Below are positions 1 to 64,000 of a DNA stretch of 64,000 bases, one piece after another. This DNA is from Pontibacter oryzae (lineage in GTDB: Bacteria > Bacteroidota > Bacteroidia > Cytophagales > Hymenobacteraceae). The stretch is from contig NZ_QWGE01000001.1 of the NCBI RefSeq assembly GCF_003576375.1, positions 496,001 to 560,000 on the forward strand. Reading direction: 5' to 3'. Numbering within the stretch: the first letter of the stretch is position 1; each line of letters opens with the position of its first letter. A program made the translations under genes and the position numbers. Below the pieces are notes generated by a model. It was not told the DNA's origin. It made no database searches and saw only the letters and a program-made list of their open reading frames with translations.

Positions 1-709
1 TCGTTAGCTGCACGCTTCTGTGCTTTACGAAGGCTGCGGCATATACTAGCTGATCATCGGTGGATAAATTAAGTTTAGAGAGCACATGCCCGGCAGCATC
101 AAAAAACTTCTCGACCGCCTCACGGTCGTTGATCCGCTGCACCGTAACTTTTAGCTCCTCCCACTTGTCTAGGTTGGCGCCATCCGAGGGTCCATTTTGA
201 GGCTGCAGCAAGCCACCTATATACGGCAGGTCCTGGCCTGCTTGAGTGCTGTATATAGAGTTAATCAGCCTGCTCAGCTCTACAGGGGACTCAGTAAGAT
301 AGGCTCCTTGGTTCAGCTCCAACTTCTTATTATAGAACACCTTGCCTTGCTTCCTAATCTGGTCTAACTGTGCTCTGTTCTCTTCCCGCAGCAGCTTGTC
401 TCTAGTGACTACTGGGTTTAATATCCTAAAATCCTTCAATGGCACCATATAAGCCAAGCCCACTCCGTTAGAGTGCTGCGATCCATCTGCCTCGGTAAAT
501 TTTCCTGCCGCCAGTGAGATGCCGGTGATGCCATAGTTGTCCGTCAGGTGCAGTATGACATCATTCGGCTCTACCTCCCTCATAGTGCTGTAAATGTCTA
601 CGCCGCTGCTACTCTTCGTAGCCGACCATAAGGCCTTGCCTAAGATAGGCTCTCCCTTCAGCCTATCGTCTCTGCCCTTGACGAGCTTTTTCTCAATCCA
701 AACCTTCAT
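1..709 (-). CDS. McrB-like restriction protein, N-terminal part (runs off the window)
   Basis: An open frame of 236 codons starts at an ATG at 709 and leaves the window at base 1 with no stop. A TAA lies in frame ten codons upstream, so this ATG is the first possible start. The first 90 residues (MKVWIEKKLVKGRDD..., then LWSATKSSSGVDIYSTMREV and VILHLTDNYGITGIS) resemble the N-terminal modified-base-reading domain found in front of McrB-type GTPases, which recognise modified cytosine and work with an McrC nuclease. The AAA/GTPase part would lie outside the window, so the assignment rests only on the N-terminal domain. It stands outside the integrated element that begins at 1380, which suggests that this tRNA locus collects defence genes. 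Confidence 0.6.
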   Translation of the reverse strand, partial: MKVWIEKKLVKGRDDRLKGEPILGKALWSATKSSSGVDIYSTMREVEPNDVILHLTDNYGITGISLAAGKFTEADGSQHSNGVGLAYMVPLKDFRILNPVVTRDKLLREENRAQLDQIRKQGKVFYNKKLELNQGAYLTESPVELSRLINSIYSTQAGQDLPYIGGLLQPQNGPSDGANLDKWEELKVTVQRINDREAVEKFFDAAGHVLSKLNLSTDDQLVYAAAFVKHRSVQLT

Positions 710-1244
710 ACGCCTGTTTGTTTTTCTTACAGTCAGTTAGTAGTAGTTAATAGTTCTACTTTTTGAGCACAGCAATCAGCTTCAAAAGTATAAATATATA
801 CATATACAATATCGTAAAGAAACGTTCTACTTATATTTTCTAAATGGAAGTAGATGGTAGTATGGCATCGTTATAATTACAAAACTTCATGTCTCGCTAA
901 ATAGAAGATAAAGTTTGAGCACCCCTTTTCTACAAAAGCTATTAAGCATCCGGATCTCGTTATGAAGTCCGCTAAATTTAGTGGAAGTATTACTGTCCTA
1001 CACTTTAAGCGCTAAAAGCAGAGTCGCTAATTTTAAGATGTGCAAAAACTGTATTTAAACAAAAGAGTGCTAATTAGATTCCTTTTGTAAATGCTTCATT
1101 TCGGTAAGCCTATCTGGGCTTGAAACAGGGACAGCAGTCCTAGAGGTTACCCATTCCATCCACTGAGCAGTTGTTTCTCATTTTAAAACTCGGCCCTCAT
1201 AGTTTACTTCTCAGACGAAAGTTTTTCTAAGGGTGTGGAGAGTT
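710..1244. other. Intergenic stretch without recognised genes
   Basis: AT-rich sequence between the McrB-like gene and the hairpin at 1245. Apart from a candidate promoter for the McrB-like gene near 783-809, I see no convincing reading frame, RNA gene or repeat in it. Confidence 0.5.
783..809 (-). promoter_or_regulatory. Candidate promoter of the McrB-like gene
   Basis: On the minus strand TACTTTTG (783-790) fits the Bacteroidota -7 consensus TAnnTTTG exactly. A TTG lies 16 bases further upstream (807-809), slightly closer than the usual 19-21 base spacing. The box is 73 bases before the ATG at 709. Confidence 0.35.
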
Positions 1245-1284
1245 ACTATAGGAGCTTTCTTTAAATAAAGAAAGCTCCTATAGT
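1245..1284. terminator. Long perfect hairpin
   Basis: Two 19-base arms (1245-1263 and 1266-1284) are perfectly complementary, with only two bases between them. The arms carry AGGAGCTTTCTTT and its complement. There is no long T-run, so it may be a processing or bidirectional stop signal rather than a classic terminator. Confidence 0.45.
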
Positions 1285-1345
1285 TGTTGATTATATGTAC
1301 AATGTTTTAAATAATGAGAACCTTCAAGGTGTTATTTGCACATAA

Positions 1346-1380
1346 AAAAAGCCCCTCTACGCAATGTAGAGGGGCTTTTT
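1346..1380. terminator. Displaced terminator of the tRNA-Arg gene
   Basis: Fifteen-base perfect arms (1346-1360 and 1366-1380, core GCCCCTCTAC) enclose a five-base loop, with A and T runs on both sides, so it can work in either direction. It abuts the left 23-bp att copy. Before integration it would have followed the tRNA-Arg 3' end directly. The element supplies a replacement at 32946-32980. Confidence 0.75.
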
Positions 1381-1402
1381 GTGATCCCGTTTGGATTCGA
1401 AC
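1380..1402. repeat. Left att core (copy of the tRNA-Arg 3' end)
   Basis: Identical to 32991-33013 over 23 bases and covering the T-arm and acceptor 3' strand of tRNA-Arg. After ATTCGAAC the sequence departs (TAAAATAC against CAAAGACC in the real tRNA), so this is only an attachment remnant and not a tRNA gene. Confidence 0.9.
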
Positions 1403-1508
1403 TAAAATACAGCATAGAACATCAAAAGACAAAAAACACCTTTAAACAAGCTTATTAGGGGCTTTATTTTTCTACAAAACAACAAAAGATAATAAAATAC
1501 ATCATTGC

Positions 1509-1530
1509 ACTTGACCTATAACTTGACCCA
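1509..1530. repeat. Left copy of the inner 22-bp repeat (probable integrase arm site)
   Basis: Exact copy of 32919-32940. It is itself two ACTTGACC units separated by TATA. It lies between the att core and the integrase start, where arm-type binding sites of tyrosine recombinases are expected; that role is inferred. Confidence 0.7.
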
Positions 1531-1563
1531 TATTACCTTTCATAAAAAATTGAAAGGAAAGAG

Positions 1564-2781
1564 ATGGCTACCACCAAACTTATCATCCGAGAAAATAAAC
1601 CTAACAAAAAAGGGGAATGTGTTATCTATGTTCGGTACACCCATGAACAGAAATCTATACAAGTAAGCACAGGTGAAAAAATTCTACCTGGGTACTGGGA
1701 TGCAGAGAACGAGAAAGCAAAAAGATCTCTTCGTGGTTACACTACCCTTAACAGTGCCATTGAAGCTAAAGAGGATGAAGTTAAAGAGATTGCCAATATA
1801 GCTAAATCTATAGGTGTTGATCCTACTATAGAGTACGTCAGAGAAAAGTTAAGTGAGTCCAAGGCACCTAGCAGTAAAAAAGAGCCTGACTTTTATGCCC
1901 TTTATAAAAGCTGGGTAGAGGAGAACAAAGGCAGAAAAGTCCCAGGGTTTTTAGCCCAGCAGCTGAGCACGCTAAACCTCATTGAGGAGTTTGAAAAGGA
2001 GAAAGGCTATAAGATTACCCTTGACAGGATTGATATGGCCTTCTATAATAAATTTACTACCTGGCTAATGGTAGAAAAAGAGCGAACCGCAAATACAGTA
2101 GGAAAACACATCAAGCACATTAAGGCTTTCTTAAATCATCTAACACACCTCGGAATTAATCAAAATCTTGCGTTCAAGAGCAAAAGCTTCAAAAGGCTTA
2201 ATACAAAAACAGACATCATTTACCTCACCCGGAAAGAGCTTGACAAGCTGTTTGATTTTGATCTATCTAAAGACAAACGCCTAGATAGGATCAGAGATAT
2301 TTTTATCTTTGAGTGTGCCACAGGATTAAGATACTCAGACATACAAAACCTAAAGCCTGAGAACATAAAGGAAGATTATATTGAATTCACTACAATTAAG
2401 ACCAGGGACAAGCTGATCATTCCTTTAAGCAAGTATGCCAAGCATATTATAAAGAAGTATGACGGGCAGTTACCAGCAACCATCACTAACCAAAAGATGA
2501 ACAAGGCTCTAAAAGACCTTGGAAAGCATTGTGGTATTGACAGCGTAGAGCAGAGGGTAACATACACCGGCAGCAAAAGAGTTGAAAAGAACATTCCTAA
2601 ACACGAGCTATTAACCACGCACTGTGCTAGGCGAACTTTCATTACCCAAAGTTTGGAAAGAGGTTTAAGGCCAGAGGTTATAATGAAGATCACCGGACAT
2701 AAGGATTTAGCTACTATGATGAGGTACGTAAAAATTACAGAGAATACTGTTAAAGAGGAGATGTTAAAAGCTTGGGCATAA
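1564..2781 (+). CDS. Tyrosine recombinase / site-specific integrase
   Basis: This 405-aa protein integrates and excises the element at tRNA-Arg. The first 90 residues form an arm-type DNA-binding domain (KLIIRENKPNKKGEC..., GYWDAEN) and a SAM-like core-binding domain follows at about 110-200. The catalytic domain has Arg in ATGLRYSDI (about residue 256), a beta-hairpin Lys region near TIKTRDKLIIPL, the His-x-x-Arg box in THCARRTF (about 352-355), a second His in ITGHKDLATM (about 378) and the nucleophile Tyr in MMRYVKI (about 388). All core residues are present, so it should be active. Architecture and length match the integrases of Bacteroidota islands and conjugative transposons. It starts 34 bases after the inner 22-bp repeat and reads away from the left border. 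Confidence 0.95.
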   Translation: MATTKLIIRENKPNKKGECVIYVRYTHEQKSIQVSTGEKILPGYWDAENEKAKRSLRGYTTLNSAIEAKEDEVKEIANIAKSIGVDPTIEYVREKLSESKAPSSKKEPDFYALYKSWVEENKGRKVPGFLAQQLSTLNLIEEFEKEKGYKITLDRIDMAFYNKFTTWLMVEKERTANTVGKHIKHIKAFLNHLTHLGINQNLAFKSKSFKRLNTKTDIIYLTRKELDKLFDFDLSKDKRLDRIRDIFIFECATGLRYSDIQNLKPENIKEDYIEFTTIKTRDKLIIPLSKYAKHIIKKYDGQLPATITNQKMNKALKDLGKHCGIDSVEQRVTYTGSKRVEKNIPKHELLTTHCARRTFITQSLERGLRPEVIMKITGHKDLATMMRYVKITENTVKEEMLKAWA

Positions 2782-2797
2782 GTACAAATTAGGTTGT

Positions 2798-3820
2798 ATG
2801 TGGTATTATTTAGACTGTTCCGGACTTGGTATCTCAAAAAGCTTCTCAATAAGCTTCGACGCATATTGTACGTATAAACAGAAACACCAGGAGTTATCTT
2901 CTGATATTGAAACATTTTCAGGAAAACTTGAATTTTTTAAAAATAATAAACAATTATTCATATTCCCCTTCAACCACTTCACTGTAAGACTGGATAACGA
3001 ACCTCATTATAAGTTCGATTTTAAACCTTCTGAATACTTAGCAGAAATCTATATATACAATCATTGGTTTGTGGAGATGAGCATGGATTGTTTAACCAAT
3101 GCCGCTCATCAATACACTGATATTCTATTTAAATCATGCGCGCAACTTTGGAATAATTTTTTAAAAAAAGAAGATGACCTACCACCACTGAAAAAATTCG
3201 TTAAGTACGAAAAAATGAAATTTAGAGAATTATGTGAGCTTTATGCTCCAGGAAGATTTGACTTTTATTATAAATTTGACATAAATAAAGATGATTTTTG
3301 GGGGCCAAAGCATGAAATATCTAAAGATTATTGGACGGAGATTTTTGTCAAAGAAACCGTAGATTATATAATTAAGCTAGAGAGATACAATCAAAAAAAA
3401 ATACATGAGCAATTAGCTCTAGCTAACTCGTCTATCAATTTTAGTGAAGCCCCATCTTTACCAGCTAAACCAGCAGCACGCACAGCAGTTGATTCAAAGA
3501 CTAAAGAAGTTACATTCCTACAGTTATTTCGAAGCAATCAAGAGAATGTAGATCGTTTTATTACCATGCTTGTTAAATATGAGTATCTAACTCATGACTT
3601 GAAATGGAATTTTGATTTCTACAGGCCCGGATTGTTAGTGCCTATCATAGACTATCTTGAAAAAGAAAGTATCATAAGAAATTTAAGCAACAGAAGTAAA
3701 CTCGGTGAAATCTTCAATAAGCAGTTCGGCCAGATAATGTCGATTAGAAATTATAGCAAGCCCAAGATGACGTTGGGCCTAGATAGTAACTTAAGAAGGG
3801 ATTTGGAAAGCTTAAAATAA
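2798..3820 (+). CDS. Hypothetical protein beside the integrase
   Basis: A 340-aa protein beginning 16 bases after the integrase stop, so probably co-transcribed with it. It is rich in aromatic and charged residues (NHWFVEMSMD, FDFYYKFDIN, KWNFDFYRPG). It has no signal peptide or membrane segment. A poor middle segment (SEAPSLPAKPAAR, about 220) separates an N-terminal part from a helical C-terminal part of about 110 residues. I do not recognise a family. Its place next to the integrase suggests a role in the element's own life cycle, but nothing in the sequence shows which. Confidence 0.65.
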   Translation: MWYYLDCSGLGISKSFSISFDAYCTYKQKHQELSSDIETFSGKLEFFKNNKQLFIFPFNHFTVRLDNEPHYKFDFKPSEYLAEIYIYNHWFVEMSMDCLTNAAHQYTDILFKSCAQLWNNFLKKEDDLPPLKKFVKYEKMKFRELCELYAPGRFDFYYKFDINKDDFWGPKHEISKDYWTEIFVKETVDYIIKLERYNQKKIHEQLALANSSINFSEAPSLPAKPAARTAVDSKTKEVTFLQLFRSNQENVDRFITMLVKYEYLTHDLKWNFDFYRPGLLVPIIDYLEKESIIRNLSNRSKLGEIFNKQFGQIMSIRNYSKPKMTLGLDSNLRRDLESLK

Positions 3821-3830
3821 TAGTATCTTG

Positions 3831-3870
3831 TTTGGTCCAAGCTGTTCCAAATTGTTCTAAATCGTTCCAA
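3831..3870. repeat. Four 10-bp tandem repeats (iteron or operator array)
   Basis: Four consecutive decamers, TTTGGTCCAA, GCTGTTCCAA, ATTGTTCTAA and ATCGTTCCAA, share the pattern nntGTtCcAA with a period of exactly one helical turn. An inverted GAAC follows at 3874-3877. The array lies between the gene ending at 3820 and the HTH gene starting at 3941, so it is a likely binding array for an element-encoded regulator or replication protein. Confidence 0.65.
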
Positions 3871-3940
3871 ACAGAACAACGATAAGCTTTAATACATAGC
3901 GAAGGATAACATTGCAGAGTATTTAAAACTCATAACAATT

Positions 3941-4261
3941 ATGTCCTTCAAATTACCCCAAGAAGTATTTGACCAGATAGTACTGGCAGCGCAGCAAGGC
4001 TGTGAAAACGCATTCCTAAAGTATAAAAAGGAAACCCCTTCTCCTTTACCTCCCCTTATTAAAGAGTTCTTTACAGAGCCCGAATCACGCGAATTTCTAG
4101 GTGGCATCAGTCGCTCCCTTTTCAATAAGATTAGGAAGCAAGGCATGCTAAACACCTACTACTGCGGTGAAGGACGCTGCCTCTTTAGCCGCGAAGAACT
4201 CATCTATTACATCAAAAACAACAACCCTTCTTTAACTCCTAAAATGCAGATAGCTGCTTAA
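3941..4261 (+). CDS. Small helix-turn-helix protein (excisionase/AlpA-like)
   Basis: A 106-aa protein. After an N-terminal helical segment (FDQIVLAAQQGCENAFLKYK) it has a MerR/AlpA-like winged-helix segment at about 50-95: EFLGGISRSLFNKIRKQGML, then TYYCGEGRCLFSREELIYYI. That pattern (helix, turn, recognition helix, then a tyrosine/glycine wing and SREEL) is typical of the DNA-binding proteins Bacteroidota elements carry after their integrase, which act as excisionases or regulators. It directly follows the 10-bp repeat array, which is a good candidate for its binding site. The start ATG at 3941 is the first in frame and no other start fits better. Confidence 0.75.
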   Translation: MSFKLPQEVFDQIVLAAQQGCENAFLKYKKETPSPLPPLIKEFFTEPESREFLGGISRSLFNKIRKQGMLNTYYCGEGRCLFSREELIYYIKNNNPSLTPKMQIAA

Positions 4262-4309
4262 TCTCCTGCCTGTGTTTCACTCAAGTAAATTCACCACTTT
4301 AAGTACGAA

Positions 4310-4729
4310 ATGAATACTAATGTTTTACAATACCAGGTGCAAGAGCTATCACGAACTGATTGCTTTTTGAGGGATACTGCGTCACCGCCAAATAATCACA
4401 TGTATAGCACATATTCCCCGCCCTCCCCCGGCCTAAACCAGCTGGCTGGCATTATCAGCAAAGAGCGCAGCATACTGGAGACATACGCCGCCAGTTCAAC
4501 GGCTAGCCAGAAGGTAGTTGAAACCAGAGACAGCCTTCTACAGTCACTGGCAGGAGCCTACAACCAGATATATGCTGAGATTGTAGCAACGAAGAGGTTG
4601 CTGCACACCGACAGGTGGTTACTGGTAGAGGAACAGATCAAGCTGCTGCAGGAAAGCGCACCGCTTGACGGCATTCACATTAGGCTGACGCTGGGAAACG
4701 GGAACAGATACGGATTCATAAACCTATAG
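4310..4729 (+). CDS. Hypothetical protein of the element's left module
   Basis: A 139-aa protein of unknown family. The first 40 residues look disordered (TASPPNNHMYSTYSPPSPG). The rest is predicted helical, with a coiled-coil-like stretch (ISKERSILETYAASSTASQKVVETRDSLL is the region at about 47-75). It ends four bases before the ATPase gene at 4734, so the two are probably translated together and may act together. No catalytic motif is visible. Confidence 0.55.
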   Translation: MNTNVLQYQVQELSRTDCFLRDTASPPNNHMYSTYSPPSPGLNQLAGIISKERSILETYAASSTASQKVVETRDSLLQSLAGAYNQIYAEIVATKRLLHTDRWLLVEEQIKLLQESAPLDGIHIRLTLGNGNRYGFINL

Positions 4730-4733
4730 CGTC

Positions 4734-5966
4734 ATGATAGACTACACTCCCGTTTCCGCAGCCAACGCGACTAGCAGGCTAGTTCCCCACGGTCATAATG
4801 GTATACAAGATGCGTTTGCCATGGATATGCCGAGAAGCCCTAGCCACTGTAAACCAAAGGATTCCGGCGACTGGCCGGAAGGAATACAGGCGAACATCAA
4901 GCTGATTGAGGATAATGCTTCCAAAGCCATTGTGCGATCTCCGCCCATCATCAAGCTAAACGGCAAGGGAATCATCTGGAAAAGGACGATCAACATCATC
5001 CAGGGCAAGTTCGGCTCGCACAAGAGCCGATTGGCTGAGATGCTTCTAAGCCTACTGCTTTCCGGCAGGTACTGCGATACGGACTTCTGCGACTTCACCA
5101 AAGACGAGCTGATTCTGTTTCTGCTGGCGTACGTGGATACAGAGCGCAACCAATCGGAGCAGTTTCCGATGGCCATTCAGCATATCAGAAGGCTAGCCGG
5201 GCTTGATCCCTTCCAAAGCCACGACCGATTGATTCCCTACAGCCTAATAGGGTTTGAGAGGCAGCAAAGGCTGAAAGCCCTGAAAGCGTTTGTGGAGGCG
5301 GCGATGCAGAAGTCATCTCACCATCTGTTTATCCTGCTAGACGTGGTAACGGACTGCATTGGGGACTTCAACAACGCATCGGAGTCGCTGGAGCTGTTTG
5401 ACTTTCTGAACCGGCTCATCAACGACCATAACATCACCTTCCTGCTCATCATCCACGAGAACCCTGGCACTGACAAAGCCAGGGGGCATACTGGTACAGA
5501 AGCTTCCAATAAAGCCTCCACCATCATGCAAATAGGTTTTGAGAAGGTCAATAACAAGGACAGTGATTTAATCGCAGTGAAGTTCCTAAAGCTTAGAAAT
5601 GGTAAGAAGCCTGATCCGCTCTACCTCTACTTCGATGAGAGCAGGCACTGCCTGTCACGTGCTAGCCAAGAGATGATTAATAGCACCATGCAGGAGAAGC
5701 GGAAGAAAGCAGACACCGGTATGATAGCCGATTGCCTACGTGAGCTACTGATGGAGCCAAAAAAGCAAAAAGACTTGGTGGAGGAGCTGTCGGCAATGTT
5801 CGGTGCCCACGCCAACACCGTTAAAGACCGCCTGAAGGAGATAGCAGAGCAGCGAATGACGATCAATAGCGCTAACGGCATCCCGTGCGAACTGGCCATA
5901 GAGGAAAGTGCCGGTAAACCTACCATGTACAGCCTAGTTCCTAGCCTGGAATCATGGGCAGCGTAG
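4734..5966 (+). CDS. RepA/DnaC-like AAA ATPase
   Basis: A 410-aa protein with an ATPase core of the RecA/RepA (AAA_25) kind. Walker A is IIQGKFGSHKSRLAEM (about 85-100), Walker B is FILLDVVTDCIGDF (about 200), and FLLIIHENPGTDKARGHTG (about 240) is a sensor region. The C-terminal 80 residues form a winged helix (MIADCLRELLMEPKKQKDLV, then HANTVKDRLKEIAEQRM). RepA-like proteins of this build are hexameric helicases or loaders that start replication of plasmids and mobile elements. Here it would let the excised element replicate, but no origin was identified with certainty; the 10-bp array at 3831 is one candidate. Codon use and GC content are higher than in the defence cargo. Confidence 0.75.
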   Translation: MIDYTPVSAANATSRLVPHGHNGIQDAFAMDMPRSPSHCKPKDSGDWPEGIQANIKLIEDNASKAIVRSPPIIKLNGKGIIWKRTINIIQGKFGSHKSRLAEMLLSLLLSGRYCDTDFCDFTKDELILFLLAYVDTERNQSEQFPMAIQHIRRLAGLDPFQSHDRLIPYSLIGFERQQRLKALKAFVEAAMQKSSHHLFILLDVVTDCIGDFNNASESLELFDFLNRLINDHNITFLLIIHENPGTDKARGHTGTEASNKASTIMQIGFEKVNNKDSDLIAVKFLKLRNGKKPDPLYLYFDESRHCLSRASQEMINSTMQEKRKKADTGMIADCLRELLMEPKKQKDLVEELSAMFGAHANTVKDRLKEIAEQRMTINSANGIPCELAIEESAGKPTMYSLVPSLESWAA

Positions 5967-5972
5967 TGTATT

Positions 5973-6022
5973 TACCCAAACACGAACAGTGGCCTATATA
6001 GGCGGGTGTTTGTGTTTGGGTA
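5973..6022. repeat. Nested inverted repeat between the ATPase and HTH genes
   Basis: Outer 11-base arms (TACCCAAACAC at 5973-5983 and its complement at 6012-6022) enclose a perfect 12-base palindrome, GCCTATATAGGC (5992-6003). With no T-run on either side it looks more like a protein-binding site than a terminator. It lies 123 bases before the next start codon. Confidence 0.55.
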
Positions 6023-6144
6023 CCTTCGCGGCCCTCCAACCCAATGCTACATTACCATTCCACAAAATTAACCAAAGGCTGTACTCTCAATGGCGCAGCC
6101 GACATTACCTATCATTTAACAATAAAATAAATCGATTCTTAACC

Positions 6145-6894
6145 ATGGAAAAAGAGAACATTGCCGCTCAAGTGCAGCGGCTGCGGATGGCAGGCGCCTC
6201 CATCCGCGATATCGTTAGAACGCTTGGTGTAAGCAAATACACCGTGGAAAAAACGCTCAAAGAACTGGAGGCAATGAGGCTCCAAACGATCCACCTAGCG
6301 GTGTCTGAAGACTCGGTATCAACAGCAACAGACACTGCCATGACTGTTGCTCAGACAGCAACAGACGCTGATCAGACAAGCCCAGACAGCAGTCAAAATG
6401 AGCAACAGACAGGCAGCAACACGTTGCTATCTCGTGTTGATGCACTACTAAACGGTGCTTCTACAGAAGAAATAGAGCCTCAAAAAGCCGAAAAACAGCT
6501 GAATAGCACCTATTCCTTTGATGTGATGCAGCTTTTATCGGATTACAAGAAGCTCATGGTGTTGTTGCTCCGTGATGTGAGCCAGGGGCGAAATGTGTGG
6601 CTGAATGTGGTCAATAACAAGTACCTAAAGGAGCTGGCCAGGCTGCAGGAGGAAGCTAGGCATCTGTGCCAGCGCGATGACAGGGAGTATGAACGGCTAC
6701 AGCTAATACAGGTGCTCATAGCGTGTGAGGCTTATCTGAGAAACGTGCTGCTGACACCGGAGGCGCACGGCTCCATGTTCGGCCTTCACTGGGTGATGCT
6801 ACCAAAGAACGAGCGGATACTGGCACTGTGCCGGACAAAATTTAGTGCCGAAAATCTATTTACCTACACCCATGGTTGTGAGGCAGCCGCATAA
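6145..6894 (+). CDS. Helix-turn-helix protein of the element
   Basis: The frame is open from a GTG at 5989, but that part crosses the inverted repeat and looks non-coding. The ATG at 6145 begins MEKENIAAQVQRLRMAGAS, followed by a clear resolvase/Hin-type helix-turn-helix (IRDIVRTLGVSKYTVEKTL), giving 249 aa. A low-complexity Ser/Thr/Gln/Asp stretch follows at about 55-95, made of repeats around CAGACA at the DNA level. The helical C-terminal domain (about 125-245) is unknown to me. It could be a regulator or a partner of the upstream ATPase in replication. No nuclease, relaxase or recombinase residues are visible. Confidence 0.65.
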   Translation: MEKENIAAQVQRLRMAGASIRDIVRTLGVSKYTVEKTLKELEAMRLQTIHLAVSEDSVSTATDTAMTVAQTATDADQTSPDSSQNEQQTGSNTLLSRVDALLNGASTEEIEPQKAEKQLNSTYSFDVMQLLSDYKKLMVLLLRDVSQGRNVWLNVVNNKYLKELARLQEEARHLCQRDDREYERLQLIQVLIACEAYLRNVLLTPEAHGSMFGLHWVMLPKNERILALCRTKFSAENLFTYTHGCEAAA

Positions 6895-6956
6895 CCAAAC
6901 CATCAAAGGAATAAAAAAATTAAGATGAAAACCTTAAAAGCAAATTACATAACACC

Positions 6957-7379
6957 ATGACTCCAGAAGAAGTTTTTAACCGAGAAGTGGCAGGCTTGAT
7001 CCGTGATTGCCCAAATTTCGAGGCCTGCATAGTTATTAAAGAACATATGAGGCGGCACGGCGAGAAAAGCTATTACCAAGCCCTGCAGCGCCTTGGTGCC
7101 AGCATTGGGATAGAGTACCACGTAGTAGAGGCTAAAAGCCCCAAGACAGGCAAGTTGGAGGCGTGGTGGCCTGCCATCCAGTATAGTAGAGGTAAATCTA
7201 AAACTGGCAAGAAAGAAGTTATAAAGTTCATATCAGCTCCATTTGATTGCCCTATCAAGTGCTATGACTACCTGGCACGGCATTATGTATATAAGCTGAA
7301 TGATACGCCGAATCTGGCCACTCATGTTTTTAAGCAATTCTACTCTGAACCCATTAAAAGTTTACCATTAGCTCTGTAA
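6957..7379 (+). CDS. Hypothetical protein, last gene of the element's plus-strand module
   Basis: A 140-aa protein of unknown family. The N-terminal half is helical (EEVFNREVAGLIRDCPNFEA). The centre is basic and beta-rich (RGKSKTGKKEVIKFI), followed by APFDCPIKCYDYLARHYVY, whose two cysteines could bind metal or be structural. It follows the HTH gene after a 62-base gap and is closed by the terminator at 7416-7468, so it probably belongs to the same plus-strand transcription unit. Confidence 0.55.
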   Translation: MTPEEVFNREVAGLIRDCPNFEACIVIKEHMRRHGEKSYYQALQRLGASIGIEYHVVEAKSPKTGKLEAWWPAIQYSRGKSKTGKKEVIKFISAPFDCPIKCYDYLARHYVYKLNDTPNLATHVFKQFYSEPIKSLPLAL

Positions 7380-7415
7380 CACTTTTTTAGTAATAGCTTT
7401 AGTTAAACATAATTG

Positions 7416-7468
7416 AGATAGTAGAGCAAAAGGAGTCTTTTCTTAGGGCTTCTTTTGCTCTACTATCT
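7416..7468. terminator. Bidirectional terminator between the element's two gene blocks
   Basis: Twenty-base arms (7416-7435 and 7449-7468) pair with one G-T wobble around a 13-base loop. It separates the converging plus-strand replication block and minus-strand defence block. Confidence 0.7.
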
Positions 7469-7633
7469 TCTTGGCTGACGACTGAAAACAATTTAGACAA
7501 CCACCGAGTATCTATTAAGTGTATAGTATACATTAAGCTGCTCTTTTTGTAGCTTGTCCCAGTCCTCCTGACAAATACTCAACTGCTTTCGGCACTCCTT
7601 TGCCACTTCGATATTCATATATACGGCAACGTA

Positions 7634-8257
7634 CTAATACCATCTCCTACCGACATTAAGTCTTTTTTTTAGATCATACTTATCCATTCTATAATATTCT
7701 AGTATATCTATCTCATCCTCCTCTAACGCTTTGTCTTTTCTGTAGTGCCAATAAGAATTAAAATATCCCTCTCTCAAAGAAAATACAACTTCTTGTAAGC
7801 CATCAGTAAATTCATGTTCAACATTTTCTACATAGAATTGAGTTGTCCTCATATATGCAGAAAAGAATGGTAGATTAATATTCTCTCCAACCCTTGGCAT
7901 TACAGGCAATTGATCTACTTCTAAGTAAAGGTATTTGTCTTTAGTCATACCTCTCAGCATGAATGTATAGCGCACTTTAGGAAAAGAAAAAGTTGGCACT
8001 ACCTCATCCCCAAGCCCTAAATCATCATAAACTTCTAAAATTTGCCTCCTCAGCTCTGCATAGTTTAACCCTAGGGCTTTAGCTAATTCTTTGATAGAGG
8101 GTAATGGTACGCTTTTGCTGTAGTAGTCATTGTCTATTAGGATATGTTGAAGCAGCTTTGTGTATGGCTTATCTTGTTTTAACAAAGCCAATCCATTACT
8201 CTTCATTAGGATAATGTTTGAAAGTACATCTTTGGTTGATAGCTTATCTTCTTTCAC
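7634..8257 (-). CDS. Winged-helix protein at the end of the defence operon
   Basis: A 207-aa protein starting at a GTG (8257); an in-frame ATG at 8206 is an alternative start. Residues 45-80 contain a GntR-like winged helix (VPLPSIKELAKALGLNYAEL). The C-terminal half is a beta-rich domain I cannot name (YLYLEVDQLPVMPRVGENI, FSLREGYFNSYWHYRKD). It lies 107 bases after the UvrD-RelE fusion gene on the same strand. It could be the operon's regulator or a small structural component. Operon regulators are often placed at one edge, and the repeats at 31981-32011 would be a natural operator to test. Confidence 0.65.
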   Translation of the reverse strand: MKEDKLSTKDVLSNIILMKSNGLALLKQDKPYTKLLQHILIDNDYYSKSVPLPSIKELAKALGLNYAELRRQILEVYDDLGLGDEVVPTFSFPKVRYTFMLRGMTKDKYLYLEVDQLPVMPRVGENINLPFFSAYMRTTQFYVENVEHEFTDGLQEVVFSLREGYFNSYWHYRKDKALEEDEIDILEYYRMDKYDLKKRLNVGRRWY

Positions 8258-8364
8258 ACTTCGCCAGGTTGATTAGTGACTGATTTGATGATTGGAGCAG
8301 ACATTAAAAAATCACGGTTTTACATCCTTCTAAAACAAAAACCAGAATCACCTTATACATGTTA

Positions 8365-10470
8365 TTACAGCCTTATCACCTCAGAATGCTGGCCAGTACC
8401 AGTAATGATAACCTTCTGAACAGCTCTGGAGATTGCAACATACATAAGAGACTTTTCTGACTGCGTATGTTCTTTCTTTCTGTCTTCATCCCAATTAACA
8501 GAAGCATAAGGAAGAAATGGACAGGTTCTATTATTCACATCTGCCAGGAAAATAACTTTGAACTCAAGTCCTTTCATACTATGGAAAGTAGAAAGCCTTA
8601 CACCTGTCTTATCGCCAGCTTTCTCATTAGACGTGATATCGTACCAAGGTATATTCGCCTTATAAAGTGCGGATTTGAGTCCTCTTATTTCATCTTTCGT
8701 TCTGGCGCAAATGGCAACCTCAGATAGCAGAAAGTCTTTAGACTTTAACTCTGTAATCTTTTCTTTGATATAGCTGATTTCATCGTCCTTGGACTTGAAG
8801 ATTTGGTAAGTAGGTACATCGCCATGAAATAGCGACACATATCCATTCTTAGATTCTTCTTCACCATCAAAGTCACTAAAAGCAATATCCTGAATCACAG
8901 AAAAGGCTAACTTCTTTATCTCCTCAGATGTTCTATAGTTTATACGAAGTCTTTTGCTTCTGTTACCTCTTATATTTATACCTGCTTTTGAGAAGTATAT
9001 CTTTCTGTCGTAAATCTGTTGAAGAGGATCACCAACCAAGAAAAGGTCATTCTTCTTCTCCTCAATTAATGCACGCAAGAACCGCAACTCAACATTAGAA
9101 AAATCTTGTAGCTCATCTGCAACACAGTGAGCAAAAGGCTTGATGGAGTTTTCCGTAAGATAATCTGTTAACCTATTATAGATTTCTTCTTTATCTATAT
9201 ATCCACTTTCTTTTTTATACTTATCATAACTTTCAAATACGCTCCATAAATTTTGCCTTTGCTTCCTTGAGATGGCTTTCCCCCTACCCACTCTTGAGGT
9301 TCTCAGGTATTCCTGAAGTGACTTTACATTATTATGAAGTATAACTTGGTTGTATTCGCTTATAATAAAATCCCTGTCGAACTCAATTAGATTTTTTTCT
9401 AATAACTCGTCCCAAATCTCCTCTGCTGAGCGCACAGATGAAAAGCCTATTACCTTCGTATTATCATCTATTAAGCGGTAACTCTTTGCCAAATCATAAG
9501 ATAAAGCATCTATATTATTGACCACGACTTTATACTGATCCATCCCCAAATCACTAACCAAGTCCTTTAAATTACTTGTAAGTGCTTTAGTATATGTAGT
9601 GAAGAGAACAGGTCTACTATCCTGAGACGCATTAACCAGGTATTTAAGTCTGTGTAAAGCTGCTACTGTTTTGCCTGTACCAGCTCCTCCAGTAACTTTT
9701 ATAGGACCGTTAAAGTCGCTCTCCACAAGCTTTCTTTGAGTTGGATGTAGAAAGAACTTCCATTTATTCAGCTCACCTGCCAATACCTCATTAAATACAG
9801 AGTCATCAGTAAATTCAATAAAACTTCTCTGGTTGTTTACACTCTTAAGCTGATCCTCGAATTGAGTAGAAGCTACTTTGCCTTCTTCAATCTCATAAAT
9901 AAGATTTTCAATATTAGCGCCATCAGCTAAATAGAACAGATTTTCAAAAGCATCAGCTGGAAGGTATTTCTCCAATGCCTCTAGGCCATCCAAATCAACT
10001 ACTTTCCTGACAGAAGGTATTAGCACCTCTGGTAATCCGATTTTCACAAGATCTTTATCCGTATAATCTGTAAAAAGCTCAAATGAAGTTTCATTTTGGG
10101 AGCTACCTTGGCTATCAGTTTCAACTAACTGTTCAACATCTGGCGAAGTGAACAATTGGATGGATTGAGTATTGGTATTCCACTGAAAGATTTTATTGGT
10201 GGCCCAAGCCATAGCCTCGTCATGATTATCTACCCATAAAAGATAATAGGTGTCCCCTGTTTCTGGTGCCCTTAATATTATCCTGTACTTCTGGTCAATC
10301 CTGGCAGTTCTAAGCTGCTTATCTTTAAATGTAGAGATAGGCTCCAGATGTATAGCGGCTGACTTAGAATTCTCCCTGAACTTCCTTTGAAACTCAATCA
10401 CCTTTTGCTGAGTCCCTCTTGGGAGTTTAATCAATGAGTCAAAGAATTTATCGTAGATGAGTAGCTTCAT
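8365..10470 (-). CDS. UvrD-like SF1 helicase with N-terminal RelE-like domain
   Basis: A 701-aa fusion. Residues 1-95 (MKLLIYDKFFDSLIKLPRG, KYRIILRAPETGDTYYLLWV, HDEAMAWAT) have the strand-helix pattern of RelE/ParE-type toxins. After a linker of about 120 residues a UvrD/PcrA-type helicase follows: Walker A VTGGAGTGKTVAAL (about 262), motif II ADELQDFSN, motif III FLVGDPLQQIY, LRINYRTSEEI, motif V FHSMKGLEF and motif VI MYVAISRA. All helicase motifs are intact. Helicases of this build occur in defence islands; the RelE-like part may bind or cut RNA, or only serve as a binding module. Its start overlaps the end of the upstream DEAD/DUF1998 gene by 23 bases, which points to translational coupling. 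Confidence 0.85.
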   Translation of the reverse strand: MKLLIYDKFFDSLIKLPRGTQQKVIEFQRKFRENSKSAAIHLEPISTFKDKQLRTARIDQKYRIILRAPETGDTYYLLWVDNHDEAMAWATNKIFQWNTNTQSIQLFTSPDVEQLVETDSQGSSQNETSFELFTDYTDKDLVKIGLPEVLIPSVRKVVDLDGLEALEKYLPADAFENLFYLADGANIENLIYEIEEGKVASTQFEDQLKSVNNQRSFIEFTDDSVFNEVLAGELNKWKFFLHPTQRKLVESDFNGPIKVTGGAGTGKTVAALHRLKYLVNASQDSRPVLFTTYTKALTSNLKDLVSDLGMDQYKVVVNNIDALSYDLAKSYRLIDDNTKVIGFSSVRSAEEIWDELLEKNLIEFDRDFIISEYNQVILHNNVKSLQEYLRTSRVGRGKAISRKQRQNLWSVFESYDKYKKESGYIDKEEIYNRLTDYLTENSIKPFAHCVADELQDFSNVELRFLRALIEEKKNDLFLVGDPLQQIYDRKIYFSKAGINIRGNRSKRLRINYRTSEEIKKLAFSVIQDIAFSDFDGEEESKNGYVSLFHGDVPTYQIFKSKDDEISYIKEKITELKSKDFLLSEVAICARTKDEIRGLKSALYKANIPWYDITSNEKAGDKTGVRLSTFHSMKGLEFKVIFLADVNNRTCPFLPYASVNWDEDRKKEHTQSEKSLMYVAISRAVQKVIITGTGQHSEVIRL

Positions 10471-13400
10471 TTTCTATAATATCTAAATCAAAATTTTTAA
10501 TATGATAAACCTTAAATCCAGCCTTCTCAAATACCTTTATATCTTCATCGCTAAAAGGATCAAAAACAATTTTCTTGCTTCCAATAACTAACTCTGCCTC
10601 AGCAACTACCTTTCCTTTATCGTTAGTTAAGGAGTTTATCGTCTCTAGATCAAGATTAATAAACTCATCTACACATTGATTAAAGTAGTATCTGATTACA
10701 GCGTAATATTCCTCTCCGAACTGCTCCAGTAAGATTTCTAAAGGATCACCTTCGTCACTTTCATCTATATTAATATGACCCTCGACCAGAACGTCATCAT
10801 TGGTAACCTCTACTATGTCTGCTGAATCAAAATCACCAAACTGCATTAGGTTGAAGTAATGCCAGAACCATTTCCAGTCTTCCTTGTCTATATGTAGTAA
10901 GGGCTGTAGTTTAAACCTGCTTATAACCTCCCCTTTTACAAAGGATACAAAGGTGCGTGACTCAAATAATGGGCTATTTTTAACTCCCTGGAATGTGAGT
11001 AAACCATCCTTTAAAGTTGCTGCATCTTTTATAAATACATTGTTTCCGATGAAAGGCTGAGAGAAGTTTAGAACTTTCTTGAGGTCAGCAAAGTCAAAAG
11101 ATGGCTGATACAGATTCTCATGATAAAAGCTCAGATAAAGAGCCAAAAGCTTTTTGAAAGATGGATTGATAACTGGGTTCTCCAGCACTACCAAAAATCG
11201 TTCTAAGCTGTTCTTTGCACTGATAAAGGGAACAGAGCTCCCCTTAACTATTTTATTCAGATCTTTTCTGGTTTTCGCAAATGGATTAGAGGAAAGAAGT
11301 TCAGCTAAAGAGTCATCCTTATCTTCATCGAACTGCTCAAGATCATACCAAGTGAGTGTCCACGTTTTATACTCTGGATTATCAACAATAGCCTTACGCT
11401 TCTGAACATCAGTACTAAACCTGTTATTTTCTCTGGAAGCATGGTACTGATAACCGTCTAAGTATATAGCGAACTTAGGTATCCCTAATAAATCCTCTCC
11501 CTCTACTGTCTTACCACCTCTTACAAAAGAAGTGCACTGGAATATAAAGTCAGTTCTGGTTAAAAATGCAACTCCATCACTTGGTCCCAAATCTACCTGC
11601 GGCCTGATATGATAAGATACATCCAAACCCTTACTCTTAATGGTGAGAGTATAGTTTATTACACCGTTTTCCTTTATATCCTCAAACTGCCATCCCAGCT
11701 TATCTGCTCTTTTTCTTAAACTGCGAATAAAGCGTTCCTCTAACTCTGATTCTTCAATTTGGCCAGCACTGGTAACACTACCCAAGCCATATTGCATTTT
11801 TTCCCAGCCTTCATTCTGTTCAAGTATCCTTTTGAACCGTTTCTCGGCTCGTGCTCTACTCAGATCATTTCTATAAAATTGGTTTCCGTAGGAGTATATA
11901 CATCTATAACAGCCATCTTTCCCATTATGCTGACAAGCACAATCTTTGATAGCCTCATATGCATTCTTCAGTAGCTTACTAAATTCAGTTCTGTCAAATA
12001 GCTTCTCTAAATAACCTGTTCCTCCAGGTACTGTGTCATAGAGCACCAAGTACCTGTCAAATTTGAGTGTCTTGTTATTATACTCTTTGTATTTGCTAAT
12101 AGAAATGTGCTGAGGGTTTCCCTTGTAATATTTTTTAAGTCCTAGCTCTATACCTGCCATAAACTGTAGAATCTCTTCCTCACTGTCTAGTTCCTGAACA
12201 GGCAATAGTATCTTAAGTGCTTCTGTAGAAATACTTCTGAAGAAGAAAATCTCTTGAAAAACCTCGTCTGGCTTGCCTTCATATTCTTTCTCCTTATGAA
12301 TACAGAATGCATAATGAGCCTTATATTCCGGCTGATTGTAATGTGATGAAGATTTGCCACAGTGGCGACAGGTTATAAAACCATGGGCAGGTACTTCTTT
12401 CTCGTTAACAACTAACTTTCTGGCATTAACAACATCAGTACGACCCAGGTTAGTATTCGTAATGGTAACCTGCTTTACAAACTCTATCCCAAATGGAATG
12501 CGTTTCATTGCCCACGCACCCTGAGAAGAATCTTCTTTAAAATTAAAGTGGGTGCTTAGGTTAAACTGTAGACTGTCTCGCTCATCCTTATTATCTGTCA
12601 GAGTAGCATCAGATTGACTGTTAAATGACTTAACAGTTGTTAGCTTTGCAAACTTATGCACATTGGAGGCAGCCCCCCACGATTCATGACCGCATTTAGG
12701 GCAAGGACCTTTTTGGGCAGTAACGGCATCCTCTAAGTGATCACAGTTGGAACAAAATCTGTTATCATGATACACCGACTGATCAGACCAGTCGAACGTA
12801 TTTACGCCCGTAACCTTAAACTTAAAACCTTGCGAGTAGAAATGATTATCAGGCGCAAACTCTTTCAGAGCAACGCTAGATGACCGTACTATTTCAAAAT
12901 CTTTGTTAATAGGTGGCTTTGTACTGCCAATAGCTTTGTTGCCTAATACTTTGGCGTTTAGCACTACCCCCGTCTCAGGAAATGCATAGTTAGGAAGCGC
13001 TCCTATGTTTGTCAGGTGCTCTAGAACACTACGCTTCTCAAGGCTTTTCAATATCCCCCATAGGTTCTTCTTTTCACGCTCCTGCTCTATTCTATCCGGA
13101 TCCTCCACACCTAGGTTTTGCTTTTTGATGTGTAGATCTATCTCTTTTCTCTTTTTCGCTATAGAAAGATATTCATCCTGTAGTTTTTTGAAAATAGACT
13201 TATAGAACTGATAAAATGCATCTGACTTTAAACTGAGCAGCAGTTCACTGAACACCTCTTCTTCAACCTCATTTTTATACTCTTCTTTGAATCTTTCGAA
13301 CAGCACTTGCTCTTTTGATTTTATAAAGGAGAGTATCCTGTTCATAAAGAATTCTGGAGCATGAAGATCACTCGTACTGATTCTCAGAAACCTTACTTTG

Positions 13401-16400
13401 GATGGTATCTCATTAGCTGTTGGGCTAAAGCTTGTCCAGGTATCTATACAGAATGCGAAGAAATGTCTCTTTAAGATTTCCTTGGCTTCCAGATAGCACC
13501 CTGGCGTGGCAACTTCGCCTTCCATAATATCTTTTGGTTCGGCAAAGTAGTAGAGGTCATGCGCCTTACTTTGGGCAAAGTTTAGAATGAAAGCAGAGCC
13601 GCTTGATCTACCTGCCCGACCTATACGCTGTAGGTAATTTGAAGGAAGAGGAGGCACTGCATTATTGATAGCAGTATTTAGTGTACCGATATCAATACCC
13701 ATCTCCAATGTACTGGTAGCAACCAATGCATTCAGCGAGTTAAACCTAGATCGGTTCTTAAAGTCATTTTCTTTTAATTCTCGCTCTTTGCGCTCTAACA
13801 GACCTGTATGGTCTGCTGCGTAAATCCTAGGTGACCGTGTTCTATTATAAACAAGCTGATAATAGTTAGGCTTTGCAGTACTCTCCGACTGTATATAATG
13901 ACCATTGCATTGGTAGTTTATGCAGCTGGCTCTATCAATAAAGCGTTGATTACCCGAAGTGTATACTTTATGCCCACACCCACTACATTCCAAAGTATAT
14001 GCTTGATTCAGAGCGAATACTTTGTCGGGGTTAATAGCATAGTTGCTTATATTGTTGGCATGAGCCACGTCAAAGATCTCAGCCTCTACAAGCTTTGCTA
14101 ACAGCTCCGCATAAAACTCATTTACAAGATCAGGGGTGTTAGGTGCCATTAGAAAGCACTTTCTGAAGTAAGCATGAAACCAGTTGGTGTTTCGAGTATA
14201 GGTACTATCTAATACGCCCCTGTTGTCTCTTTCTGCTGTTAATATGCGTGGTATCCTTACTCTTGGACCAAACCTATTATTCAGGAAATGGCGTTCATCC
14301 CGCATCCAGTTCAAATCCCACAACCTCAGATCTCCATTTCTAAATTTGGAAAAGTAGGGGTGATTAATTGCCCCTCTGGTTCGAGTTCTATAAAGAAGAA
14401 GTGTAATGAACCTCAAGAACTCATCTCTACTGACCATGCCCAGGTTATTGTGATCCATCCAAGGCTCCATCAATTGCCATAGCTTTTCAAGAGATGGTTC
14501 ATCAAAAGCAACTGCTGAAGAGGTTGTTTTCTCGAGTGTCCTACCTATTAATGCATTGTACCCAAACTCACTGAATATCTGCCATTTCACCCTTTCATCA
14601 AATTCTCTCTGAAAAGCAGTAGAGTAATGGCCCTTCTCATAATAATCTGCTGGAGTGGCTTTACCAATATAATCAGATGGGAAGAAGCGATAATAGAATG
14701 CATCCAGAACAGAATGGCCGGTTTCATCTGCTTTTTCTTTCCAGTAGCTGATGAACTTTTCAGACAGATCCGTTAAGGATATAGGTTTATCCTGTTGGTT
14801 GAGTACTTTCTGTAATGAAGCCCTGAATGTAAAGTTGTAATTCCTTGCTTCAATAAAACCAGCCTGATGGGCCGCATCCTGTACGCTATTTGTAAAAGCC
14901 AGCACCTTTCGCTTTTGCTCAGGCTGAGCATCCAGGTCAGTGGCTAACACCTGCCCTACAGCTATTGAGCTGAGGGTAGCCACCCGCGTACCAATTATAC
15001 TCAGGCTGTTACGGGACGTACATTCTGGACAAACATGATCATTAAATCCTCTATCATTTATTTTCTTTACAGCTACAACCTTAACCCTGTCTTCTGCTTC
15101 ACTATCATAGAACTCAAAGTTAGAGTTGTTGACTTGCTTTCTGAAAATGTCCGTAGGCTCATAACCATCTATGGGTTCATGCTCAGGGGTATTGATTAAG
15201 TAAATGTGCCTGTGGTTTGAGAAGAACTTAGAATATACATCCTGTATATCCTGTTCCAGTCTATTCTTATTATCATGCTTTTCACCTAACCAACCACTTG
15301 CTCCACATTCCCTACAAAACCATGGTGGCAAAGCCTGAATACCGTTTGGCGTTACATCATCCTTCCATGTAAAGACAGGCTCTTTTGTAAAGCTTCTTAA
15401 TACCCCACTCAGCTCTCTGACCCAAAGCTGAGTATTGACAAAAAGAAAAGGAAATTTCTTTTTACTATTGCCACTTTTAGCCTCTGTAATCAGAGCCAGT
15501 AAAGACTGAAGAACTGTTTCCTTTGGATTGAATGCCCCTACTGGATCCAACTGAGGTAAGCCTTTAAAGTCAAGGTTAATATCACTGAGCGCTCTGATAA
15601 TCTCCTCTACTGTTTTAACACCCGATTCACAAACTTTTAGTAGATCGTAGACTATGAGCTTATTCTTCAGATAATCACCCAACTCAAGACTATTGGTCTC
15701 CTCGCTCAGGTTCCATAGCTTAAGTTGTCTCTTTAAATAGTCCTCGTAACTATCATCAACTAAAAGTTGGCTTTTCCTAAGGCTGTTGATACCCGGCCAG
15801 TTATCATCAAGCTCACTCTTGTCCCTGTTGCCATAGAACTCGTCAATAGAGATTCTATTTTCGGTAATAATGGCAGTACTGTTAAATTCCTCTCCAAATA
15901 CTCTCGCTGCGTAATCTGCCAACATTTGGGGTGCTTCCTCTCCAGATCCAATTGTAGCCGAGGTGCCAACAGGGCATATCTGTCCTTTAGGAATATTTAG
16001 TTTCAGCTTTAAGCGACGAATCAGGTTGGCTACGTCTGTACCTTGGGCCCCATCATAAGTATGAAGTTCATCCAATACGAGGAACTTGAGCAGTTCAGTA
16101 TCTTTAAGATTTGCGGACCATAGACTATGGTACTTGCTTTGCATTAAGCCATAGTCCAGCATTTTAAAGTTTGTGAGCAGAATATCCGGAGCAGCGTCTA
16201 CTATCGAATCTCTGTTCTCAATAATATTGTCAGCACCCATTGTTTTAGGGTACTTCTTGGCATCTTTGCCTTCGCCGATGAATAAGCCCGCCGTTATAAC
16301 TCCTCGTAGGCGATCATCCTCATAAATCGCCTCAGCTAAACGTTTAGCCTGGTCGGTGGCTAAAGCGTTCATTGGGTACAGGATAATAACCTTTATACCT

Positions 16401-16783
16401 GTTCTGTGTCGGTTCTGGTAACAGTAGTCCAACAGGGGGTATAGAAACGCCTCTGTTTTACCAGAACCTGTACCTGTCGTGACGATAGCGGGCTCAGGGT
16501 TTTGTCCATTAGCAGTGCTAAGGCGGTGCCAGCTTTTAACCTGATGATCATAGGGAGGCCAGCTTGGTTTGATTTCTAAAGGTATAGTGGCAATGTCTTC
16601 TTCTTTCGCCTTTACAAAAGGAAGCTTGATAGAAACAAAAGGGCCCTTGAAGATACCGTTATTATTGTCTGTTAGGAAGTCGTAGAACGCCTTATGTACC
16701 TTCTTATCCTGAAAGGTAAAAGTGGCATTCAGATAGGCTATAATGGACTCTCTTATTTCGTATGCTTGTTGAAGACTGAGCAT
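10448..16783 (-). CDS. Giant DEAD/DEAH helicase with DUF1998 (DruE/DrmA-MrfA type)
   Basis: A 2111-aa SF2 helicase. Walker A is VTTGTGSGKTEAFL (about 104) and the DEAH box is LDELHTYDGAQGTD (about 238), with VGTSATIGS after it. The C-terminal RecA lobe has TLEMGIDIGTLN (about 1026) and RIGRAGRSSGSA (about 1055). Several zinc-binding pairs follow (CRECG, CPEC, CSGCG, CSNC/CPKC, CRHCG). The DUF1998 signature is GGTGYLEKLF with CACQHNGKDGCYRC (about 1620). Beyond it, at 1680-1790, ELEERF, TDFIFQ and AIYLDGYQYHA resemble a degenerate PD-(D/E)XK/Vsr-like fold. Size and layout match DruE of Druantia; shorter relatives are DrmA/DrmB of DISARM and MrfA. In such systems the protein is thought to travel on phage DNA. 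Neighbours lie 52 bases upstream and overlap 23 bases downstream. Confidence 0.9.
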   Translation of the reverse strand: MLSLQQAYEIRESIIAYLNATFTFQDKKVHKAFYDFLTDNNNGIFKGPFVSIKLPFVKAKEEDIATIPLEIKPSWPPYDHQVKSWHRLSTANGQNPEPAIVTTGTGSGKTEAFLYPLLDYCYQNRHRTGIKVIILYPMNALATDQAKRLAEAIYEDDRLRGVITAGLFIGEGKDAKKYPKTMGADNIIENRDSIVDAAPDILLTNFKMLDYGLMQSKYHSLWSANLKDTELLKFLVLDELHTYDGAQGTDVANLIRRLKLKLNIPKGQICPVGTSATIGSGEEAPQMLADYAARVFGEEFNSTAIITENRISIDEFYGNRDKSELDDNWPGINSLRKSQLLVDDSYEDYLKRQLKLWNLSEETNSLELGDYLKNKLIVYDLLKVCESGVKTVEEIIRALSDINLDFKGLPQLDPVGAFNPKETVLQSLLALITEAKSGNSKKKFPFLFVNTQLWVRELSGVLRSFTKEPVFTWKDDVTPNGIQALPPWFCRECGASGWLGEKHDNKNRLEQDIQDVYSKFFSNHRHIYLINTPEHEPIDGYEPTDIFRKQVNNSNFEFYDSEAEDRVKVVAVKKINDRGFNDHVCPECTSRNSLSIIGTRVATLSSIAVGQVLATDLDAQPEQKRKVLAFTNSVQDAAHQAGFIEARNYNFTFRASLQKVLNQQDKPISLTDLSEKFISYWKEKADETGHSVLDAFYYRFFPSDYIGKATPADYYEKGHYSTAFQREFDERVKWQIFSEFGYNALIGRTLEKTTSSAVAFDEPSLEKLWQLMEPWMDHNNLGMVSRDEFLRFITLLLYRTRTRGAINHPYFSKFRNGDLRLWDLNWMRDERHFLNNRFGPRVRIPRILTAERDNRGVLDSTYTRNTNWFHAYFRKCFLMAPNTPDLVNEFYAELLAKLVEAEIFDVAHANNISNYAINPDKVFALNQAYTLECSGCGHKVYTSGNQRFIDRASCINYQCNGHYIQSESTAKPNYYQLVYNRTRSPRIYAADHTGLLERKERELKENDFKNRSRFNSLNALVATSTLEMGIDIGTLNTAINNAVPPLPSNYLQRIGRAGRSSGSAFILNFAQSKAHDLYYFAEPKDIMEGEVATPGCYLEAKEILKRHFFAFCIDTWTSFSPTANEIPSKVRFLRISTSDLHAPEFFMNRILSFIKSKEQVLFERFKEEYKNEVEEEVFSELLLSLKSDAFYQFYKSIFKKLQDEYLSIAKKRKEIDLHIKKQNLGVEDPDRIEQEREKKNLWGILKSLEKRSVLEHLTNIGALPNYAFPETGVVLNAKVLGNKAIGSTKPPINKDFEIVRSSSVALKEFAPDNHFYSQGFKFKVTGVNTFDWSDQSVYHDNRFCSNCDHLEDAVTAQKGPCPKCGHESWGAASNVHKFAKLTTVKSFNSQSDATLTDNKDERDSLQFNLSTHFNFKEDSSQGAWAMKRIPFGIEFVKQVTITNTNLGRTDVVNARKLVVNEKEVPAHGFITCRHCGKSSSHYNQPEYKAHYAFCIHKEKEYEGKPDEVFQEIFFFRSISTEALKILLPVQELDSEEEILQFMAGIELGLKKYYKGNPQHISISKYKEYNNKTLKFDRYLVLYDTVPGGTGYLEKLFDRTEFSKLLKNAYEAIKDCACQHNGKDGCYRCIYSYGNQFYRNDLSRARAEKRFKRILEQNEGWEKMQYGLGSVTSAGQIEESELEERFIRSLRKRADKLGWQFEDIKENGVINYTLTIKSKGLDVSYHIRPQVDLGPSDGVAFLTRTDFIFQCTSFVRGGKTVEGEDLLGIPKFAIYLDGYQYHASRENNRFSTDVQKRKAIVDNPEYKTWTLTWYDLEQFDEDKDDSLAELLSSNPFAKTRKDLNKIVKGSSVPFISAKNSLERFLVVLENPVINPSFKKLLALYLSFYHENLYQPSFDFADLKKVLNFSQPFIGNNVFIKDAATLKDGLLTFQGVKNSPLFESRTFVSFVKGEVISRFKLQPLLHIDKEDWKWFWHYFNLMQFGDFDSADIVEVTNDDVLVEGHINIDESDEGDPLEILLEQFGEEYYAVIRYYFNQCVDEFINLDLETINSLTNDKGKVVAEAELVIGSKKIVFDPFSDEDIKVFEKAGFKVYHIKNFDLDIIENEATHLR

Positions 16784-16835
16784 TTAGGGATCAGGAATAC
16801 AGTTAGAATGAGCTATTAGTAAGCTTGTTTTAATT

Positions 16836-18581
16836 TTATAAATCGAAAGAAAATTCTTTATCGAGAGCCCGCAAATATTTTAAAGCCTCGCTCGATCCTG
16901 AGAGAGCACCAGCCAACTGTTTAGGCCCAACAACAATGGAAGCTAATTTTGCCCTGCTGGTTGCCACATTGTATCTGTTCCGGCTCAGGGAGTAGTCTTT
17001 TGAGGTATCTGGCAAAATATAGAAACATAGGTCTACATCCAGACCTTGTACTCTATCAACTGTTTCAATCAATACCTTTTTACCTTTGAGTTCAGGCAGC
17101 AAACTTGATTGTAAAAATTTAGCTGTGTCCACAAAGGGGGTCAGGATAGCTACTTCAAGCTGCTTTGTGTCAATTTCTTGTATGGAGTTCTTCAAGAATT
17201 GTAAGGATAAGCCCGGCTCTTTTGTGCGAGGCATAGCCAGTTTTATAAGCGTTGGACCTCCATCTGGATGAATATATTTCTCAAATGAGCCTAAATGTGC
17301 CAGATACTTTGTTTTAGTTTTCTTATTGCCCGATTTAAGAGTGTTCTCATAAAAATAGTTTGTGTAGGATACTGACCTGCCTGTTAATCTATATGAAATG
17401 ATTTTTCTTAGGTAGGCATAATCAGAAATTTGAACGAAGGTTTCTAACCCGTTTATGAGTTTATAAATGTGTTTCGATATTCGCTCAGGTCTGTTCTGGT
17501 TTACGATAGGCTCAAGCTGGTATGAATCTCCAACAACTATTACTTTCTTACCCATTTTTAGAGCTCCGGCAATGGTTGTCAGAAATGCCTGGCTTGCCTC
17601 TTCCACGATCACATAATCAAATACAGCCTGATTGAATTCTTCCCATGCATTGGAGAAAGTATAATACGTCGCCAGTATAAGGCTGCCAGGGATTGCGGTT
17701 ACCTGAGAAATAGGCTGTAGCTTTGGAAACTGAGCTATCTCATTAGTTTTTAGACTTCTCTTATACACTACACCCTGATCTAGGTATGGCTTCAAGAACT
17801 CTTTGTTACAAACCTCTACTACAGCTTTATTAGTTTGGGCAGTAAGCAATACTGAATTATTTTTTGACAGCAACTCAGACACAATTTGCGCAACTAAATG
17901 AGTTTTGCCTGTACCTGGAGGTCCTTGTATCGAAATAACATTTTCCTTCTCAGCACGAGATATTAAATCCAGATATTGCTTATCACTATCAACCGTTATC
18001 TCCGGAAACCGATTTTCCTCTAATGTATATTCAAAGTTAAGTAACCGGCAGTAACTGGCATTAGAAGTACTGTTGCTCTTTACCTCTTCTGTTAGCTTTT
18101 TTAAATTGATTAAATACTCATAAGGTGGCTCTTTAGGCCCCAATAGCACTACTGCATTTGGCTTAAGCCCATTTAAAAATTCTGGACTTACATCATTGAA
18201 AATTCCAGCTATTCTATTAGGATCTCCAGACAATGATTCAGTGTAGTTAACCAATTTAACTTCAGTAATATCTTGTTCTGCAACATCACCTATAAAGTCT
18301 TGATATGTCCTTCTTCCCCAGCTGCTCTCATGCACAAACTCTGGGCTCACCAAAAAACAAAGATATTCGCTATCTAGCCTTGGCAACTTCTCACCAGCAC
18401 TAAGCTTAAAGTCTATGAATATATTGCCCCTTTTAGGATCATAACCAGTATACAAACCTCTGTGAAGCTTACCATTGGCTTTTAGTGAAGCTGCCGATGA
18501 ATAAAATATCTCTTTAACGGCCAACTCAAGCGTATCCAGTTCTCTCTGGTAAAACTGATTCTGCTCATCAAGTGTCATCAT
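16836..18581 (-). CDS. UPF1-like SF1 helicase (AAA_11/AAA_12)
   Basis: A 581-aa helicase of the DNA2/UPF1 group. Walker A is IQGPPGTGKTHLVAQI (about 222), motif II is VIVEEASQAFL (about 328), motif III is VVGDSYQLEPI, motif V is VDRVQGLDVDL and motif VI is NRYNVATSRAKL. All motifs are complete. The first 190 residues (FIDFKLSAGEKLPRLDSEYL and following) form an N-terminal domain I cannot place. No nuclease domain is attached. The start at 18581 lies ten bases downstream of the sacsin-like gene's stop, so the two belong to one transcript. UPF1-like helicases act on RNA or DNA; in defence operons they are usually paired with large ATPases or nucleases, as here. Confidence 0.88.
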   Translation of the reverse strand: MMTLDEQNQFYQRELDTLELAVKEIFYSSAASLKANGKLHRGLYTGYDPKRGNIFIDFKLSAGEKLPRLDSEYLCFLVSPEFVHESSWGRRTYQDFIGDVAEQDITEVKLVNYTESLSGDPNRIAGIFNDVSPEFLNGLKPNAVVLLGPKEPPYEYLINLKKLTEEVKSNSTSNASYCRLLNFEYTLEENRFPEITVDSDKQYLDLISRAEKENVISIQGPPGTGKTHLVAQIVSELLSKNNSVLLTAQTNKAVVEVCNKEFLKPYLDQGVVYKRSLKTNEIAQFPKLQPISQVTAIPGSLILATYYTFSNAWEEFNQAVFDYVIVEEASQAFLTTIAGALKMGKKVIVVGDSYQLEPIVNQNRPERISKHIYKLINGLETFVQISDYAYLRKIISYRLTGRSVSYTNYFYENTLKSGNKKTKTKYLAHLGSFEKYIHPDGGPTLIKLAMPRTKEPGLSLQFLKNSIQEIDTKQLEVAILTPFVDTAKFLQSSLLPELKGKKVLIETVDRVQGLDVDLCFYILPDTSKDYSLSRNRYNVATSRAKLASIVVGPKQLAGALSGSSEALKYLRALDKEFSFDL

Positions 18582-18590
18582 TGCTCCTTT

Positions 18591-21500
18591 TTAAAATGTG
18601 CTTGGGTCAAAATCAGACTGACCTTTGAGTGACTGATTTTGCTTTCTTTCCTCCCGAGAATCATAAAGTTTCTTTCTCATTTCTTCTGAAGTCACGAACA
18701 TGAAGTGAGACTGATATTGGCGAGCCACACTAATCACCTGCCGAAACTGCTCTTTATCCTTATTATTCTTTGCCCTTAGCAAGAAGTAACTGTTTTCTGG
18801 ATTCTCAATCAGTTCATCTATTCCGACAAAATGCTTTACTTGTCCATTAGGATAAAGAACAATAACGCCTGTTTCAGACTCATATAAGTCTTCCATTATA
18901 CCAGGAGTAAGGAACAGTAAACCGCCCACAGCAGAATGGAAGTAAAATTTATAAGATATTCCATCTTTCTTGGCATTGTATATTGCATTACCTGATATAA
19001 AAGATACAGAGAATTCAAAGCCTGAATCCGCTAAGTGTATAATTCCTTTCTGCAACGCCTCTTTATTCTTAGACATTTGTACTACTTTGTCCAAGTCTCG
19101 GAAATCTCTCACTATTTCCTCATACTCTGTTGCATAATTTGGATCATCATAATCCTCCTCTTCTCTTCTTCTAGGCTCAGATTTGTCTGCAATTATACCT
19201 TTTACTAACTCAAGTATATGTGCAGTATCACTTAACTGAAGAGATAGTGCTAATTCTTGATCATCTTGTATGTTAGTATAATATGAGCCATCATGTTCCA
19301 ATACCTTTTCTTCAGTTTCATAGACAACAATTGCCTCATCAAATACAGTATCCATCCTGCTAAATTCAGATTGAATTCTATAAATTTTATAAGTGTCTCT
19401 GTAAGCCCAGTTTTGGTAGAACTGATTGCCCCACAGTTCTGCATCTTCTATACAAGCAGGATCAAGTACGTTCTTTTCGATTTCAACTGCCTTTTTCCCT
19501 AAAATTAACGATAGCTTCACGGGACAAAAAGATGGAATTAGAGGGATATTATTCGCATTAGCAACAACGCTAACTTGTCTAATTTCTTCTTCCGTAAAAT
19601 CAGAAGGGATAAAATATTTTGCAGCTTTGGTAAAGCTATAAGCTGTTATCCCATCTTCTTCAAAGCTCTCTTGTATTACATGGCTTATCACATGCCCTGC
19701 CTTCCCCAGCATGGCCTCACATAATTCTACATAAGCTTTGGCTTGATGTGAAGAAAGAATTTCAAATGTGCTGACTAACCATTCAAGAGTGCGGTTATAT
19801 GCGCCAATTGGTATTTCCTTTGAATGAATTAAAGATGAGTAAGTATCATCAAATTCATCTTTCAGGAATTGTTGACGGAGTTCAATTAGGTCCGAATCTG
19901 CCCCTTTAAGACCTGACTTATAAAGAAACTCCAGATTAGATTTATCTAGTTTACCCCAAGTTTCAAGCCATTTAGGAGGCTCCTCAATTGACCCTTCAAG
20001 CCTAAGTCTAGCGTCAAGTATTATAGCATCATGGTTATTAACTTGCAAACATTTTAACAGAGGAAGAAAGTGATATGCTTTTTGTTTCTTTATCTCATCT
20101 AAAAATCCATTTGTGAACCTTTCTGATAATCCAGAATTGAAATTAAGGCCAGTTATAAGTTTAAAACCAGCATCAAAAAGGCAAACTGCAAAAGCAAGTT
20201 TATAGCCTGAATAAGTTTTATCTTTCTTAAATATTTCTTCAATTTCTTTAGCAGTCACTCTATGAGGCTCAAATAGTTTTTCTAGCTCTTTAGATGACCA
20301 CTTCGGGAGTATAGTTTTGATCTCTTTAATTGAAAGCCCCTTGTTATTTGTTTCAATTAGCTGTGAGAGCTCAAAAACATATTGCTTGTTACTTTCGGTG
20401 TTACTTTTTAGTACAACATCCTGAGCTGTATTGTATTCTTCTCTGGTTTTACCATCAATGGTAATAGCTTTCCTTACACAATTTAATAAGTCAACTTCTG
20501 TCTTTGATAACTCTTCTTTTAATAATATAGGCTTTATTAAATTAAGAGTTGACAAAGACCACGTATTAGTACCTTCATCAGTAGTATAAAGCGGAATTTC
20601 AGAAATATTGCTTAAAAACTTAAGCTCTCTTTCAGCACCTTTCCCCTCTATAAACTCAACGAGCTTGCAATCGTATTCAGCCTCATTTAAAAGGTGATCA
20701 ATCAACTCCCGCTCATACATAAGCTTGAGATCTTCTAAGGCTTTGTCTCTTATGCTACCTGGCAACAGGAAATAACTGTTCTCATAACCATTAAAAGAAC
20801 ACGCATATTCGTACAGTTTTTTATTTGCCCTGACCTGATGTGTACCACCAGTCTTATTAATCCCTATCTGAATATTAGAGCTATCTGTACTTTTTAAAAG
20901 TACCCGATTAAACAATGGCTCTTTATGTTCAGACGACTTTAAATACTTAATCAAAGCATCAATGGAAGATACAGGCACCTCTAAATCACTCTGCATATAA
21001 CTTACCACAGACTCATCTTTACACTTAAAAGCAGCACTTTCAATAAAGTCAAGCGCTTCGTAAACAGGAAGGCTAAGTTTATAATTACTGCATTCTTCCA
21101 GAATCTCTTTTACAGCATGAAATTCATCCCTTGTTAGATTCCTAAGGGCATCATTATACAGCACATTACCAGGAATGTCAAAAAGCAATTCATCAACTGT
21201 AGAGGTACAGATAACCTCTATACTTTGGCGGGATAAATCCTCATATTCACTCTCGTCTAAATACTTTTTAAGTGCCTCATAAAATGAGGGCAGAGTATCT
21301 GCATTTACTTTTGCCTTAACTAATTCTAAGTGTTTCTCATTACATACAATTTCATCGATTACCTTGTCGAAAGTAATGGTAGCGTCAGCTAATGGAGTAT
21401 TCTTGATTAGCTGCCAGTCAGCAAATGTTAAATAAAATTGATTGAATGATGGATGAAGATTTGGTGTATCTTGATGGACAAGTGCTTTTAGTGGGAGATT

Positions 21501-24005
21501 AAGGCCTCCTTTTGTAGGGAAAATAGCAAGTTCTGAAATTGCTATTTCATAATAATTACCTCTTATAGACTTAATAAAGCTTAATAGGTTGATTGCCTCA
21601 GCAGTGTTATAATCTTGTGAAGCGGCTAACGATTTTATTTTACTATAGAGTAGCTCTGCATTTTTGTTAAGGCTTTCATCTGTTACTAGAGTATTGATAA
21701 TATTGGTATACGAACTAAAATCATCTGAAAACCTTAATCCTGTCTTAACCAATACATCTGCATATTTTTTCAGTTTGCTTGTAGTAATCAATAAAGCATA
21801 TTGGTCCTTTTCATTGAGCCACTCAATATATCCAGATGTTAGTCTAAGTTCTTTAGCTTCGTAAAACCAAGATTTGCTATGATTATCAAAAGAATGCTGA
21901 ATGTCACATGAAATTTCTTTATTAAACTGAAAAAGATTAAGTGTACATAGCACTTCAGTAAGTTTATCTGTAAGCTGATGTACTTCGCATTGAGGTATCA
22001 AATCTTCTTCAACCCAATTGATAAAGGGTTTGATAGTTTCTGATGGGACATTTACCAACCATTTTTTAAGAGCTAGGCATTTTTCATCATCAGCTAATGC
22101 TTCCAGTAATTCAGCATATCCTATTTTGGTAATCTCCCCGAATACTTCTTTCTTAAGTATTCTGCTATCAATATCGCTAGCTGGCAACTTTTTGCCTGTA
22201 CCTGTTATCTCATGATATAGCGATACAGGTATAACTTTTGTAATACCGATCAGATCTAGTACGGTATCTTTCTGATGCTGCAGTTCACCGTCCTCGTTCC
22301 GTATAAATGCTACTTCCTCTATTGCTTGTAGGTATGAATTGTTAAAATACTTAACTAGCTCGGTTACGTCATTGTCCTCTGCTTCCATCTCATTAGGCAG
22401 GAGCAGGTTTAGATAATTAGGTTCATCTTGGAGAGCAAGGTTTGCTACCCATTCAACCATCTTTTTGCCTATCAAACCCATCAATAAATGATTCCATGGA
22501 TTATCTCCTTGTAGCTCTTCACGATTTGAAGAAGGTATAAAATCCGCATTTACTAGAAAAGGCAGTCGAAGACGATTCTCACGCATAGGTAAGTAAGTGT
22601 AGAAGTAAGAGAACCTTTCATTCTTCTTAAAAGAAGGTTCTTCATCTACTTTACCTTTAAAAACCGGTGCGGCGAATGACACAGTAGCAGCTTTGAATGC
22701 AGCAATTTTGGGAGGTATAGTCTCCAATTTTTTACCATCTTTAGTACTAAAGAAGTAGCGTTTTTCCCCTATTTCTATAGTATCTTCTTCTTCACAGCGA
22801 ACTAAATCTATATCAAGCTCTTCAATTAATTCGTCGTTTACAGGTACTGCAAATTCTTTAGTTGTATAGGTTAGAAACTCAGATGGCTTTGGCTTTGGGA
22901 AATCCAGCTTTATGCTAACTACATCATCTTGCTTCTTCTTATTAACTCTAAGAAAATGATTACTGAATTGCACGAGAGAAGTATTTCTTAAGAAAAGCAG
23001 GAATCTGCCATCATCAAATAACTCCTTTATCTCATTTTCATAACCTGTTAAGCTATTAGCTCCTATTTTAAGTCCAATGCTTACATTGTTATTCTTTGTG
23101 AAATCACTTTTCTCTAAATCATCAGGCAAAGTGTCTGCCCACAGAGGCAGTAGCTGCCATGGAATACTGGTTAAGCCCTGAAACTTCTTGGAAGCACTTG
23201 CATATTTCTTTTGATCATCTTCACGCAGCCCTGGATACTTGATGTATTTATCTCTGCCCTCAAAGTAAAACGTATTAAAGCTTTTATAGCTTTCGTTGTA
23301 TCTATCAAACTTGAAGTTGAAACCACCAGATTTAATGATAACTTCTTCAGAATCTGTAAAAACTGACTTAAAGCCTATACCCTTATAACCTGTTTTATCC
23401 TGGCGCTTCTGTTTGGTACTTTCTGCAGCACTTGTGATAGACTCTACATCATCTTTATCAAAAGGAAGTCCATCATGCATCAGGATAAGGTAATCACCTT
23501 TTGTCTCCAGATAAAACCTAACATCTCCTGAAGATGTAGGCACATCATCTGCATTCTGCAAGAGCTCAAAAAACATCCGTTTTCTTGAGGAATAAAGCCC
23601 TTTTCCTACCTCTTTTAGTAAGCTGGCAATAATTAAGTTGGCATCTGGGTTATCCAGGCGTTCAAAACGTTGCTTTATAACTTCCTGAAAAGGGTTATTA
23701 TCTAACTTTTTGTATCCTTTCTTTTTATCAATATTGAGGTAATACTTATCTCCGGTTTTGGTACGGATACTCTCAGGTGCTAACGCAATACTAAACTCAT
23801 AAAACCCGCCATCTTCTAACTCAAGGATACTTATTGGTATACCAACCCCCATTCTGCGGCCTGTATCAGGGTGAATTAGATACTTACACTCATTAGCAGA
23901 GATAAGCTCGTTCAGATAGCCGCGTTCATCATTTAATTTGGAATATATACCGTAGAAACGGTTTTCAGGCACGTGCTGTGCCGACAAGAAGTCTTGTATG
24001 GTCAT
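18591..24005 (-). CDS. Sacsin-like GHKL ATPase, 1804 aa
   Basis: The N-terminal 250 residues carry a GHKL (Hsp90/sacsin-like) ATPase: N-box FFELLQNADDVP (about 148), G1-type box LMHDGLPFDKDDV, and GYKGIGFKSVF (about 212). About 1400 residues of helical, poorly conserved sequence follow. A folded C-terminal domain comes last (DLDKVVQMSKNKEALQKG, then FYFHSAVGGLLFLTPGI), in the position where DUF3883 often sits, though I cannot confirm that family. Such proteins appear in defence islands, presumably as switching platforms; the target is unknown. The gene begins right after a strong terminator that follows the methylase gene and ends ten bases before the SF1 helicase start, so it is the first gene of the second half of the locus. 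Its central part is distinctly AT-rich. Confidence 0.85.
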   Translation of the reverse strand: MTIQDFLSAQHVPENRFYGIYSKLNDERGYLNELISANECKYLIHPDTGRRMGVGIPISILELEDGGFYEFSIALAPESIRTKTGDKYYLNIDKKKGYKKLDNNPFQEVIKQRFERLDNPDANLIIASLLKEVGKGLYSSRKRMFFELLQNADDVPTSSGDVRFYLETKGDYLILMHDGLPFDKDDVESITSAAESTKQKRQDKTGYKGIGFKSVFTDSEEVIIKSGGFNFKFDRYNESYKSFNTFYFEGRDKYIKYPGLREDDQKKYASASKKFQGLTSIPWQLLPLWADTLPDDLEKSDFTKNNNVSIGLKIGANSLTGYENEIKELFDDGRFLLFLRNTSLVQFSNHFLRVNKKKQDDVVSIKLDFPKPKPSEFLTYTTKEFAVPVNDELIEELDIDLVRCEEEDTIEIGEKRYFFSTKDGKKLETIPPKIAAFKAATVSFAAPVFKGKVDEEPSFKKNERFSYFYTYLPMRENRLRLPFLVNADFIPSSNREELQGDNPWNHLLMGLIGKKMVEWVANLALQDEPNYLNLLLPNEMEAEDNDVTELVKYFNNSYLQAIEEVAFIRNEDGELQHQKDTVLDLIGITKVIPVSLYHEITGTGKKLPASDIDSRILKKEVFGEITKIGYAELLEALADDEKCLALKKWLVNVPSETIKPFINWVEEDLIPQCEVHQLTDKLTEVLCTLNLFQFNKEISCDIQHSFDNHSKSWFYEAKELRLTSGYIEWLNEKDQYALLITTSKLKKYADVLVKTGLRFSDDFSSYTNIINTLVTDESLNKNAELLYSKIKSLAASQDYNTAEAINLLSFIKSIRGNYYEIAISELAIFPTKGGLNLPLKALVHQDTPNLHPSFNQFYLTFADWQLIKNTPLADATITFDKVIDEIVCNEKHLELVKAKVNADTLPSFYEALKKYLDESEYEDLSRQSIEVICTSTVDELLFDIPGNVLYNDALRNLTRDEFHAVKEILEECSNYKLSLPVYEALDFIESAAFKCKDESVVSYMQSDLEVPVSSIDALIKYLKSSEHKEPLFNRVLLKSTDSSNIQIGINKTGGTHQVRANKKLYEYACSFNGYENSYFLLPGSIRDKALEDLKLMYERELIDHLLNEAEYDCKLVEFIEGKGAERELKFLSNISEIPLYTTDEGTNTWSLSTLNLIKPILLKEELSKTEVDLLNCVRKAITIDGKTREEYNTAQDVVLKSNTESNKQYVFELSQLIETNNKGLSIKEIKTILPKWSSKELEKLFEPHRVTAKEIEEIFKKDKTYSGYKLAFAVCLFDAGFKLITGLNFNSGLSERFTNGFLDEIKKQKAYHFLPLLKCLQVNNHDAIILDARLRLEGSIEEPPKWLETWGKLDKSNLEFLYKSGLKGADSDLIELRQQFLKDEFDDTYSSLIHSKEIPIGAYNRTLEWLVSTFEILSSHQAKAYVELCEAMLGKAGHVISHVIQESFEEDGITAYSFTKAAKYFIPSDFTEEEIRQVSVVANANNIPLIPSFCPVKLSLILGKKAVEIEKNVLDPACIEDAELWGNQFYQNWAYRDTYKIYRIQSEFSRMDTVFDEAIVVYETEEKVLEHDGSYYTNIQDDQELALSLQLSDTAHILELVKGIIADKSEPRRREEEDYDDPNYATEYEEIVRDFRDLDKVVQMSKNKEALQKGIIHLADSGFEFSVSFISGNAIYNAKKDGISYKFYFHSAVGGLLFLTPGIMEDLYESETGVIVLYPNGQVKHFVGIDELIENPENSYFLLRAKNNKDKEQFRQVISVARQYQSHFMFVTSEEMRKKLYDSREERKQNQSLKGQSDFDPSTF

Positions 24006-24070
24006 GGTAAGGAAGGTATTTGTTTTCGATAGCTATATAGTAAAAGCAAGATAGTAATTAGTTTATAAAA

Positions 24071-24123
24071 AATATAAGCCTGTAGCCTTATAATTTAATA
24101 TTATAAGGCTACAGGCTTATATT
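24071..24123 (-). terminator. Strong terminator inside the defence locus
   Basis: A perfect 24-base stem (24071-24094 and 24100-24123) with a 5-base loop is followed on the minus strand by a run of six T. It lies between the methylase stop (24144) and the sacsin-like gene start (24005), so it should end or attenuate the SNF2-methylase transcript. Confidence 0.8.
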
Positions 24124-24143
24124 TTGCTGCGCTATGTTAGCGT

Positions 24144-27100
24144 TTATGCTTCTGTGGTAGGCGCTACTTCTACAGGTTCTTGCTCAAAAACCTTCTCAAA
24201 ATGCTTCCAGGCCAGCTTGTAGTCTTCTACCCGATCACACTTATCGAATGGGGCGTAATAGGTTACTTTTTTGCCATAGTATAGCTCACTCTTCTCTATG
24301 GTATGATCATATGTTTCGCCTTCCTGCAGGTTGCGTATTTGCTCCCATACAGGACGATCTACACCTACACCTGTAAGGCCTTTAGAGCAGGTAAAGACAA
24401 TATTTCCTTTCTGATCATACCAGGTATCATCTTCGTTCTGTTGTAGGACAGGGAACTGCACATTGTAGATAAGTATAAGTTCTTCCAAGCTCAGACCAAG
24501 AGCCATGGCAGTAATTACATCTATCTCAACGAGAGCCTGTCTACGTTCAAACCAGTTACGTAACGGAGTATCCCATGTCCATTCTTGGCTGAGGATCGAG
24601 AAAGGCTTTAAGCGAGAATCCCCCTTACTCCACTCATCTAAAACAAACTCCGCTTTCCAGCTTCTTTCCCAAAGGGTGGAATAGTATTGATTAAGACAGT
24701 TAAGTAATAGCACTCTGGCAATTAAAGCCGGTTTGTATTCATCGCTAACACCTAAAGGGAAGGATTGTATTGTAACATCATATAAATTTGATCTACCTAC
24801 CGTCTTGATGAAGAAATCTAAAACTATAGAAGATGTAAGGGCTGAAAACTCGAGCAGTCTTTCTGTGTTTTTAAATATTAAGCTTATCACACCATTTACA
24901 TGTGCAGCTTTAGGTGGAAGAATTGAACCAATAAGTGTTCTTTCACCTGATTGGCTCAACATTTTCCGAAACCCTACTTTATAGTGATCAAGCCAGTTGT
25001 CATACTTAGGATTACTTTCTCTATCCTTACCTATTGCAAAACCTCTCATAATACTACTATATTCCTCTGTCACATTATGAGGAACATAGTTTGTTCTTGG
25101 AAAATAGCTTGAATCTATAAGTAATGAATCTACATTATCATATTGATGGTGCTTTATACAGATTTCTTGAGGACACTTAAATAATGGATTTCCAACATAA
25201 AAGTGGGGCCCACTATAAATCATTTCATAGCTTTCAAAATCAGGATACTTGGTACTACGCTGAATATATCCTTCATTAACGTCGTTTGTTTCATGCCAAC
25301 CCTCACTTATTTTAGTTTCATATTGACTTACAGACGAAGAAAAGCTTCCAAACTGTTCTAGTACACTCATAATCTCCTGAGCATGAATACTTACAAGCCT
25401 TGCCTCTTCCCATTTATTACTTCCTTCAAAGGTATTCGCTAGTATTCTAAGTCGTTCCTCATCTATTTTTATTAGCCTACTGGAATGGGGCTTAATGTTC
25501 CAGGTATAACTCCCTGTTGCGTCATCTTTAATTTTAAGTCCATGGCACATTCCAGTACCATCATGCTTCTCACTTGAGCTAATAGTAGCTGGATGATATA
25601 AGTTGTTTACAGATACAAAGCTTATATCTTTCTTTCGACCAGAATATATATTAACACTATAAGTTACCCAGTGTAGAATCTCGGAGAATAATTTTAAAGT
25701 ATTGACGAACTGGAAGTGATACTTTAACCTCGGATAAATTTCCTTCCTTAGAGTCTGGCCTTTAGGATCATCATATACTCCTTCTGGGTGTAATAAGCCT
25801 AAAAATCCTTTTTCAGAAATCCAGTTGAAACCATTCGAAAGAACACATTTATAAAGATTAGTTTGCTGCCCTACTAATAAAGGATAGTTTTGATATGCGT
25901 TCATGAACGTGGCAGCAGATTCAGTTCCAACATATTCTTCAAAGTATGCTTCTTTATGTGCTGCCACCTCTAAGAATGAACTTTGTAGCTTACGTACTTT
26001 AGGAGCAGAAACTTTGCGAATCTCTAGTTCAGGGAAAGCTTCACCCATAAGCCCTTTCTCTTCAAACTGCAACTTCAGCCATGGCGGGTTACCAACAGCA
26101 ATATCAAAGCCTCCTCTTTCCCTAAAGACCTCGATAAACTCTAACTGATAATGAAAGAAGCGGTGTTGCTTATTTAGTTGGGCAACAATCTGCTGCCGTT
26201 TAGAAGAGAATAATTCCTGACGCTTATCAGTAACAAACTCCGAAATAGCTTCCTCAACAACTACCTTTTCATCATCATTTCTGTAAAATTGCAGTTCGCT
26301 TTGTTTTACTCCTCTAAGCGATTCACTCTGCATAGATTTAGTAGCATTAATACCATCCTTCTTGTCCTCAGGCTTAAAGTCAAGTATAGCTGCTACCTCA
26401 TCGAACCATTGCTTTCGGGTAGGTAACTCAGAAGCGTCGCGCACATCCCAGAACCACAGGCTACACCAGTAGTCCATCACGCGCTTCAGCTTAAAGTATG
26501 GCGCATTTTTGCCAAAGCGAGCCTCTACTAGTTCCTCTTTCTCAGCATAAGAATGGAAGTGCAGCGTTGGCTTTTCAACACCAAAAATGCCCGGCAAATC
26601 GCGGGTAAAGGCATTTACTTTCTGCTGAAAGCGGTAATGTTGTTCAAGTAACTTATCAATCTGCTCAGAAAGCTTTTGTAGTAATTGGTACTCATCGGCA
26701 CGTAGCGGCTCACAAAACTTTTTGCGCCAGTCGCTTACGCGCTTGGCCTCGTCGGGGTATTCGCCTTTAAGCAACTTTATACCTGCCGAAGGTACCATGT
26801 TCACATCTGGCAACAGAAAATGGTATACTTCATCTTCTTTTCGATTGATCTTCTCTTTGCCAAAAGCCAATGCCTTAGGCGCCTCGTTCCACCACTCTTT
26901 TTTCTCACACTTTGTACCTGCTTTACCAATAGGCACAAAAGCAAACTGCTTATGGCGGTATACCTTTAACCAGGCACCTACTACGGCATTACCTACTCCC
27001 AGGCGGTAACCGAAGAAAGGCGTATGCATTTCTTTGTGTATCACGTTAAGCCACAGCGAGAGCTTGCCCAGCTCTACTGCGGTTGGGTTAAGGTCAACGC

Positions 27101-29051
27101 CATAAACGTTGTTCAGGGCAATGTATGCTTTAACTTTTTGCAGCTCCTCTCTGAACTGGTCTGGGGCTACTTTCTTTTTAACTTCTTTCTGTCGGTAAGC
27201 CAAATAAGCTTCTGCCAACTGGTTTATTACCTCGTTATGGAAAGCGGCAGCGCCCATGGCAGGCTCCAGTATCTTCAGCTCTAACAGGTCCAGGGCTTTC
27301 ATTTCGCCTTTATCCAGCTTTTCCAGTATCGGCTTAAGGGTATACTTTACCGTACATTGGGTAAGTACCTCTGGGGTATAATAAGAAGCAGATTTCTGGC
27401 GGTCACGGCCACTCAGGCGGTAAATGAAAGTACCTTTTTTGTGCACCACCATTTTATGGTCAGCGTCCTTCAGCACTTCGCCTTCATCAAAGTCGTCCCG
27501 GCGGTGGCGTGGCACCAGGTAAGTACCCTCGTTTGGCTTGCCTTTCGGGTGTACTTCTATGTATTCTGTCTCGGCAAAGAAACCTCTGAAAGCCAGCAAG
27601 CTCTCATATACACTACCCAACTGGTTTATACCCAGGTTGGCATAAGAGATTCGACCACGTGCCTTGCCTTTCTGCTTACGGGAGAGTGATAGCTGGCAAA
27701 TAATGTCCTGCCATACTACGTTCCTTATCTTTACCTGTGGCAGGTATGTTAACTTTCTGTCTTCAAACAGAGGGGTATCCAGGCTTCGAACTCTAAAGCT
27801 CCTGTTATCCTGTTCTTTTTCTCGGTAACCGCTATTAAGCAGGTTAAACAAGCGCTGCAAAGATTCGTGGAAGAAATAGCCATTTTGGCTAGATGCCGTA
27901 TTAAGTGGCACCTGCTCCAGGTCGCGCAGCATTTCCAGGGAGTAGCCATGCTGGTAGGTCTGGTCGTTAGCAGGCAGTATGTCCAGATCCGGGCGAGACT
28001 CTGCATAAAACAGGAACAACAAACGGTATACCATGGTAAGGCAGTCATCCTTCAACTTCGCTGCATCCAGTTTCAGTTCTTCCTCTTCTGGTTCGCCTGT
28101 TTCCAGGGTCTCCTCATCGCTGGTAAGTGTACCCTCAAGTATGGCTTTCTTGTGTGTTATATTCTGGAAGTACCATACTGCCTCATTTGCCAGCGCTTCT
28201 ACGGCATGTATTACCCCTTCTTTTAGGTCCTGAGTTACAGCATAGGCACTTTTATGCGAATCCTCGTCTAATTGCTCCATCAGCACGATGTCCGCATCTG
28301 GTGCCAGCGTTTCCTTGCTTATCAGGAAGTAGAATAGCGAGTAGTAATTCCTGTTCTTAGCGGTTTCATTAAACAACTCCTCCAGGTCAAACTGCAGGTA
28401 GCTACCTCTGAACCACTTCTCCTGCTCCAGCAGGAACACTACATTACCCGCCAACAGCAAAATATACTTTGGTCTGCGGTGCTGGTCTAACAGGAAAAGC
28501 TCCGATACAGCTTTGTTGATGATGGCAGGAGATATTTTAAGATCACGCGGTACGGTAAACACATTCTCCCATTGCGAACGGTGGTAGCGCTGCGGGTTCT
28601 GTACAGTCGTATCGTCTTCTACGTTGTAGCGCTGCTCAAACAGGCCATCAGGCTCCTCATCCCCTTCCTTTATCAGCGCCTGCATTTCCATGATCATCAG
28701 GTGCGGGTTCTCGCCTCTGAAGAGCCTATGGCGCACAGGTATAACCTCCTCATCATTGATGTAGAAAAGGTCTTTATACTCTGGCTTATCACCCTCATAC
28801 CCTAAGGCGTTAAGCACAAGCGTATGAAACTCGTGCGTCTTGGTAATCTTATCCTTCACCCGTAGGCGGTCTTCCAGATAGCTTTGCTTAAAGCGGTAGT
28901 ACTTATCTTTCAGCGCACTGATACGCTTGTTAAAAACCGTTATATCCTCTGCCGCATACCCAGACTTGTTCAATACCTTGCTGGTAAAGTCTTCGTCGAA
29001 GTAGTTGGAAGAGAAGTAATCGCCTATATTTTGTATGAACTTAATCATCAT
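24144..29051 (-). CDS. Large N6-adenine DNA methyltransferase (Eco57I/DrmMI-like), 1635 aa
   Basis: A class I SAM-dependent DNA methylase. Motif X-like KSASYYTPEVLTQC lies ahead of motif I ILEPAMGAAAFHNE (about 599), then VYGVDLNPTAVELGKLSL, and motif IV FDIAVGNPPWLKL (about 987). NPPW predicts N6-adenine methylation. About 550 N-terminal residues lack recognised motifs. The target-recognition region lies after NPPW (about 1000-1430). Length and companionship with an SNF2 helicase resemble DrmMI of class 1 DISARM or Eco57I-like enzymes. It probably marks self DNA, while the helicases act on unmarked phage DNA. No nuclease domain is visible. The stretch coding for the recognition region (about 24,750-25,950) is much more AT-rich than the rest, as if exchanged. 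It follows the SNF2 gene by 35 bases and is closed by the terminator at 24071. Confidence 0.9.
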   Translation of the reverse strand: MMIKFIQNIGDYFSSNYFDEDFTSKVLNKSGYAAEDITVFNKRISALKDKYYRFKQSYLEDRLRVKDKITKTHEFHTLVLNALGYEGDKPEYKDLFYINDEEVIPVRHRLFRGENPHLMIMEMQALIKEGDEEPDGLFEQRYNVEDDTTVQNPQRYHRSQWENVFTVPRDLKISPAIINKAVSELFLLDQHRRPKYILLLAGNVVFLLEQEKWFRGSYLQFDLEELFNETAKNRNYYSLFYFLISKETLAPDADIVLMEQLDEDSHKSAYAVTQDLKEGVIHAVEALANEAVWYFQNITHKKAILEGTLTSDEETLETGEPEEEELKLDAAKLKDDCLTMVYRLLFLFYAESRPDLDILPANDQTYQHGYSLEMLRDLEQVPLNTASSQNGYFFHESLQRLFNLLNSGYREKEQDNRSFRVRSLDTPLFEDRKLTYLPQVKIRNVVWQDIICQLSLSRKQKGKARGRISYANLGINQLGSVYESLLAFRGFFAETEYIEVHPKGKPNEGTYLVPRHRRDDFDEGEVLKDADHKMVVHKKGTFIYRLSGRDRQKSASYYTPEVLTQCTVKYTLKPILEKLDKGEMKALDLLELKILEPAMGAAAFHNEVINQLAEAYLAYRQKEVKKKVAPDQFREELQKVKAYIALNNVYGVDLNPTAVELGKLSLWLNVIHKEMHTPFFGYRLGVGNAVVGAWLKVYRHKQFAFVPIGKAGTKCEKKEWWNEAPKALAFGKEKINRKEDEVYHFLLPDVNMVPSAGIKLLKGEYPDEAKRVSDWRKKFCEPLRADEYQLLQKLSEQIDKLLEQHYRFQQKVNAFTRDLPGIFGVEKPTLHFHSYAEKEELVEARFGKNAPYFKLKRVMDYWCSLWFWDVRDASELPTRKQWFDEVAAILDFKPEDKKDGINATKSMQSESLRGVKQSELQFYRNDDEKVVVEEAISEFVTDKRQELFSSKRQQIVAQLNKQHRFFHYQLEFIEVFRERGGFDIAVGNPPWLKLQFEEKGLMGEAFPELEIRKVSAPKVRKLQSSFLEVAAHKEAYFEEYVGTESAATFMNAYQNYPLLVGQQTNLYKCVLSNGFNWISEKGFLGLLHPEGVYDDPKGQTLRKEIYPRLKYHFQFVNTLKLFSEILHWVTYSVNIYSGRKKDISFVSVNNLYHPATISSSEKHDGTGMCHGLKIKDDATGSYTWNIKPHSSRLIKIDEERLRILANTFEGSNKWEEARLVSIHAQEIMSVLEQFGSFSSSVSQYETKISEGWHETNDVNEGYIQRSTKYPDFESYEMIYSGPHFYVGNPLFKCPQEICIKHHQYDNVDSLLIDSSYFPRTNYVPHNVTEEYSSIMRGFAIGKDRESNPKYDNWLDHYKVGFRKMLSQSGERTLIGSILPPKAAHVNGVISLIFKNTERLLEFSALTSSIVLDFFIKTVGRSNLYDVTIQSFPLGVSDEYKPALIARVLLLNCLNQYYSTLWERSWKAEFVLDEWSKGDSRLKPFSILSQEWTWDTPLRNWFERRQALVEIDVITAMALGLSLEELILIYNVQFPVLQQNEDDTWYDQKGNIVFTCSKGLTGVGVDRPVWEQIRNLQEGETYDHTIEKSELYYGKKVTYYAPFDKCDRVEDYKLAWKHFEKVFEQEPVEVAPTTEA

Positions 29052-29086
29052 GTGCCTTTAGTTAATCTGTTTTCTGGTGCAGCTGA

Positions 29087-31960
29087 CTAGTTATAGAAGA
29101 CAGCCAGTATTTTCAGGTATGCGTCCTGGTTAAGCGAGGTAAGATCTTTGTAATATTGGCTCGACCTGCTCACAATAGTTTCAATCTCACGCTCCGTATC
29201 TTCTTTCTTTCGCATAATGATACCCGTCATGGTTTTATCCTGAAAGTCGATAGCTACCTGCTCTTTGGCAGAGGCTTCCCAAGCTTTCAACTGCTCCTGG
29301 TATTTCGTAAGCAAGCCTTCCATTTCAATTTCCTTCTGCACTTGCAGCTGGCGCATGTATAATTCCTGCCCGAACTGTACAACCTCTGGCAACAAGGACG
29401 TGAGTTGCGTTGTATCTGACTCAGCCACATATTCTGTGCTCAGGTCAGCATCTAATTTATACTTGTCTACAAACTCCTTAAGCGTATAAGGCTTGTCAGC
29501 TATACCTCCCGCCATACTCAAAGGCACTACAAAGAAAGAAGACACCACAGCCTGCCCCAGGTTATTCGTGATCTGGCCATGCACCACAAAATATGCTCTG
29601 CCCTCTGGCAGCCTAGATAGCTTTGCCACAAGCGCCACATCCTTATCTACACTCGCTTCTAACTTCGTCATGAAGTAGCGCATAATAGGGTGCAGATCAT
29701 ATAGCATCTGAAACTTGGCCCACTCCCCTTTTTTCTTCCGTGCCTCCTCTATGGCATTCTGCACCGTACCCTTATCAGTACTCAGGCGGTAAATGTCGTT
29801 TACCTTCACTTTCGCCTCAGGTGGCAAGTCGTACAGTATAGCGTTAAGTTCTTTTGTATTTCTGATTTCCAGATAAGTAGGATCAACAAAATTTGCATCC
29901 TGCTGCTCCAACAGCTGCACACTCTTTAGCTGCTCAATCAGGCTTTGGTAGAATTCGTTGTCACGCTCAAACAGCGTCGCAACCTCTTCAACAGGCTCCT
30001 CCTCTACATGGCTGTCTGTTATATCACCCTCTCCTGCAAAAAGCGCGTCCAGGTCAAAATCAATATCGTCGCTTAAGAAACCCTCATCCTGTTTTGCAAT
30101 AGCCTGCTGTACAATTTGTTCTTCCTGACCTGAGTCATAAAGTTTCAGTACTGAGCCAGCATCCCCTAAGGTCTTGTATACCTCTTCCTCCTTTTTAGTA
30201 AGGTTCTCAATGATGTGCAAGTCCGTTTTTAATCCCTCTACTTCAGAAGTTGCTACTAGGTAGTAGATATAAGGCGTGTTTTTCTGGCCGTAGCGATCTA
30301 TCCTACCGTTTCGTTGCTCCAGGGTTATCAGCGACCAAGGGATGTCGTAGTTAAACATCCTGTTACAGTAGTAGTGCAGGTTAACCCCCTGAGAGCCTGC
30401 GTCAGAAGCAATCAGAATCCTAACATCAGAGTCTTTCTTACCGAAGTCTTCAACTATACCCTGCTGCTCCACATCTGTTAAGCCGCCATGAAATTCAACT
30501 ATAGCTTTCTCATCAAGATTGAAGTCCTGCGTCAGGCGCTCCCGTAGGTATTTTATGGTATCAATTCGCTCAGCGAAAACGACAATACGATCGTCCTTTG
30601 GTCGGCCACTCCAGCCCAGCTTAACAAGCTGATTCTTGAAAGCTTCGTACTTGGAGTCCTTTTTAGAAGCAAGTATAATCTCTAGGCCTTCTTTTAGACC
30701 TTTCAATAAATCAAGATTATCCTCAGCCTTTTCTGTCTGCACACCAGACTTCTCAATCCTGTCTATTCGGTTACAAATAGTTGAAAATGCAGCCTTAGGT
30801 GAGGACATATAAGCTTTGAACAAGCCGATCGCAAAAAGAAAGTCCCTTTGCTCCGCTCGTTTGTTCTTACCAAACAGGTTTTCCTCTGTCTCTTTATCCA
30901 AGTTCCTGAGTGCCTCAAACTTAATCTTTTGTTGCTCTCTCAGGAAGTCTTCTTCTACATCAGTAAGCGGCGCATGTATAGGTACAATCTTGCGATCCTG
31001 AAAATTGGCCTGTACCTCCGCATCAAGGATGTGATGTTTAAAACGTCTAACGTAATATGGCTCCACGTCAGCTTTAGCGTAGTCACCAGTACGAGGTATA
31101 GCCGTTGGCTCAATCATGTTTATCAGATTGGCAAAGCTTTCCTTTTTACCGTTGTGTGGCGTAGCAGATGTAAGCACCAGCGACTCACATTTAGTAGCCA
31201 AGAACTGCGCAAGGTCGCCTCGCTGGCTGGAAGAGTTGGCTACCGTATGGCATTCGTCGATAACAATAATATCCCAGCGTGACTTTTCGATGTAGTGTCT
31301 GAATTTAGCGTTATTCTTTAGTGTGTCGATAGACACAATAGTCTTGTCGTAGTAATCGAACGGGTTCTTATTGGCGGGTAATTCTGCCTTGATCTGGGCT
31401 ATACCTTGTGAATCAAGACGAACCAAAGGTATAGCAAACCGATTCCACATTTCCTGCTGAAACTGCCCCAGAATAGATTTCAAGGCCAGCACCATCACAC
31501 GCTTCCCCTTTCCTCTCTTAATCATCTCAGAGAGGAAAATACCCACCTCGATGGTCTTACCCAAGCCAACACCATCAGCAATCAGAATACGGGGACGTGG
31601 TAGCTTAAACGCTTTAAGAGTGGGATCAAACTGGTAGTCGGCTACATTGAAAGCAGCTTTCTGAGCTATACATATCTTGTTACTGTTAGTAACAGAATTT
31701 CTTAGCTGCGTCTCCAGGTATAGCTTTGTTTTCCTATACCCATAATCGGTATCGGCCTCTAGCTTGGTATTTACAGGATCCAGCACCTGAATATCCGTAT
31801 CTAGTTTAGAATCGAATGTAAATCGCTTTCCTTTTACCAGTTCACTTATCCCTTCTGCATCCAACAGAACAGATCCATCATAGTTTTCAATGATATTGGT
31901 AACCAGGAAATCCTCTCCTCTTGTAGATATTCTCGTGCCAGGGGCGTATGCAATGCTCAT
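29087..31960 (-). CDS. SNF2-family helicase (DrmD/RapA-like)
   Basis: The frame is open from 32014, but the ATG at 31960 (MSIAYAPGTRISTRG) is chosen because the upstream part overlaps the promoter; this gives 957 aa. Walker A is ADGVGLGKTIEVGIF (about 131), motif II is VIDECHTVAN (about 235), and TSATPHNG follows. The second lobe has IASDAGSQGVNLHY and QRNGRIDRYGQ (about 557). The C-terminal 300 residues are helical and include two segments with coiled-coil character. SNF2/RapA-like translocases partnered with a large methylase are typical of DISARM class 1 (DrmD with DrmMI) and of helicase-methylase-ATPase systems. It is the first gene of the minus-strand cargo and has a promoter with two 10-bp repeats just ahead of it. 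Confidence 0.9.
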   Translation of the reverse strand: MSIAYAPGTRISTRGEDFLVTNIIENYDGSVLLDAEGISELVKGKRFTFDSKLDTDIQVLDPVNTKLEADTDYGYRKTKLYLETQLRNSVTNSNKICIAQKAAFNVADYQFDPTLKAFKLPRPRILIADGVGLGKTIEVGIFLSEMIKRGKGKRVMVLALKSILGQFQQEMWNRFAIPLVRLDSQGIAQIKAELPANKNPFDYYDKTIVSIDTLKNNAKFRHYIEKSRWDIIVIDECHTVANSSSQRGDLAQFLATKCESLVLTSATPHNGKKESFANLINMIEPTAIPRTGDYAKADVEPYYVRRFKHHILDAEVQANFQDRKIVPIHAPLTDVEEDFLREQQKIKFEALRNLDKETEENLFGKNKRAEQRDFLFAIGLFKAYMSSPKAAFSTICNRIDRIEKSGVQTEKAEDNLDLLKGLKEGLEIILASKKDSKYEAFKNQLVKLGWSGRPKDDRIVVFAERIDTIKYLRERLTQDFNLDEKAIVEFHGGLTDVEQQGIVEDFGKKDSDVRILIASDAGSQGVNLHYYCNRMFNYDIPWSLITLEQRNGRIDRYGQKNTPYIYYLVATSEVEGLKTDLHIIENLTKKEEEVYKTLGDAGSVLKLYDSGQEEQIVQQAIAKQDEGFLSDDIDFDLDALFAGEGDITDSHVEEEPVEEVATLFERDNEFYQSLIEQLKSVQLLEQQDANFVDPTYLEIRNTKELNAILYDLPPEAKVKVNDIYRLSTDKGTVQNAIEEARKKKGEWAKFQMLYDLHPIMRYFMTKLEASVDKDVALVAKLSRLPEGRAYFVVHGQITNNLGQAVVSSFFVVPLSMAGGIADKPYTLKEFVDKYKLDADLSTEYVAESDTTQLTSLLPEVVQFGQELYMRQLQVQKEIEMEGLLTKYQEQLKAWEASAKEQVAIDFQDKTMTGIIMRKKEDTEREIETIVSRSSQYYKDLTSLNQDAYLKILAVFYN

Positions 31961-31980
31961 CTCGTGGGTAAATATTATAT

Positions 31981-32014
31981 CATAAAGATATAGTAAAAAT
32001 CCATAAAGATACAA
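31981..32014 (-). promoter_or_regulatory. Promoter of the defence operon with duplicated 10-bp box
   Basis: CATAAAGATA occurs at 31981-31990 and again at 32002-32011, 21 bases (two helical turns) apart. On the minus strand TATCTTTA (31983-31990) is one base from the -7 consensus TAnnTTTG, with TTG (32012-32014) placed 21 bases upstream as the -33 element. It ends 21 bases before the ATG at 31960. The duplicated box may also serve as an operator. Confidence 0.5.
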
Positions 32015-32174
32015 TGATCTATTTAGGTGACTACTATCACCTACTTAACAAATTGTCAAAACATTGATTATAACGAGAAATGAGTTCTTTGCCCAGCATT
32101 ATCCCCCCACTTGAGCTGCAAACTATATATGAAGATTTTAACTCCTATCTTTGTTTCACAGCCACCGATCGGTT

Positions 32175-32855
32175 ATGAACGAAAAAGAACTAGTAGAATT
32201 TATTAACAGGTCAGACAGATCCGTTCTAAAGGAGTATTTAGATAGCTTAAAGGCTAAAATAGAAACAATCAACACGAGAATAGAGAGAATCTTACTGTTG
32301 CTTCTGCTTACATTTATATCATACTTTCTAATTCAGGACGCTTCTATATCCAATATTAACCTCGGTATCATTGAGCTCAGCAAAGCAGAGGTAGGCACTA
32401 TTATGATACCTCCAGTTTTTGCTTTCCTTTACTTCTACTATGCGGTTCTTAATAACCACTTAGCTGTTACCCTCAAAATGAGCAAGGTAATGGCTCACTA
32501 TCTACTATACAATGAGATAAAGTCAGTCTCTCAACTCAGCAACCCTGGGGATATAATTCTCCAGTTCCTGCCATTCTCATTCCTGTCTGATTTGTTTAAA
32601 ATAAGCCTGAGACCTTTAGCCTTTGGTTGCATCTTTATAATACTTGCTCTTCCTATATTGCTTATGATTGGGTTTATACCTTTTTGGTTTGAGTACTTTA
32701 CTATCAGATACTTGATAGAAAACTATTGGGGGAAGAGCATATTAATAATGCCTGCTGTAATAGTGAGCACGTGGTTTGCTATTTTAACAGTGGTGTATAT
32801 TATAAAATTTGCTTTTGAAACTCAGAACCTCGAAAAAGGTAACGTGGCTGATTAG
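32175..32855 (+). CDS. Small multi-pass membrane protein divergent from the defence operon
   Basis: The frame is open from a TTG at 32151; the ATG at 32175 (MNEKELVEFINRSDRS) gives 226 aa. After a charged N-terminal helix there are four hydrophobic segments: ILLLLLLTFISYFLI, GTIMIPPVFAFLYFYYAVL, FGCIFIILALPILLMIGF and ILIMPAVIVSTWFAILTVVY. I do not recognise the family. It lies inside the element, transcribed away from the SNF2 gene. Membrane proteins bordering defence operons are sometimes effectors that damage the cell envelope when infection is sensed; that role is only a possibility here. It could equally belong to the element's maintenance. Confidence 0.65.
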   Translation: MNEKELVEFINRSDRSVLKEYLDSLKAKIETINTRIERILLLLLLTFISYFLIQDASISNINLGIIELSKAEVGTIMIPPVFAFLYFYYAVLNNHLAVTLKMSKVMAHYLLYNEIKSVSQLSNPGDIILQFLPFSFLSDLFKISLRPLAFGCIFIILALPILLMIGFIPFWFEYFTIRYLIENYWGKSILIMPAVIVSTWFAILTVVYIIKFAFETQNLEKGNVAD

Positions 32856-32918
32856 CATGTAAGCGAGCATCAACAAATTAAGTTATAGGTGCTGAATACT
32901 ACTGATAAGCAAGAATCA

Positions 32919-32940
32919 ACTTGACCTATAACTTGACCCA
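32919..32940. repeat. Right copy of the inner 22-bp repeat (probable integrase arm site)
   Basis: Exact copy of 1509-1530, made of two ACTTGACC units around TATA. A partial inverted copy, GTTATAGGT, lies just before it at 32882-32890. Its position 50 bases from the att core suits an integrase arm site. Confidence 0.7.
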
Positions 32941-32945
32941 ATAAA

Positions 32946-32980
32946 AAAGCGCCTGCAAATACTTGATTTACAGGCGCTTT
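32946..32980 (-). terminator. Element-borne terminator behind the tRNA-Arg gene
   Basis: Ten-base arms (AAAGCGCCTG at 32946-32955, complement at 32971-32980) plus an inner AAAT/ATTT pairing are followed on the minus strand by a T-run. It replaces the displaced terminator at 1346-1380 for the tRNA-Arg transcript. Confidence 0.7.
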
Positions 32981-32990
32981 CTGAATTAAA

Positions 32991-33013
32991 TGTGATCCCG
33001 TTTGGATTCGAAC
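32991..33013. repeat. Right att core inside tRNA-Arg
   Basis: The 23 bases identical to 1380-1402. They form the T-arm and acceptor 3' strand of the intact tRNA-Arg gene, so integration preserved the tRNA. Confidence 0.9.
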
Positions 33014-33066
33014 CAAAGACCTACTGCTTAGAAGGCAGTTGCTCTATCCAGCTGAGCTACGAGACC
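32993..33066 (-). tRNA. tRNA-Arg(TCT)
   Basis: A 74-base cloverleaf. The acceptor GGTCTCG pairs with CGGGATC (G-T and T-G wobbles included). The D-arm is AGCTCAGCTGGATAGAGC, the anticodon loop CTTCTAA has TCT, and the T-loop is TTCGAAT. CCA is not encoded. It is the integration site of the element. Confidence 0.95.
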
Positions 33067-33103
33067 AGCGTTTATCAGGAGAGCTAATGCTCTACCCTTA
33101 AAC

Positions 33104-33135
33104 AAAAAATTTCGGAATCTCTTCCGAAATTTTTT
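33104..33135 (-). terminator. Terminator behind tRNA-Pro
   Basis: Fourteen-base perfect arms (33104-33117, 33122-33135) around a TCTC loop end in T-runs. It lies two bases past the tRNA-Pro 3' end on the minus strand. Confidence 0.75.
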
Positions 33136-33137
33136 AG

Positions 33138-33211
33138 TCGGGGTGGCAGGATTCGAACCTACGACCTCCACATCCCAAATGTGGCGCGATACCGGGCTAC
33201 GCTACACCCCG
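33138..33211 (-). tRNA. tRNA-Pro(TGG)
   Basis: A 74-base cloverleaf. CGGGGTG pairs with CACCCCG, the anticodon loop is TTTGGGA with anticodon TGG, and the T-loop is TTCGAAT. The C at position 1 is typical of bacterial tRNA-Pro. CCA is not encoded. Confidence 0.95.
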
Positions 33212-33330
33212 AACTATTTTGCTTTCAAACTAGCGGCAGTTCAACCGTTTTGCCTGATTGCGGTGCAAAGGTAAAATAAGATTTCCGATTCGCAAAAGTT
33301 TTAGAAACTTTTTTAATCATCATCTTACAG

Positions 33331-33417
33331 CGGAGAAGGGGGGATTCGAACCCCCGGTACCGTTACCAGTACGGCAGTTTAGCAAACTGCTGGTTTAAGC
33401 CACTCACCCACCTCTCC
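33331..33417 (-). tRNA. tRNA-Ser(GCT)
   Basis: An 87-base tRNA with the long variable arm of serine tRNAs. The acceptor GGAGAGG pairs with CTTCTCC, the anticodon is GCT in the loop between GTTT and AAAC, and the T-loop is TTCGAAT. The discriminator is G. Confidence 0.95.
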
Positions 33418-33753
33418 GTGGTTTCTCTTACTGCTTAAGAGATTGCAAACATACTACATCAGTTGATATAACGCAACCCCCTCCCCTAAAAATTCAGCCA
33501 AAAACTTACTTATTCCGCCTAATAGCAGGGCTAACTATCTGATACAGCAAATCTTGCTTGTCGCAAAAAATCTAAAATTATTTTTTGGCTGGCAGCTTTA
33601 TACTTGTCATGCTTAGGGAAACGTTCTTTGCAACCAGGTTTTATAGCCATCCTGTACCTACACAAGGCATACAGGTGTGGCGCAGGTTTAGTATATTTGT
33701 GATTGGCTGTGCCTGGGCGGGCAAACACACCTGCTGCGCACCACCCTTAACAT
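33418..33753. other. Intergenic region before batB
   Basis: No gene is seen in these 336 bases. TATATTTG at 33692-33699 matches the -7 consensus TAnnTTTG on the plus strand, 54 bases before the batB ATG, but no clear -33 element accompanies it. Confidence 0.4.
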
Positions 33754-34725
33754 ATGAGCTGGTACCAAAATCTAACGATACTCGAAATTCTGTTCGGCAC
33801 ACTATTTTTTGTGCTGTATATCGCGTATCTGCTACGTGTGCGAAGGGTGGCTCTCTTTTTCAACAAGCGCCCGCATGGGGTTTGGTTTAAATTCCTGCTC
33901 CGGCATATTTATCTTTTCCTTTTGATCATCGCCATACTTGGCCCCTCATTCGGTGCCATGAAGAAGGAAATAAAAACCATTGGCAAGGACCTTTACATAG
34001 CCGTAGACCTATCCCAGTCTATGGATGCCACAGATGTGCAACCTTCTCGGCTGGAAAAAGCCAAGCACGAACTGCAAAGGTTGATCCGGCGCTTTAATTC
34101 TGACCGCATCGGGCTGATGGTATTCTCGAACGAGGCCTTTGTCCAAAGCCCGCTCACCTTCGACCAGAATGCCCTCATACTTTATACCCAAACGCTGCGT
34201 ACCAGCCTTCTGCCCTACTCCGGCACCGACTTTGCGCCTCTACTCCAACTAGCACTCGAAAAGCTGCAACAGGAAAACAATACAAGTGCCGAGCAGCAGA
34301 AGGCGCGGGTGCTGGTACTGATCAGCGACGGAGAGGGTTTTGGGGAAGAAGTAGAAAACCTGGCAGAGCAGCTACGGGAGCAGAGCATACGTGTTTATAC
34401 TTTGGGGGTCGGCACCACTGATGGAGGCCGTATTCCGGCAGGGCGCTCGTTTAAAAGGGATGGCGAGGGGCAGGTGGTTACAACGCAGCTACACCCCGAA
34501 CCGCTGGTACAATTAGCAGAACTAACGGGCGGAGCATACTTTGAGGTAAACGACCGCGTGAGTGAGGTAGGGAAACTCATTAATGCCATAAACAATATTG
34601 AGGGAGAATTGCGTGAGAGCAAAACAATTGACGTAACAGCCAATAAGTACATATACCCGCTTGCATTGGCGCTCCTGCTGATTCTACTGGATGTGTTAAT
34701 TACGGTTAAACTGGTGCGGATATGA
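33754..34725 (+). CDS. batB: BatB-like VWA-domain membrane protein
   Basis: A 323-aa protein with two N-terminal membrane segments (FGTLFFVLYIAYLL and YLFLLIIAILGP) and one at the C-terminus (YPLALALLLILLDVLITV). Between them a periplasmic or cytoplasmic von Willebrand A domain carries a complete MIDAS: DLSQSMDATD (about 88), a central Thr/Ser region, and ISDGEGFGEE. This layout is that of the Bacteroides aerotolerance proteins BatA/BatB, which help cells withstand oxygen or envelope stress. The stop overlaps the batC start by four bases, so they are coupled. A full bat cluster also has moxR, batA and batD; these are absent on either side here, so this is a short version. Confidence 0.85.
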   Translation: MSWYQNLTILEILFGTLFFVLYIAYLLRVRRVALFFNKRPHGVWFKFLLRHIYLFLLIIAILGPSFGAMKKEIKTIGKDLYIAVDLSQSMDATDVQPSRLEKAKHELQRLIRRFNSDRIGLMVFSNEAFVQSPLTFDQNALILYTQTLRTSLLPYSGTDFAPLLQLALEKLQQENNTSAEQQKARVLVLISDGEGFGEEVENLAEQLREQSIRVYTLGVGTTDGGRIPAGRSFKRDGEGQVVTTQLHPEPLVQLAELTGGAYFEVNDRVSEVGKLINAINNIEGELRESKTIDVTANKYIYPLALALLLILLDVLITVKLVRI

Positions 34726-35678
34726 AAACAGCGCTTGCGGCCATACTTCTCATCAGCTTATTCGGGGGGGGCATTACCGCCATTTCACGTATCAACAGCA
34801 ACGCCCGGAATGCCGCAGCAGCCTATGCCCGCCATGATTACACAGAGGCTGTTGCATCCTATAAATACCTTGTAGAGGACCTGGAAGTAAATGATGACCA
34901 GCTTCGGCTGAACCTGGCACACGCATACTACCAAGCCAGCTTATACCCCCAGGCAATGGCTAGTTACCAATTGCTCGCTGACCATCCTACACAGCATTTG
35001 CGGGCAGTCGCCCACCTGCAGTTAGGCAACATCTATACCAAGCAGAAAAAGTATAAACAGGCACTTGCCTTTTATAAGCAAGCCCTTATTGCAGAGCCTT
35101 CCAACGACGCAGCCCGTTACAATTATGAACTCCTAAAAAAATACCTGGAACTACACCCGGAGGCTGCCAAGCAGGAACAAGAGAAGCTCCCCGAAGAGAA
35201 TAATGATACCGCAGCGGAGAACGACAGCCTGCAGGCACCTCCTCCCGCCGAAGAAGACCTGGAGCCGCAGCCTAAAAAGAAGCCCGACCCTCAGGGAGAC
35301 CAACAGGAAGAGGTAGAAACCACTGAACCAGACCTAAAGGGGCAACAAAAACAAGACACAGGCACTAAAAGCCAGGATAAAACCACAGGTGACCAGGAAC
35401 GAGAGGAAGCCGCAGGAAATACCCCCGGCGACCAGCAAGGCCAGAACCTGAGCAGCGAATTCGACCCGAGCCAGATGCAACGCAGCACCAGCAGCGAGGG
35501 CATATCGGAGGAGGACCGGCGCGCCCAGACACGCCGCACCAGGCTGCAACAGGCCAACATGAGCCCCGAAAAAGCAAAGCTGTTACTTGATGCCATGCGT
35601 AATGCCGAGCTTCAGTACATCCAGCAGCTCCCCAAGAAATCAACCCGAAAACCCGACCGCAGCAAGCCGGATTGGTAA
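34722..35678 (+). CDS. batC: BatC-like tetratricopeptide protein
   Basis: A 318-aa protein with a hydrophobic N-terminal export or anchor segment (TALAAILLISLFGGGI). Three TPR repeats follow at about 25-145 (AAAYARHDYTEAVASYKYL, LAHAYYQASLYPQAMASYQL, LQLGNIYTKQKKYKQALAF). A long, strongly charged, probably disordered tail is rich in Gln, Glu, Lys and Pro. This matches BatC, which is thought to form a complex with BatA/BatB in the envelope. The four-base overlap with batB supports the pairing. The C-terminal RRTRLQQANMSPEKAKLLLD is a typical helical end of the family. Confidence 0.8.
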   Translation: MKTALAAILLISLFGGGITAISRINSNARNAAAAYARHDYTEAVASYKYLVEDLEVNDDQLRLNLAHAYYQASLYPQAMASYQLLADHPTQHLRAVAHLQLGNIYTKQKKYKQALAFYKQALIAEPSNDAARYNYELLKKYLELHPEAAKQEQEKLPEENNDTAAENDSLQAPPPAEEDLEPQPKKKPDPQGDQQEEVETTEPDLKGQQKQDTGTKSQDKTTGDQEREEAAGNTPGDQQGQNLSSEFDPSQMQRSTSSEGISEEDRRAQTRRTRLQQANMSPEKAKLLLDAMRNAELQYIQQLPKKSTRKPDRSKPDW

Positions 35679-35902
35679 ACCATATTTACCCATGTAAGGC
35701 ATCCCTTCTCGGGGCAACTTGCTTTTCGTCGGGGAATTATGGCTGTTTGTTGAGCTGGGTACCCGTTTTAGATAATATAGGTGCTGGTGGCAGCCACGGT
35801 TACCGCTAACCATGCGGGTTTTTATATCTTTGCATACTACGCCAATGCTGTTGCATAGCCGCTTCGTTTACTGCCATTGCCACAAAACACCTTCTAAAAC
35901 TT

Positions 35903-36541
35903 ATGAAAAAAGAGCTAAAACAAGTACTTGAGGTACTGCAACTTGCCGAAAAGCTAAAGTATGAAATGCGCCACAGCTGGCTTTCCAATGGCCGCCAGGA
36001 GAGCGTGGCAGAGCATACGTGGCGCATGTCGCTGATGGTTGTGCTGCTCGAACCATACCTGGATTTTGAACTAGATGTAGCCCGTACCCTTAAAATGGTA
36101 ATTGTGCACGACCTGGTAGAGGCCGAGGCCGGCGATATTCCGGCCTTTGAGGTTAACACCGCTGCGCTGAAAGCCCTAAAGCGCCAAGCGGAATTGGCTG
36201 CCATCGAGAACCTGCGCACTAAACTTGGCAACGGCATTGGCCAGCATGTGTTCGAGCTTTGGCACGAGTTTGAGGACAAAGTTTCTTACGAGGCCCGGGT
36301 TGCCAATGCATTGGATAAGCTGGAAGTACAGCTGCAGCACAACCATGCCGACATGAGCACATGGATCGAAATTGAGCAGGAGTTTGTGTTCCTGATGGGC
36401 CGCCATACCGCCTTCGACTCCTGCCTCACTCAATTTAAGGAATTGATAGAAGAAATGGCTGTGCAAAAGATGGAGGCTGCCGGCATTGATGTGGGCACCG
36501 TGAAACAACGCATGGCTGCACAGGTCCCGGCCTGCTTATAA
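35903..36541 (+). CDS. HD-domain hydrolase (YfbR/HDDC2-like)
   Basis: A 212-aa HD-superfamily metal-dependent hydrolase. The first His lies in VAEHTWRMSL (about 33), the HD pair in MVIVHDLVEAEAGD (about 70), and a later Asp in NALDKLEVQLQH (about 135). The layout is that of the YfbR/HDDC2 group, whose members are 5'-deoxyribonucleotidases acting on dNMPs. The exact substrate cannot be read from the sequence. It has its own promoter region and no operon partner overlaps it. Confidence 0.8.
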   Translation: MKKELKQVLEVLQLAEKLKYEMRHSWLSNGRQESVAEHTWRMSLMVVLLEPYLDFELDVARTLKMVIVHDLVEAEAGDIPAFEVNTAALKALKRQAELAAIENLRTKLGNGIGQHVFELWHEFEDKVSYEARVANALDKLEVQLQHNHADMSTWIEIEQEFVFLMGRHTAFDSCLTQFKELIEEMAVQKMEAAGIDVGTVKQRMAAQVPACL

Positions 36542-36644
36542 AAGCCATAAAGCATTTGTACCACGCAGCGCAGCCTTTGTGCCTTGTGCGTAAACAGCTT
36601 GGCAGTACTTTTGCAGATGAAACTAACTAACAAGCGCAGATATC

Positions 36645-37049
36645 ATGCTTAACAAAAGTTCAAAGCTTTATAGCATTCTAAAGTATAAATGCCCTAGATG
36701 CCACGAAGGAGACCTTTACACCCACAAAGGCTGGAGTTACACCAAATTCAGCCGGATGTATAAGAGTTGCCCCCGCTGCCAACAAAGCTTTGAGCCCGAA
36801 CCCGGGTTTTACTACGGTGCCATGTATGTCAGCTATGCCTTAACTACAGCGCTTACCATAACCATACTCGTGGCCATGAGCGTGTTATTGGATGAGACTA
36901 CGATGACCAGCTTTTTAGGCTCCCTGGTTTTAGCGTTGCTCCTGTTCTACCCGTTTATCTTCCGGATGTCGCGGGCAATTTGGATTAACTTTTTTGTACA
37001 TTATAAAAAGGATGCAGCCTCCTCGTCGGCGCCTGAAGCCAGAACATAG
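36645..37049 (+). CDS. DUF983 family zinc-ribbon membrane protein
   Basis: A 134-aa protein with two CxxC pairs (KCPRCHEGDLY and SCPRCQQSFEPEPGFYYG) forming a probable zinc ribbon. Two membrane segments follow (VSYALTTALTITILVAMSVL and LGSLVLALLLFYPFIF). The EPGFYYGAMYVSY stretch is characteristic of DUF983 proteins, which are common in Bacteroidota and some Proteobacteria. Their role is unknown; some lie near respiratory oxidase genes. No such neighbour is visible here. Confidence 0.85.
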   Translation: MLNKSSKLYSILKYKCPRCHEGDLYTHKGWSYTKFSRMYKSCPRCQQSFEPEPGFYYGAMYVSYALTTALTITILVAMSVLLDETTMTSFLGSLVLALLLFYPFIFRMSRAIWINFFVHYKKDAASSSAPEART

Positions 37050-37154
37050 CTTACCTGCACCACTCATGACTATATTTGAACTTGTAGCTCCTCAACTCTA
37101 ATAAGTGGCTTTGGGTAGTCCGATAAGCAGCCCAATTATGCATATACTCGCCTC

Positions 37155-37598
37155 ATGCAACATAAGGATCATTTTAAGCGGTTAGAGCATCTTTACCATC
37201 AGGCCAAGATACAGGAGCTGTTTAATGGCAGCAGCATCTGCGTAAGCCACAGCCGCGCCGAGATTACGCTGCCTGTGCAGGCGAAATACTTTCACGGCGC
37301 AGATGCCATGCACGGTGCTGTATACTTCAAGCTGCTGGATGATGCAGCATACTTTGCGGCTGCCTCCGTGGTGCACGATGTATTTATCGTTACATCTTCA
37401 TTTCAGCTTAATCTGCTGCGCCCGGTAAGCAACGGCTCCGTGCGGGCAGTAGGCATCTTGCGGTCCCATAGCAAAAACCTGTATGTAGCTGAAGCAACCC
37501 TTTATAATGAGCGTGGCAAAGAAGTTGCCTTTGGCACAGGCCAATTTATGCGCACTACCAAACCCTTAGCCCAGTTGGATGGATACGTGCAGGTATAA
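37155..37598 (+). CDS. PaaI-like acyl-CoA thioesterase (hotdog fold)
   Basis: A 147-aa hotdog protein. HGAVYFKLLDDAAYFAAAS (about 55-73) carries the HG and acidic residue that activate water in PaaI/YbgC-type thioesterases. The strands VTSSFQLNLLRPVSNGSV and VAEATLYNERGKEVAFGTG complete the fold. It probably hydrolyses small acyl-CoA esters in the cytoplasm. No pathway genes are adjacent, so the substrate is open. Confidence 0.8.
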   Translation: MQHKDHFKRLEHLYHQAKIQELFNGSSICVSHSRAEITLPVQAKYFHGADAMHGAVYFKLLDDAAYFAAASVVHDVFIVTSSFQLNLLRPVSNGSVRAVGILRSHSKNLYVAEATLYNERGKEVAFGTGQFMRTTKPLAQLDGYVQV

Positions 37599-37629
37599 GT
37601 ACTCTAGCTTCTAGGCGTTTCCAACGGCC

Positions 37630-40515
37630 TTATTGCTTTATAAAACTCTCTGTTTGATGTAGCTGTTCGCCTTGCACCTGAATAATGTATTTACCTGCTG
37701 CCAGTTTATTTAGCCTGATTGTATGCACAGCCATTCCTGATAAAACCAGCTCCCGCATGTGCTGGCCCTGCATATTTAAGATGCGTACCGCGTAATTTCC
37801 TTCAGGAAGCGTGTTTAGATCTAAATGCAGTAAGTTTTTGGCCGGGACTGGGTATACACCTAACCTTGCCTCAAACATATTGCTTATTTTAACCGATGCC
37901 ACTTTGCTATACTCAAACGTTCCACTAAAATCAACTTGCTTGAGGCGATAATAAATATTGCCAGTTGGTGCCTGCATATCTAGGAAAGTATACTTTAACA
38001 GGTTGTTGCTGTTGCCCGCGCCTTGTACGCTTCCTATCTCGGCAAATGCCCGGCCATCCAGGCTACGCTCAACCACGAAGTAATCGTTTTCTCTCTCGGA
38101 GGCAGTTGCCCAACTCAGTATCACCGCATCGGACTGCTTGTGAGCGGCAAACCTTACAAGGGTAACTGGCAAAGGCGTTTTAACACCAGGATCGCGGAAG
38201 GATGCATTGATACTCACTACCTCTCCGTAATTGTCTGCATCGAATAAATCTACCAGCCCATCCATATCTGTATCGTAATAGTACCCGGTTCCAAACTGCA
38301 AATAGTCTGTGATGCCATTTCTCTCAGCATCGTTTAGCCAGGTAGTAGATTCGTTTTCAGCTGGGTAATAATCTAAGCTTCCGCCAACTGCCCTGGTCCT
38401 GAAACCCTCTCCCAATAGTTTTAAGTCATCAATAGAACTTCCGCTGTTATTGGCATCGTGGGCTTCGTGTTCATCTGGGGTGCCGTCGTTATCGCTGTCA
38501 GCGTCCAGGTAGTCCGGTATGCCATCGGATTCAGTATCAAGCGGAGCAATAGGTGTGCCTTCTGAGGAGCATCCGCAATCGGCATCAAAGCTGTCGTCTA
38601 AGCCATCGTTATCAGCATCTGCACCCGATTTAGTGGTAATAGCACCTAAGTCCTGAGCCTCTATAGTGTCTGGTACGCCATCGTTATCAGAATCCGAATC
38701 TAAAAAATCCTCAACACCATCACTGTCCGTGTCCGGCAAAGTATAGTTCAGCAGCCCAGTATCGTCGCTGGTTTCCACGCTGTTGGGCAAGCCATTGGTG
38801 CCCACGGGGCTTGTTAGCCGAGCCAAAGCATGGTCATAGCTAGCGGGCGCAATTCCCTTATGGGCCTCCAACACGTCAGAAATGCCATCGCCGTCTGAGT
38901 CTAAGTCTTTTAAGTTCTCGAAATTGTCCTGATCCTTATCATCAGTACCTTCCAGGTCATCCGGTATGCCGTCGTTGTCGTCATCCAGATCGTCCTTATC
39001 TTCTATTCCATCCAGGTCAAAGTCCAGCTTAATAGGCACTGTGAAAGTTGCTGGTGTGCCATCTGCAGCATTCTCGTTGTCAATTACGGTAAAGGCAAAC
39101 GATACATTTGCTTCATTTCCATAGGCAGGGTCAAAGTATAAATTTCCAGCATTTGCCCATGCGTAACTCGTGTTGGTTACAGCCTTATCAACGCCTATAT
39201 AAAGTGTACCTTGTTGCGCTGTTGGTAACTGTTTTATCTGGAAATGAGTGATGCTGCCTTCAGGGTCTCTGTCGGCGCCACTCAAAGCGACTAACTGCGT
39301 TTTAGCTGCCGAGCTGGAAATGGAGGTAGTGTTTGTAACATTATTGGCGACAGGCTCACTGTTAATTGGAATGACTGCTCTAGCTGGCGTCGGGTCTTCT
39401 TCTCCTGAATTATCTACCACTGTGTAGTCAAACACAACATCGGCAAGGTTAGCTTCAGCCGGATCGAAGAAAAGGTAGTAAACATTAGAGACAGCATAAA
39501 CTATATTGGCTTCAACAACTGTATTGTTCAGCTTTAGGATACCTTGTGCTGCCATGGGAACTGATGTAAACTTAAACCCTACAATAGTGCCGTCCGGATC
39601 CGAAGGCCATGAGGTAGGAATAACCCTTAGCAGCGTGCTCCCGGCAGTATTTAGCAATACCTGCGAGCTCATTGGCCTGGCTATTGGCTCGAGATTTATC
39701 GGGATGGTGAATGTGGAAGGGCTTTCATCTAATTGCCCTGCTGCGTCCTGTACGGTGTAGGCAAACGTTACATTAGAGGTATTATCAGGTGCCGGATCGA
39801 AAACCAACAAGTTGGCCCATGACCACGGATAGTCCACATTAACTGCTGCTGCTTCCCCATTCACTGTGAGCGCCCCAACTGCTGCTGCAGGTACTGAGGT
39901 TAACCGAAAGTAAGCGACTGCATCATCACTAGACGCGGTCAACGTGCTGAGCTGCGTAGCTCCAGCTGTTTTAAGGAGCTTCGCGTTTGTAATGTTCGCT
40001 GCTACAGGCACCTTGTTAATCGGGATGGTGAAGGTGGCAGGGCTTTCGTCGCTTAGTCCTTCCGCATCTGTTACAGTATAGGCAAATGTAACGTCCGTGG
40101 AAATACCGCTGGCAGGTGTAAAGGCCAATAGGTTAGCTGCTGACCATGGATAGCTTGTATTTAGTGCGGCAGCCGCCCCATCTATAGTAAGTGTACCTTG
40201 AGCTGCTGAGGGCAAGCTTGTAAAGCTGAAAGAAACTACTGCGCCATCGTCCGTGGCTTGTAGTGCACTAAGTGCTGTAGCGCCTGCTGTTGCCAGCATA
40301 ATAGGGTTTGTCACATTCTGTGCCTCCGGCGCTAAATTCTCAGTGAAGCTTGCCGGAGTTTCATACTTTTCTCAAGCTATATTAGTAACTGTAACCGCTG
40401 GCTTTACAGTATTCCCTATCTCTCTGGCACTAGCAAAAGCTTGAAGATTCCCGACTAATGCAGCCAAAAAAATTGTAAAGTATTTAACAACTTTGAGCGT
40501 AGATATTGATGGCAT
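37630..40515 (-). pseudogene. T9SS-exported repeat protein interrupted by an in-frame stop at codon 48
   Basis: The frame from the ATG at 40515 begins with a signal peptide (MPSISTLKVVKYFTIFLAAL, then VGNLQAFA) and runs to 37630 over 962 codons. Codon 48 (40372-40374) is TGA. Beyond it the frame stays open and matches the rest of the protein; a GTG at 40314 could start a shorter product without signal peptide. The main part has four repeats of about 105 residues (each ending like TFAYTVTDAEG...FTIPIN). Calcium-binding thrombospondin type 3 repeats rich in DxDxDG follow (about residues 430-700 of the shorter form), then a type IX secretion sorting domain (YPVPAKNLLHLDLN to the end). Without a signal peptide the sorting domain would be useless, so the gene is probably inactivated, unless the stop is a sequencing error. 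Confidence 0.8.
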
Positions 40516-41219
40516 AGTTTAGGTTAAAAGCATAAAAACTGGACGGCCTTAGAAAGCAAAGTAATTCAAAACTAACCATATATAGTTAAATTAACATAGT
40601 TTAATATGTTGTTTTATCAGGGTTTACTTGGTGTATAAGATTGCATTAAACATACAATATTCTCTTAATTCAATTTAATCACAACTGACACAAATACAGC
40701 ATATTAATATAATCCCATTACAAATTTAGAGTACAAGACATGAATAATACTTTAACCTAGATTTTATAAAAATCGGAGAAGCTTTAGCAAGATTGTAATT
40801 CGCGATAAAATCACTTTTCAAAAAAAAACAGTTTATAACAAAAAATCCGTAGCGAATGCCTAATGTGCAGAAGCTTATACAAATTTCTAGTGCAATCCAT
40901 ACTATAAAACAGTCTAATCCTTACAGTAGCCTACACAGTTTTGGCTTCACATTAAATTATATAATCAGCATCAGGAAAAAATAAATTGATTCAGAAACAA
41001 CCACCCTCACAAGCTGCTAGATTCAGCAAAACGCCAGCATGTATAGCTGTACGCTCATAAATTAATGATGCAATTTATATTTGAATCGCAGATGAACTTG
41101 GGTTTATTATTGCTGTCGCACGAGGCCCTGGATTGAACTCGACTTAGCTAACGATCGTTTGTTTTTGAGTGGAAATCACTGTAACTTCACAACAAAACGC
41201 AACAATTCAAATCAAAACT
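40516..41219. other. AT-rich intergenic region upstream of the thiolase gene
   Basis: About 700 bases without a convincing gene or RNA. TATATTTG at 41076-41083 fits the -7 consensus for the thiolase on the plus strand, but no clear -33 element is seen. The part nearer the broken T9SS gene may hold that gene's promoter. Confidence 0.45.
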
Positions 41220-42404
41220 ATGCAAACCAAAGAAGTATATATTATCTCGGCAGTACGCACGCCAATCGGTTCATTTGGAGGTAACCTGGCAGGCCTTTCG
41301 GCTACGCAACTGGGCGCCGCTGCCATAAAAGGTGCACTGGAAAGAGCCGGTGTAGATAAAAGCAAAGTACAGGAAGTTATTATGGGTAACGTACTTTCTG
41401 CCAACCTGGGCCAGGCACCTGCACGCCAGGCAGCCATTTTTGCTGGCCTTGGCCACGAAGTGGAGTGCACTACCATCAATAAAGTATGCGCCTCGGGTTC
41501 TAAAGCCATTATGTTTGCGGCCCAGGCTATTATGCTTGGCCATAAAGATGTGATCGTGGCAGGCGGTATGGAAAGCATGAGCAACGTGCCTTACTACCTT
41601 GACAAAGCCCGTTTCGGAGCCAAGCTTGGCCATGGCCAAATGACAGACGGCTTGCTGAAAGACGGCCTTTGGGACGTTTACAATGATTTCCATATGGGAA
41701 ATGCTGCTGAGAATACGGCTAAAGAAATGCAAATTACCCGTGAAATGCAGGATGAGTATGCCGTAAGCTCTTATAAAAAAGTGGCTGAAGCCGCAGAGGC
41801 TGGTTTACTGAAAGATGAGATCATACCAGTAGAAATTCCGCAGCGTGGCAAAGACCCGATCACAGTTTCTGAAGACGAGGAGTTCAAGAAAGTAAACTTC
41901 GAAAAGATACCTGGCCTGCGCCCTGTGTTTGATAAAGCGGGTACCGTAACCGCGGCCAATGCCTCTACCCTGAATGATGGTGCAGCGGCCCTGGTACTCA
42001 TGAGCAAAGAGAAGGCAGAAGAACTGGGCGTGAAGCCAATCGCCAAAATCCTAGGCTTTGCCGATGCCGAACAGGACCCAATTTGGTTCACAACCACTCC
42101 ATCGCTGGCTATCCCGAAAGCGCTTAAAAACGCTGGCGTAGAAGCTTCTGACGTAGACTTCTACGAGATAAACGAGGCTTTCTCGGTGGTGTCTATTGCT
42201 AACAACCAAAAGCTTGGCCTAGAAGGCGGTAATGTAAACGTATTTGGTGGTGCGGTATCTTTAGGTCACCCACTTGGGGCATCCGGTGCGCGTATTGTTG
42301 CCACACTTTGTAATGTGCTTGATAAAAAAGGCGGCAAGATTGGCGTAACAGGCATTTGCAACGGCGGCGGCGGCGCATCAGCTATCGTTATCGAGAAAAT
42401 ATAA
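41220..42404 (+). CDS. Acetyl-CoA C-acetyltransferase (thiolase)
   Basis: The ATG at 41220 gives 394 aa starting MQTKEVYIISAVRTPIG, the usual thiolase N-terminus; the longer frame upstream is ignored. The nucleophilic Cys is in NKVCASGSKA (about 90), the HPLGASGAR His near 350, and the second catalytic Cys in CNGGGGASA (about 380). The enzyme condenses two acetyl-CoA to acetoacetyl-CoA or runs in reverse, for fatty acid or amino acid breakdown or polyhydroxybutyrate precursors. It stands alone between a long promoter region and its own terminator, so it is probably monocistronic. Confidence 0.95.
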   Translation: MQTKEVYIISAVRTPIGSFGGNLAGLSATQLGAAAIKGALERAGVDKSKVQEVIMGNVLSANLGQAPARQAAIFAGLGHEVECTTINKVCASGSKAIMFAAQAIMLGHKDVIVAGGMESMSNVPYYLDKARFGAKLGHGQMTDGLLKDGLWDVYNDFHMGNAAENTAKEMQITREMQDEYAVSSYKKVAEAAEAGLLKDEIIPVEIPQRGKDPITVSEDEEFKKVNFEKIPGLRPVFDKAGTVTAANASTLNDGAAALVLMSKEKAEELGVKPIAKILGFADAEQDPIWFTTTPSLAIPKALKNAGVEASDVDFYEINEAFSVVSIANNQKLGLEGGNVNVFGGAVSLGHPLGASGARIVATLCNVLDKKGGKIGVTGICNGGGGASAIVIEKI

Positions 42405-42433
42405 TAATTGCCCTCAGGCATATAATTTGCAAG

Positions 42434-42461
42434 AAGCCTTACGTTTTAGAGCGTAAGGCTT
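42434..42461 (+). terminator. Thiolase terminator
   Basis: AAGCCTTACG (42434-42443) pairs with 42452-42461 around an 8-base loop and is followed by a T-run, 30 bases after the thiolase stop. Confidence 0.85.
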
Positions 42462-42624
42462 TTTTATTAAGTATTTTTTCAAAATTCGAGTTTAACTGGT
42501 AATAGTTGCCAGCAGCAATCTAAGTTGTACCTAGTTGGTTGGAATGATTGAAGTATAAATCCTGTTTACCCACTAGCATTTAGAGTAACCCTGATTCTGA
42601 TAAAGTATAATTTATAAATAAACT

Positions 42625-43938
42625 ATGCATAAACTGCTCGTATTAGTATTTGCGCTGTGTCTGTCGCGGGGTATGGCAATGGCCCAGCAGGAAGTCAGGA
42701 CCTACCACGACGATGCCCATACAGTGCTGAAAGAGCTTTACACCATTTACCCTGACTCGCAGATTGTCGGGAATTACACGCGATACTATGCTACCGGCGA
42801 GCGTGAGGCCTTCGTGAAGTTTGTGGCCGGCAAAAAAGACAGCGTTTACACAGAGTTTTACCCAAGCGGCCAGCCTAAACTGCAGTTAAGCTACGCCCAA
42901 GATGTAAAGCAAGGTCCATTTAAGGTATACCGCCCAGATGGCAAAGTTTTACAGGAAGGCTACTATGAAAATGACCAGCAAAGCAAGCTTTTCAAAACCT
43001 ACAATGCCGACGGCTCGCTTTTAAAAGAGACTGAGTTTGTAAATGGTTTTCCGGAGGGCATTGTGCGAGAGTATTACCCCTCGGGCAAACTCAAATCAGA
43101 GATCACTTACAAAAACCAGAAGCAGAATGGACCAGCCAAAACCTATTATGCCAACGGCAACCTGGAAACTGATGCTGTTTACAATAACGGCATGATGGAA
43201 GGCTCCTACAAGACATACTTTGAAAACGGCCAGGTGCAAACCGAGGTGCAAAACGTAGCGGGCCAGAAACAGGGCAGCTTCAAGAGCTACTTCAGAAACG
43301 GTAAGCTAAGTACTGAAGGTAGTTTTTCGGCGGGCAAAATGCATGGCTTGGCAAAATCATACTTTGAGAACGGCAAAACCCGCAGCCTGATAAATTACCG
43401 TAACGGAGAGATTAACGGCACGGCACAGATCTTTTACGAGAACGGTATACTAAAAGAGGAAATTAACGTCAGCAACAGTGGTGCCGACAGCAAAACCTTG
43501 CGCTACTACCCTTCTGGCAACCTGCAGGAGGAGGAAATCCTGAAAGACAAAAAACCACACGGCACCTGGAAAGTATACTTCGATACACCTGAAAAAACAG
43601 TAAAGAAGGTCGATAATTATAAGGCAGGAATCCGAGAGGGCGAGCAGCTTACCTACCACGCAAACGGGCAAGTGCATGAAAAGCGCATGTACGAGAAAGA
43701 TAAAATTTTAGGACAGAGCTATACCTATTACCCGTCCGGAAAGGTGAAGTCAGAAACAGGACACAAAGACGGGTTGCGCTTTGGGCCTTTCAAAGGCTAT
43801 TTTGAAGATGGCAAAACAGAGGTACTTGGCCAGTTCCGAAACAACCGCGAAACAGGCACCTGGAAGTATTACAGCCCAGATGGCAAAGTTATCAAAACGA
43901 GGATTTACAGAAACGGGCAGGTGATTGAGGAGAAGTAA
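42625..43938 (+). CDS. Exported MORN-repeat protein (YwqK-like)
   Basis: A 437-aa protein with a signal peptide (LLVLVFALCLSRGMAMAQ). About 17 repeats of 22-24 residues follow with the pattern Y.sGk.k.E..y.nG...G..k.Y (for example EYYPSGKLKSEITYKNQKQ). This is the MORN/YwqK variant repeat, which forms a long beta-sheet and in bacteria is usually found on surface or periplasmic proteins. Databases often call such proteins YwqK antitoxins, but nothing here suggests a toxin partner. It is flanked by terminators on both sides and therefore monocistronic. Confidence 0.85.
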   Translation: MHKLLVLVFALCLSRGMAMAQQEVRTYHDDAHTVLKELYTIYPDSQIVGNYTRYYATGEREAFVKFVAGKKDSVYTEFYPSGQPKLQLSYAQDVKQGPFKVYRPDGKVLQEGYYENDQQSKLFKTYNADGSLLKETEFVNGFPEGIVREYYPSGKLKSEITYKNQKQNGPAKTYYANGNLETDAVYNNGMMEGSYKTYFENGQVQTEVQNVAGQKQGSFKSYFRNGKLSTEGSFSAGKMHGLAKSYFENGKTRSLINYRNGEINGTAQIFYENGILKEEINVSNSGADSKTLRYYPSGNLQEEEILKDKKPHGTWKVYFDTPEKTVKKVDNYKAGIREGEQLTYHANGQVHEKRMYEKDKILGQSYTYYPSGKVKSETGHKDGLRFGPFKGYFEDGKTEVLGQFRNNRETGTWKYYSPDGKVIKTRIYRNGQVIEEK

Positions 43939-43977
43939 GCGCTTGTCGTTAAAGGCCTAAGTATAAATCTTGGATTT

Positions 43978-44036
43978 AATTAAGAAAGGCTCGCCTTAAC
44001 TGGATTCACTCTGGTTGAGGCGAGCCTTTCTTAATT
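43978..44036. terminator. Bidirectional terminator between converging genes
   Basis: Perfect 19-base arms (43978-43996 and 44018-44036, core AAGAAAGGCTCGCC) with a 21-base loop. It serves the MORN gene on the plus strand and the VKOR-like gene on the minus strand. Confidence 0.8.
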
Positions 44037-44048
44037 GTTATATTTTGA

Positions 44049-44528
44049 TTAATCTCTTCGCTTGAGTAGTCTGCGCAAAGGCTTTAGCGCCGCAAAATTT
44101 ATGGCTGCACCTGCCACACAGTAGATACAGACTTTCTTTTGCACTGCCGTCATGTTCATCAGATACTGCGCAGCACCTACTGCCTGCCCAAGCAGCACAC
44201 CTGCCAGTGCCACATCTAACACGCGCGATTGCTTCCTAAACCTGGTTGCGGCAGTGGCCAGCCCAATGGTAGCAGTATACGCTCCAAGGCTAACCACACC
44301 GTCGGGCAGGCCTAGTATAACTGCATCCTTAGAGGAGTTCACTTTCTCCGTATCGAAGAGCTTGCCTGGCAAGTCAGGCAGTTGCCGAATGGCACCTAAC
44401 TGGAACAGCGAGATCAACCCAAAATCTACAAGGCCTAAGGTCGCTAGTGTGGCAATATCGCGGCGGCAGGATGCTGCTTCGCTGGAGTTTTCTCGTACTT
44501 CGTCTATCAAGGATTTTTCTTGTTTCAT
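44049..44528 (-). CDS. Vitamin K epoxide reductase-like membrane protein
   Basis: A 159-aa protein with four hydrophobic segments (ATLGLVDFGLISLFQLGA, VSLGAYTATIGLATAAT, VALAGVLLGQAVGAAQY, VCIYCVAGAAINFAAL). The last contains the CxxC pair CIYC, and an Asn-Ser-Ser (KVNSSKDA) lies in the loop before the second segment. This arrangement resembles the VKOR core, which oxidises quinones to form disulfides with a DsbA partner. The paired loop cysteines of full VKORs are not visible; only one Cys (SCRRD) lies near the N-terminus. It may be a diverged member or one with another role. Confidence 0.6.
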   Translation of the reverse strand: MKQEKSLIDEVRENSSEAASCRRDIATLATLGLVDFGLISLFQLGAIRQLPDLPGKLFDTEKVNSSKDAVILGLPDGVVSLGAYTATIGLATAATRFRKQSRVLDVALAGVLLGQAVGAAQYLMNMTAVQKKVCIYCVAGAAINFAALKPLRRLLKRRD

Positions 44529-44674
44529 AGCTTATGTGTATAGAGTAGCTTGTACGCAACCATACTATAGGAGTTAAGCAGGCCTACTGCCACCGCTGTT
44601 CCTATGCTTACAACTATGAGGTATTAGGCGGCGTACCTAGTTCAATAACTAACATGAAATAAAACTCATATAAT

Positions 44675-45712
44675 ATGGCAGAAGAAAACAAGCAGCACGC
44701 CTACAAAGGGGTGGCAGTAATTACAGGAGCCTCCGCAGGTTTAGGACGAGCCTGCGCCCGCGAGTTTGCAAAAAAGGGTTACGACATAGGTTTACTTGCC
44801 CGTGGGAAAGATGGTCTGGAAGGTGCAAAGCGTGAGGTGGAAGAGCTCGGCAGAAAAGCAGTTTACGTACAAGTTGATGTAGCCGATGCCGAAGCCATTG
44901 AACAAGCCGCTGTAACAATAGAGCAAGCGTTAGGCGAGATAGATGTATGGGTAAACAATGCGATGAATAGCGTTTTTAGCCCGGTTAAGGAAATGAAGCC
45001 TGACGAGTATAAACGTGTTACCGAAGTTACCTATCTGGGCCAAGTGTACGGCACGCTTTCCGCGCTAAAGCGCATGTTGCCTAAAGACAAAGGCTCTATA
45101 GTATTGGTTGGTTCAGCGCTGGCTTATAGAGGCATTCCGCTGCAATCGGCCTACTGCGGAGCTAAACATGCTATTCAGGGCTTTTACGATTCGCTACGCA
45201 CCGAGCTGATGCACGATAAGAGCAACGTAAAAGTAACCATGGTGCAGTTGCCAGCCATGAACACCACGCAATTTGGCTTCGTGAAAACCCGCTTACCAAA
45301 CAAACCACGCCCTATGGGTAAAATTTACCAGCCTGAGGTTGCCGCGGAGGTTATTGCCTATGCTGCCGAACATGAGCGCCGTGAGTACCGAGTTGGTTAT
45401 CCTACCTTACAAGCGATTATTGGAAACAAGATTGCTCCTTGGTTTGCAGATTATGTACTGGCTAAAACTGGCTTCGAAGGTCAGCAGACAGACAAGCCCG
45501 AAGATCCTAACCGCAAAAATAACCTTTGGGAGCCAATTCCGGGAGACCATGGGGCACACGGCACCTTCGATGACGAAGCCACATACTCTAGCCCTCAATC
45601 CTGGGTAAGTATGCACCGCGAGCAGGTGCTGGCAGGTGCTTTGGCCATTGGTGGTTTATTATTGGGAAGTATGCTCGCCTCTAAGCGCAAGCAAAACGGC
45701 CAGGAGGATTAA
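44675..45712 (+). CDS. SDR family oxidoreductase with C-terminal membrane anchor
   Basis: A 345-aa classical short-chain dehydrogenase. NAD(P) binding is at ITGASAGLGRACAREF, NNAMN is the structural motif, and the catalytic Ser-Tyr-Lys is in VGSALAYRGIP and QSAYCGAKHAIQG (about 155-165). An unusual extension after residue 260 (QQTDKPEDPNRKNNLWEPIP) leads to a predicted membrane helix near the end (VLAGALAIGGLLLGSMLA) and a basic tail, so the enzyme is probably held at the membrane. SDRs of this form, with the anchor, occur widely in Bacteroidota and cyanobacteria; the substrate is unknown. It may act on a lipid, given the anchor. Confidence 0.85.
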   Translation: MAEENKQHAYKGVAVITGASAGLGRACAREFAKKGYDIGLLARGKDGLEGAKREVEELGRKAVYVQVDVADAEAIEQAAVTIEQALGEIDVWVNNAMNSVFSPVKEMKPDEYKRVTEVTYLGQVYGTLSALKRMLPKDKGSIVLVGSALAYRGIPLQSAYCGAKHAIQGFYDSLRTELMHDKSNVKVTMVQLPAMNTTQFGFVKTRLPNKPRPMGKIYQPEVAAEVIAYAAEHERREYRVGYPTLQAIIGNKIAPWFADYVLAKTGFEGQQTDKPEDPNRKNNLWEPIPGDHGAHGTFDDEATYSSPQSWVSMHREQVLAGALAIGGLLLGSMLASKRKQNGQED

Positions 45713-45729
45713 CTAGCCACTTATACAAG

Positions 45730-45763
45730 AAAAGGCAGCCAAAGTAAACGTTGGCTGCCTTTT
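45730..45763. terminator. Bidirectional terminator
   Basis: Arms of 13 bases (AAAAGGCAGCCAA at 45730-45742, complement at 45751-45763) with an 8-base loop and a T-run. It separates the converging SDR and cupin genes. Confidence 0.85.
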
Positions 45764-45781
45764 TGTTTGTTATAGAATGCA

Positions 45782-46288
45782 TTAACGTCCAAAGTCGTCT
45801 TGCACGCGCACAATATCTTCTTCGTTTGATGGATTGCTGGCATCTGTATGTTGCCAGATTTCGGCCAAGATACCCCAGCTATCCAGCCCAACCAGCCTGT
45901 GGCGCTCTCCTTGCTGCAGCTTAATTTGATCGCCAGGGTACAGGGTTTTACGCTCCTGCTCCTCATCGGTAGCGCTGGTTACCACGCCAACAGTTCCTTT
46001 CACTACCTGCCATATTTCGGCACGTCGGTGGTGATACTGCCACGATAGCCTCTTTTCCGGGGCTACTACCAGAATCTTAGGGCTAAGTTTGCCTGAAATT
46101 TTCAGGTCATCTATAGAAATGCCTTTAAAGTATGTATCTGCAAAGCGTTGGGCTTGGCTCTCGTCAATCACAAAAAATCCGCCCCAAGGCCTGCTTTGAT
46201 CTTGCTTATCAATTATAAAGCCTTTTTCCTGAAGCTCTTGCTCCAGTTCACTAAAAAGCCTTGATTTAGTTTCTTCTTGCTGCACCAT
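45782..46288 (-). CDS. Cupin, mannose-6-phosphate isomerase-type
   Basis: A 168-aa cupin resembling the C-terminal isomerase domain of type II phosphomannose isomerases. RPWGGFFVIDE leads in, followed by the metal-binding segment LSWQYHHRRAEIWQVVKG (HxH...E) and the second cupin motif GDQIKLQQGERHRL. It probably interconverts fructose-6-phosphate and mannose-6-phosphate for surface sugar synthesis, but the short form may act on another sugar. The last residues (DASNPSNEEDIVRVQDDFGR) match the usual end of the family. It is transcribed alone. Confidence 0.75.
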   Translation of the reverse strand: MVQQEETKSRLFSELEQELQEKGFIIDKQDQSRPWGGFFVIDESQAQRFADTYFKGISIDDLKISGKLSPKILVVAPEKRLSWQYHHRRAEIWQVVKGTVGVVTSATDEEQERKTLYPGDQIKLQQGERHRLVGLDSWGILAEIWQHTDASNPSNEEDIVRVQDDFGR

Positions 46289-46400
46289 TTGTTTCTGTAA
46301 AGTATAGCGGTACTACCTTATTAGTTCTATCTTGAAATATAGGCATACGTAATTATTCGAGGAAGTGTACATTAAAAATTTGGTTCTAAAAAAAGAGCTT

Positions 46401-46448
46401 AATCATGAAAAATGCGACCCCGAATACAGAATCGCATTTTTCATGATT
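46401..46448. terminator. Hairpin terminator downstream of the histidine kinase gene
   Basis: Perfect 17-base arms (46401-46417, 46432-46448) with AAAAATGCGA and its complement. It lies 50 bases past the hybrid kinase stop on the minus strand. Confidence 0.7.
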
Positions 46449-46499
46449 ATGATGGTAGAACCTTTAAAGCAACTGCACCCGAAGATACAGTTTACGATT

Positions 46500-48191
46500 T
46501 TAAGCCCACTTTTTTAGTAGCACAACCAAATCACGGGTAGTGAATGGCTTGCACAAGTGGTCGTTCATGCCCGCTCCTATACTTTTTGCTATATCATCTT
46601 TAAAGGCATTAGCAGAAAAAGCGATGATAGGGCTGGTTACATTTGCACCCCGAAGCCGCGTAGCCACCTCCAGGCCATCCATGCCAGGCATCTGTATGTC
46701 CATAAATATCAGATCGAATGGCTGAGACAGCGCAATCTTGAGGGCCTCTTCACCATTTTCAGCTGTGGTTACAATTGCTCCCATGTTCTCAAGCACATCC
46801 TGCATCAGGATAATATTGATCGGGTTATCATCCACCACAAGTATCTGTTTGTTCTCAGGAAGCGTAAAGTTTTCCTCGAAGTCTTCCTCTTCTACATCCA
46901 TTGTTTCGACGCCTAAATATTTAAGTTTGACACTGAACCAAAACGTTGATCCGGTTACCTGGCCAACCACAGGGCTTGTAATACCCATGGCCCCATGCAT
47001 TAGATTTACTAGCTTTTTACTGATGGCTAACCCCAAACCAAAGCCGCCATACTTGCGCGACATAGATTGATCGGACTGCGTGAAAGAATCAAAGATAATC
47101 TCTTGCTTTTCCATTGGAATACCGATCCCTGTATCATGCACAGAAAACTTGATCTCCGCTTTGCCCTGTGCCTCATCTAAAGATACAAGATCGCAATGCA
47201 CATGTATACTTCCGGCTTCAGTAAATTTAATGGCATTGCTAATCAGATTGATCAGCACCTGATTAATGCGGGTTGGGTCCGAAACAACAACGCGTGGCAC
47301 TGCCTGGTCAAACGTGTAGCTAAAAGCTATATGCTTACTTTCGGCTAAGTACTTATAAGGCTCCAGGTGCGAGGCTATGTTTTCGCGCAGGTCAAAAGGA
47401 ATAGCCTCAATGGCAATTTTATCCTGCTCTATGCGGTGCAGGTCTAGGATATCGTTTAGTAGTTTAGTTAAGGTAGAGCCAGAAGTCCTGATTAGGTTAA
47501 CGTACTGTGCCTGCGTGGGCGTCATTTTCGTGTCTAACAGTAGCCCTGTAAACCCCATAATCCCGTTAAGGGGGGTCCGTATCTCGTGGCTCATGCTGGA
47601 CAGAAAATTGGTTTTAGCCTCGTTGGCCGCTTCCGCTTTTACCTTTGCATCGTGCAGTTCTGTTTCTTTGCGTTTCTGCTCTGTAATGTCCTTGGCAACG
47701 ATCAAAATCCCGTCTGTTTCCTGCTGGTTGTTCTTAAGATAAGACAAAGAGCAGGATGTAGGAATCTTACGGCCATCTGCGGCACCCAGCAGCAACTCCA
47801 GGTTGAGGCACTTGCCTTGGAGCTTAAACTTGGAAAACATAGCCTGCAGGCCCGGGTTATCTCTGAGCTTGAACAGTTCCATCACTGGTTTGCCAATCAG
47901 TTCCTGCTCGCGGTATCCTGTTATCTCTACAAAGGCCTCGTTCACATTCCGTATAGTACAGTCTGTGTTAAGAACCACTAGCATATCTACCACGCCTTGG
48001 TAAATGCTTTGCATAAAGTCCCTGGATACTGTAGAGTTTTTAAGCTCCTGCCCAAGCATACTTATACCAGCTATGATTGCATCTAGTTCATCGCCTGTTT
48101 CAGATATATCAAGTTGGTAGTCGAAATTGCCATTGGCAACTTCGGCTATCAGTGTAATAATCTCTTCTATTCTTTCCTTGAGAACCTTCAC
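46500..48191 (-). CDS. Cytoplasmic hybrid histidine kinase (PAS-HisKA-HATPase-REC)
   Basis: A 563-aa hybrid sensor kinase starting at a GTG. There is no membrane segment, so the signal is intracellular or enters the cell. Domains in order: HAMP-like helices (1-55), PAS (60-185, with NEAFVEITGYREQELIGKP), HisKA with phospho-acceptor His in SHEIRTPLNG (about 202), HATPase (ISNAIKFTEAG, DTGIGIP, GFGLGLAIS), and a receiver domain with phospho-acceptor Asp in FMDIQMPGMDG (about 498). No DNA-binding output domain is present, so it must pass the phosphate to another protein. It starts 36 bases after the AOS-GNAT gene and probably shares its transcript, which resembles the arrangement of the CqsA/CqsS signal system of Vibrio. 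Confidence 0.9.
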   Translation of the reverse strand: MKVLKERIEEIITLIAEVANGNFDYQLDISETGDELDAIIAGISMLGQELKNSTVSRDFMQSIYQGVVDMLVVLNTDCTIRNVNEAFVEITGYREQELIGKPVMELFKLRDNPGLQAMFSKFKLQGKCLNLELLLGAADGRKIPTSCSLSYLKNNQQETDGILIVAKDITEQKRKETELHDAKVKAEAANEAKTNFLSSMSHEIRTPLNGIMGFTGLLLDTKMTPTQAQYVNLIRTSGSTLTKLLNDILDLHRIEQDKIAIEAIPFDLRENIASHLEPYKYLAESKHIAFSYTFDQAVPRVVVSDPTRINQVLINLISNAIKFTEAGSIHVHCDLVSLDEAQGKAEIKFSVHDTGIGIPMEKQEIIFDSFTQSDQSMSRKYGGFGLGLAISKKLVNLMHGAMGITSPVVGQVTGSTFWFSVKLKYLGVETMDVEEEDFEENFTLPENKQILVVDDNPINIILMQDVLENMGAIVTTAENGEEALKIALSQPFDLIFMDIQMPGMDGLEVATRLRGANVTSPIIAFSANAFKDDIAKSIGAGMNDHLCKPFTTRDLVVLLKKWA

Positions 48192-48227
48192 GTACTATTG
48201 TTTCAACTCATTTAAACGGCTAAGCCG

Positions 48228-50669
48228 TCATTCTCTTTCAACTGCAATGGTAGCTTCCATCATTTCCATCGCAAAGTTGTCCTTAGCCTGATAGTAGCCT
48301 ACTTTAGGGTAAGGCACGGCTCCTATTCTTTTTTTCTCAATCGTAGCCGAGATTCCGAAGTTAATTTTTTGGCAGCCTAACGCGTTTGCTCTGTTTATAA
48401 CCTCAAACAATGTCTGCCTGTATACGCCATACGCCATCAGGTACTCGTAATCCATCCCAATGAGCATCGGGCTGTATACTTTATCTGCATTAATATGACA
48501 AAAGCAGACAGCCACAGGGTTTTTATTTATAGAATACTCCTCTTTTATGTACAAAACAATAAATTCCCACGCCTCGCTGTCATTTATGTTCTGAAACAGC
48601 TTTTCAGGGAAATGAAACGAATTTATCGCAAAGTTATTATTCTTTACGTTTCTAAAAAGCTTTATCGCAAAATCAAGCTCTTCCCGGGATAATTTACTTT
48701 TTGTTACAACATTATAACACTGTCTGTAACGCTTAATTTTTTGTACAAAATGACGTCTGTTTTTTTGAGAAAGCCCTTTTACATACTCTATTTCAGTTTG
48801 CTGCGTCAAGTTTTCAATCACGCAAGACTCCGGCAAATCGATTTTTACAAAACCCTGATTCACCATAAAATCATTCATTTCGGTATCATCTGCATCAAAA
48901 TCGCGCAGCAAAATGTTGCAGACCTGCTCTCTTTCCTGTTCCCTAAACATCTCTGCAAGCAAAAGCCTTATGGCTTCCTGCCAGTTGCTGCTTTCCCTGT
49001 CTAGGTACATATGGTTGCCTTCGGTAAAAAGGCTGCCCATAATCATGCCTTTTGAAGTAAGGTAATATGGATTAAGTTCGCGCTCTTTTTCGATAGCTTT
49101 GGAAACCGATGCCTGCGCAAACATATCTTCTTTGTGTAGCGCTGTCACGGTAAAGGTCATCAGGACTGTACGGCCTTGGTGGTCTGTTACCACATAGTAC
49201 CTAAAGTCCCAGTTGTTTTCTATGTCGGGGTTGTTGCTGAAAGACGCCTCCAGAAACTTCATACCTTCCCAATCGAACATTGCCCGGTGGCCAAGGTACT
49301 TGTTCCAGTTTGTTTTCGTGATGGACTCAATGGTAGTATAGACCTCGATAGCCAGCGATTTCTCCTGGGCTGCCGCTGCATTAGCTGAAACACCGGCATC
49401 TAGAGGCTTCATCTTAAATGCTTTACGTATTTTTTCGTGCGTCTGATTCGTTTCCAGTAGCGCATTGTTAAAATTGTGCTCCAGTTTCCGTACCATCATA
49501 GCAATTTCCTCAAAAGAGTTGTTCCTTGATATGGTTATCCGGATCCCGATATTTTTTGCCGGTACAGCCGGGAAGGTAGCCAGGTTTACATAGATGCCAT
49601 CGCGGAGAAGTTCCTGAACCAAGTGATTTCCCATTTCCATGGTACCGGTTCCAACAAAGAAGATCGGGCTGTTATTTTGGTGCACCAGCGGTAAGGCAGT
49701 GTTTGCGAGCAGCTCGTTAAAACAGCTAATCTTCTGTTGCAGTTCTTGCTGGTATGTGTAAATCTCGTCGCTGAGGTGAATCTTAGCCGAGGCAATGGCC
49801 GCACCTAAAGTTGCGGGCTCAATCTGTACCGAGAAAGTAAGCGGGCCGCCAAAGTTGTTTACTTTGTGGTACCATTCCTCGTTCGGAAACAGCGACAGCC
49901 CTCCGCAGGCGCCAAAGCCCTTGCCAAGGTTGGCAGTTAATATCATTTTGTGGTATAACCCATCCTCCATCTGGCTCATTACATAGCCTGTGCCATGTTT
50001 CCCGGCCCAGCTCATGCCATGCGCATCATCCACGTACAAGTATAGCTGCTCATACTTCTCAGCAAGTGCAATCATCTCTTTAATTGGTGCGTAATCACCA
50101 TACATCGAGTACACGCCATCGGCCATATACCAGATGCGGTCATGCTTGTTTCTAAGCTTCTTAATGCGGTCTTCCAGCATCTCCAGGTTGTTGTGCCGGA
50201 TCATCTCCACGGTTACACCCTGGCTCAGCATTTTTTTCACCGCTTCCTGGATACTGGCATGCGCCTGGTGGTCCAGTATGACCAGGTCAGACTGCCGGAT
50301 AATGCTGGGAATGGTTGTTAAATGCGATAAGGTGCAGTTCTTGGATATTACAACGTGAGCCTGGTACATTTCCTCAACCATTGCCTCTAACTCCCGGTAT
50401 AATGGGTTGGATATATAGGTTCTGGACATTGGAAATTGTGTGCCATAACGCTCTATGGCATTAATGGCGCCTCTTTTAACTGCTGGGTGATGCTCCAGGC
50501 CCAAATAACCACAAGTACCAAAATGCAGGACTTCTTGTCCGTTTAGTGTAAGTGACTTTCCTGTTAATTGCTGATCTTCAGCATGCAGGTGAATAATTCC
50601 TTTCTTTTTAGATACAGAAAGTACAGAATCAACCGTATCTAAAATATTGTTGTGTCTAATTTTTGCCAC
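48228..50669 (-). CDS. Alpha-oxoamine synthase fused to a GNAT/BioF2-like N-acyltransferase
   Basis: An 813-aa two-domain enzyme. Residues 1-400 are a PLP-dependent alpha-oxoamine synthase (the KBL/BioF/serine palmitoyltransferase/CqsA family): FGTCGYLGLEHHP, DHQAHASIQEA, YLYVDDAHGMSW, with the PLP Lys in ANLGKGFGACGG (about 250). Residues 445-813 form an acyl-CoA N-acyltransferase of the GNAT/BioF2 type (KNRRHFVQKIKRYRQCY, then FGISATIEKKRIGAVPYPK). The first domain would condense an amino acid with an acyl-CoA; the second would acylate the amino group, as in ceramide or sulfonolipid synthesis. This predicts a self-contained lipid or signal synthase. Substrates are not determined. A STAS-like gene diverges upstream and a hybrid kinase follows in the same operon. 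Confidence 0.85.
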   Translation of the reverse strand: MAKIRHNNILDTVDSVLSVSKKKGIIHLHAEDQQLTGKSLTLNGQEVLHFGTCGYLGLEHHPAVKRGAINAIERYGTQFPMSRTYISNPLYRELEAMVEEMYQAHVVISKNCTLSHLTTIPSIIRQSDLVILDHQAHASIQEAVKKMLSQGVTVEMIRHNNLEMLEDRIKKLRNKHDRIWYMADGVYSMYGDYAPIKEMIALAEKYEQLYLYVDDAHGMSWAGKHGTGYVMSQMEDGLYHKMILTANLGKGFGACGGLSLFPNEEWYHKVNNFGGPLTFSVQIEPATLGAAIASAKIHLSDEIYTYQQELQQKISCFNELLANTALPLVHQNNSPIFFVGTGTMEMGNHLVQELLRDGIYVNLATFPAVPAKNIGIRITISRNNSFEEIAMMVRKLEHNFNNALLETNQTHEKIRKAFKMKPLDAGVSANAAAAQEKSLAIEVYTTIESITKTNWNKYLGHRAMFDWEGMKFLEASFSNNPDIENNWDFRYYVVTDHQGRTVLMTFTVTALHKEDMFAQASVSKAIEKERELNPYYLTSKGMIMGSLFTEGNHMYLDRESSNWQEAIRLLLAEMFREQEREQVCNILLRDFDADDTEMNDFMVNQGFVKIDLPESCVIENLTQQTEIEYVKGLSQKNRRHFVQKIKRYRQCYNVVTKSKLSREELDFAIKLFRNVKNNNFAINSFHFPEKLFQNINDSEAWEFIVLYIKEEYSINKNPVAVCFCHINADKVYSPMLIGMDYEYLMAYGVYRQTLFEVINRANALGCQKINFGISATIEKKRIGAVPYPKVGYYQAKDNFAMEMMEATIAVERE

Positions 50670-50735
50670 TTATTTTTGGTATAATTGCTATTCCGATGAG
50701 GTGGAACAAGATAAGTAAAGTATTTATTCCCTTTG

Positions 50736-51137
50736 ATGAGAAATCTAGAAAAAAATAATTCTACAAAATCTTTAGAGACATCCTATGTTAAAATGTTTCT
50801 ACAAGACGGTATTCTCCATTTTTATTACAAGGAAATAGAAACCATGGACCTGGACATGGCAGTAACCTGTGTTAAAGAAAGGCTAGAGTTTACAGAGTAT
50901 AAATCCTACCCTTGCCTGGTGGACGTGATTATGCTAAAAAACTCCACAAAGGAGGCCCGTGATTATCTGGCAGTGCAGGGCAACGAGGGGATTACAGCCA
51001 ATGCCATACTTGTGAATTCTATGGCTTTTAAGATGATGGCCAATTTCTACATTATGGTCAACAAACCGCGGAACCCAACCCGTATGTTCACTGATAAGGC
51101 TAGCGCTCTGGAATGGCTGGAGCAGTTTAAGGGTTAA
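50736..51137 (+). CDS. STAS/SpoIIAA-like small protein
   Basis: A 133-aa protein starting at the ATG at 50736 (the preceding TTG is ignored). The pattern of strands and helices (MFLQDGILHFYYKEIETMDL, YPCLVDVIMLKNSTKEARDY, ANAILVNSMAFKMMANFYIM, FTDKASALEWLEQFK) is that of SpoIIAA/STAS-like proteins (DUF7793 type) common in Bacteroidota. Residues typical of an anti-sigma antagonist phosphorylation site (Asp-Ser) are not obvious. It is divergent from the AOS-GNAT gene with only 66 bases between starts, so the two probably share control; it may act in the same signalling route. Confidence 0.65.
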   Translation: MRNLEKNNSTKSLETSYVKMFLQDGILHFYYKEIETMDLDMAVTCVKERLEFTEYKSYPCLVDVIMLKNSTKEARDYLAVQGNEGITANAILVNSMAFKMMANFYIMVNKPRNPTRMFTDKASALEWLEQFKG

Positions 51138-51245
51138 GGGTTTTAAATTTTTGGCTGTTGTGATAATTACTATTACTACTTGCTAGAATAGTTGCCATAA
51201 GGCAATCAGTACTATTGCTGGTCGCTTAGAAAAGTTCTCAAAACA

Positions 51246-51282
51246 AAAAAAGCACTTCCGATTCAATCAGAAGTGCTTTTTT
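51246..51282 (-). terminator. Terminator of the tRNA(CAT) gene
   Basis: Thirteen-base arms (AAAAAAGCACTTC and complement, 51246-51258 and 51270-51282) with an 11-base loop. The minus-strand product ends in a T-run nine bases past the tRNA end. Confidence 0.75.
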
Positions 51283-51290
51283 ATTGACTG

Positions 51291-51364
51291 TGGGCCCACC
51301 TGGGCTCGAACCAGGGACCACCTGATTATGAGTCAGGTGCTCTAACCAACTGAGCTATAGGCCC
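51291..51364 (-). tRNA. tRNA with CAT anticodon (Ile2 or Met)
   Basis: A 74-base cloverleaf. GGGCCTA pairs with TGGGCCC, the anticodon loop is CTCATAA, and the T-loop is TTCGAGC. The acceptor GGGCCTA equals that usually seen in bacterial tRNA-Ile, and GACTCATAATC matches the E. coli Ile2 anticodon arm. A lysidine-modified tRNA-Ile2 is therefore more likely than elongator Met, but this is not certain. Confidence 0.85.
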
Positions 51365-51459
51365 GTTCCCTTTTTTAAGAATGTGCTTCCTTTGAATTGG
51401 GAGTGCAATTTTACATATTTGCATTCAATATATCAAATATAACTCAAATATTTTTTTCA

Positions 51460-52092
51460 GTGGATTTAGCGCAAATCAAAAATATCATCTTCGACCTGGG
51501 TGGCGTCATCATCAACATCGACTATGACAAGAGCATTCGGGAGCTGCAGAAACTATGCAAGGACAACTGCAACATTGAGTTTAGCCAGAAAGAGCAGTCA
51601 CACTTATTCGACCTTTATGAAACCGGCGCTAGCTCCAGCCAGGAGTTCCGGGACAGCCTGCGCCAAGTATATAGCATTGACGCGACTGATGAACAGATAG
51701 ACCTGGCCTGGAACGCCATGCTGCTGGATATACCAAAGGAGCGCATCGACCTGCTGCTGGAGCTTGGCAAAAAGTATCGCATTTTCCTGCTCAGCAATAC
51801 CAATGCCATCCATTTAAAGCGGTTCAATGAGATTGTGGCGCACAGCTTTACCATCCCGAGCCTCGATTCTCTGTTTGAGCGGAGTTATTACTCGCACCTG
51901 GTAGGCAAACGCAAGCCGGATACGGCAATCTTCGAGCAAATTATAGCTGAGAACGGCCTTCAAAAAAGCGAGACGCTATTTATCGATGACAGTGTGCAGC
52001 ACATCCATAGTGCCGATAAACTAGGCCTGCATACATTGCATTTGCAGGCGCCACTTACCATTAACAAGTTCTTTGCTGATGTTGCAGTCTAA
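51460..52092 (+). CDS. HAD-superfamily hydrolase (subfamily IA)
   Basis: The GTG at 51460 (VDLAQIKNIIFDLGGVIIN) gives 210 aa; the frame upstream to a TTG overlaps AT-rich promoter sequence. The HAD motifs are FDLGGVIINID (motif I, though the second Asp is replaced by Gly, as in the YihX group), LLSNTNAIH (II), GKRKPDTAIF (III, Lys) and LFIDDSVQHI (IV). YihX-type members dephosphorylate small sugar phosphates such as glucose-1-phosphate. The gene overlaps the site-2 protease start by 14 bases, so the two are coupled. Confidence 0.8.
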   Translation: MDLAQIKNIIFDLGGVIINIDYDKSIRELQKLCKDNCNIEFSQKEQSHLFDLYETGASSSQEFRDSLRQVYSIDATDEQIDLAWNAMLLDIPKERIDLLLELGKKYRIFLLSNTNAIHLKRFNEIVAHSFTIPSLDSLFERSYYSHLVGKRKPDTAIFEQIIAENGLQKSETLFIDDSVQHIHSADKLGLHTLHLQAPLTINKFFADVAV

Positions 52093-53365
52093 ACGGCAGC
52101 AGTATGGCTTACACCTGCTGTTGTTCTGCATTACCTTAATCACCACAACAATTGCCGGGGCGGAGTGGCGCTTCGGCAAGCTGTTCTTTCTGGGCCCGGA
52201 TGGGGTGGACTGGACCGGCACGATTTCCTGGGGTGAGTTTGCGGCCGGTTTATACTTTTCATTGCCGTTTCTGGGTGTGCTTACGGTGCATGAGTTCGGG
52301 CACTATTTTACGGCGCGCTACTACCGCACTGCCGTAACACTACCATACTATATTCCGCTGTGGTTGGGCATAACTTCTTCTATCGGTACCATGGGGGCAT
52401 TTATCCGCATCAAAGAGCGGATTTTCTCGAGAAGGCAGTTTTTTGATATTGGAGTGGCCGGGCCGCTGGCAGGCTTTGTGGTGGCAATACCGTTATTGAT
52501 TTATGCTTTCACGCATTTGCCGCAGCCAGACTATGTTTTCAGTATCCACCCGGAGTATAAGCGCTATGGGCTTGACTATGCACAGTACGTGTATCAGGAT
52601 GGCTTTGGGAGTTTTTCGCTTGGCAAGAATCTGCTCTTCATGTTTTTCGAAGAGTATGTGGCAGATTCTACACTGGTGCCCAATAGCTACGAGGTAATCC
52701 ATTACCCATTTGTGTTTGCGGGCTATCTGGCCTTGTTTTTCACTGCCTTAAATCTGCTTCCGATAGGCCAGCTTGATGGCGGGCATGTGCTTTACGGGCT
52801 TATCGGTTATGAGCGCTTTAACAGGCTCTCTCCTATCTTTTTCGCGTTCTTTATACTTTATGCTGGTTTGGGCGTGATCTCGCCACATAGCGACCCCGTG
52901 TGGTCCGAAGAGCTGTTGGTGGTGTTTGCCCCGTTTGCTTATTGGGCCTACCTCAAACTTTCCGAAAACAGGAATTTTGCTTTAGGAGCCACAGCAGCTA
53001 TGCTCCTGCTTCAGTATAGCCTGGCTGCCTTCTTCCCGGAACTGGAAGCATACTTCTGGCTCTGGCCTTTTTACCTGCTATACCTTGTTTTTGTGCTGCA
53101 GCCTGCTGCGCCAACCTTAAAGTATAATTTGTACCTGGCTAGTGCTGTGCTGGCTGCACAGGTCGGAGTCTCAGCGCTCTTCCCTGGCGCAGATGGTTAT
53201 AGCGGCTGGCTGGTGTTTGGCTTACTGCTATCCAGGGTAATGGGCATATTTCACCCCTCCTGCCCCGACGAGCGCCCACTTACTCCCTTTCGCAAAGTAC
53301 TTGGCATTCTCGCTTTTATCGTGTTTATACTTTGCTTTACACCCACGCCGTTCATTATAGAGTAA
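52079..53365 (+). CDS. Site-2 protease family membrane metalloprotease
   Basis: The ATG at 52079 (MLQSKRQQYGLHLLLF) gives 428 aa. The zinc site HEFGH is in TVHEFGHYFTARYYR (about 78), the third ligand Asp in LLPIGQLDGGHVLYG (about 230). There are about eleven hydrophobic segments, including the leading GLHLLLFCITLITTTIA and several near the end. The core (cleavage inside the membrane) is followed by about 170 residues of extra membrane helices not needed for the core. Such proteases usually release membrane-bound regulators or clear signal peptides; no PDZ domain is seen and the substrate is unknown. Confidence 0.85.
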   Translation: MLQSKRQQYGLHLLLFCITLITTTIAGAEWRFGKLFFLGPDGVDWTGTISWGEFAAGLYFSLPFLGVLTVHEFGHYFTARYYRTAVTLPYYIPLWLGITSSIGTMGAFIRIKERIFSRRQFFDIGVAGPLAGFVVAIPLLIYAFTHLPQPDYVFSIHPEYKRYGLDYAQYVYQDGFGSFSLGKNLLFMFFEEYVADSTLVPNSYEVIHYPFVFAGYLALFFTALNLLPIGQLDGGHVLYGLIGYERFNRLSPIFFAFFILYAGLGVISPHSDPVWSEELLVVFAPFAYWAYLKLSENRNFALGATAAMLLLQYSLAAFFPELEAYFWLWPFYLLYLVFVLQPAAPTLKYNLYLASAVLAAQVGVSALFPGADGYSGWLVFGLLLSRVMGIFHPSCPDERPLTPFRKVLGILAFIVFILCFTPTPFIIE

Positions 53366-53379
53366 TTATACATGCCTTT

Positions 53380-53428
53380 AAAACGTGAAGAGGGAACAGC
53401 TATAAAAACTGTTCCCTCTTCACGTTTT
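53380..53428. terminator. Bidirectional terminator
   Basis: Perfect 20-base arms (53380-53399, 53409-53428) with a 9-base loop, between the protease gene and the converging rhodanese gene. Confidence 0.85.
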
Positions 53429-53441
53429 GAGATGTTACAGC

Positions 53442-53747
53442 TTAGCCGTTGTAGGCCAAGATCCCGCCTAGCAGGTTTCTAACATTTGAGAAGCCTTGTT
53501 GTTGTAAAAATGCTTTTGCTGAAGCCGAGCGTGCACCCGAGCGGCACTGCACAATCACTTCTTGGTCTTTCAGTTCCTCTAAGTCTTCTACACGCTGTGG
53601 CAGGGCCCCTAGAGGGATGTTCTGGGCCCCAGGGATGGATGTTTCCTGATATTCCCAATCTTCGCGTACATCTATAATAACAGGGGTTTCGCCTTTGTTT
53701 AATCTGTCTTTCAGCTCTTCGGCTGTTATGTCTGCGGATGCAATCAT
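53442..53747 (-). CDS. Rhodanese-like protein
   Basis: A 101-aa single-domain rhodanese. The active-site Cys is in VIVQCRSGARS (about 68), with the GAQNIPLGALP strand-loop ahead of it. The loop CRSGARS has the length typical of sulfur-transferring rhodaneses such as GlpE/PspE, which move sulfane sulfur from thiosulfate to cyanide or proteins. The ATG overlaps the stop of the upstream T9SS protein (ATGA), so they are translated together, though a functional link is not obvious. Confidence 0.9.
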   Translation of the reverse strand: MIASADITAEELKDRLNKGETPVIIDVREDWEYQETSIPGAQNIPLGALPQRVEDLEELKDQEVIVQCRSGARSASAKAFLQQQGFSNVRNLLGGILAYNG

Positions 53748-55552
53748 GGTTTAGTGAGTATAAGTTTTTTAGTAATTATCGCTTTTCTATTCTTAATACG
53801 CAAAGTGTAAAGCCCGGGTGGCAGATGGCCTAGCTGCAAGGGCCTCAGGCTTCCCTGATACGCTTGCTGATACACTTCTCTGCCAAGTATGTCATGGATC
53901 ACTACTTCTTCGTAAGGCTCGCTTAAATTTACTTCTCCGGTGCTTGGGTTTGGGAATACACGCATGGCCGCTGCGAACAAATCATCCTCCAGGCCCAGCG
54001 CTTCACCTACAAGTACGGGCCGCATCATAATGGCGCCTTCAAAGCGTGTTTCCTCGGCCCAGCCGCCAGAAGCGGTATAAGTAAACCTGCGGCCCGTAGC
54101 GCGTTCATTTCTATCAAAGCCTATGTTGATGTACTGCGATCCGGTCTGTGTCCAGCCGATGAAAAAGCTGCCTTCAACGGGCACTAGCTTAGTTAAATCA
54201 ACTTCGTAAAATGCATTGAGTGAATTGCTGTATTGTATCTGGAAGCTCTGCTGATGCAAGGTCTCCCCGGGTACACCGTCATCGTTAGCCCAAACCCTGA
54301 AGGTGATGGCCGTGCCTGAAATATCTCTGCCCACGCGCGGAAAGTATACCCTGAAAGCCCTTAGCTGGTCTGGTTGGTTTATGTCGTAGCGTTGGGCCAC
54401 CTGCGTGTTTCCAGTGCCTACAAAGCTGAAACCGGCTTCGGCTGTGCCATCGTCGTAGGCGTAATAATCTGAGAAGGTGGTGATGCGTGATGTGCTGTCA
54501 TTGGCCCGCTGCCTTGGGTCTTGCTCTTTCGTGTTGAGTAAAATGCCATGCAGAAGGCTGAATGATCCGTTGTTTGGCAAATTAATCCCGTTTACGCGGG
54601 GCACACCCGCTACAGCATATTGCCGCGCCAAACCCGGCACAAGGGCTTGATTGCTTAAAAACGTATCAGCTTCCGCTTCTTCATACCTCCGTATGTACCC
54701 GCGCCAGCTTATGGCCCCCGGAAAATTGCCTAAGTTATTTATGGTAGCACTTACTTCATCAGCCAGCTCGGATTCTGGGTTTTGCAAAAACTGCCTGGCA
54801 GGCATGGCGGTATAGTTTTTCAACAGCTTGCTTACGCTTTGGCTAATGGCAATGTCGCGGGTGGTGTTCTGCCCTTTCCGGCGGTTTTTGTCAAGTTCCA
54901 CATAGTCCAGGTTCCAGACATCGGCTAAGCCATTGCGCAGCCCCACATTCCGGAACCTGAACCTGAAGCCGCTATGGAAGTATCGCGCCTCTTTTACGCC
55001 AACAAACACCTGCTTAAAATCAGTGACCTCGCCTGTTGCCGGCTGCCGCCATACTTCGCGCCATGTATCAGTATTATCTTTAAATTCTAATACCAGATAG
55101 CGCAAGTTATTCTCAGTTAGGTCGGGCACATCGCCCAGCCCACCCGACTGCCAGTAAAAGCTTAGGTAAACCGAATCTGCTGGTGCAAGGCTGCCCAAAA
55201 GGATATCCGTGGAAGTAAGCGTATCAGAAGCGCCGGCGGTTACGGAGTTTGGCAAGTATGGCTGTCCCTGTGCGTTCAACCCATCGAAGCTTGCCACGTT
55301 TATCGTGATCGGCTCCAAGGCATACCGGTTATTTACGAAAACACCGGACCTATTCCAACGTGTTAGGTCTAGGTTATTGGACCCAGAAAAGTCATCAAAA
55401 AAAGGCAAAGCCAGTGCGGCAGCTTTTCGCAACGCCCCATTTATTGGCTGTGGCTGGCGTGTTTCTTCTTGCAAAGGTTGCAAAACGGCCTGCGCCTTCG
55501 CCCCTACCGCGCTGCAAAGTATAAAAAGTATAAACGCAAGCTGTTTTCTCAT
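53744..55552 (-). CDS. Type IX secretion (T9SS)-exported protein
   Basis: A 602-aa protein with a signal peptide (KQLAFILFILCSAVGAKAQA) and a T9SS type A sorting domain at the end (VFPNPSTGEVNL, GLYTLRIKNRKAI, KKLILTKP). Between them are jelly-roll-like beta strands, including SVYLSFYWQSGGLGD (about 130), LRAFRVYFPRVGRDISG and VWANDDGVPGETL, which look like carbohydrate- or protein-binding modules. No catalytic residues stand out. It is exported through the outer membrane and attached to the cell surface or released. The same transcript continues into the rhodanese gene. Confidence 0.85.
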   Translation of the reverse strand: MRKQLAFILFILCSAVGAKAQAVLQPLQEETRQPQPINGALRKAAALALPFFDDFSGSNNLDLTRWNRSGVFVNNRYALEPITINVASFDGLNAQGQPYLPNSVTAGASDTLTSTDILLGSLAPADSVYLSFYWQSGGLGDVPDLTENNLRYLVLEFKDNTDTWREVWRQPATGEVTDFKQVFVGVKEARYFHSGFRFRFRNVGLRNGLADVWNLDYVELDKNRRKGQNTTRDIAISQSVSKLLKNYTAMPARQFLQNPESELADEVSATINNLGNFPGAISWRGYIRRYEEAEADTFLSNQALVPGLARQYAVAGVPRVNGINLPNNGSFSLLHGILLNTKEQDPRQRANDSTSRITTFSDYYAYDDGTAEAGFSFVGTGNTQVAQRYDINQPDQLRAFRVYFPRVGRDISGTAITFRVWANDDGVPGETLHQQSFQIQYSNSLNAFYEVDLTKLVPVEGSFFIGWTQTGSQYINIGFDRNERATGRRFTYTASGGWAEETRFEGAIMMRPVLVGEALGLEDDLFAAAMRVFPNPSTGEVNLSEPYEEVVIHDILGREVYQQAYQGSLRPLQLGHLPPGLYTLRIKNRKAIITKKLILTKP

Positions 55553-55630
55553 ATCAGGCTAAATTAGCTACAAAAGTTACGGGTTATTCCGCAAAGTATA
55601 ACCTATGGTAACTACACTTTCTTTAGAACG

Positions 55631-55662
55631 AAAACGCCCGCCATTTCTGGCAGGCGCATTTT
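55631..55662 (-). terminator. Terminator of the PASTA gene
   Basis: Imperfect arms around ATTTC (AAAACGCCCGCCA with TGGCAGGCGCATTTT, one bulge), ending in TTTT on the minus strand 16 bases past the PASTA stop. Confidence 0.6.
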
Positions 55663-55677
55663 AAAATTTCTTACTGA

Positions 55678-56454
55678 TTACTCGATGCCCTGCACGGGCT
55701 CCTGCCCGGCAACCCAGAGGTCCACCAACTCGCCTACGCGAATTTTTGCGCCTACCTCGGCAAATGGCCGTTGTTTTAATACGGTTCCGTCGGGTTCGTC
55801 GCTGCCCTGCACGTAAATGATATTGCCGATCTGCAGACCTTGCCCCACTAGTAGCACCGATGCTTCGTCCACTGGCATACCGATCACGCTTGGCATCTCA
55901 AACTCGGTGTTGCCCAGGCCATCCCCCACATGCAGGTCAACCAGAGATCCTTTCGGTACCATATCACCCGGCTTCACTTCTTTTCCGTTTATAAACTGCT
56001 TTAAAACCGCGTTTTGCTGCAAGTCGGGCACATAAGTGATCTTACCTTTGCGCAGGTCATAGCTTTTCAGGATAAGCTCCGCGTTCTTCACAGAGCCGTC
56101 TATCAGTTTTGGCATTTTGATCATCGGTGGGTTTTTCATGTTCACCGAGATGTAAATTTTCCGGTCTTCCTTTACCTTGGCACCTGGCGCCGGATCCTGC
56201 GTTAGAATCTCGAAAGGTTTCTGGTCTGGCTTATAGGTAGAGTCGTTAATGAAATAACGCAGGCTCTGCTCGTCCAGTAACTCTTCGGCATCCTGCAGCT
56301 GCATACCGGTAATTTTAGGTACCGAAATCGTTTCGCCGTGGTTAGTTGTAGCAGGCAGATAGTAATAAAAGAAGCCTAAGACCAGGGCTGCCACAATAGC
56401 ACCCATGATCAGCAGATGCTTTACAACATCTAAAAATGAATTCGCTTTAAACAT
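55678..56454 (-). CDS. PASTA-domain membrane protein
   Basis: The ATG at 56454 (MFKANSFLDVVKHLLIMG) gives 258 aa; the frame before it is ignored. One membrane segment (LLIMGAIVAALVLGFFYYYL) is followed by three PASTA domains starting near ISVPKITGMQLQDAEELL, IKMPKLIDGSVKNAELIL and FEMPSVIGMPVDEASVLL. PASTA domains bind peptidoglycan stems. There is no kinase or penicillin-binding domain, so the protein probably senses or organises the wall. The Ddl-Ddl gene lies just upstream in the same direction. Confidence 0.85.
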   Translation of the reverse strand: MFKANSFLDVVKHLLIMGAIVAALVLGFFYYYLPATTNHGETISVPKITGMQLQDAEELLDEQSLRYFINDSTYKPDQKPFEILTQDPAPGAKVKEDRKIYISVNMKNPPMIKMPKLIDGSVKNAELILKSYDLRKGKITYVPDLQQNAVLKQFINGKEVKPGDMVPKGSLVDLHVGDGLGNTEFEMPSVIGMPVDEASVLLVGQGLQIGNIIYVQGSDEPDGTVLKQRPFAEVGAKIRVGELVDLWVAGQEPVQGIE

Positions 56455-56557
56455 GCAATTAAATTGCTGAGGGTTGATCGTTAAATTGTCAGAAAGTTGC
56501 TGTAATCGCAATTGAAACTCAACTTTCTAACATGTTAACTTTATAACTTTATAACTT

Positions 56558-59260
56558 CTATATTTCCGCTTTCAATCGGGTGCGCTCCATGCCGTATTGC
56601 AGAATGCGATCAATGAAATCGTATGGTTTGTATCCGTTAATGGCCGTTTGGTGGAAGATGCAGGTGGCAGGCGTCATGCCTGGCAAAGAGTTCACCTCGA
56701 TAATGATCGTCTCTACCTCATCGTTTTCCAGCACGCGCACAAAGGCATCGATACGGGCATAGCCTTCGATGTTCAAAATCTGGGCTACATGCTTCAGGTC
56801 TTCCTTCACCTGATCCGATATTTTCTGGCGGCGCTGCGGGTCGGTGGCGTAACGGGCTGGCGTGATGTTCTGGCCCTCGCCTGCCAAAAACTTCTCCTCC
56901 AGGCTTAGCACCTCGCCTTCGGCCAATGCCTCCGATGCCTCGAACACTTCGTAATTAACAGTACCGTCCGGGCTATACTTGGTCAGTAAGCCGCCTGTAA
57001 TCTCCAGGAAGTGCTTCGCGCTGTTCCTACTGATTAGCGTTTCCACCAAAAAACCCGCTTTGTTCGGGAACTCCTCCTTAAAGCCCAGCGACAAGGTGCG
57101 TGCGCAGTCCGTGTCAAGCTCTTCCATCTCCCTGAAAATCAACGTAGCAAAGGCTTCAAGCTCTTGCCTAGTCTTAATCTTCTTTACGGCAGAGCTACAG
57201 CCATCGTCGGCAGGTTTGGCTATGAACGGGTATGGAAACTCTTGCTCTATACCTGTAAAGAAGGCCTCCTTGTCTTGCAGCCAATCCTCTTTCATGGCCA
57301 TCATGTGCTTGGCTACAGGCACGCCATGCTTGGCCAGTAGCTCGTTGGTTTCATACTTGTTAATGGTGATCCGCGATGAGCGGATGCCTGAACCATTGTA
57401 TGGAATGTGCAGTTTTTCCAGCTCCTGCTGCAGCGCACCGTCCTCACCTGGCCTTCCGTGCAGGGCTATAAACACGGCATCTACCAGGTTTTTCAGTTGC
57501 TCGTAGGTAATGCGCTGTGGCTCCTGCAGGGTGCGGCCTGTATATTTCTTGGTGATGCCTGAGGCCTCCTCGGTGATCTGCGCCAGTACCGGGTGCGGCT
57601 TTCCGCCCTGCTCAAAGTATAAAACCTTCTCCTTAATGTCGTCGGCGTTATCTTTCAGCATGATGTTGATCGGAATCGAGTACAGACGATGCGACTCATT
57701 GCTGCCAGTCAGGAAGATTGGCAGCGGCTCATACTTTACCGAAGACGAAAGCTTCTCGTAAATATTGCGCCCACTCTCTACCGAAATATGTCGCTCCGAT
57801 GAATAGCCACCCATAATCACGCCTACCCGAATCTTCTCCTGGCGGTGGGCTTGCTCGTCTTTTATACTTTTATCCAGCTGCTGCAGCAAGCGCGTTAGTT
57901 TTACGGTATCCTTACCGGTTTTCAGGCGCTCCGCAACGGAAGTCCGGATGATGTAGGTCAGGAACTGCGATGGGTTCAGGCCGATCTCTGCAGCCTGATG
58001 GAAGAAGAAAGACGAAGGCAACATGCCCGACGTTGTGTTCGGGTCGTTCAGGAAAATCTCCCCGCTTTCGGTAATAAAGCCATCCAGGCGGGCATACACG
58101 TTGAACCCAAAAGCTGTGAACAGCCTGCACGTATCCTGGCGTATCTGCTGTATCTGCTCGGTTGGCAGGTTGATCGGTGTGATTTTGCGGCTCAAGCCCG
58201 GAAGGTACTTCGAGCGGTAATCGAATACCTCGCTGCCTTTCACGATCTCGGTTGGCGGCAACGCTATCGGCTGGCCCTGCTCATCCTGCACCACAATGCA
58301 GGAAAACTCGCGGCCTTGTATAAATGCTTCCACAAGCACCTGCTGCTCATGTTCCACGTTTGTCAGCGTCAGGCTATCGGTAGCGGTGCTGCTAAACGTA
58401 TGGTTAATGTAGTTGTAAAGCTCCTCTGGGTGATAAATGATCTGGCCATCCTCAAGCACAACCGGCATGCCAATCCCCTCACGGATATCTACCAGCTGCT
58501 TAATGCTTACGAGTTGCTTCTCCTCGCCCATGGCTAACCACTGGCTCTTATAGATGGTTTTGGTGAAGAAGCTACGGTCAACGCCTACTTCAAAGGCCTC
58601 AAAATCATTTTCCTTGATGATGGAAACCCCGATAGATGAACCCTGGTGCGGCGCCTTAAGTACCAGCGGCAGTCCCAAGTCATTAATCAGTCCCTCAAAA
58701 ATCTGCTTGCGGTTCTGCTTCTCTCTCCAGGCGGTATATTGTATGGTTCGGTAATCAGGGGTGGCAAAACCGTGCTGCTTCAGCATTTCCTTTTGCGCAG
58801 CCTTGTCAATACCGATAGCCGATGGAAGTATGCCTGAGCCAGAGTATGGGATGTGGTACCACTCCAACAAGCCCTGTATGCTACCGTCTTCGCCATACGG
58901 GCCGTGTAGCGCCAGAAAGGCAAAATCAAAATGCTGCTTAAACTCGTTCGGCTGCAGGCGCTTACCGGCCTTTGCAATTATCTCGTCCTGTTCGGCAATG
59001 CTCAACTCGCCCAAGGACTCTAAGTAAATCTGAAGGCTATGCTCGCTTTCGGGCAGCGCCTCTACGGGTGGGTAAAAGTCGCGTATGGTGCCTTTGTAGA
59101 TAAACTGCCAGTCGAGCAGGATAAAATTGCCCAGGCTATCTACAAATACCGGAACGGCTTCAAAAAGAGATTTATCTAAATTATCGTAAACTGTACGACC
59201 ACCCGCAAACGAGATCTCACGCTCGCGCGACGGCCCACCGAAGATTATACCTACTTTCAT
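56558..59260 (-). CDS. ddl: Tandem D-alanine--D-alanine ligase fusion
   Basis: The ATG at 59260 (MKVGIIFGGPSREREIS) gives 900 aa, twice the usual Ddl length. Both halves carry an N-terminal substrate domain and an ATP-grasp domain: half 1 has LHGPYGEDGSIQG and PLVLKAPHQGSSIGV; half 2 begins VGVIMGGYSSERHIS and has LHGRPGEDGALQQ and FIAKPADDGCSSAV. Ddl joins two D-Ala for peptidoglycan. The metal-binding EVNSLPGMTPAT motif is complete in half 2 but altered to NDPNTTSGMLPSS in half 1, so half 1 may have lost activity or changed substrate. The fusion precedes a PASTA gene. Confidence 0.85.
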   Translation of the reverse strand: MKVGIIFGGPSREREISFAGGRTVYDNLDKSLFEAVPVFVDSLGNFILLDWQFIYKGTIRDFYPPVEALPESEHSLQIYLESLGELSIAEQDEIIAKAGKRLQPNEFKQHFDFAFLALHGPYGEDGSIQGLLEWYHIPYSGSGILPSAIGIDKAAQKEMLKQHGFATPDYRTIQYTAWREKQNRKQIFEGLINDLGLPLVLKAPHQGSSIGVSIIKENDFEAFEVGVDRSFFTKTIYKSQWLAMGEEKQLVSIKQLVDIREGIGMPVVLEDGQIIYHPEELYNYINHTFSSTATDSLTLTNVEHEQQVLVEAFIQGREFSCIVVQDEQGQPIALPPTEIVKGSEVFDYRSKYLPGLSRKITPINLPTEQIQQIRQDTCRLFTAFGFNVYARLDGFITESGEIFLNDPNTTSGMLPSSFFFHQAAEIGLNPSQFLTYIIRTSVAERLKTGKDTVKLTRLLQQLDKSIKDEQAHRQEKIRVGVIMGGYSSERHISVESGRNIYEKLSSSVKYEPLPIFLTGSNESHRLYSIPINIMLKDNADDIKEKVLYFEQGGKPHPVLAQITEEASGITKKYTGRTLQEPQRITYEQLKNLVDAVFIALHGRPGEDGALQQELEKLHIPYNGSGIRSSRITINKYETNELLAKHGVPVAKHMMAMKEDWLQDKEAFFTGIEQEFPYPFIAKPADDGCSSAVKKIKTRQELEAFATLIFREMEELDTDCARTLSLGFKEEFPNKAGFLVETLISRNSAKHFLEITGGLLTKYSPDGTVNYEVFEASEALAEGEVLSLEEKFLAGEGQNITPARYATDPQRRQKISDQVKEDLKHVAQILNIEGYARIDAFVRVLENDEVETIIIEVNSLPGMTPATCIFHQTAINGYKPYDFIDRILQYGMERTRLKAEI

Positions 59261-59734
59261 TCGTGCAAAGGTAACAATTGGAGCTCCTAAATTAGTTAGA
59301 AGGCCAAAATTTAAGAAACTATACTTTATAAAAGAAACAGAAGCCCAGACTTGTCTCTTTAACCATGCAACAATAACCAGTCTGCTTCTATTCCATTCTG
59401 TGCTGGCCCACTTGGTTTCATACTTCCGGCAGCATAAACAGATTTTATACCGAGCCGTGTGTTGCACTAATGCGACTGCCGTAGCTTGTCTGTTATTGAA
59501 AAATTATACTCCAATTCTTAAAAGGCATACTGCAGCGTAAGCAGGCGTTTGCGTAGCTATACTTTTATAGAACGGCAAACCCTCTAAAACAAGAAAAGCC
59601 GCTGGCTTTTGGCTCAACGGCTAATCTCTCCTTTGGCTATACGTTCAGACTTTTAAACCTTATGCGGTGTTTGTGCAGGGTAAACGCACATGGCATAGGT
59701 CTATTGTCTTTTATCTTTTGATTTTCAATTCTGT
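59261..59734. other. Intergenic region between the dnaB stop and the ddl start
   Basis: These 474 bases hold no convincing gene. The region nearest 59260 should carry the ddl promoter. A hairpin at 59597-59622 is described separately. Confidence 0.45.
59597..59622 (-). terminator. Probable dnaB terminator
   Basis: AGCCG pairs with CGGCT with imperfect inner pairing around TTTT; on the minus strand TTTTCTTGTTTT follows. It lies about 112 bases past the dnaB stop. Confidence 0.45.
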
Positions 59735-61315
59735 TTAAAACGGCGGCTCTTCATCAAAGTTAGAAGTCGGGAAACCTCCGCCTCCGTTGCTTCCGTCGTT
59801 CATGCGGCTACCCAAACGGATAGACCCCGGCGAATCTGCATCGAAGGTGCTGTTAGGCAAGGCGTTAAATCCCCCAAGGCCATCGCCGCCCCCGAAGTCA
59901 TCATCCAGGTTTGTAAACTTAGTATACTTTCCTATAAATTTCAACTGCACGTTCTCCAAAGAACCGTTACGGTGCTTGGCAATAATCACCTCGCCTACTC
60001 CGGCAGTCGGGTTACCCATCTCATCCTCAGTGATGCCATAATATTCCGGGCGGTATAGGAAGAGCACCATATCGGCGTCCTGCTCAATAGAGCCCGATTC
60101 ACGAAGGTCTGACAACATCGGGCGCTTATCGCCGCCACGAGTTTCTACGGCGCGGCTTAGCTGCGAAAGCGCAATAACCGGCACGTTAAGCTCTTTGGCA
60201 AGCATTTTCAGGGCCCGCGAGATGGAGGCAATCTCCTGTTCACGGTTACCGCCTCCCTTGCCGTCTGCGTTTCCGCTCATCAGCTGCAGGTAGTCGATAA
60301 TGATCATCTGAATATCGAACTGGGCCTTTAAACGGCGGCACTTGGTACGAAGCTCACGAATAGAAAGGCCCGGCGTGTCATCGATATAGATTGGCGCCTC
60401 GGTTAGCTTAGAGATTTTATGGTTGAGCTGCGCCCACTCATACTCTTCCAGGCTTCCTTTTTTGATCTTCTCAGACTCCAGCTCTGCCTCCGATGAAATC
60501 AGACGATTCACCAGCTGCAGCGAGGACATCTCCAGGGAGAAGATAGCGACACCTTTCTTGAAATCAACAGCGGCATTGCGCATGCACGAAAGCACGAAGG
60601 CCGTTTTACCCATCGCAGGGCGTGCCGCAAGTATAACCAGGTCAGACTTTTGCCAGCCTGAGGTTACGCGGTCCAGGGCCGTGAGGCCGCTTGGCACCCC
60701 GGTAAGGCCATCCGACTGCTTGCGCTTCTCCTCCAGTTCCTTAATGGCTTGGTGCATGAGCGAGCGCATGTCGTCGAAGTTTTTGCGAATGTTGGATTCC
60801 GACACCTCGTACAGCTTGGCTTCCGTTTTATCGAGCAGCTCAAACACGTCAGTGGTGTCCTCGAAGGCGTTTGCCAGCACCTCCGATGAAATAGAGATCA
60901 GGTCGCGCTTGATGGAGTTCTCCGTGATGATACGGGCGTGGTACTCAATGTTGGCGGCCGAGTTTACGCGTGTGGTAAGCTGGGTTACGTAGTATGCGCC
61001 ACCGGCAAGCTCCAGCTCGCCATGCTCGCGCAACTCCTGCGTTACGGTAAGTATGTCTATCGGCTCAGACTTATCGAACAGAGCAAGTATGGCTTTGAAG
61101 ATGCGCTGATGCGACTCTTTGTAAAAACTCTGCGGGCGCAGAATATCGATTACGTTGGTAAGGGCATCTTTCTCCAGCATCAGAGCGCCTAGCACGGCCT
61201 CCTCCAAATCTAGTGCCTGCGGCGGTTTTTTACCCAACTCCGAAACCACGGGGGCTTTTTTCTGCCATCCGTTCCGGTTGCCCGCAGGCCGCACATTCAT
61301 TTTCATCTCCTCCAT
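59735..61315 (-). CDS. dnaB: Replicative DNA helicase DnaB
   Basis: A 526-aa helicase that unwinds DNA at the replication fork. The N-terminal helical domain (LDLEEAVLGALMLEKDAL) is followed by the RecA-like motor: Walker A LAARPAMGKTAFVLS (about 228), Walker B IQMIIIDYLQLM (about 330), H4-type region VIALSQLSRAVETR, and the DnaB signature DLRESGSIEQDADMVLFLYR. The C-terminal tail is Gly/Asn/Asp-rich and acidic. It lies opposite a cluster of DnaA-box-like sites upstream of its start (61402-61454), which may control its expression. Confidence 0.95.
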   Translation of the reverse strand: MEEMKMNVRPAGNRNGWQKKAPVVSELGKKPPQALDLEEAVLGALMLEKDALTNVIDILRPQSFYKESHQRIFKAILALFDKSEPIDILTVTQELREHGELELAGGAYYVTQLTTRVNSAANIEYHARIITENSIKRDLISISSEVLANAFEDTTDVFELLDKTEAKLYEVSESNIRKNFDDMRSLMHQAIKELEEKRKQSDGLTGVPSGLTALDRVTSGWQKSDLVILAARPAMGKTAFVLSCMRNAAVDFKKGVAIFSLEMSSLQLVNRLISSEAELESEKIKKGSLEEYEWAQLNHKISKLTEAPIYIDDTPGLSIRELRTKCRRLKAQFDIQMIIIDYLQLMSGNADGKGGGNREQEIASISRALKMLAKELNVPVIALSQLSRAVETRGGDKRPMLSDLRESGSIEQDADMVLFLYRPEYYGITEDEMGNPTAGVGEVIIAKHRNGSLENVQLKFIGKYTKFTNLDDDFGGGDGLGGFNALPNSTFDADSPGSIRLGSRMNDGSNGGGGFPTSNFDEEPPF

Positions 61316-61401
61316 AAGCTACAAAGATAAACCCTTAAGTATGCCGTGCCCGAAAAATATGCGTAAAAATTGTTAACCGCGGTTTCAACACCCCACAGTT
61401 G

Positions 61402-61454
61402 TTCTACACACAAGTTATCAACATCAATATACACATATCCACAAAGTATCAACA
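61402..61454. promoter_or_regulatory. Cluster of DnaA-box-like nonamers
   Basis: Four nonamers read in the same direction: TTCTACACA (61402-61410, two mismatches to TTATCCACA), TTATCAACA (61415-61423, one), ATATCCACA (61435-61443, one) and GTATCAACA (61446-61454, two). An AT-rich stretch follows. They lie in the 212 bases between the divergent dnaB and mpl starts. This could be a DnaA-controlled promoter or part of a replication origin. Confidence 0.45.
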
Positions 61455-61527
61455 TATTAACCTATAGCTATTTTATATTAACTAAGTACTTATAACTTTG
61501 TCTGTTTGAGAACATACAGTGTTGCAT

Positions 61528-62913
61528 ATGGAGAAGAAGGATTTTCAGCACATACATCTGATCGCCATGGGCGGTAGCATCATGCACAACCTGGCACTGG
61601 CCCTGCACGACAAAGGCCTGAAAGTGACTGGCTCTGACGATGAAATATACGAACCGGCCAAAAGCCGACTGGCCGCTGCCGGCATACTGCCGGAGCAGGA
61701 AGGCTGGTTCCCGGAGAAGCTTGACACCAGGCCAGATGCCGTTATACTTGGCATGCACGCTCGCGCCGACAACCCCGAGTTGCTGCGCGCCCAGGATCTG
61801 AACCTCCCGATTTACTCGTTCCCGGAGTTTATCTACGAGCAGAGCCGCGACAAGCAGCGCGTTGTAATCGGCGGAAGTCATGGCAAAACGTCCATCACCT
61901 CCATCATCATGCACGTGCTCAAGCACCTTGGCCGCAAGTTCGATTATGCCGTGGGTGCACAACTGGAAGGCTTTGACCGCATGGTAAAGCTTACCGACGA
62001 TGCCCCGGTGATCATTATTGAGGGTGATGAGTACCTTTCGGACCCGATAAAGCGTGTGCCGAAGTTTCACTTGTACCACCACCACATTGGCGTGATCAGC
62101 GGCATTAGTTGGGACCATATCAACGTATTTCCGAACCCCGAGATGTACCGCGAGCAGTTCCGTATTTTCGCAGAAATGACACCGAAGGCCGGCACCCTGA
62201 TCTACAACCAGGACGATGAGCAGGTGCAGCTGGTAAGCGTGCCGCGCAATCCGGCCGATATTTCATACATTGGCTACGGCGTGCACGAGCACAGCATTCA
62301 AAATGGCAAAACCATACTTCATACCAAGAAGGAAGGCGATGTGGAAGTGCAGCTTTTCGGAGAGCACAACCTGCGTAACATCAACGCAGCCAAGGAGGTC
62401 TGCAAGAAAATCGGGGTGAAAGCCCACGATTTTTACGAGGCCCTGAAAACCTTTAAAGGCGCTGCTAAGCGCTTGCAGAAACTCGGCGAGGCGGCTACTG
62501 CAAACATCTACCGCGACTTTGCGCATGCGCCCTCTAAAGTTAAAGCAACCACCGAGGCCGTGAAAAAACAGTTCCCAGAGCGTGACTTGGTGGCCGTGCT
62601 GGAGCTGCATACTTTTAGCAGCCTAAACAAAAGCTTTATCCCGCAATACGCCGGCGCCCTGGATCTGGCCGATGAGCCGATCGTATACTTCAGCCCGAAA
62701 ACCATTGCCCACAAGCGCATGGAAATGCTGACGGAGGACGAGTTGAAAACCGCCTTCGGCAACCCGAACCTGAAAGTATTCACCGACTCCGAGGCCCTGG
62801 AAAAGCACCTGCTGGAGCGCGACTGGCAACATGCCAACCTGCTTCTGATGAGCTCAGGAACCTATAATAACATAAACCTGGAGGCGCTGACACAGGCGGT
62901 TCTGAAAGCCTAG
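61528..62913 (+). CDS. mpl: UDP-N-acetylmuramate:tripeptide ligase Mpl
   Basis: The ATG at 61528 (MEKKDFQHIHLIAMGG) gives 461 aa. Mur ligase family: N-terminal Rossmann domain (IAMGGSIMHNLALAL), ATP-binding GGSHGKTSITSII (about 115), HHHIGVISGISWDHINVF and IYRDFAHAPSKVKAT (a C-terminal domain start). The enzyme attaches recycled L-Ala-gamma-D-Glu-meso-DAP tripeptide to UDP-MurNAc. The GSIMHNLA and HAPSKVKAT motifs separate Mpl from MurC. The next gene starts five bases after its stop, so they share a transcript. Confidence 0.9.
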   Translation: MEKKDFQHIHLIAMGGSIMHNLALALHDKGLKVTGSDDEIYEPAKSRLAAAGILPEQEGWFPEKLDTRPDAVILGMHARADNPELLRAQDLNLPIYSFPEFIYEQSRDKQRVVIGGSHGKTSITSIIMHVLKHLGRKFDYAVGAQLEGFDRMVKLTDDAPVIIIEGDEYLSDPIKRVPKFHLYHHHIGVISGISWDHINVFPNPEMYREQFRIFAEMTPKAGTLIYNQDDEQVQLVSVPRNPADISYIGYGVHEHSIQNGKTILHTKKEGDVEVQLFGEHNLRNINAAKEVCKKIGVKAHDFYEALKTFKGAAKRLQKLGEAATANIYRDFAHAPSKVKATTEAVKKQFPERDLVAVLELHTFSSLNKSFIPQYAGALDLADEPIVYFSPKTIAHKRMEMLTEDELKTAFGNPNLKVFTDSEALEKHLLERDWQHANLLLMSSGTYNNINLEALTQAVLKA

Positions 62914-62918
62914 CATAC

Positions 62919-63725
62919 ATGAAACTGAACCTGAAACGCCCCATCGTATTCTTTGACCTCGAAACCACAGGCACCGACATCGGCAAGGACCGCATTGTGG
63001 AACTTAGCGCCCTGAAGGTAATGCCTAACGGGGAGGAAGTCCTGAAAACGCGCCGCATCAACCCAACGATACCGATTCCGCTGGAGTCGAGCCTGATCCA
63101 TCAGATCTACGACGAGGATGTGGTCGACTGCCCTACATTTAAGCAAGTAGCCCGCGACCTGGAGAAGTTTCTGGAAGGCTGCGACCTAGCAGGCTATAAC
63201 CTGCTACGCTTCGATATTCCGTTGCTAGCCGAGGAGTTTCTGCGCTGCGATGTGGATTTCGACATAGAGAACCGGCATATTGTGGATGCCTGCCGTATTT
63301 TCCACCAGATGGAGAAGCGCACGCTTTCTGCGGCATACAAATTCTACTGCAACAAAACGCTGGAAAACGCCCACAGTGCCGAGGCAGACACCATTGCCTC
63401 TTACCATATCCTGATGGCGCAGCTAGATCATTACGAGCAAACGCCTTACGAAACTGCAGAAGGCACCACAGAATACCCGGTGCAAAACGATATGGGCGCG
63501 CTGCATAAGTTCACCTTCCAGAAAACCGCTGACCTTTCGGGCCGCATCGTTTACAACAACTCTGGCCAGGAGGTTTTTAACTTCGGAAAGTATAAGAATG
63601 TACCTGTAGAGGACGTGCTGAAAAAAGAGCCAAGCTACTACGACTGGATGATGAAAAGTGAGTTTCCGCTTTACACAAAGAAGATCTTAACCCGCATCAG
63701 GCTGCGCAACATGCAAATGTCATAA
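62919..63725 (+). CDS. DnaQ-like DEDDh 3'-5' exonuclease
   Basis: A 268-aa exonuclease. The catalytic acids are Asp-Glu in VFFDLETTGTDIG (about 12), Asp in AGYNLLRFDIPLLAEEF (about 94), and His-Asp in NAHSAEADTIASYHIL (about 150). The pattern is that of the proofreading or processive exonucleases of the DnaQ family (epsilon-like or YprB type), which remove nucleotides from DNA 3' ends. The C-terminal 100 residues (DLSGRIVYNNSGQEVFNFGK) form an extra domain of unknown role. Five bases separate it from mpl. Confidence 0.88.
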   Translation: MKLNLKRPIVFFDLETTGTDIGKDRIVELSALKVMPNGEEVLKTRRINPTIPIPLESSLIHQIYDEDVVDCPTFKQVARDLEKFLEGCDLAGYNLLRFDIPLLAEEFLRCDVDFDIENRHIVDACRIFHQMEKRTLSAAYKFYCNKTLENAHSAEADTIASYHILMAQLDHYEQTPYETAEGTTEYPVQNDMGALHKFTFQKTADLSGRIVYNNSGQEVFNFGKYKNVPVEDVLKKEPSYYDWMMKSEFPLYTKKILTRIRLRNMQMS

Positions 63726-63728
63726 GGC

Positions 63729-63805
63729 AAATCATACTTATACAAACAAGAAAGGGTGAGCTACATAATGTAACTCACCCTTTCTTGTTTGTATAAGTAT
63801 GATTT
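63729..63805. terminator. Very long perfect hairpin terminator
   Basis: Arms of 32 bases (63729-63760 and 63774-63805) are perfectly complementary around a 13-base loop that can pair further. It stands between the exonuclease and a converging minus-strand gene, whose stop codon it touches. Confidence 0.85.
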
Positions 63806-64000
63806 ATTTTCTGCCTGAACCTCTTGTGGAACGAAGCACGGGCACGTTTTTTAACAGGCTGTTATTTTCTGAGAATTTGTGCACGCAGTTGTTGCCTGGC
63901 GCCCTTGACGAGCATTCGCAGCCCGTAATGCGGTTGCCGGAGAACGTGAAGTAACAGAACCCGCAACCCGCCGATGACATACAAATATGCTTGGCGCCAT
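63804..64000 (-). CDS. Partial cysteine-rich protein (C-terminal end only)
   Basis: An open frame enters from the right edge and stops at 63804-63806, about 65 codons with no start in the window. It carries six cysteines in the visible part (HICMSSAGCGFCYFTFSGNR, TGCECSSR, NNCVHKF), then a basic tail ending RSTRGSGRK. The cysteine spacing suggests a small metal-binding or disulfide-rich domain, but I do not recognise a family. Frame choice rests on it being the only one of three with no stop over this stretch apart from the last codon and on the adjacent terminator. Confidence 0.45.
   Translation of the reverse strand, partial: GAKHICMSSAGCGFCYFTFSGNRITGCECSSRAPGNNCVHKFSENNSLLKNVPVLRSTRGSGRK

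Follow-up and report, generated by a model that had tools for sequence, protein, structure and literature searches.

Organization of the locus

All seven open reading frames (ORFs) that the initial annotation had placed on the minus strand of the window (the entire 64,000-nt stretch of DNA analyzed here) are present, and each is uninterrupted (Table 1). The distances between successive genes are 35 nt (armA-armB), 138 nt (armB-SAC), 9 nt (SAC-UPF1), 52 nt (UPF1-armC), -23 nt (armC-armD) and 107 nt (armD-gene 7). The longest frame of gene 1 spans positions 29087-32014 and encodes 975 aa from a TTG codon; the ATG at position 31960, yielding 957 aa, is the better armA start and coincides with the end coordinate annotated initially. 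The hairpin between armB and SAC has an RNA folding energy of -37.3 kcal/mol (z -9.6), and a scan for sigma-70 promoters was uninformative (35 found versus 36.5 expected).

Table 1. Features of the integrative element and of the operon it carries
Feature	Position	Strand	Description
Left att, 23-bp direct repeat	1380..1402	+	identical to 32991-33013
Tyrosine integrase	1564..2781	+	Pfam Phage_integrase, Arm-DNA-bind_5, Phage_int_SAM_5; adjoins left repeat
Gene 7	7634..8257	-	207-aa ORF; probably outside the system
Gene 6, armD	8365..10470	-	RelE-like + GajB-like UvrD helicase; 701 aa; UvrD
Gene 5, armC	10448..16783	-	YprA/DUF1998 helicase; 2111 aa; DEAD + Helicase_C + MZB
Gene 4, UPF1-like (cargo gene 2)	16836..18581	-	UPF1/SMUBP2-like SF1 helicase; 581 aa; AAA_11/AAA_12
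Gene 3, SAC (cargo gene 1)	18591..24005	-	sacsin-type GHKL ATPase; 1804 aa; Pfam SACS
Hairpin with T run	24074..24120	-	between armB and SAC; resembles a terminator on either strand
Gene 2, armB	24144..29051	-	PglX/YeeA-like adenine methyltransferase; 1635 aa; Eco57I MTase domain
Gene 1, armA	29087..31960	-	BrxHII/SNF2-like helicase; 957 aa from ATG; SNF2/Helicase_C
Right att repeat	32991..33013	-	overlaps tRNA-Arg(TCT) 32992-33066, in its 3' end

The operon had been proposed to lie inside an integrated element, and this is borne out by the att repeats, the tyrosine integrase, the tRNA-Arg(TCT) gene and the comparison with a congener (G1435). The 23-bp repeat occurs in two copies and no more across the 76 kb searched, and the congener has the same tRNA cluster, with none of the element in the adjoining 17 kb; window positions 1-1379 gave no match to this genome. 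The island, an integrative element at tRNA-Arg, extends from position 1380 to 33013 and carries the whole operon.

Pfam domains agree with the initial calls of SNF2, adenine methylase, sacsin-like, UPF1-like, DEAD/DUF1998 and UvrD proteins. By contrast, the winged-helix assignment of gene 7 found no support in Pfam. Comparison with 1201 ORFs of 84 loci and with 8 ORFs located 3' of armD yielded no counterpart of this gene, and tblastn gave no match to it in ARMADA loci. Being absent from every other locus examined, gene 7 was rejected as a member and is probably not part of the system.

The ARMADA type II genes

Judging from gene order, protein length and catalytic motifs, genes 1, 2, 5 and 6 are armA, armB, armC and armD of ARMADA type II, an anti-phage system described by Bell et al. 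in a 2025 preprint (PMC12458937), in which the order armA-armB-armC-armD is called strict. The characteristic BrxHII-like helicase, PglX-like methyltransferase, YprA helicase and RelE-GajB helicase are all present, in the order A-B-(cargo)-C-D, and are 957, 1635, 2111 and 701 aa long, versus 952, 1636, 2113 and 704 aa in E. coli. The catalytic residues mutated in the E. coli proteins, namely ArmA K136/D236, ArmB N971, ArmC K110/D234 and ArmD K266/D454 (PMC12458937), correspond by motif to ArmA K153/D253 (Walker residues, K135/D235 when counted from the ATG), ArmB N988, ArmC K109/D238 and ArmD K267/D452 in the window. The glycine of the ArmB SAM motif (G605), likewise placed by motif, lies in EPAMGAAA near position 600.

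For ArmB, ArmC and ArmD, the alignment with the E. coli ARMADA counterpart covers the greater part of the protein. ArmA is 34% identical to the E. coli ArmA of L101, and ArmB, in which the NPPW motif is present, is 37% identical to its E. coli counterpart over nearly the full length. Gene 6 had been described as a RelE-UvrD fusion: Pfam supports the UvrD part, whereas the RelE-like part was missed both by Pfam and by PDB sequence search, yet its N-terminus is 42% identical to that of ArmD from an E. coli plasmid, described as RelE-like (PMC12458937). At its C-terminus ArmC carries a conserved motif attributable to a Vsr-like nuclease, as ARMADA type II demands; this D...DG..YH...D..KR-type block was found in the 19 ArmC sequences aligned, with IR replacing KR in one and QR replacing KR in two. 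In a PDB search, ArmC matched 9tu7 (E 2e-44, 2108 aa), which we take to be DruE, and YprA (6znp, E 3e-20). A PDB sequence search with ArmB gave nothing useful, and scanning of viral contigs with ArmC was unproductive.

The initial annotation had instead likened genes 1 and 2 to the DISARM pair DrmD-DrmMI and gene 5 to DruE of Druantia, and had noted a resemblance to Hma. Individual PADLOC models do match single genes, including DrmD (326 bits, ArmA), DrmMI (182 bits), type IIG (1705 bits, ArmB), DruE (up to 338 bits, reached by DruE3, for ArmC), HmaA (204 bits), TmtA and MkoA, but the DISARM, Druantia and Hma cores were not recovered. No DrmB, DrmC, DruH, PglZ or HmaC is among the matches listed for the operon proteins, in keeping with the absence of DrmC and PglZ recorded initially; the DrmA matches (62 bits for ArmC, 223 bits for ArmA) reflect shared helicase parts, and the likeness to Hma is confined to its HmaA-type helicase. 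Given this and the alignments to E. coli ARMADA, a variant of any of these three systems is very improbable. The ArmC tree is no test of the Druantia reading, because DruE was set as the outgroup. Profile tools should be used with caution, since they break a locus of this kind up into fragments of type IIG restriction-modification (RM), DISARM, Druantia, Tiamat and Mokosh.

In the close clade of Bacteroidota, armA, armB, armC and armD occur together wherever contigs are long enough to show it. In the window, two genes interrupt the otherwise preserved four-gene order; despite this inserted cargo, we regard the locus as a variant of ARMADA type II and not as a non-member.

The armB-armC junction and the SAC-UPF1 pair

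The window armB and armC lie 7.4 kb apart, with SAC and the UPF1-like gene between them. Among the 12 fully spanned close-clade loci recovered by searching with ArmC, the junction is filled in 10, and 9 of these carry AbiE (216/344 bits), Tiamat (TmtA, 906 and 1263 bits), GmrSD-like, Schlafen-AlbA (SLFN_AlbA_2) or SAC-UPF1 genes; the remaining one (G1129) holds four unscanned small ORFs, and in G505, G1163 and G1180 several of the slot genes were matchless or unscanned. Because 2 of the 12 slots are empty, cargo is not required. Three pairs of relatives show cargo swaps at gene ends. In G505/L005 and G1037/G1327, DNA similarity ends 10-63 nt before the armB stop codon and restarts 4-6 nt before armC, and in G1129/G1180 flanks that are 82-86% identical enclose 0.7 versus 12.1 kb of unlike DNA. 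In the ArmC tree, rooted on DruE, one clade comprises 15 filled and 2 empty junctions and the other 7 empty and 2 filled, with three of the filled rows stemming from the SAC search and three cut by contig ends.

Such a pattern could arise if the junction were a passive insertion hotspot, with a long operon able to absorb foreign DNA where its genes end, and with defence genes being the usual content of islands. Consistent with this, cargo is also found between armA and armB in G1163 and G1286 (SoFic, 377 bits, in one armA-armB gap), part of the cargo is of unknown kind, and a strong hairpin lies 3' of armB in several loci. However, passive insertion leaves unexplained why the junction is closed in the other clade: it is covered at a single place in 514 of the 518 matching E. 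coli genomes and closed in 6 of the 7 distant Bacteroidota loci seen. We regard the passive hotspot as possible, and somewhat doubtful. In ARMADA II of one Bacteroidota clade, the armB-armC junction appears to be a cargo slot. This feature is seemingly new: nothing on cargo in ARMADA was found in the open-access literature searched (supplements aside), and the main text of PMC12458937 does not mention GHKL, Tiamat, Mokosh or any term beginning with Bacteroid-. Whole systems (AbiE, Tiamat, GmrSD-like, SAC-UPF1) trade places at one junction, which makes a defence operon a docking site, and the natural swaps in G505/L005 and G1129/G1180 make nested immunity testable.

SAC contains the GHKL motifs, matches TmtA models with up to 318 bits and ends in a NOV_C-like domain that lacks catalytic residues. 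Its sole match in a PDB sequence search was sacsin (E 0.005); a search with the NOV_C set yielded nothing useful, and a scan of genome contigs with SAC alone was unproductive. The UPF1-like helicase matches SMUBP-2 in the PDB (E 3.5e-28, profile A3) and Mokosh MkoA (118 bits, PADLOC), carries the motifs GPPGTGKT, EEASQ and TSRA, and is a short form (581 aa) without a PIN domain. In the best 80 of 148 SAC loci, chosen by likeness to the window SAC, the two genes are same-strand neighbors in 45, with gaps mostly between -14 and +12 nt, whereas ARMADA genes are found near SAC in 4 (flanks of up to 10 kb). SAC and UPF1-like genes are fused in P0017 and L059. The pair is also located within or next to type I RM, BREX, type III RM/Piwi and RT loci, a setting that appears to be new. 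On the GHKL tree, the ARMADA-borne rows (Tiamat copies included) require 7 changes, 6 of them forced by starred branches, and are somewhat clustered (6 of 500 shuffles as low). GC content was dropped as a marker of insertion: the value for ArmD (0.38) is similar to those for SAC (0.36) and the UPF1-like gene (0.39).

Could SAC and the UPF1-like helicase be obligatory subunits of one integrated system built on the ARMADA core? All genes lie on the same strand with short gaps, the pair recurs in the slot of 6 loci (the window, L005, L024=G1163, L039, L057 and G1286), and, across 390 genomes from the order to which the window belongs, the SAC family and ARMADA share genomes above chance (5 shared, hypergeometric 7e-6; 4 shared, 9e-5, with the window's own genome left out). 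Nonetheless, the pair is mostly found without ARMADA, 9 of the 12 close-clade ARMADA loci carry other cargo or none, and E. coli ARMADA functions with its four genes (PMC12458937), so that an obligatory union is unlikely. Rather, judging from these gene neighborhoods, SAC-UPF1 is a separate coupled pair that moves independently and was set into the ARMADA operon. Of the undescribed seven-gene system envisaged initially, the composite nature stands: four genes constitute a published system and travel together, genes 3 and 4 form a pair of their own that mostly occurs without them, and gene 7 is found in none of the other loci examined. Similarly, the suggested platform of four helicases on a GHKL protein reduces to the tie between SAC and gene 4, none being seen with the other helicases.

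The pair differs from other GHKL proteins in its C-terminus. An intact effector (a nuclease or caspase-like end) is present in 0 of 45 helicase-linked proteins versus 26 of 31 unlinked ones, as curated by hand in the best 80 of 148 loci; with kinship allowed for, 5-6 of 7 independent pairs run opposite and 0 the same way (p about 0.03). The other 5 unlinked proteins have no recognized effector, and one of them (L033) has the dead domain and no helicase. The C-terminal domains are homologous (A2-A5, E 9e-24; A5-A4, E 1.8e-7; A2-A4, E 6.6e-6; control A2-A3, E 0.42). The nuclease-like domain at the C-terminus of helicase-linked GHKL proteins appears to lack catalytic residues, a trait that is seemingly new. 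A PIN nuclease is part of roughly half of the linked helicases, and its four acidic positions are each conserved in 21-22 of the 22 long forms. Since the window helicase has no PIN domain and its SAC no catalytic motif, neither member of this pair can be named as a nuclease. All 8 embedded copies lack PIN, and the idea that they borrow a nuclease from the host system was rejected, because the association (Fisher 0.0014) vanished among independent pairs (p 0.5).

Proposed mechanism and relation to known systems

We consider it probable that the tRNA-Arg element carries a complete ARMADA II operon into which the independently moving SAC-UPF1 pair was inserted at armB-armC, a slot where defence modules exchange, and that this pair provides a second layer of defence. 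ArmB would mark host DNA and share in recognition, and ArmA, ArmC (through its helicase and Vsr-like nuclease) and ArmD would attack incoming phage DNA, with the cell surviving, by analogy with the E. coli system, the protection of which is non-abortive (PMC12458937). In this second, possibly complementary layer, the SAC ATPase may sense infection and close upon ATP binding, its NOV_C-like domain may dock the UPF1-like helicase, and the latter may act in trans as an anti-phage effector on RNA or DNA.

There is about an even chance that SAC-UPF1 represents an unrecognized defence family, in which the fused nuclease of a GHKL sensor died once the effector role had passed to a UPF1-like helicase acting in trans, in many cases with a PIN RNase. 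Helicase and PIN would then be paired in bacteria much as they are in nonsense-mediated decay, and the two genes would travel together as an insert into defence operons of the methylase type, with Bacteroidota ARMADA II as a chassis with a dedicated slot. No sacsin/GHKL and UPF1 pair was found in the open-access literature searched (supplements aside). SAC-UPF1 is a concrete two-gene candidate system with a putative defensive role, and the effector swap makes the UPF1-like helicase, on evolutionary grounds, worth testing as effector to a GHKL sensor.

Tiamat consists of one gene, and SAC is a sacsin-type GHKL ATPase related to TmtA over much of its length; unlike Tiamat, SAC is paired with a helicase and its C-terminus lacks the catalytic residues, a motif kept in TmtA of L039, L057, G1037 and G1180. 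Mokosh MkoA is also a UPF1-like SF1 helicase, but the window locus lacks the kinase or phospholipase-D partner that forms part of Mokosh, and its helicase is short. ArmC belongs to the DruE/YprA helicase family, but contains a Vsr-like nuclease block in place of the phospholipase-D domains of Druantia III (PMC12458937). With ARMADA type II, the locus shares gene order, domains, lengths, catalytic motifs and residence in a tRNA-integrated element, and differs in the separation of armB and armC by two genes and in its Bacteroidota host, which probably belongs to the same order as Rudanella. Small defence modules within larger defence operons have precedents in Hma (Payne and co-workers, as cited in PMC11411939) and in TgvAB, which lies inside an operon for type I RM (PMC11411939); here, by contrast, the chassis is ARMADA II, the cargo is different, and one slot accommodates many alternatives.

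ARMADA type II core and its integrated element

Four of the seven genes in the minus-strand locus, which the initial annotation had proposed as a candidate undescribed system, are ARMADA type II. As described in a preprint (PMC12458937), this system comprises ArmA (BrxHII-like), ArmB (PglX/YeeA-like), ArmC (YprA-like with a Vsr nuclease) and ArmD (RelE-GajB), protects against 13 of 80 phages provided that all four genes are present, and acts in E. coli by direct, non-abortive protection. All seven minus-strand ORFs are open over their annotated extents, and Pfam and PADLOC label six of them as SNF2/BrxHII-like, Eco57I-type methyltransferase, sacsin-type GHKL, UPF1-type SF1, YprA/DUF1998 and GajB-like UvrD; gene 7 (207 aa) received no Pfam or PADLOC assignment. 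Using the E. coli plasmid copy (L101, NZ_CP026578) as reference, identities were 34% for ArmA, 37% for ArmB, 30% for ArmC (residues 1-1817) and 33% for ArmD (42% between the N-termini), and counterparts of the residues mutated in the preprint (PMC12458937) are present, judged by motif. The Vsr-like block was found in all of the 19 aligned ArmC proteins. Among PDB entries, ArmC matched 9wae, YprA (6znp) and 9tu7 (2108 aa), which we take to be DruE. According to one report, DruE, an ArmC relative, loads on 3' ssDNA (PMC13192584). In PADLOC, ArmB reaches 1705 bits against PDLC03614, a model for type IIG restriction, and ARMADA may thus get reported as type IIG restriction-modification (RM).

The boundary repeat of the element (see table) is confined to its two copies in the 76 kb searched (loci L125 and L126 and 36 kb of the window). 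A congener (G1435) with a tRNA-Arg-Pro-Ser cluster shares 74% DNA identity from window position 32986 on, and the 17 kb to the left of that cluster had no matches to the same 76 kb. The 22-bp repeats are perhaps integrase arm or excisionase sites. An ORF divergent from armA appears membrane-like by eye, with no Pfam family above cut-off.

Sequence features, slot contents, neighbors of SAC-UPF1 and two GHKL loci without the helicase (L, fetched loci; G, genomes; slot, armB-armC junction; slot contents called by Pfam/PADLOC)
Locus or genome	Position	Content
Window	1380-1402 and 32991-33013	23-bp direct repeat, element boundary; right copy lies in the 3' end of tRNA-Arg
Window	1509-1530 and 32919-32940	second direct repeat, 22 bp, just inside both element ends
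Window	1564-2781	tyrosine integrase
Window	24074-24120	long inverted repeat and minus-strand T run between armB and SAC
Window	24144-29051	armB
Window	32151-32855	234-aa ORF, plus strand
G142	slot	AbiEi/AbiEii
G505	slot	two GmrSD-like
G484, G973	slot	SLFN_AlbA_2
G1037, L039, G1180	slot	TmtA (906, 906 and 1263 bits, respectively)
G1180 (L117/L118)	slot, 17900-21131 of joined stretch	ATPase and HNH-like pair adjoining TmtA; Septu-like by eye
L057	slot	TmtA-like, by tree and Pfam SACS
G1129	slot	four small ORFs
G1194	before armC	UPF1/MkoA-like, PIN_4/OST-HTH, IetA-like
G535	before armC	DUF4407
G1163	armA-armB gap	GmrSD, YhcG
G1286	armA-armB gap	NOV_C, SoFic
L029		type I RM; HsdS before SAC, HsdR 3 nt after UPF1
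L031		layout like L029, by similarity
L037		BREX: Eco57I methyltransferase, PglZ (759 bits), BrxL
L002, L078		type III Res
L002	7556-9616	Piwi-domain (Argonaute-like) gene, 25-27 nt upstream of SAC
L056	7684-9762	as in L002
L012	7219-8931	AbiP2-type reverse transcriptase, by profile
L021	7340-8947	AbiP2-type reverse transcriptase, by similarity
L030	6758-8362	as in L021
L028		ZacC
L006		GmrSD-like
L003, L010, L015		helicase or mad8 resemblances
L061	6107-7174	separate Schlafen AlbA_2 gene, downstream
L069	9875-14923	GHKL without helicase; caspase-like motif at end, after Schlafen AlbA_2 domain

The SAC-UPF1 module

Genes 3 and 4, encoding the sacsin-type GHKL protein (SAC) and the UPF1-like helicase, are a module separate from ARMADA. 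SAC matched 25 of 5.8 billion proteins, itself included: one at 61% and thirteen of 1649-2044 aa at ~23-27% across the aligned part, the other ten being weaker matches. Scanning genome contigs with an alignment of these proteins yielded 148 relatives, of which the best 80 were analyzed. In 45 of these 80 loci, a UPF1-like gene lies directly downstream on the same strand, at gaps of -14 to +12 nt except in L017, where SAC is split; in five, the contig ends directly after SAC. Both parts are fused in two proteins, P0017 and that of L059, which is counted among the 45 and has a helicase piece behind the fusion. ARMADA genes were found within the fetched flanks of four of the 80 loci (L005, L024, L039 and L057). 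Elsewhere, flanking genes were covered for part of the loci (9 proteins in one scan, 10 in another); the reverse transcriptase genes lie 12-28 nt upstream of SAC, the Piwi-bearing loci belong to different SAC clades, and the L023 neighbor had no match in the profile scan.

On a tree of 85 GHKL domains, built by a quick method and with L059 as a long branch, the 10 ARMADA rows (SAC and the Tiamat protein TmtA) require 7 changes, at least 6 of them forced by starred branches, which points to separate acquisitions. Shuffling gave a mean of 9.6, with 6 of 500 shuffles as low, indicating some clustering of the ARMADA rows. The tree pairs L005 with the stand-alone L002, L024 with L027, L039 with G1286, and L057 with L037. 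Among 390 genomes of the order to which the window belongs, 9 carry ARMADA, 16 a SAC-family gene and 5 both, four of the latter inside the slot.

The C-terminal domain of helicase-linked SACs is related to NOV_C and lacks the E-x-K motif. By pattern, an intact motif occurs in 0 of 46 linked GHKL proteins; among 34 unlinked ones (contig-edge proteins excluded), 15 have D...ExK and 9 a caspase-like FIDACA motif (in L069, Raptor_N fell below the Pfam cut-off). The other 10 comprise L034 and L050, which look intact on reading, the short L025, L043 and L080, the unassigned L068 and L075, and L033, L061 and L076. In L033, the C-terminal domain is dead and the helicase absent; L076 has an ORF in the same place as the Schlafen-AlbA gene of L061. 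In the curated table, none of 45 linked proteins has an intact effector (45:0), versus 26 intact and 5 not among unlinked ones (26:5); over seven independent pairs this contrast, read as an effector swap, has p of about 0.03. Long helicases, carrying a PIN domain (PIN_4 matched in L006 and L008), occur in 22 of the pairs, and acidic positions are kept in 21-22 of their aligned C-termini; the window helicase is the short form.

The armB-armC cargo slot

Searching four overlapping genome draws (395, 395, 395 and 390) with ArmC returned 16 close matches, which are at 42-57% apart from the own genome and include a partial one in G1436; another 8 are distant (31-34%). With G1436 left out because its armC is broken, the junction was fully spanned in 12 of the close set: 10 were filled (the window, G142, G484, G505, G973, G1037, G1129, G1163, G1180 and G1286; 9 of 11 once the window is excluded) and two empty (G1440, 153 nt; G1327, 87 nt). 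In G395, G535 and G1194, a contig end cuts the junction, with a foreign gene before armC in each. SAC-UPF1 occupies 3 of the 12 slots (2 of 11 without the window), G1163 being taken as the genome of L024 (Rudanella; same gene layout).

In the DNA of G505/L005 and G1037/G1327, similarity breaks off 10-63 nt short of the armB stop codon and restarts 4-6 nt before armC. G1129 and G1180 are 82-86% identical as far as the third of the small slot genes; the similarity returns 54 nt ahead of armC, and the shared flanks enclose 0.7 kb in G1129 versus 12.1 kb in G1180. Among seven visible junctions of the distant set (G215 left out), six are closed and that of G344 contains 24 kb, which holds long ORFs of 1565, 1231, 1042 and 821 aa (L090, L091). 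The Nostoc junction has one 188-aa ORF. A 1-kb E. coli junction query matched 518 of 5,426 genomes, 514 with at least 80% covered in one place; matching segments were joined across distances of up to 1,000 bases, so that shorter inserts could hide in this count. On the ArmC tree (FastTree, DruE outgroup), 15 of a 17-row clade are filled and 7 of a 9-row clade empty.

Regulation, mechanism and relation to known systems

Judging from sequence, the cargo may be transcribed apart from ARMADA. The inverted repeat following armB (hairpin z -9.6) resembles a two-way terminator; strong hairpins also follow armB in G142, G1129, L057 and the empty G1440, and are absent in several other loci. SAC would act as a GHKL sensor licensing a 5'-3' SF1B helicase, this polarity being a property of the UPF1/SMUBP2 family.

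Neither the ARMADA slot nor the SAC-UPF1 pair was found in the literature searched. Embedded defense is already known as a general idea: the precedent is TgvAB, nested within an operon for type I RM, as described in PMC11411939, which also reports the embedded genes of Payne and co-workers. The core of the locus is known, as ARMADA II, and the nested cargo makes it a new variant.
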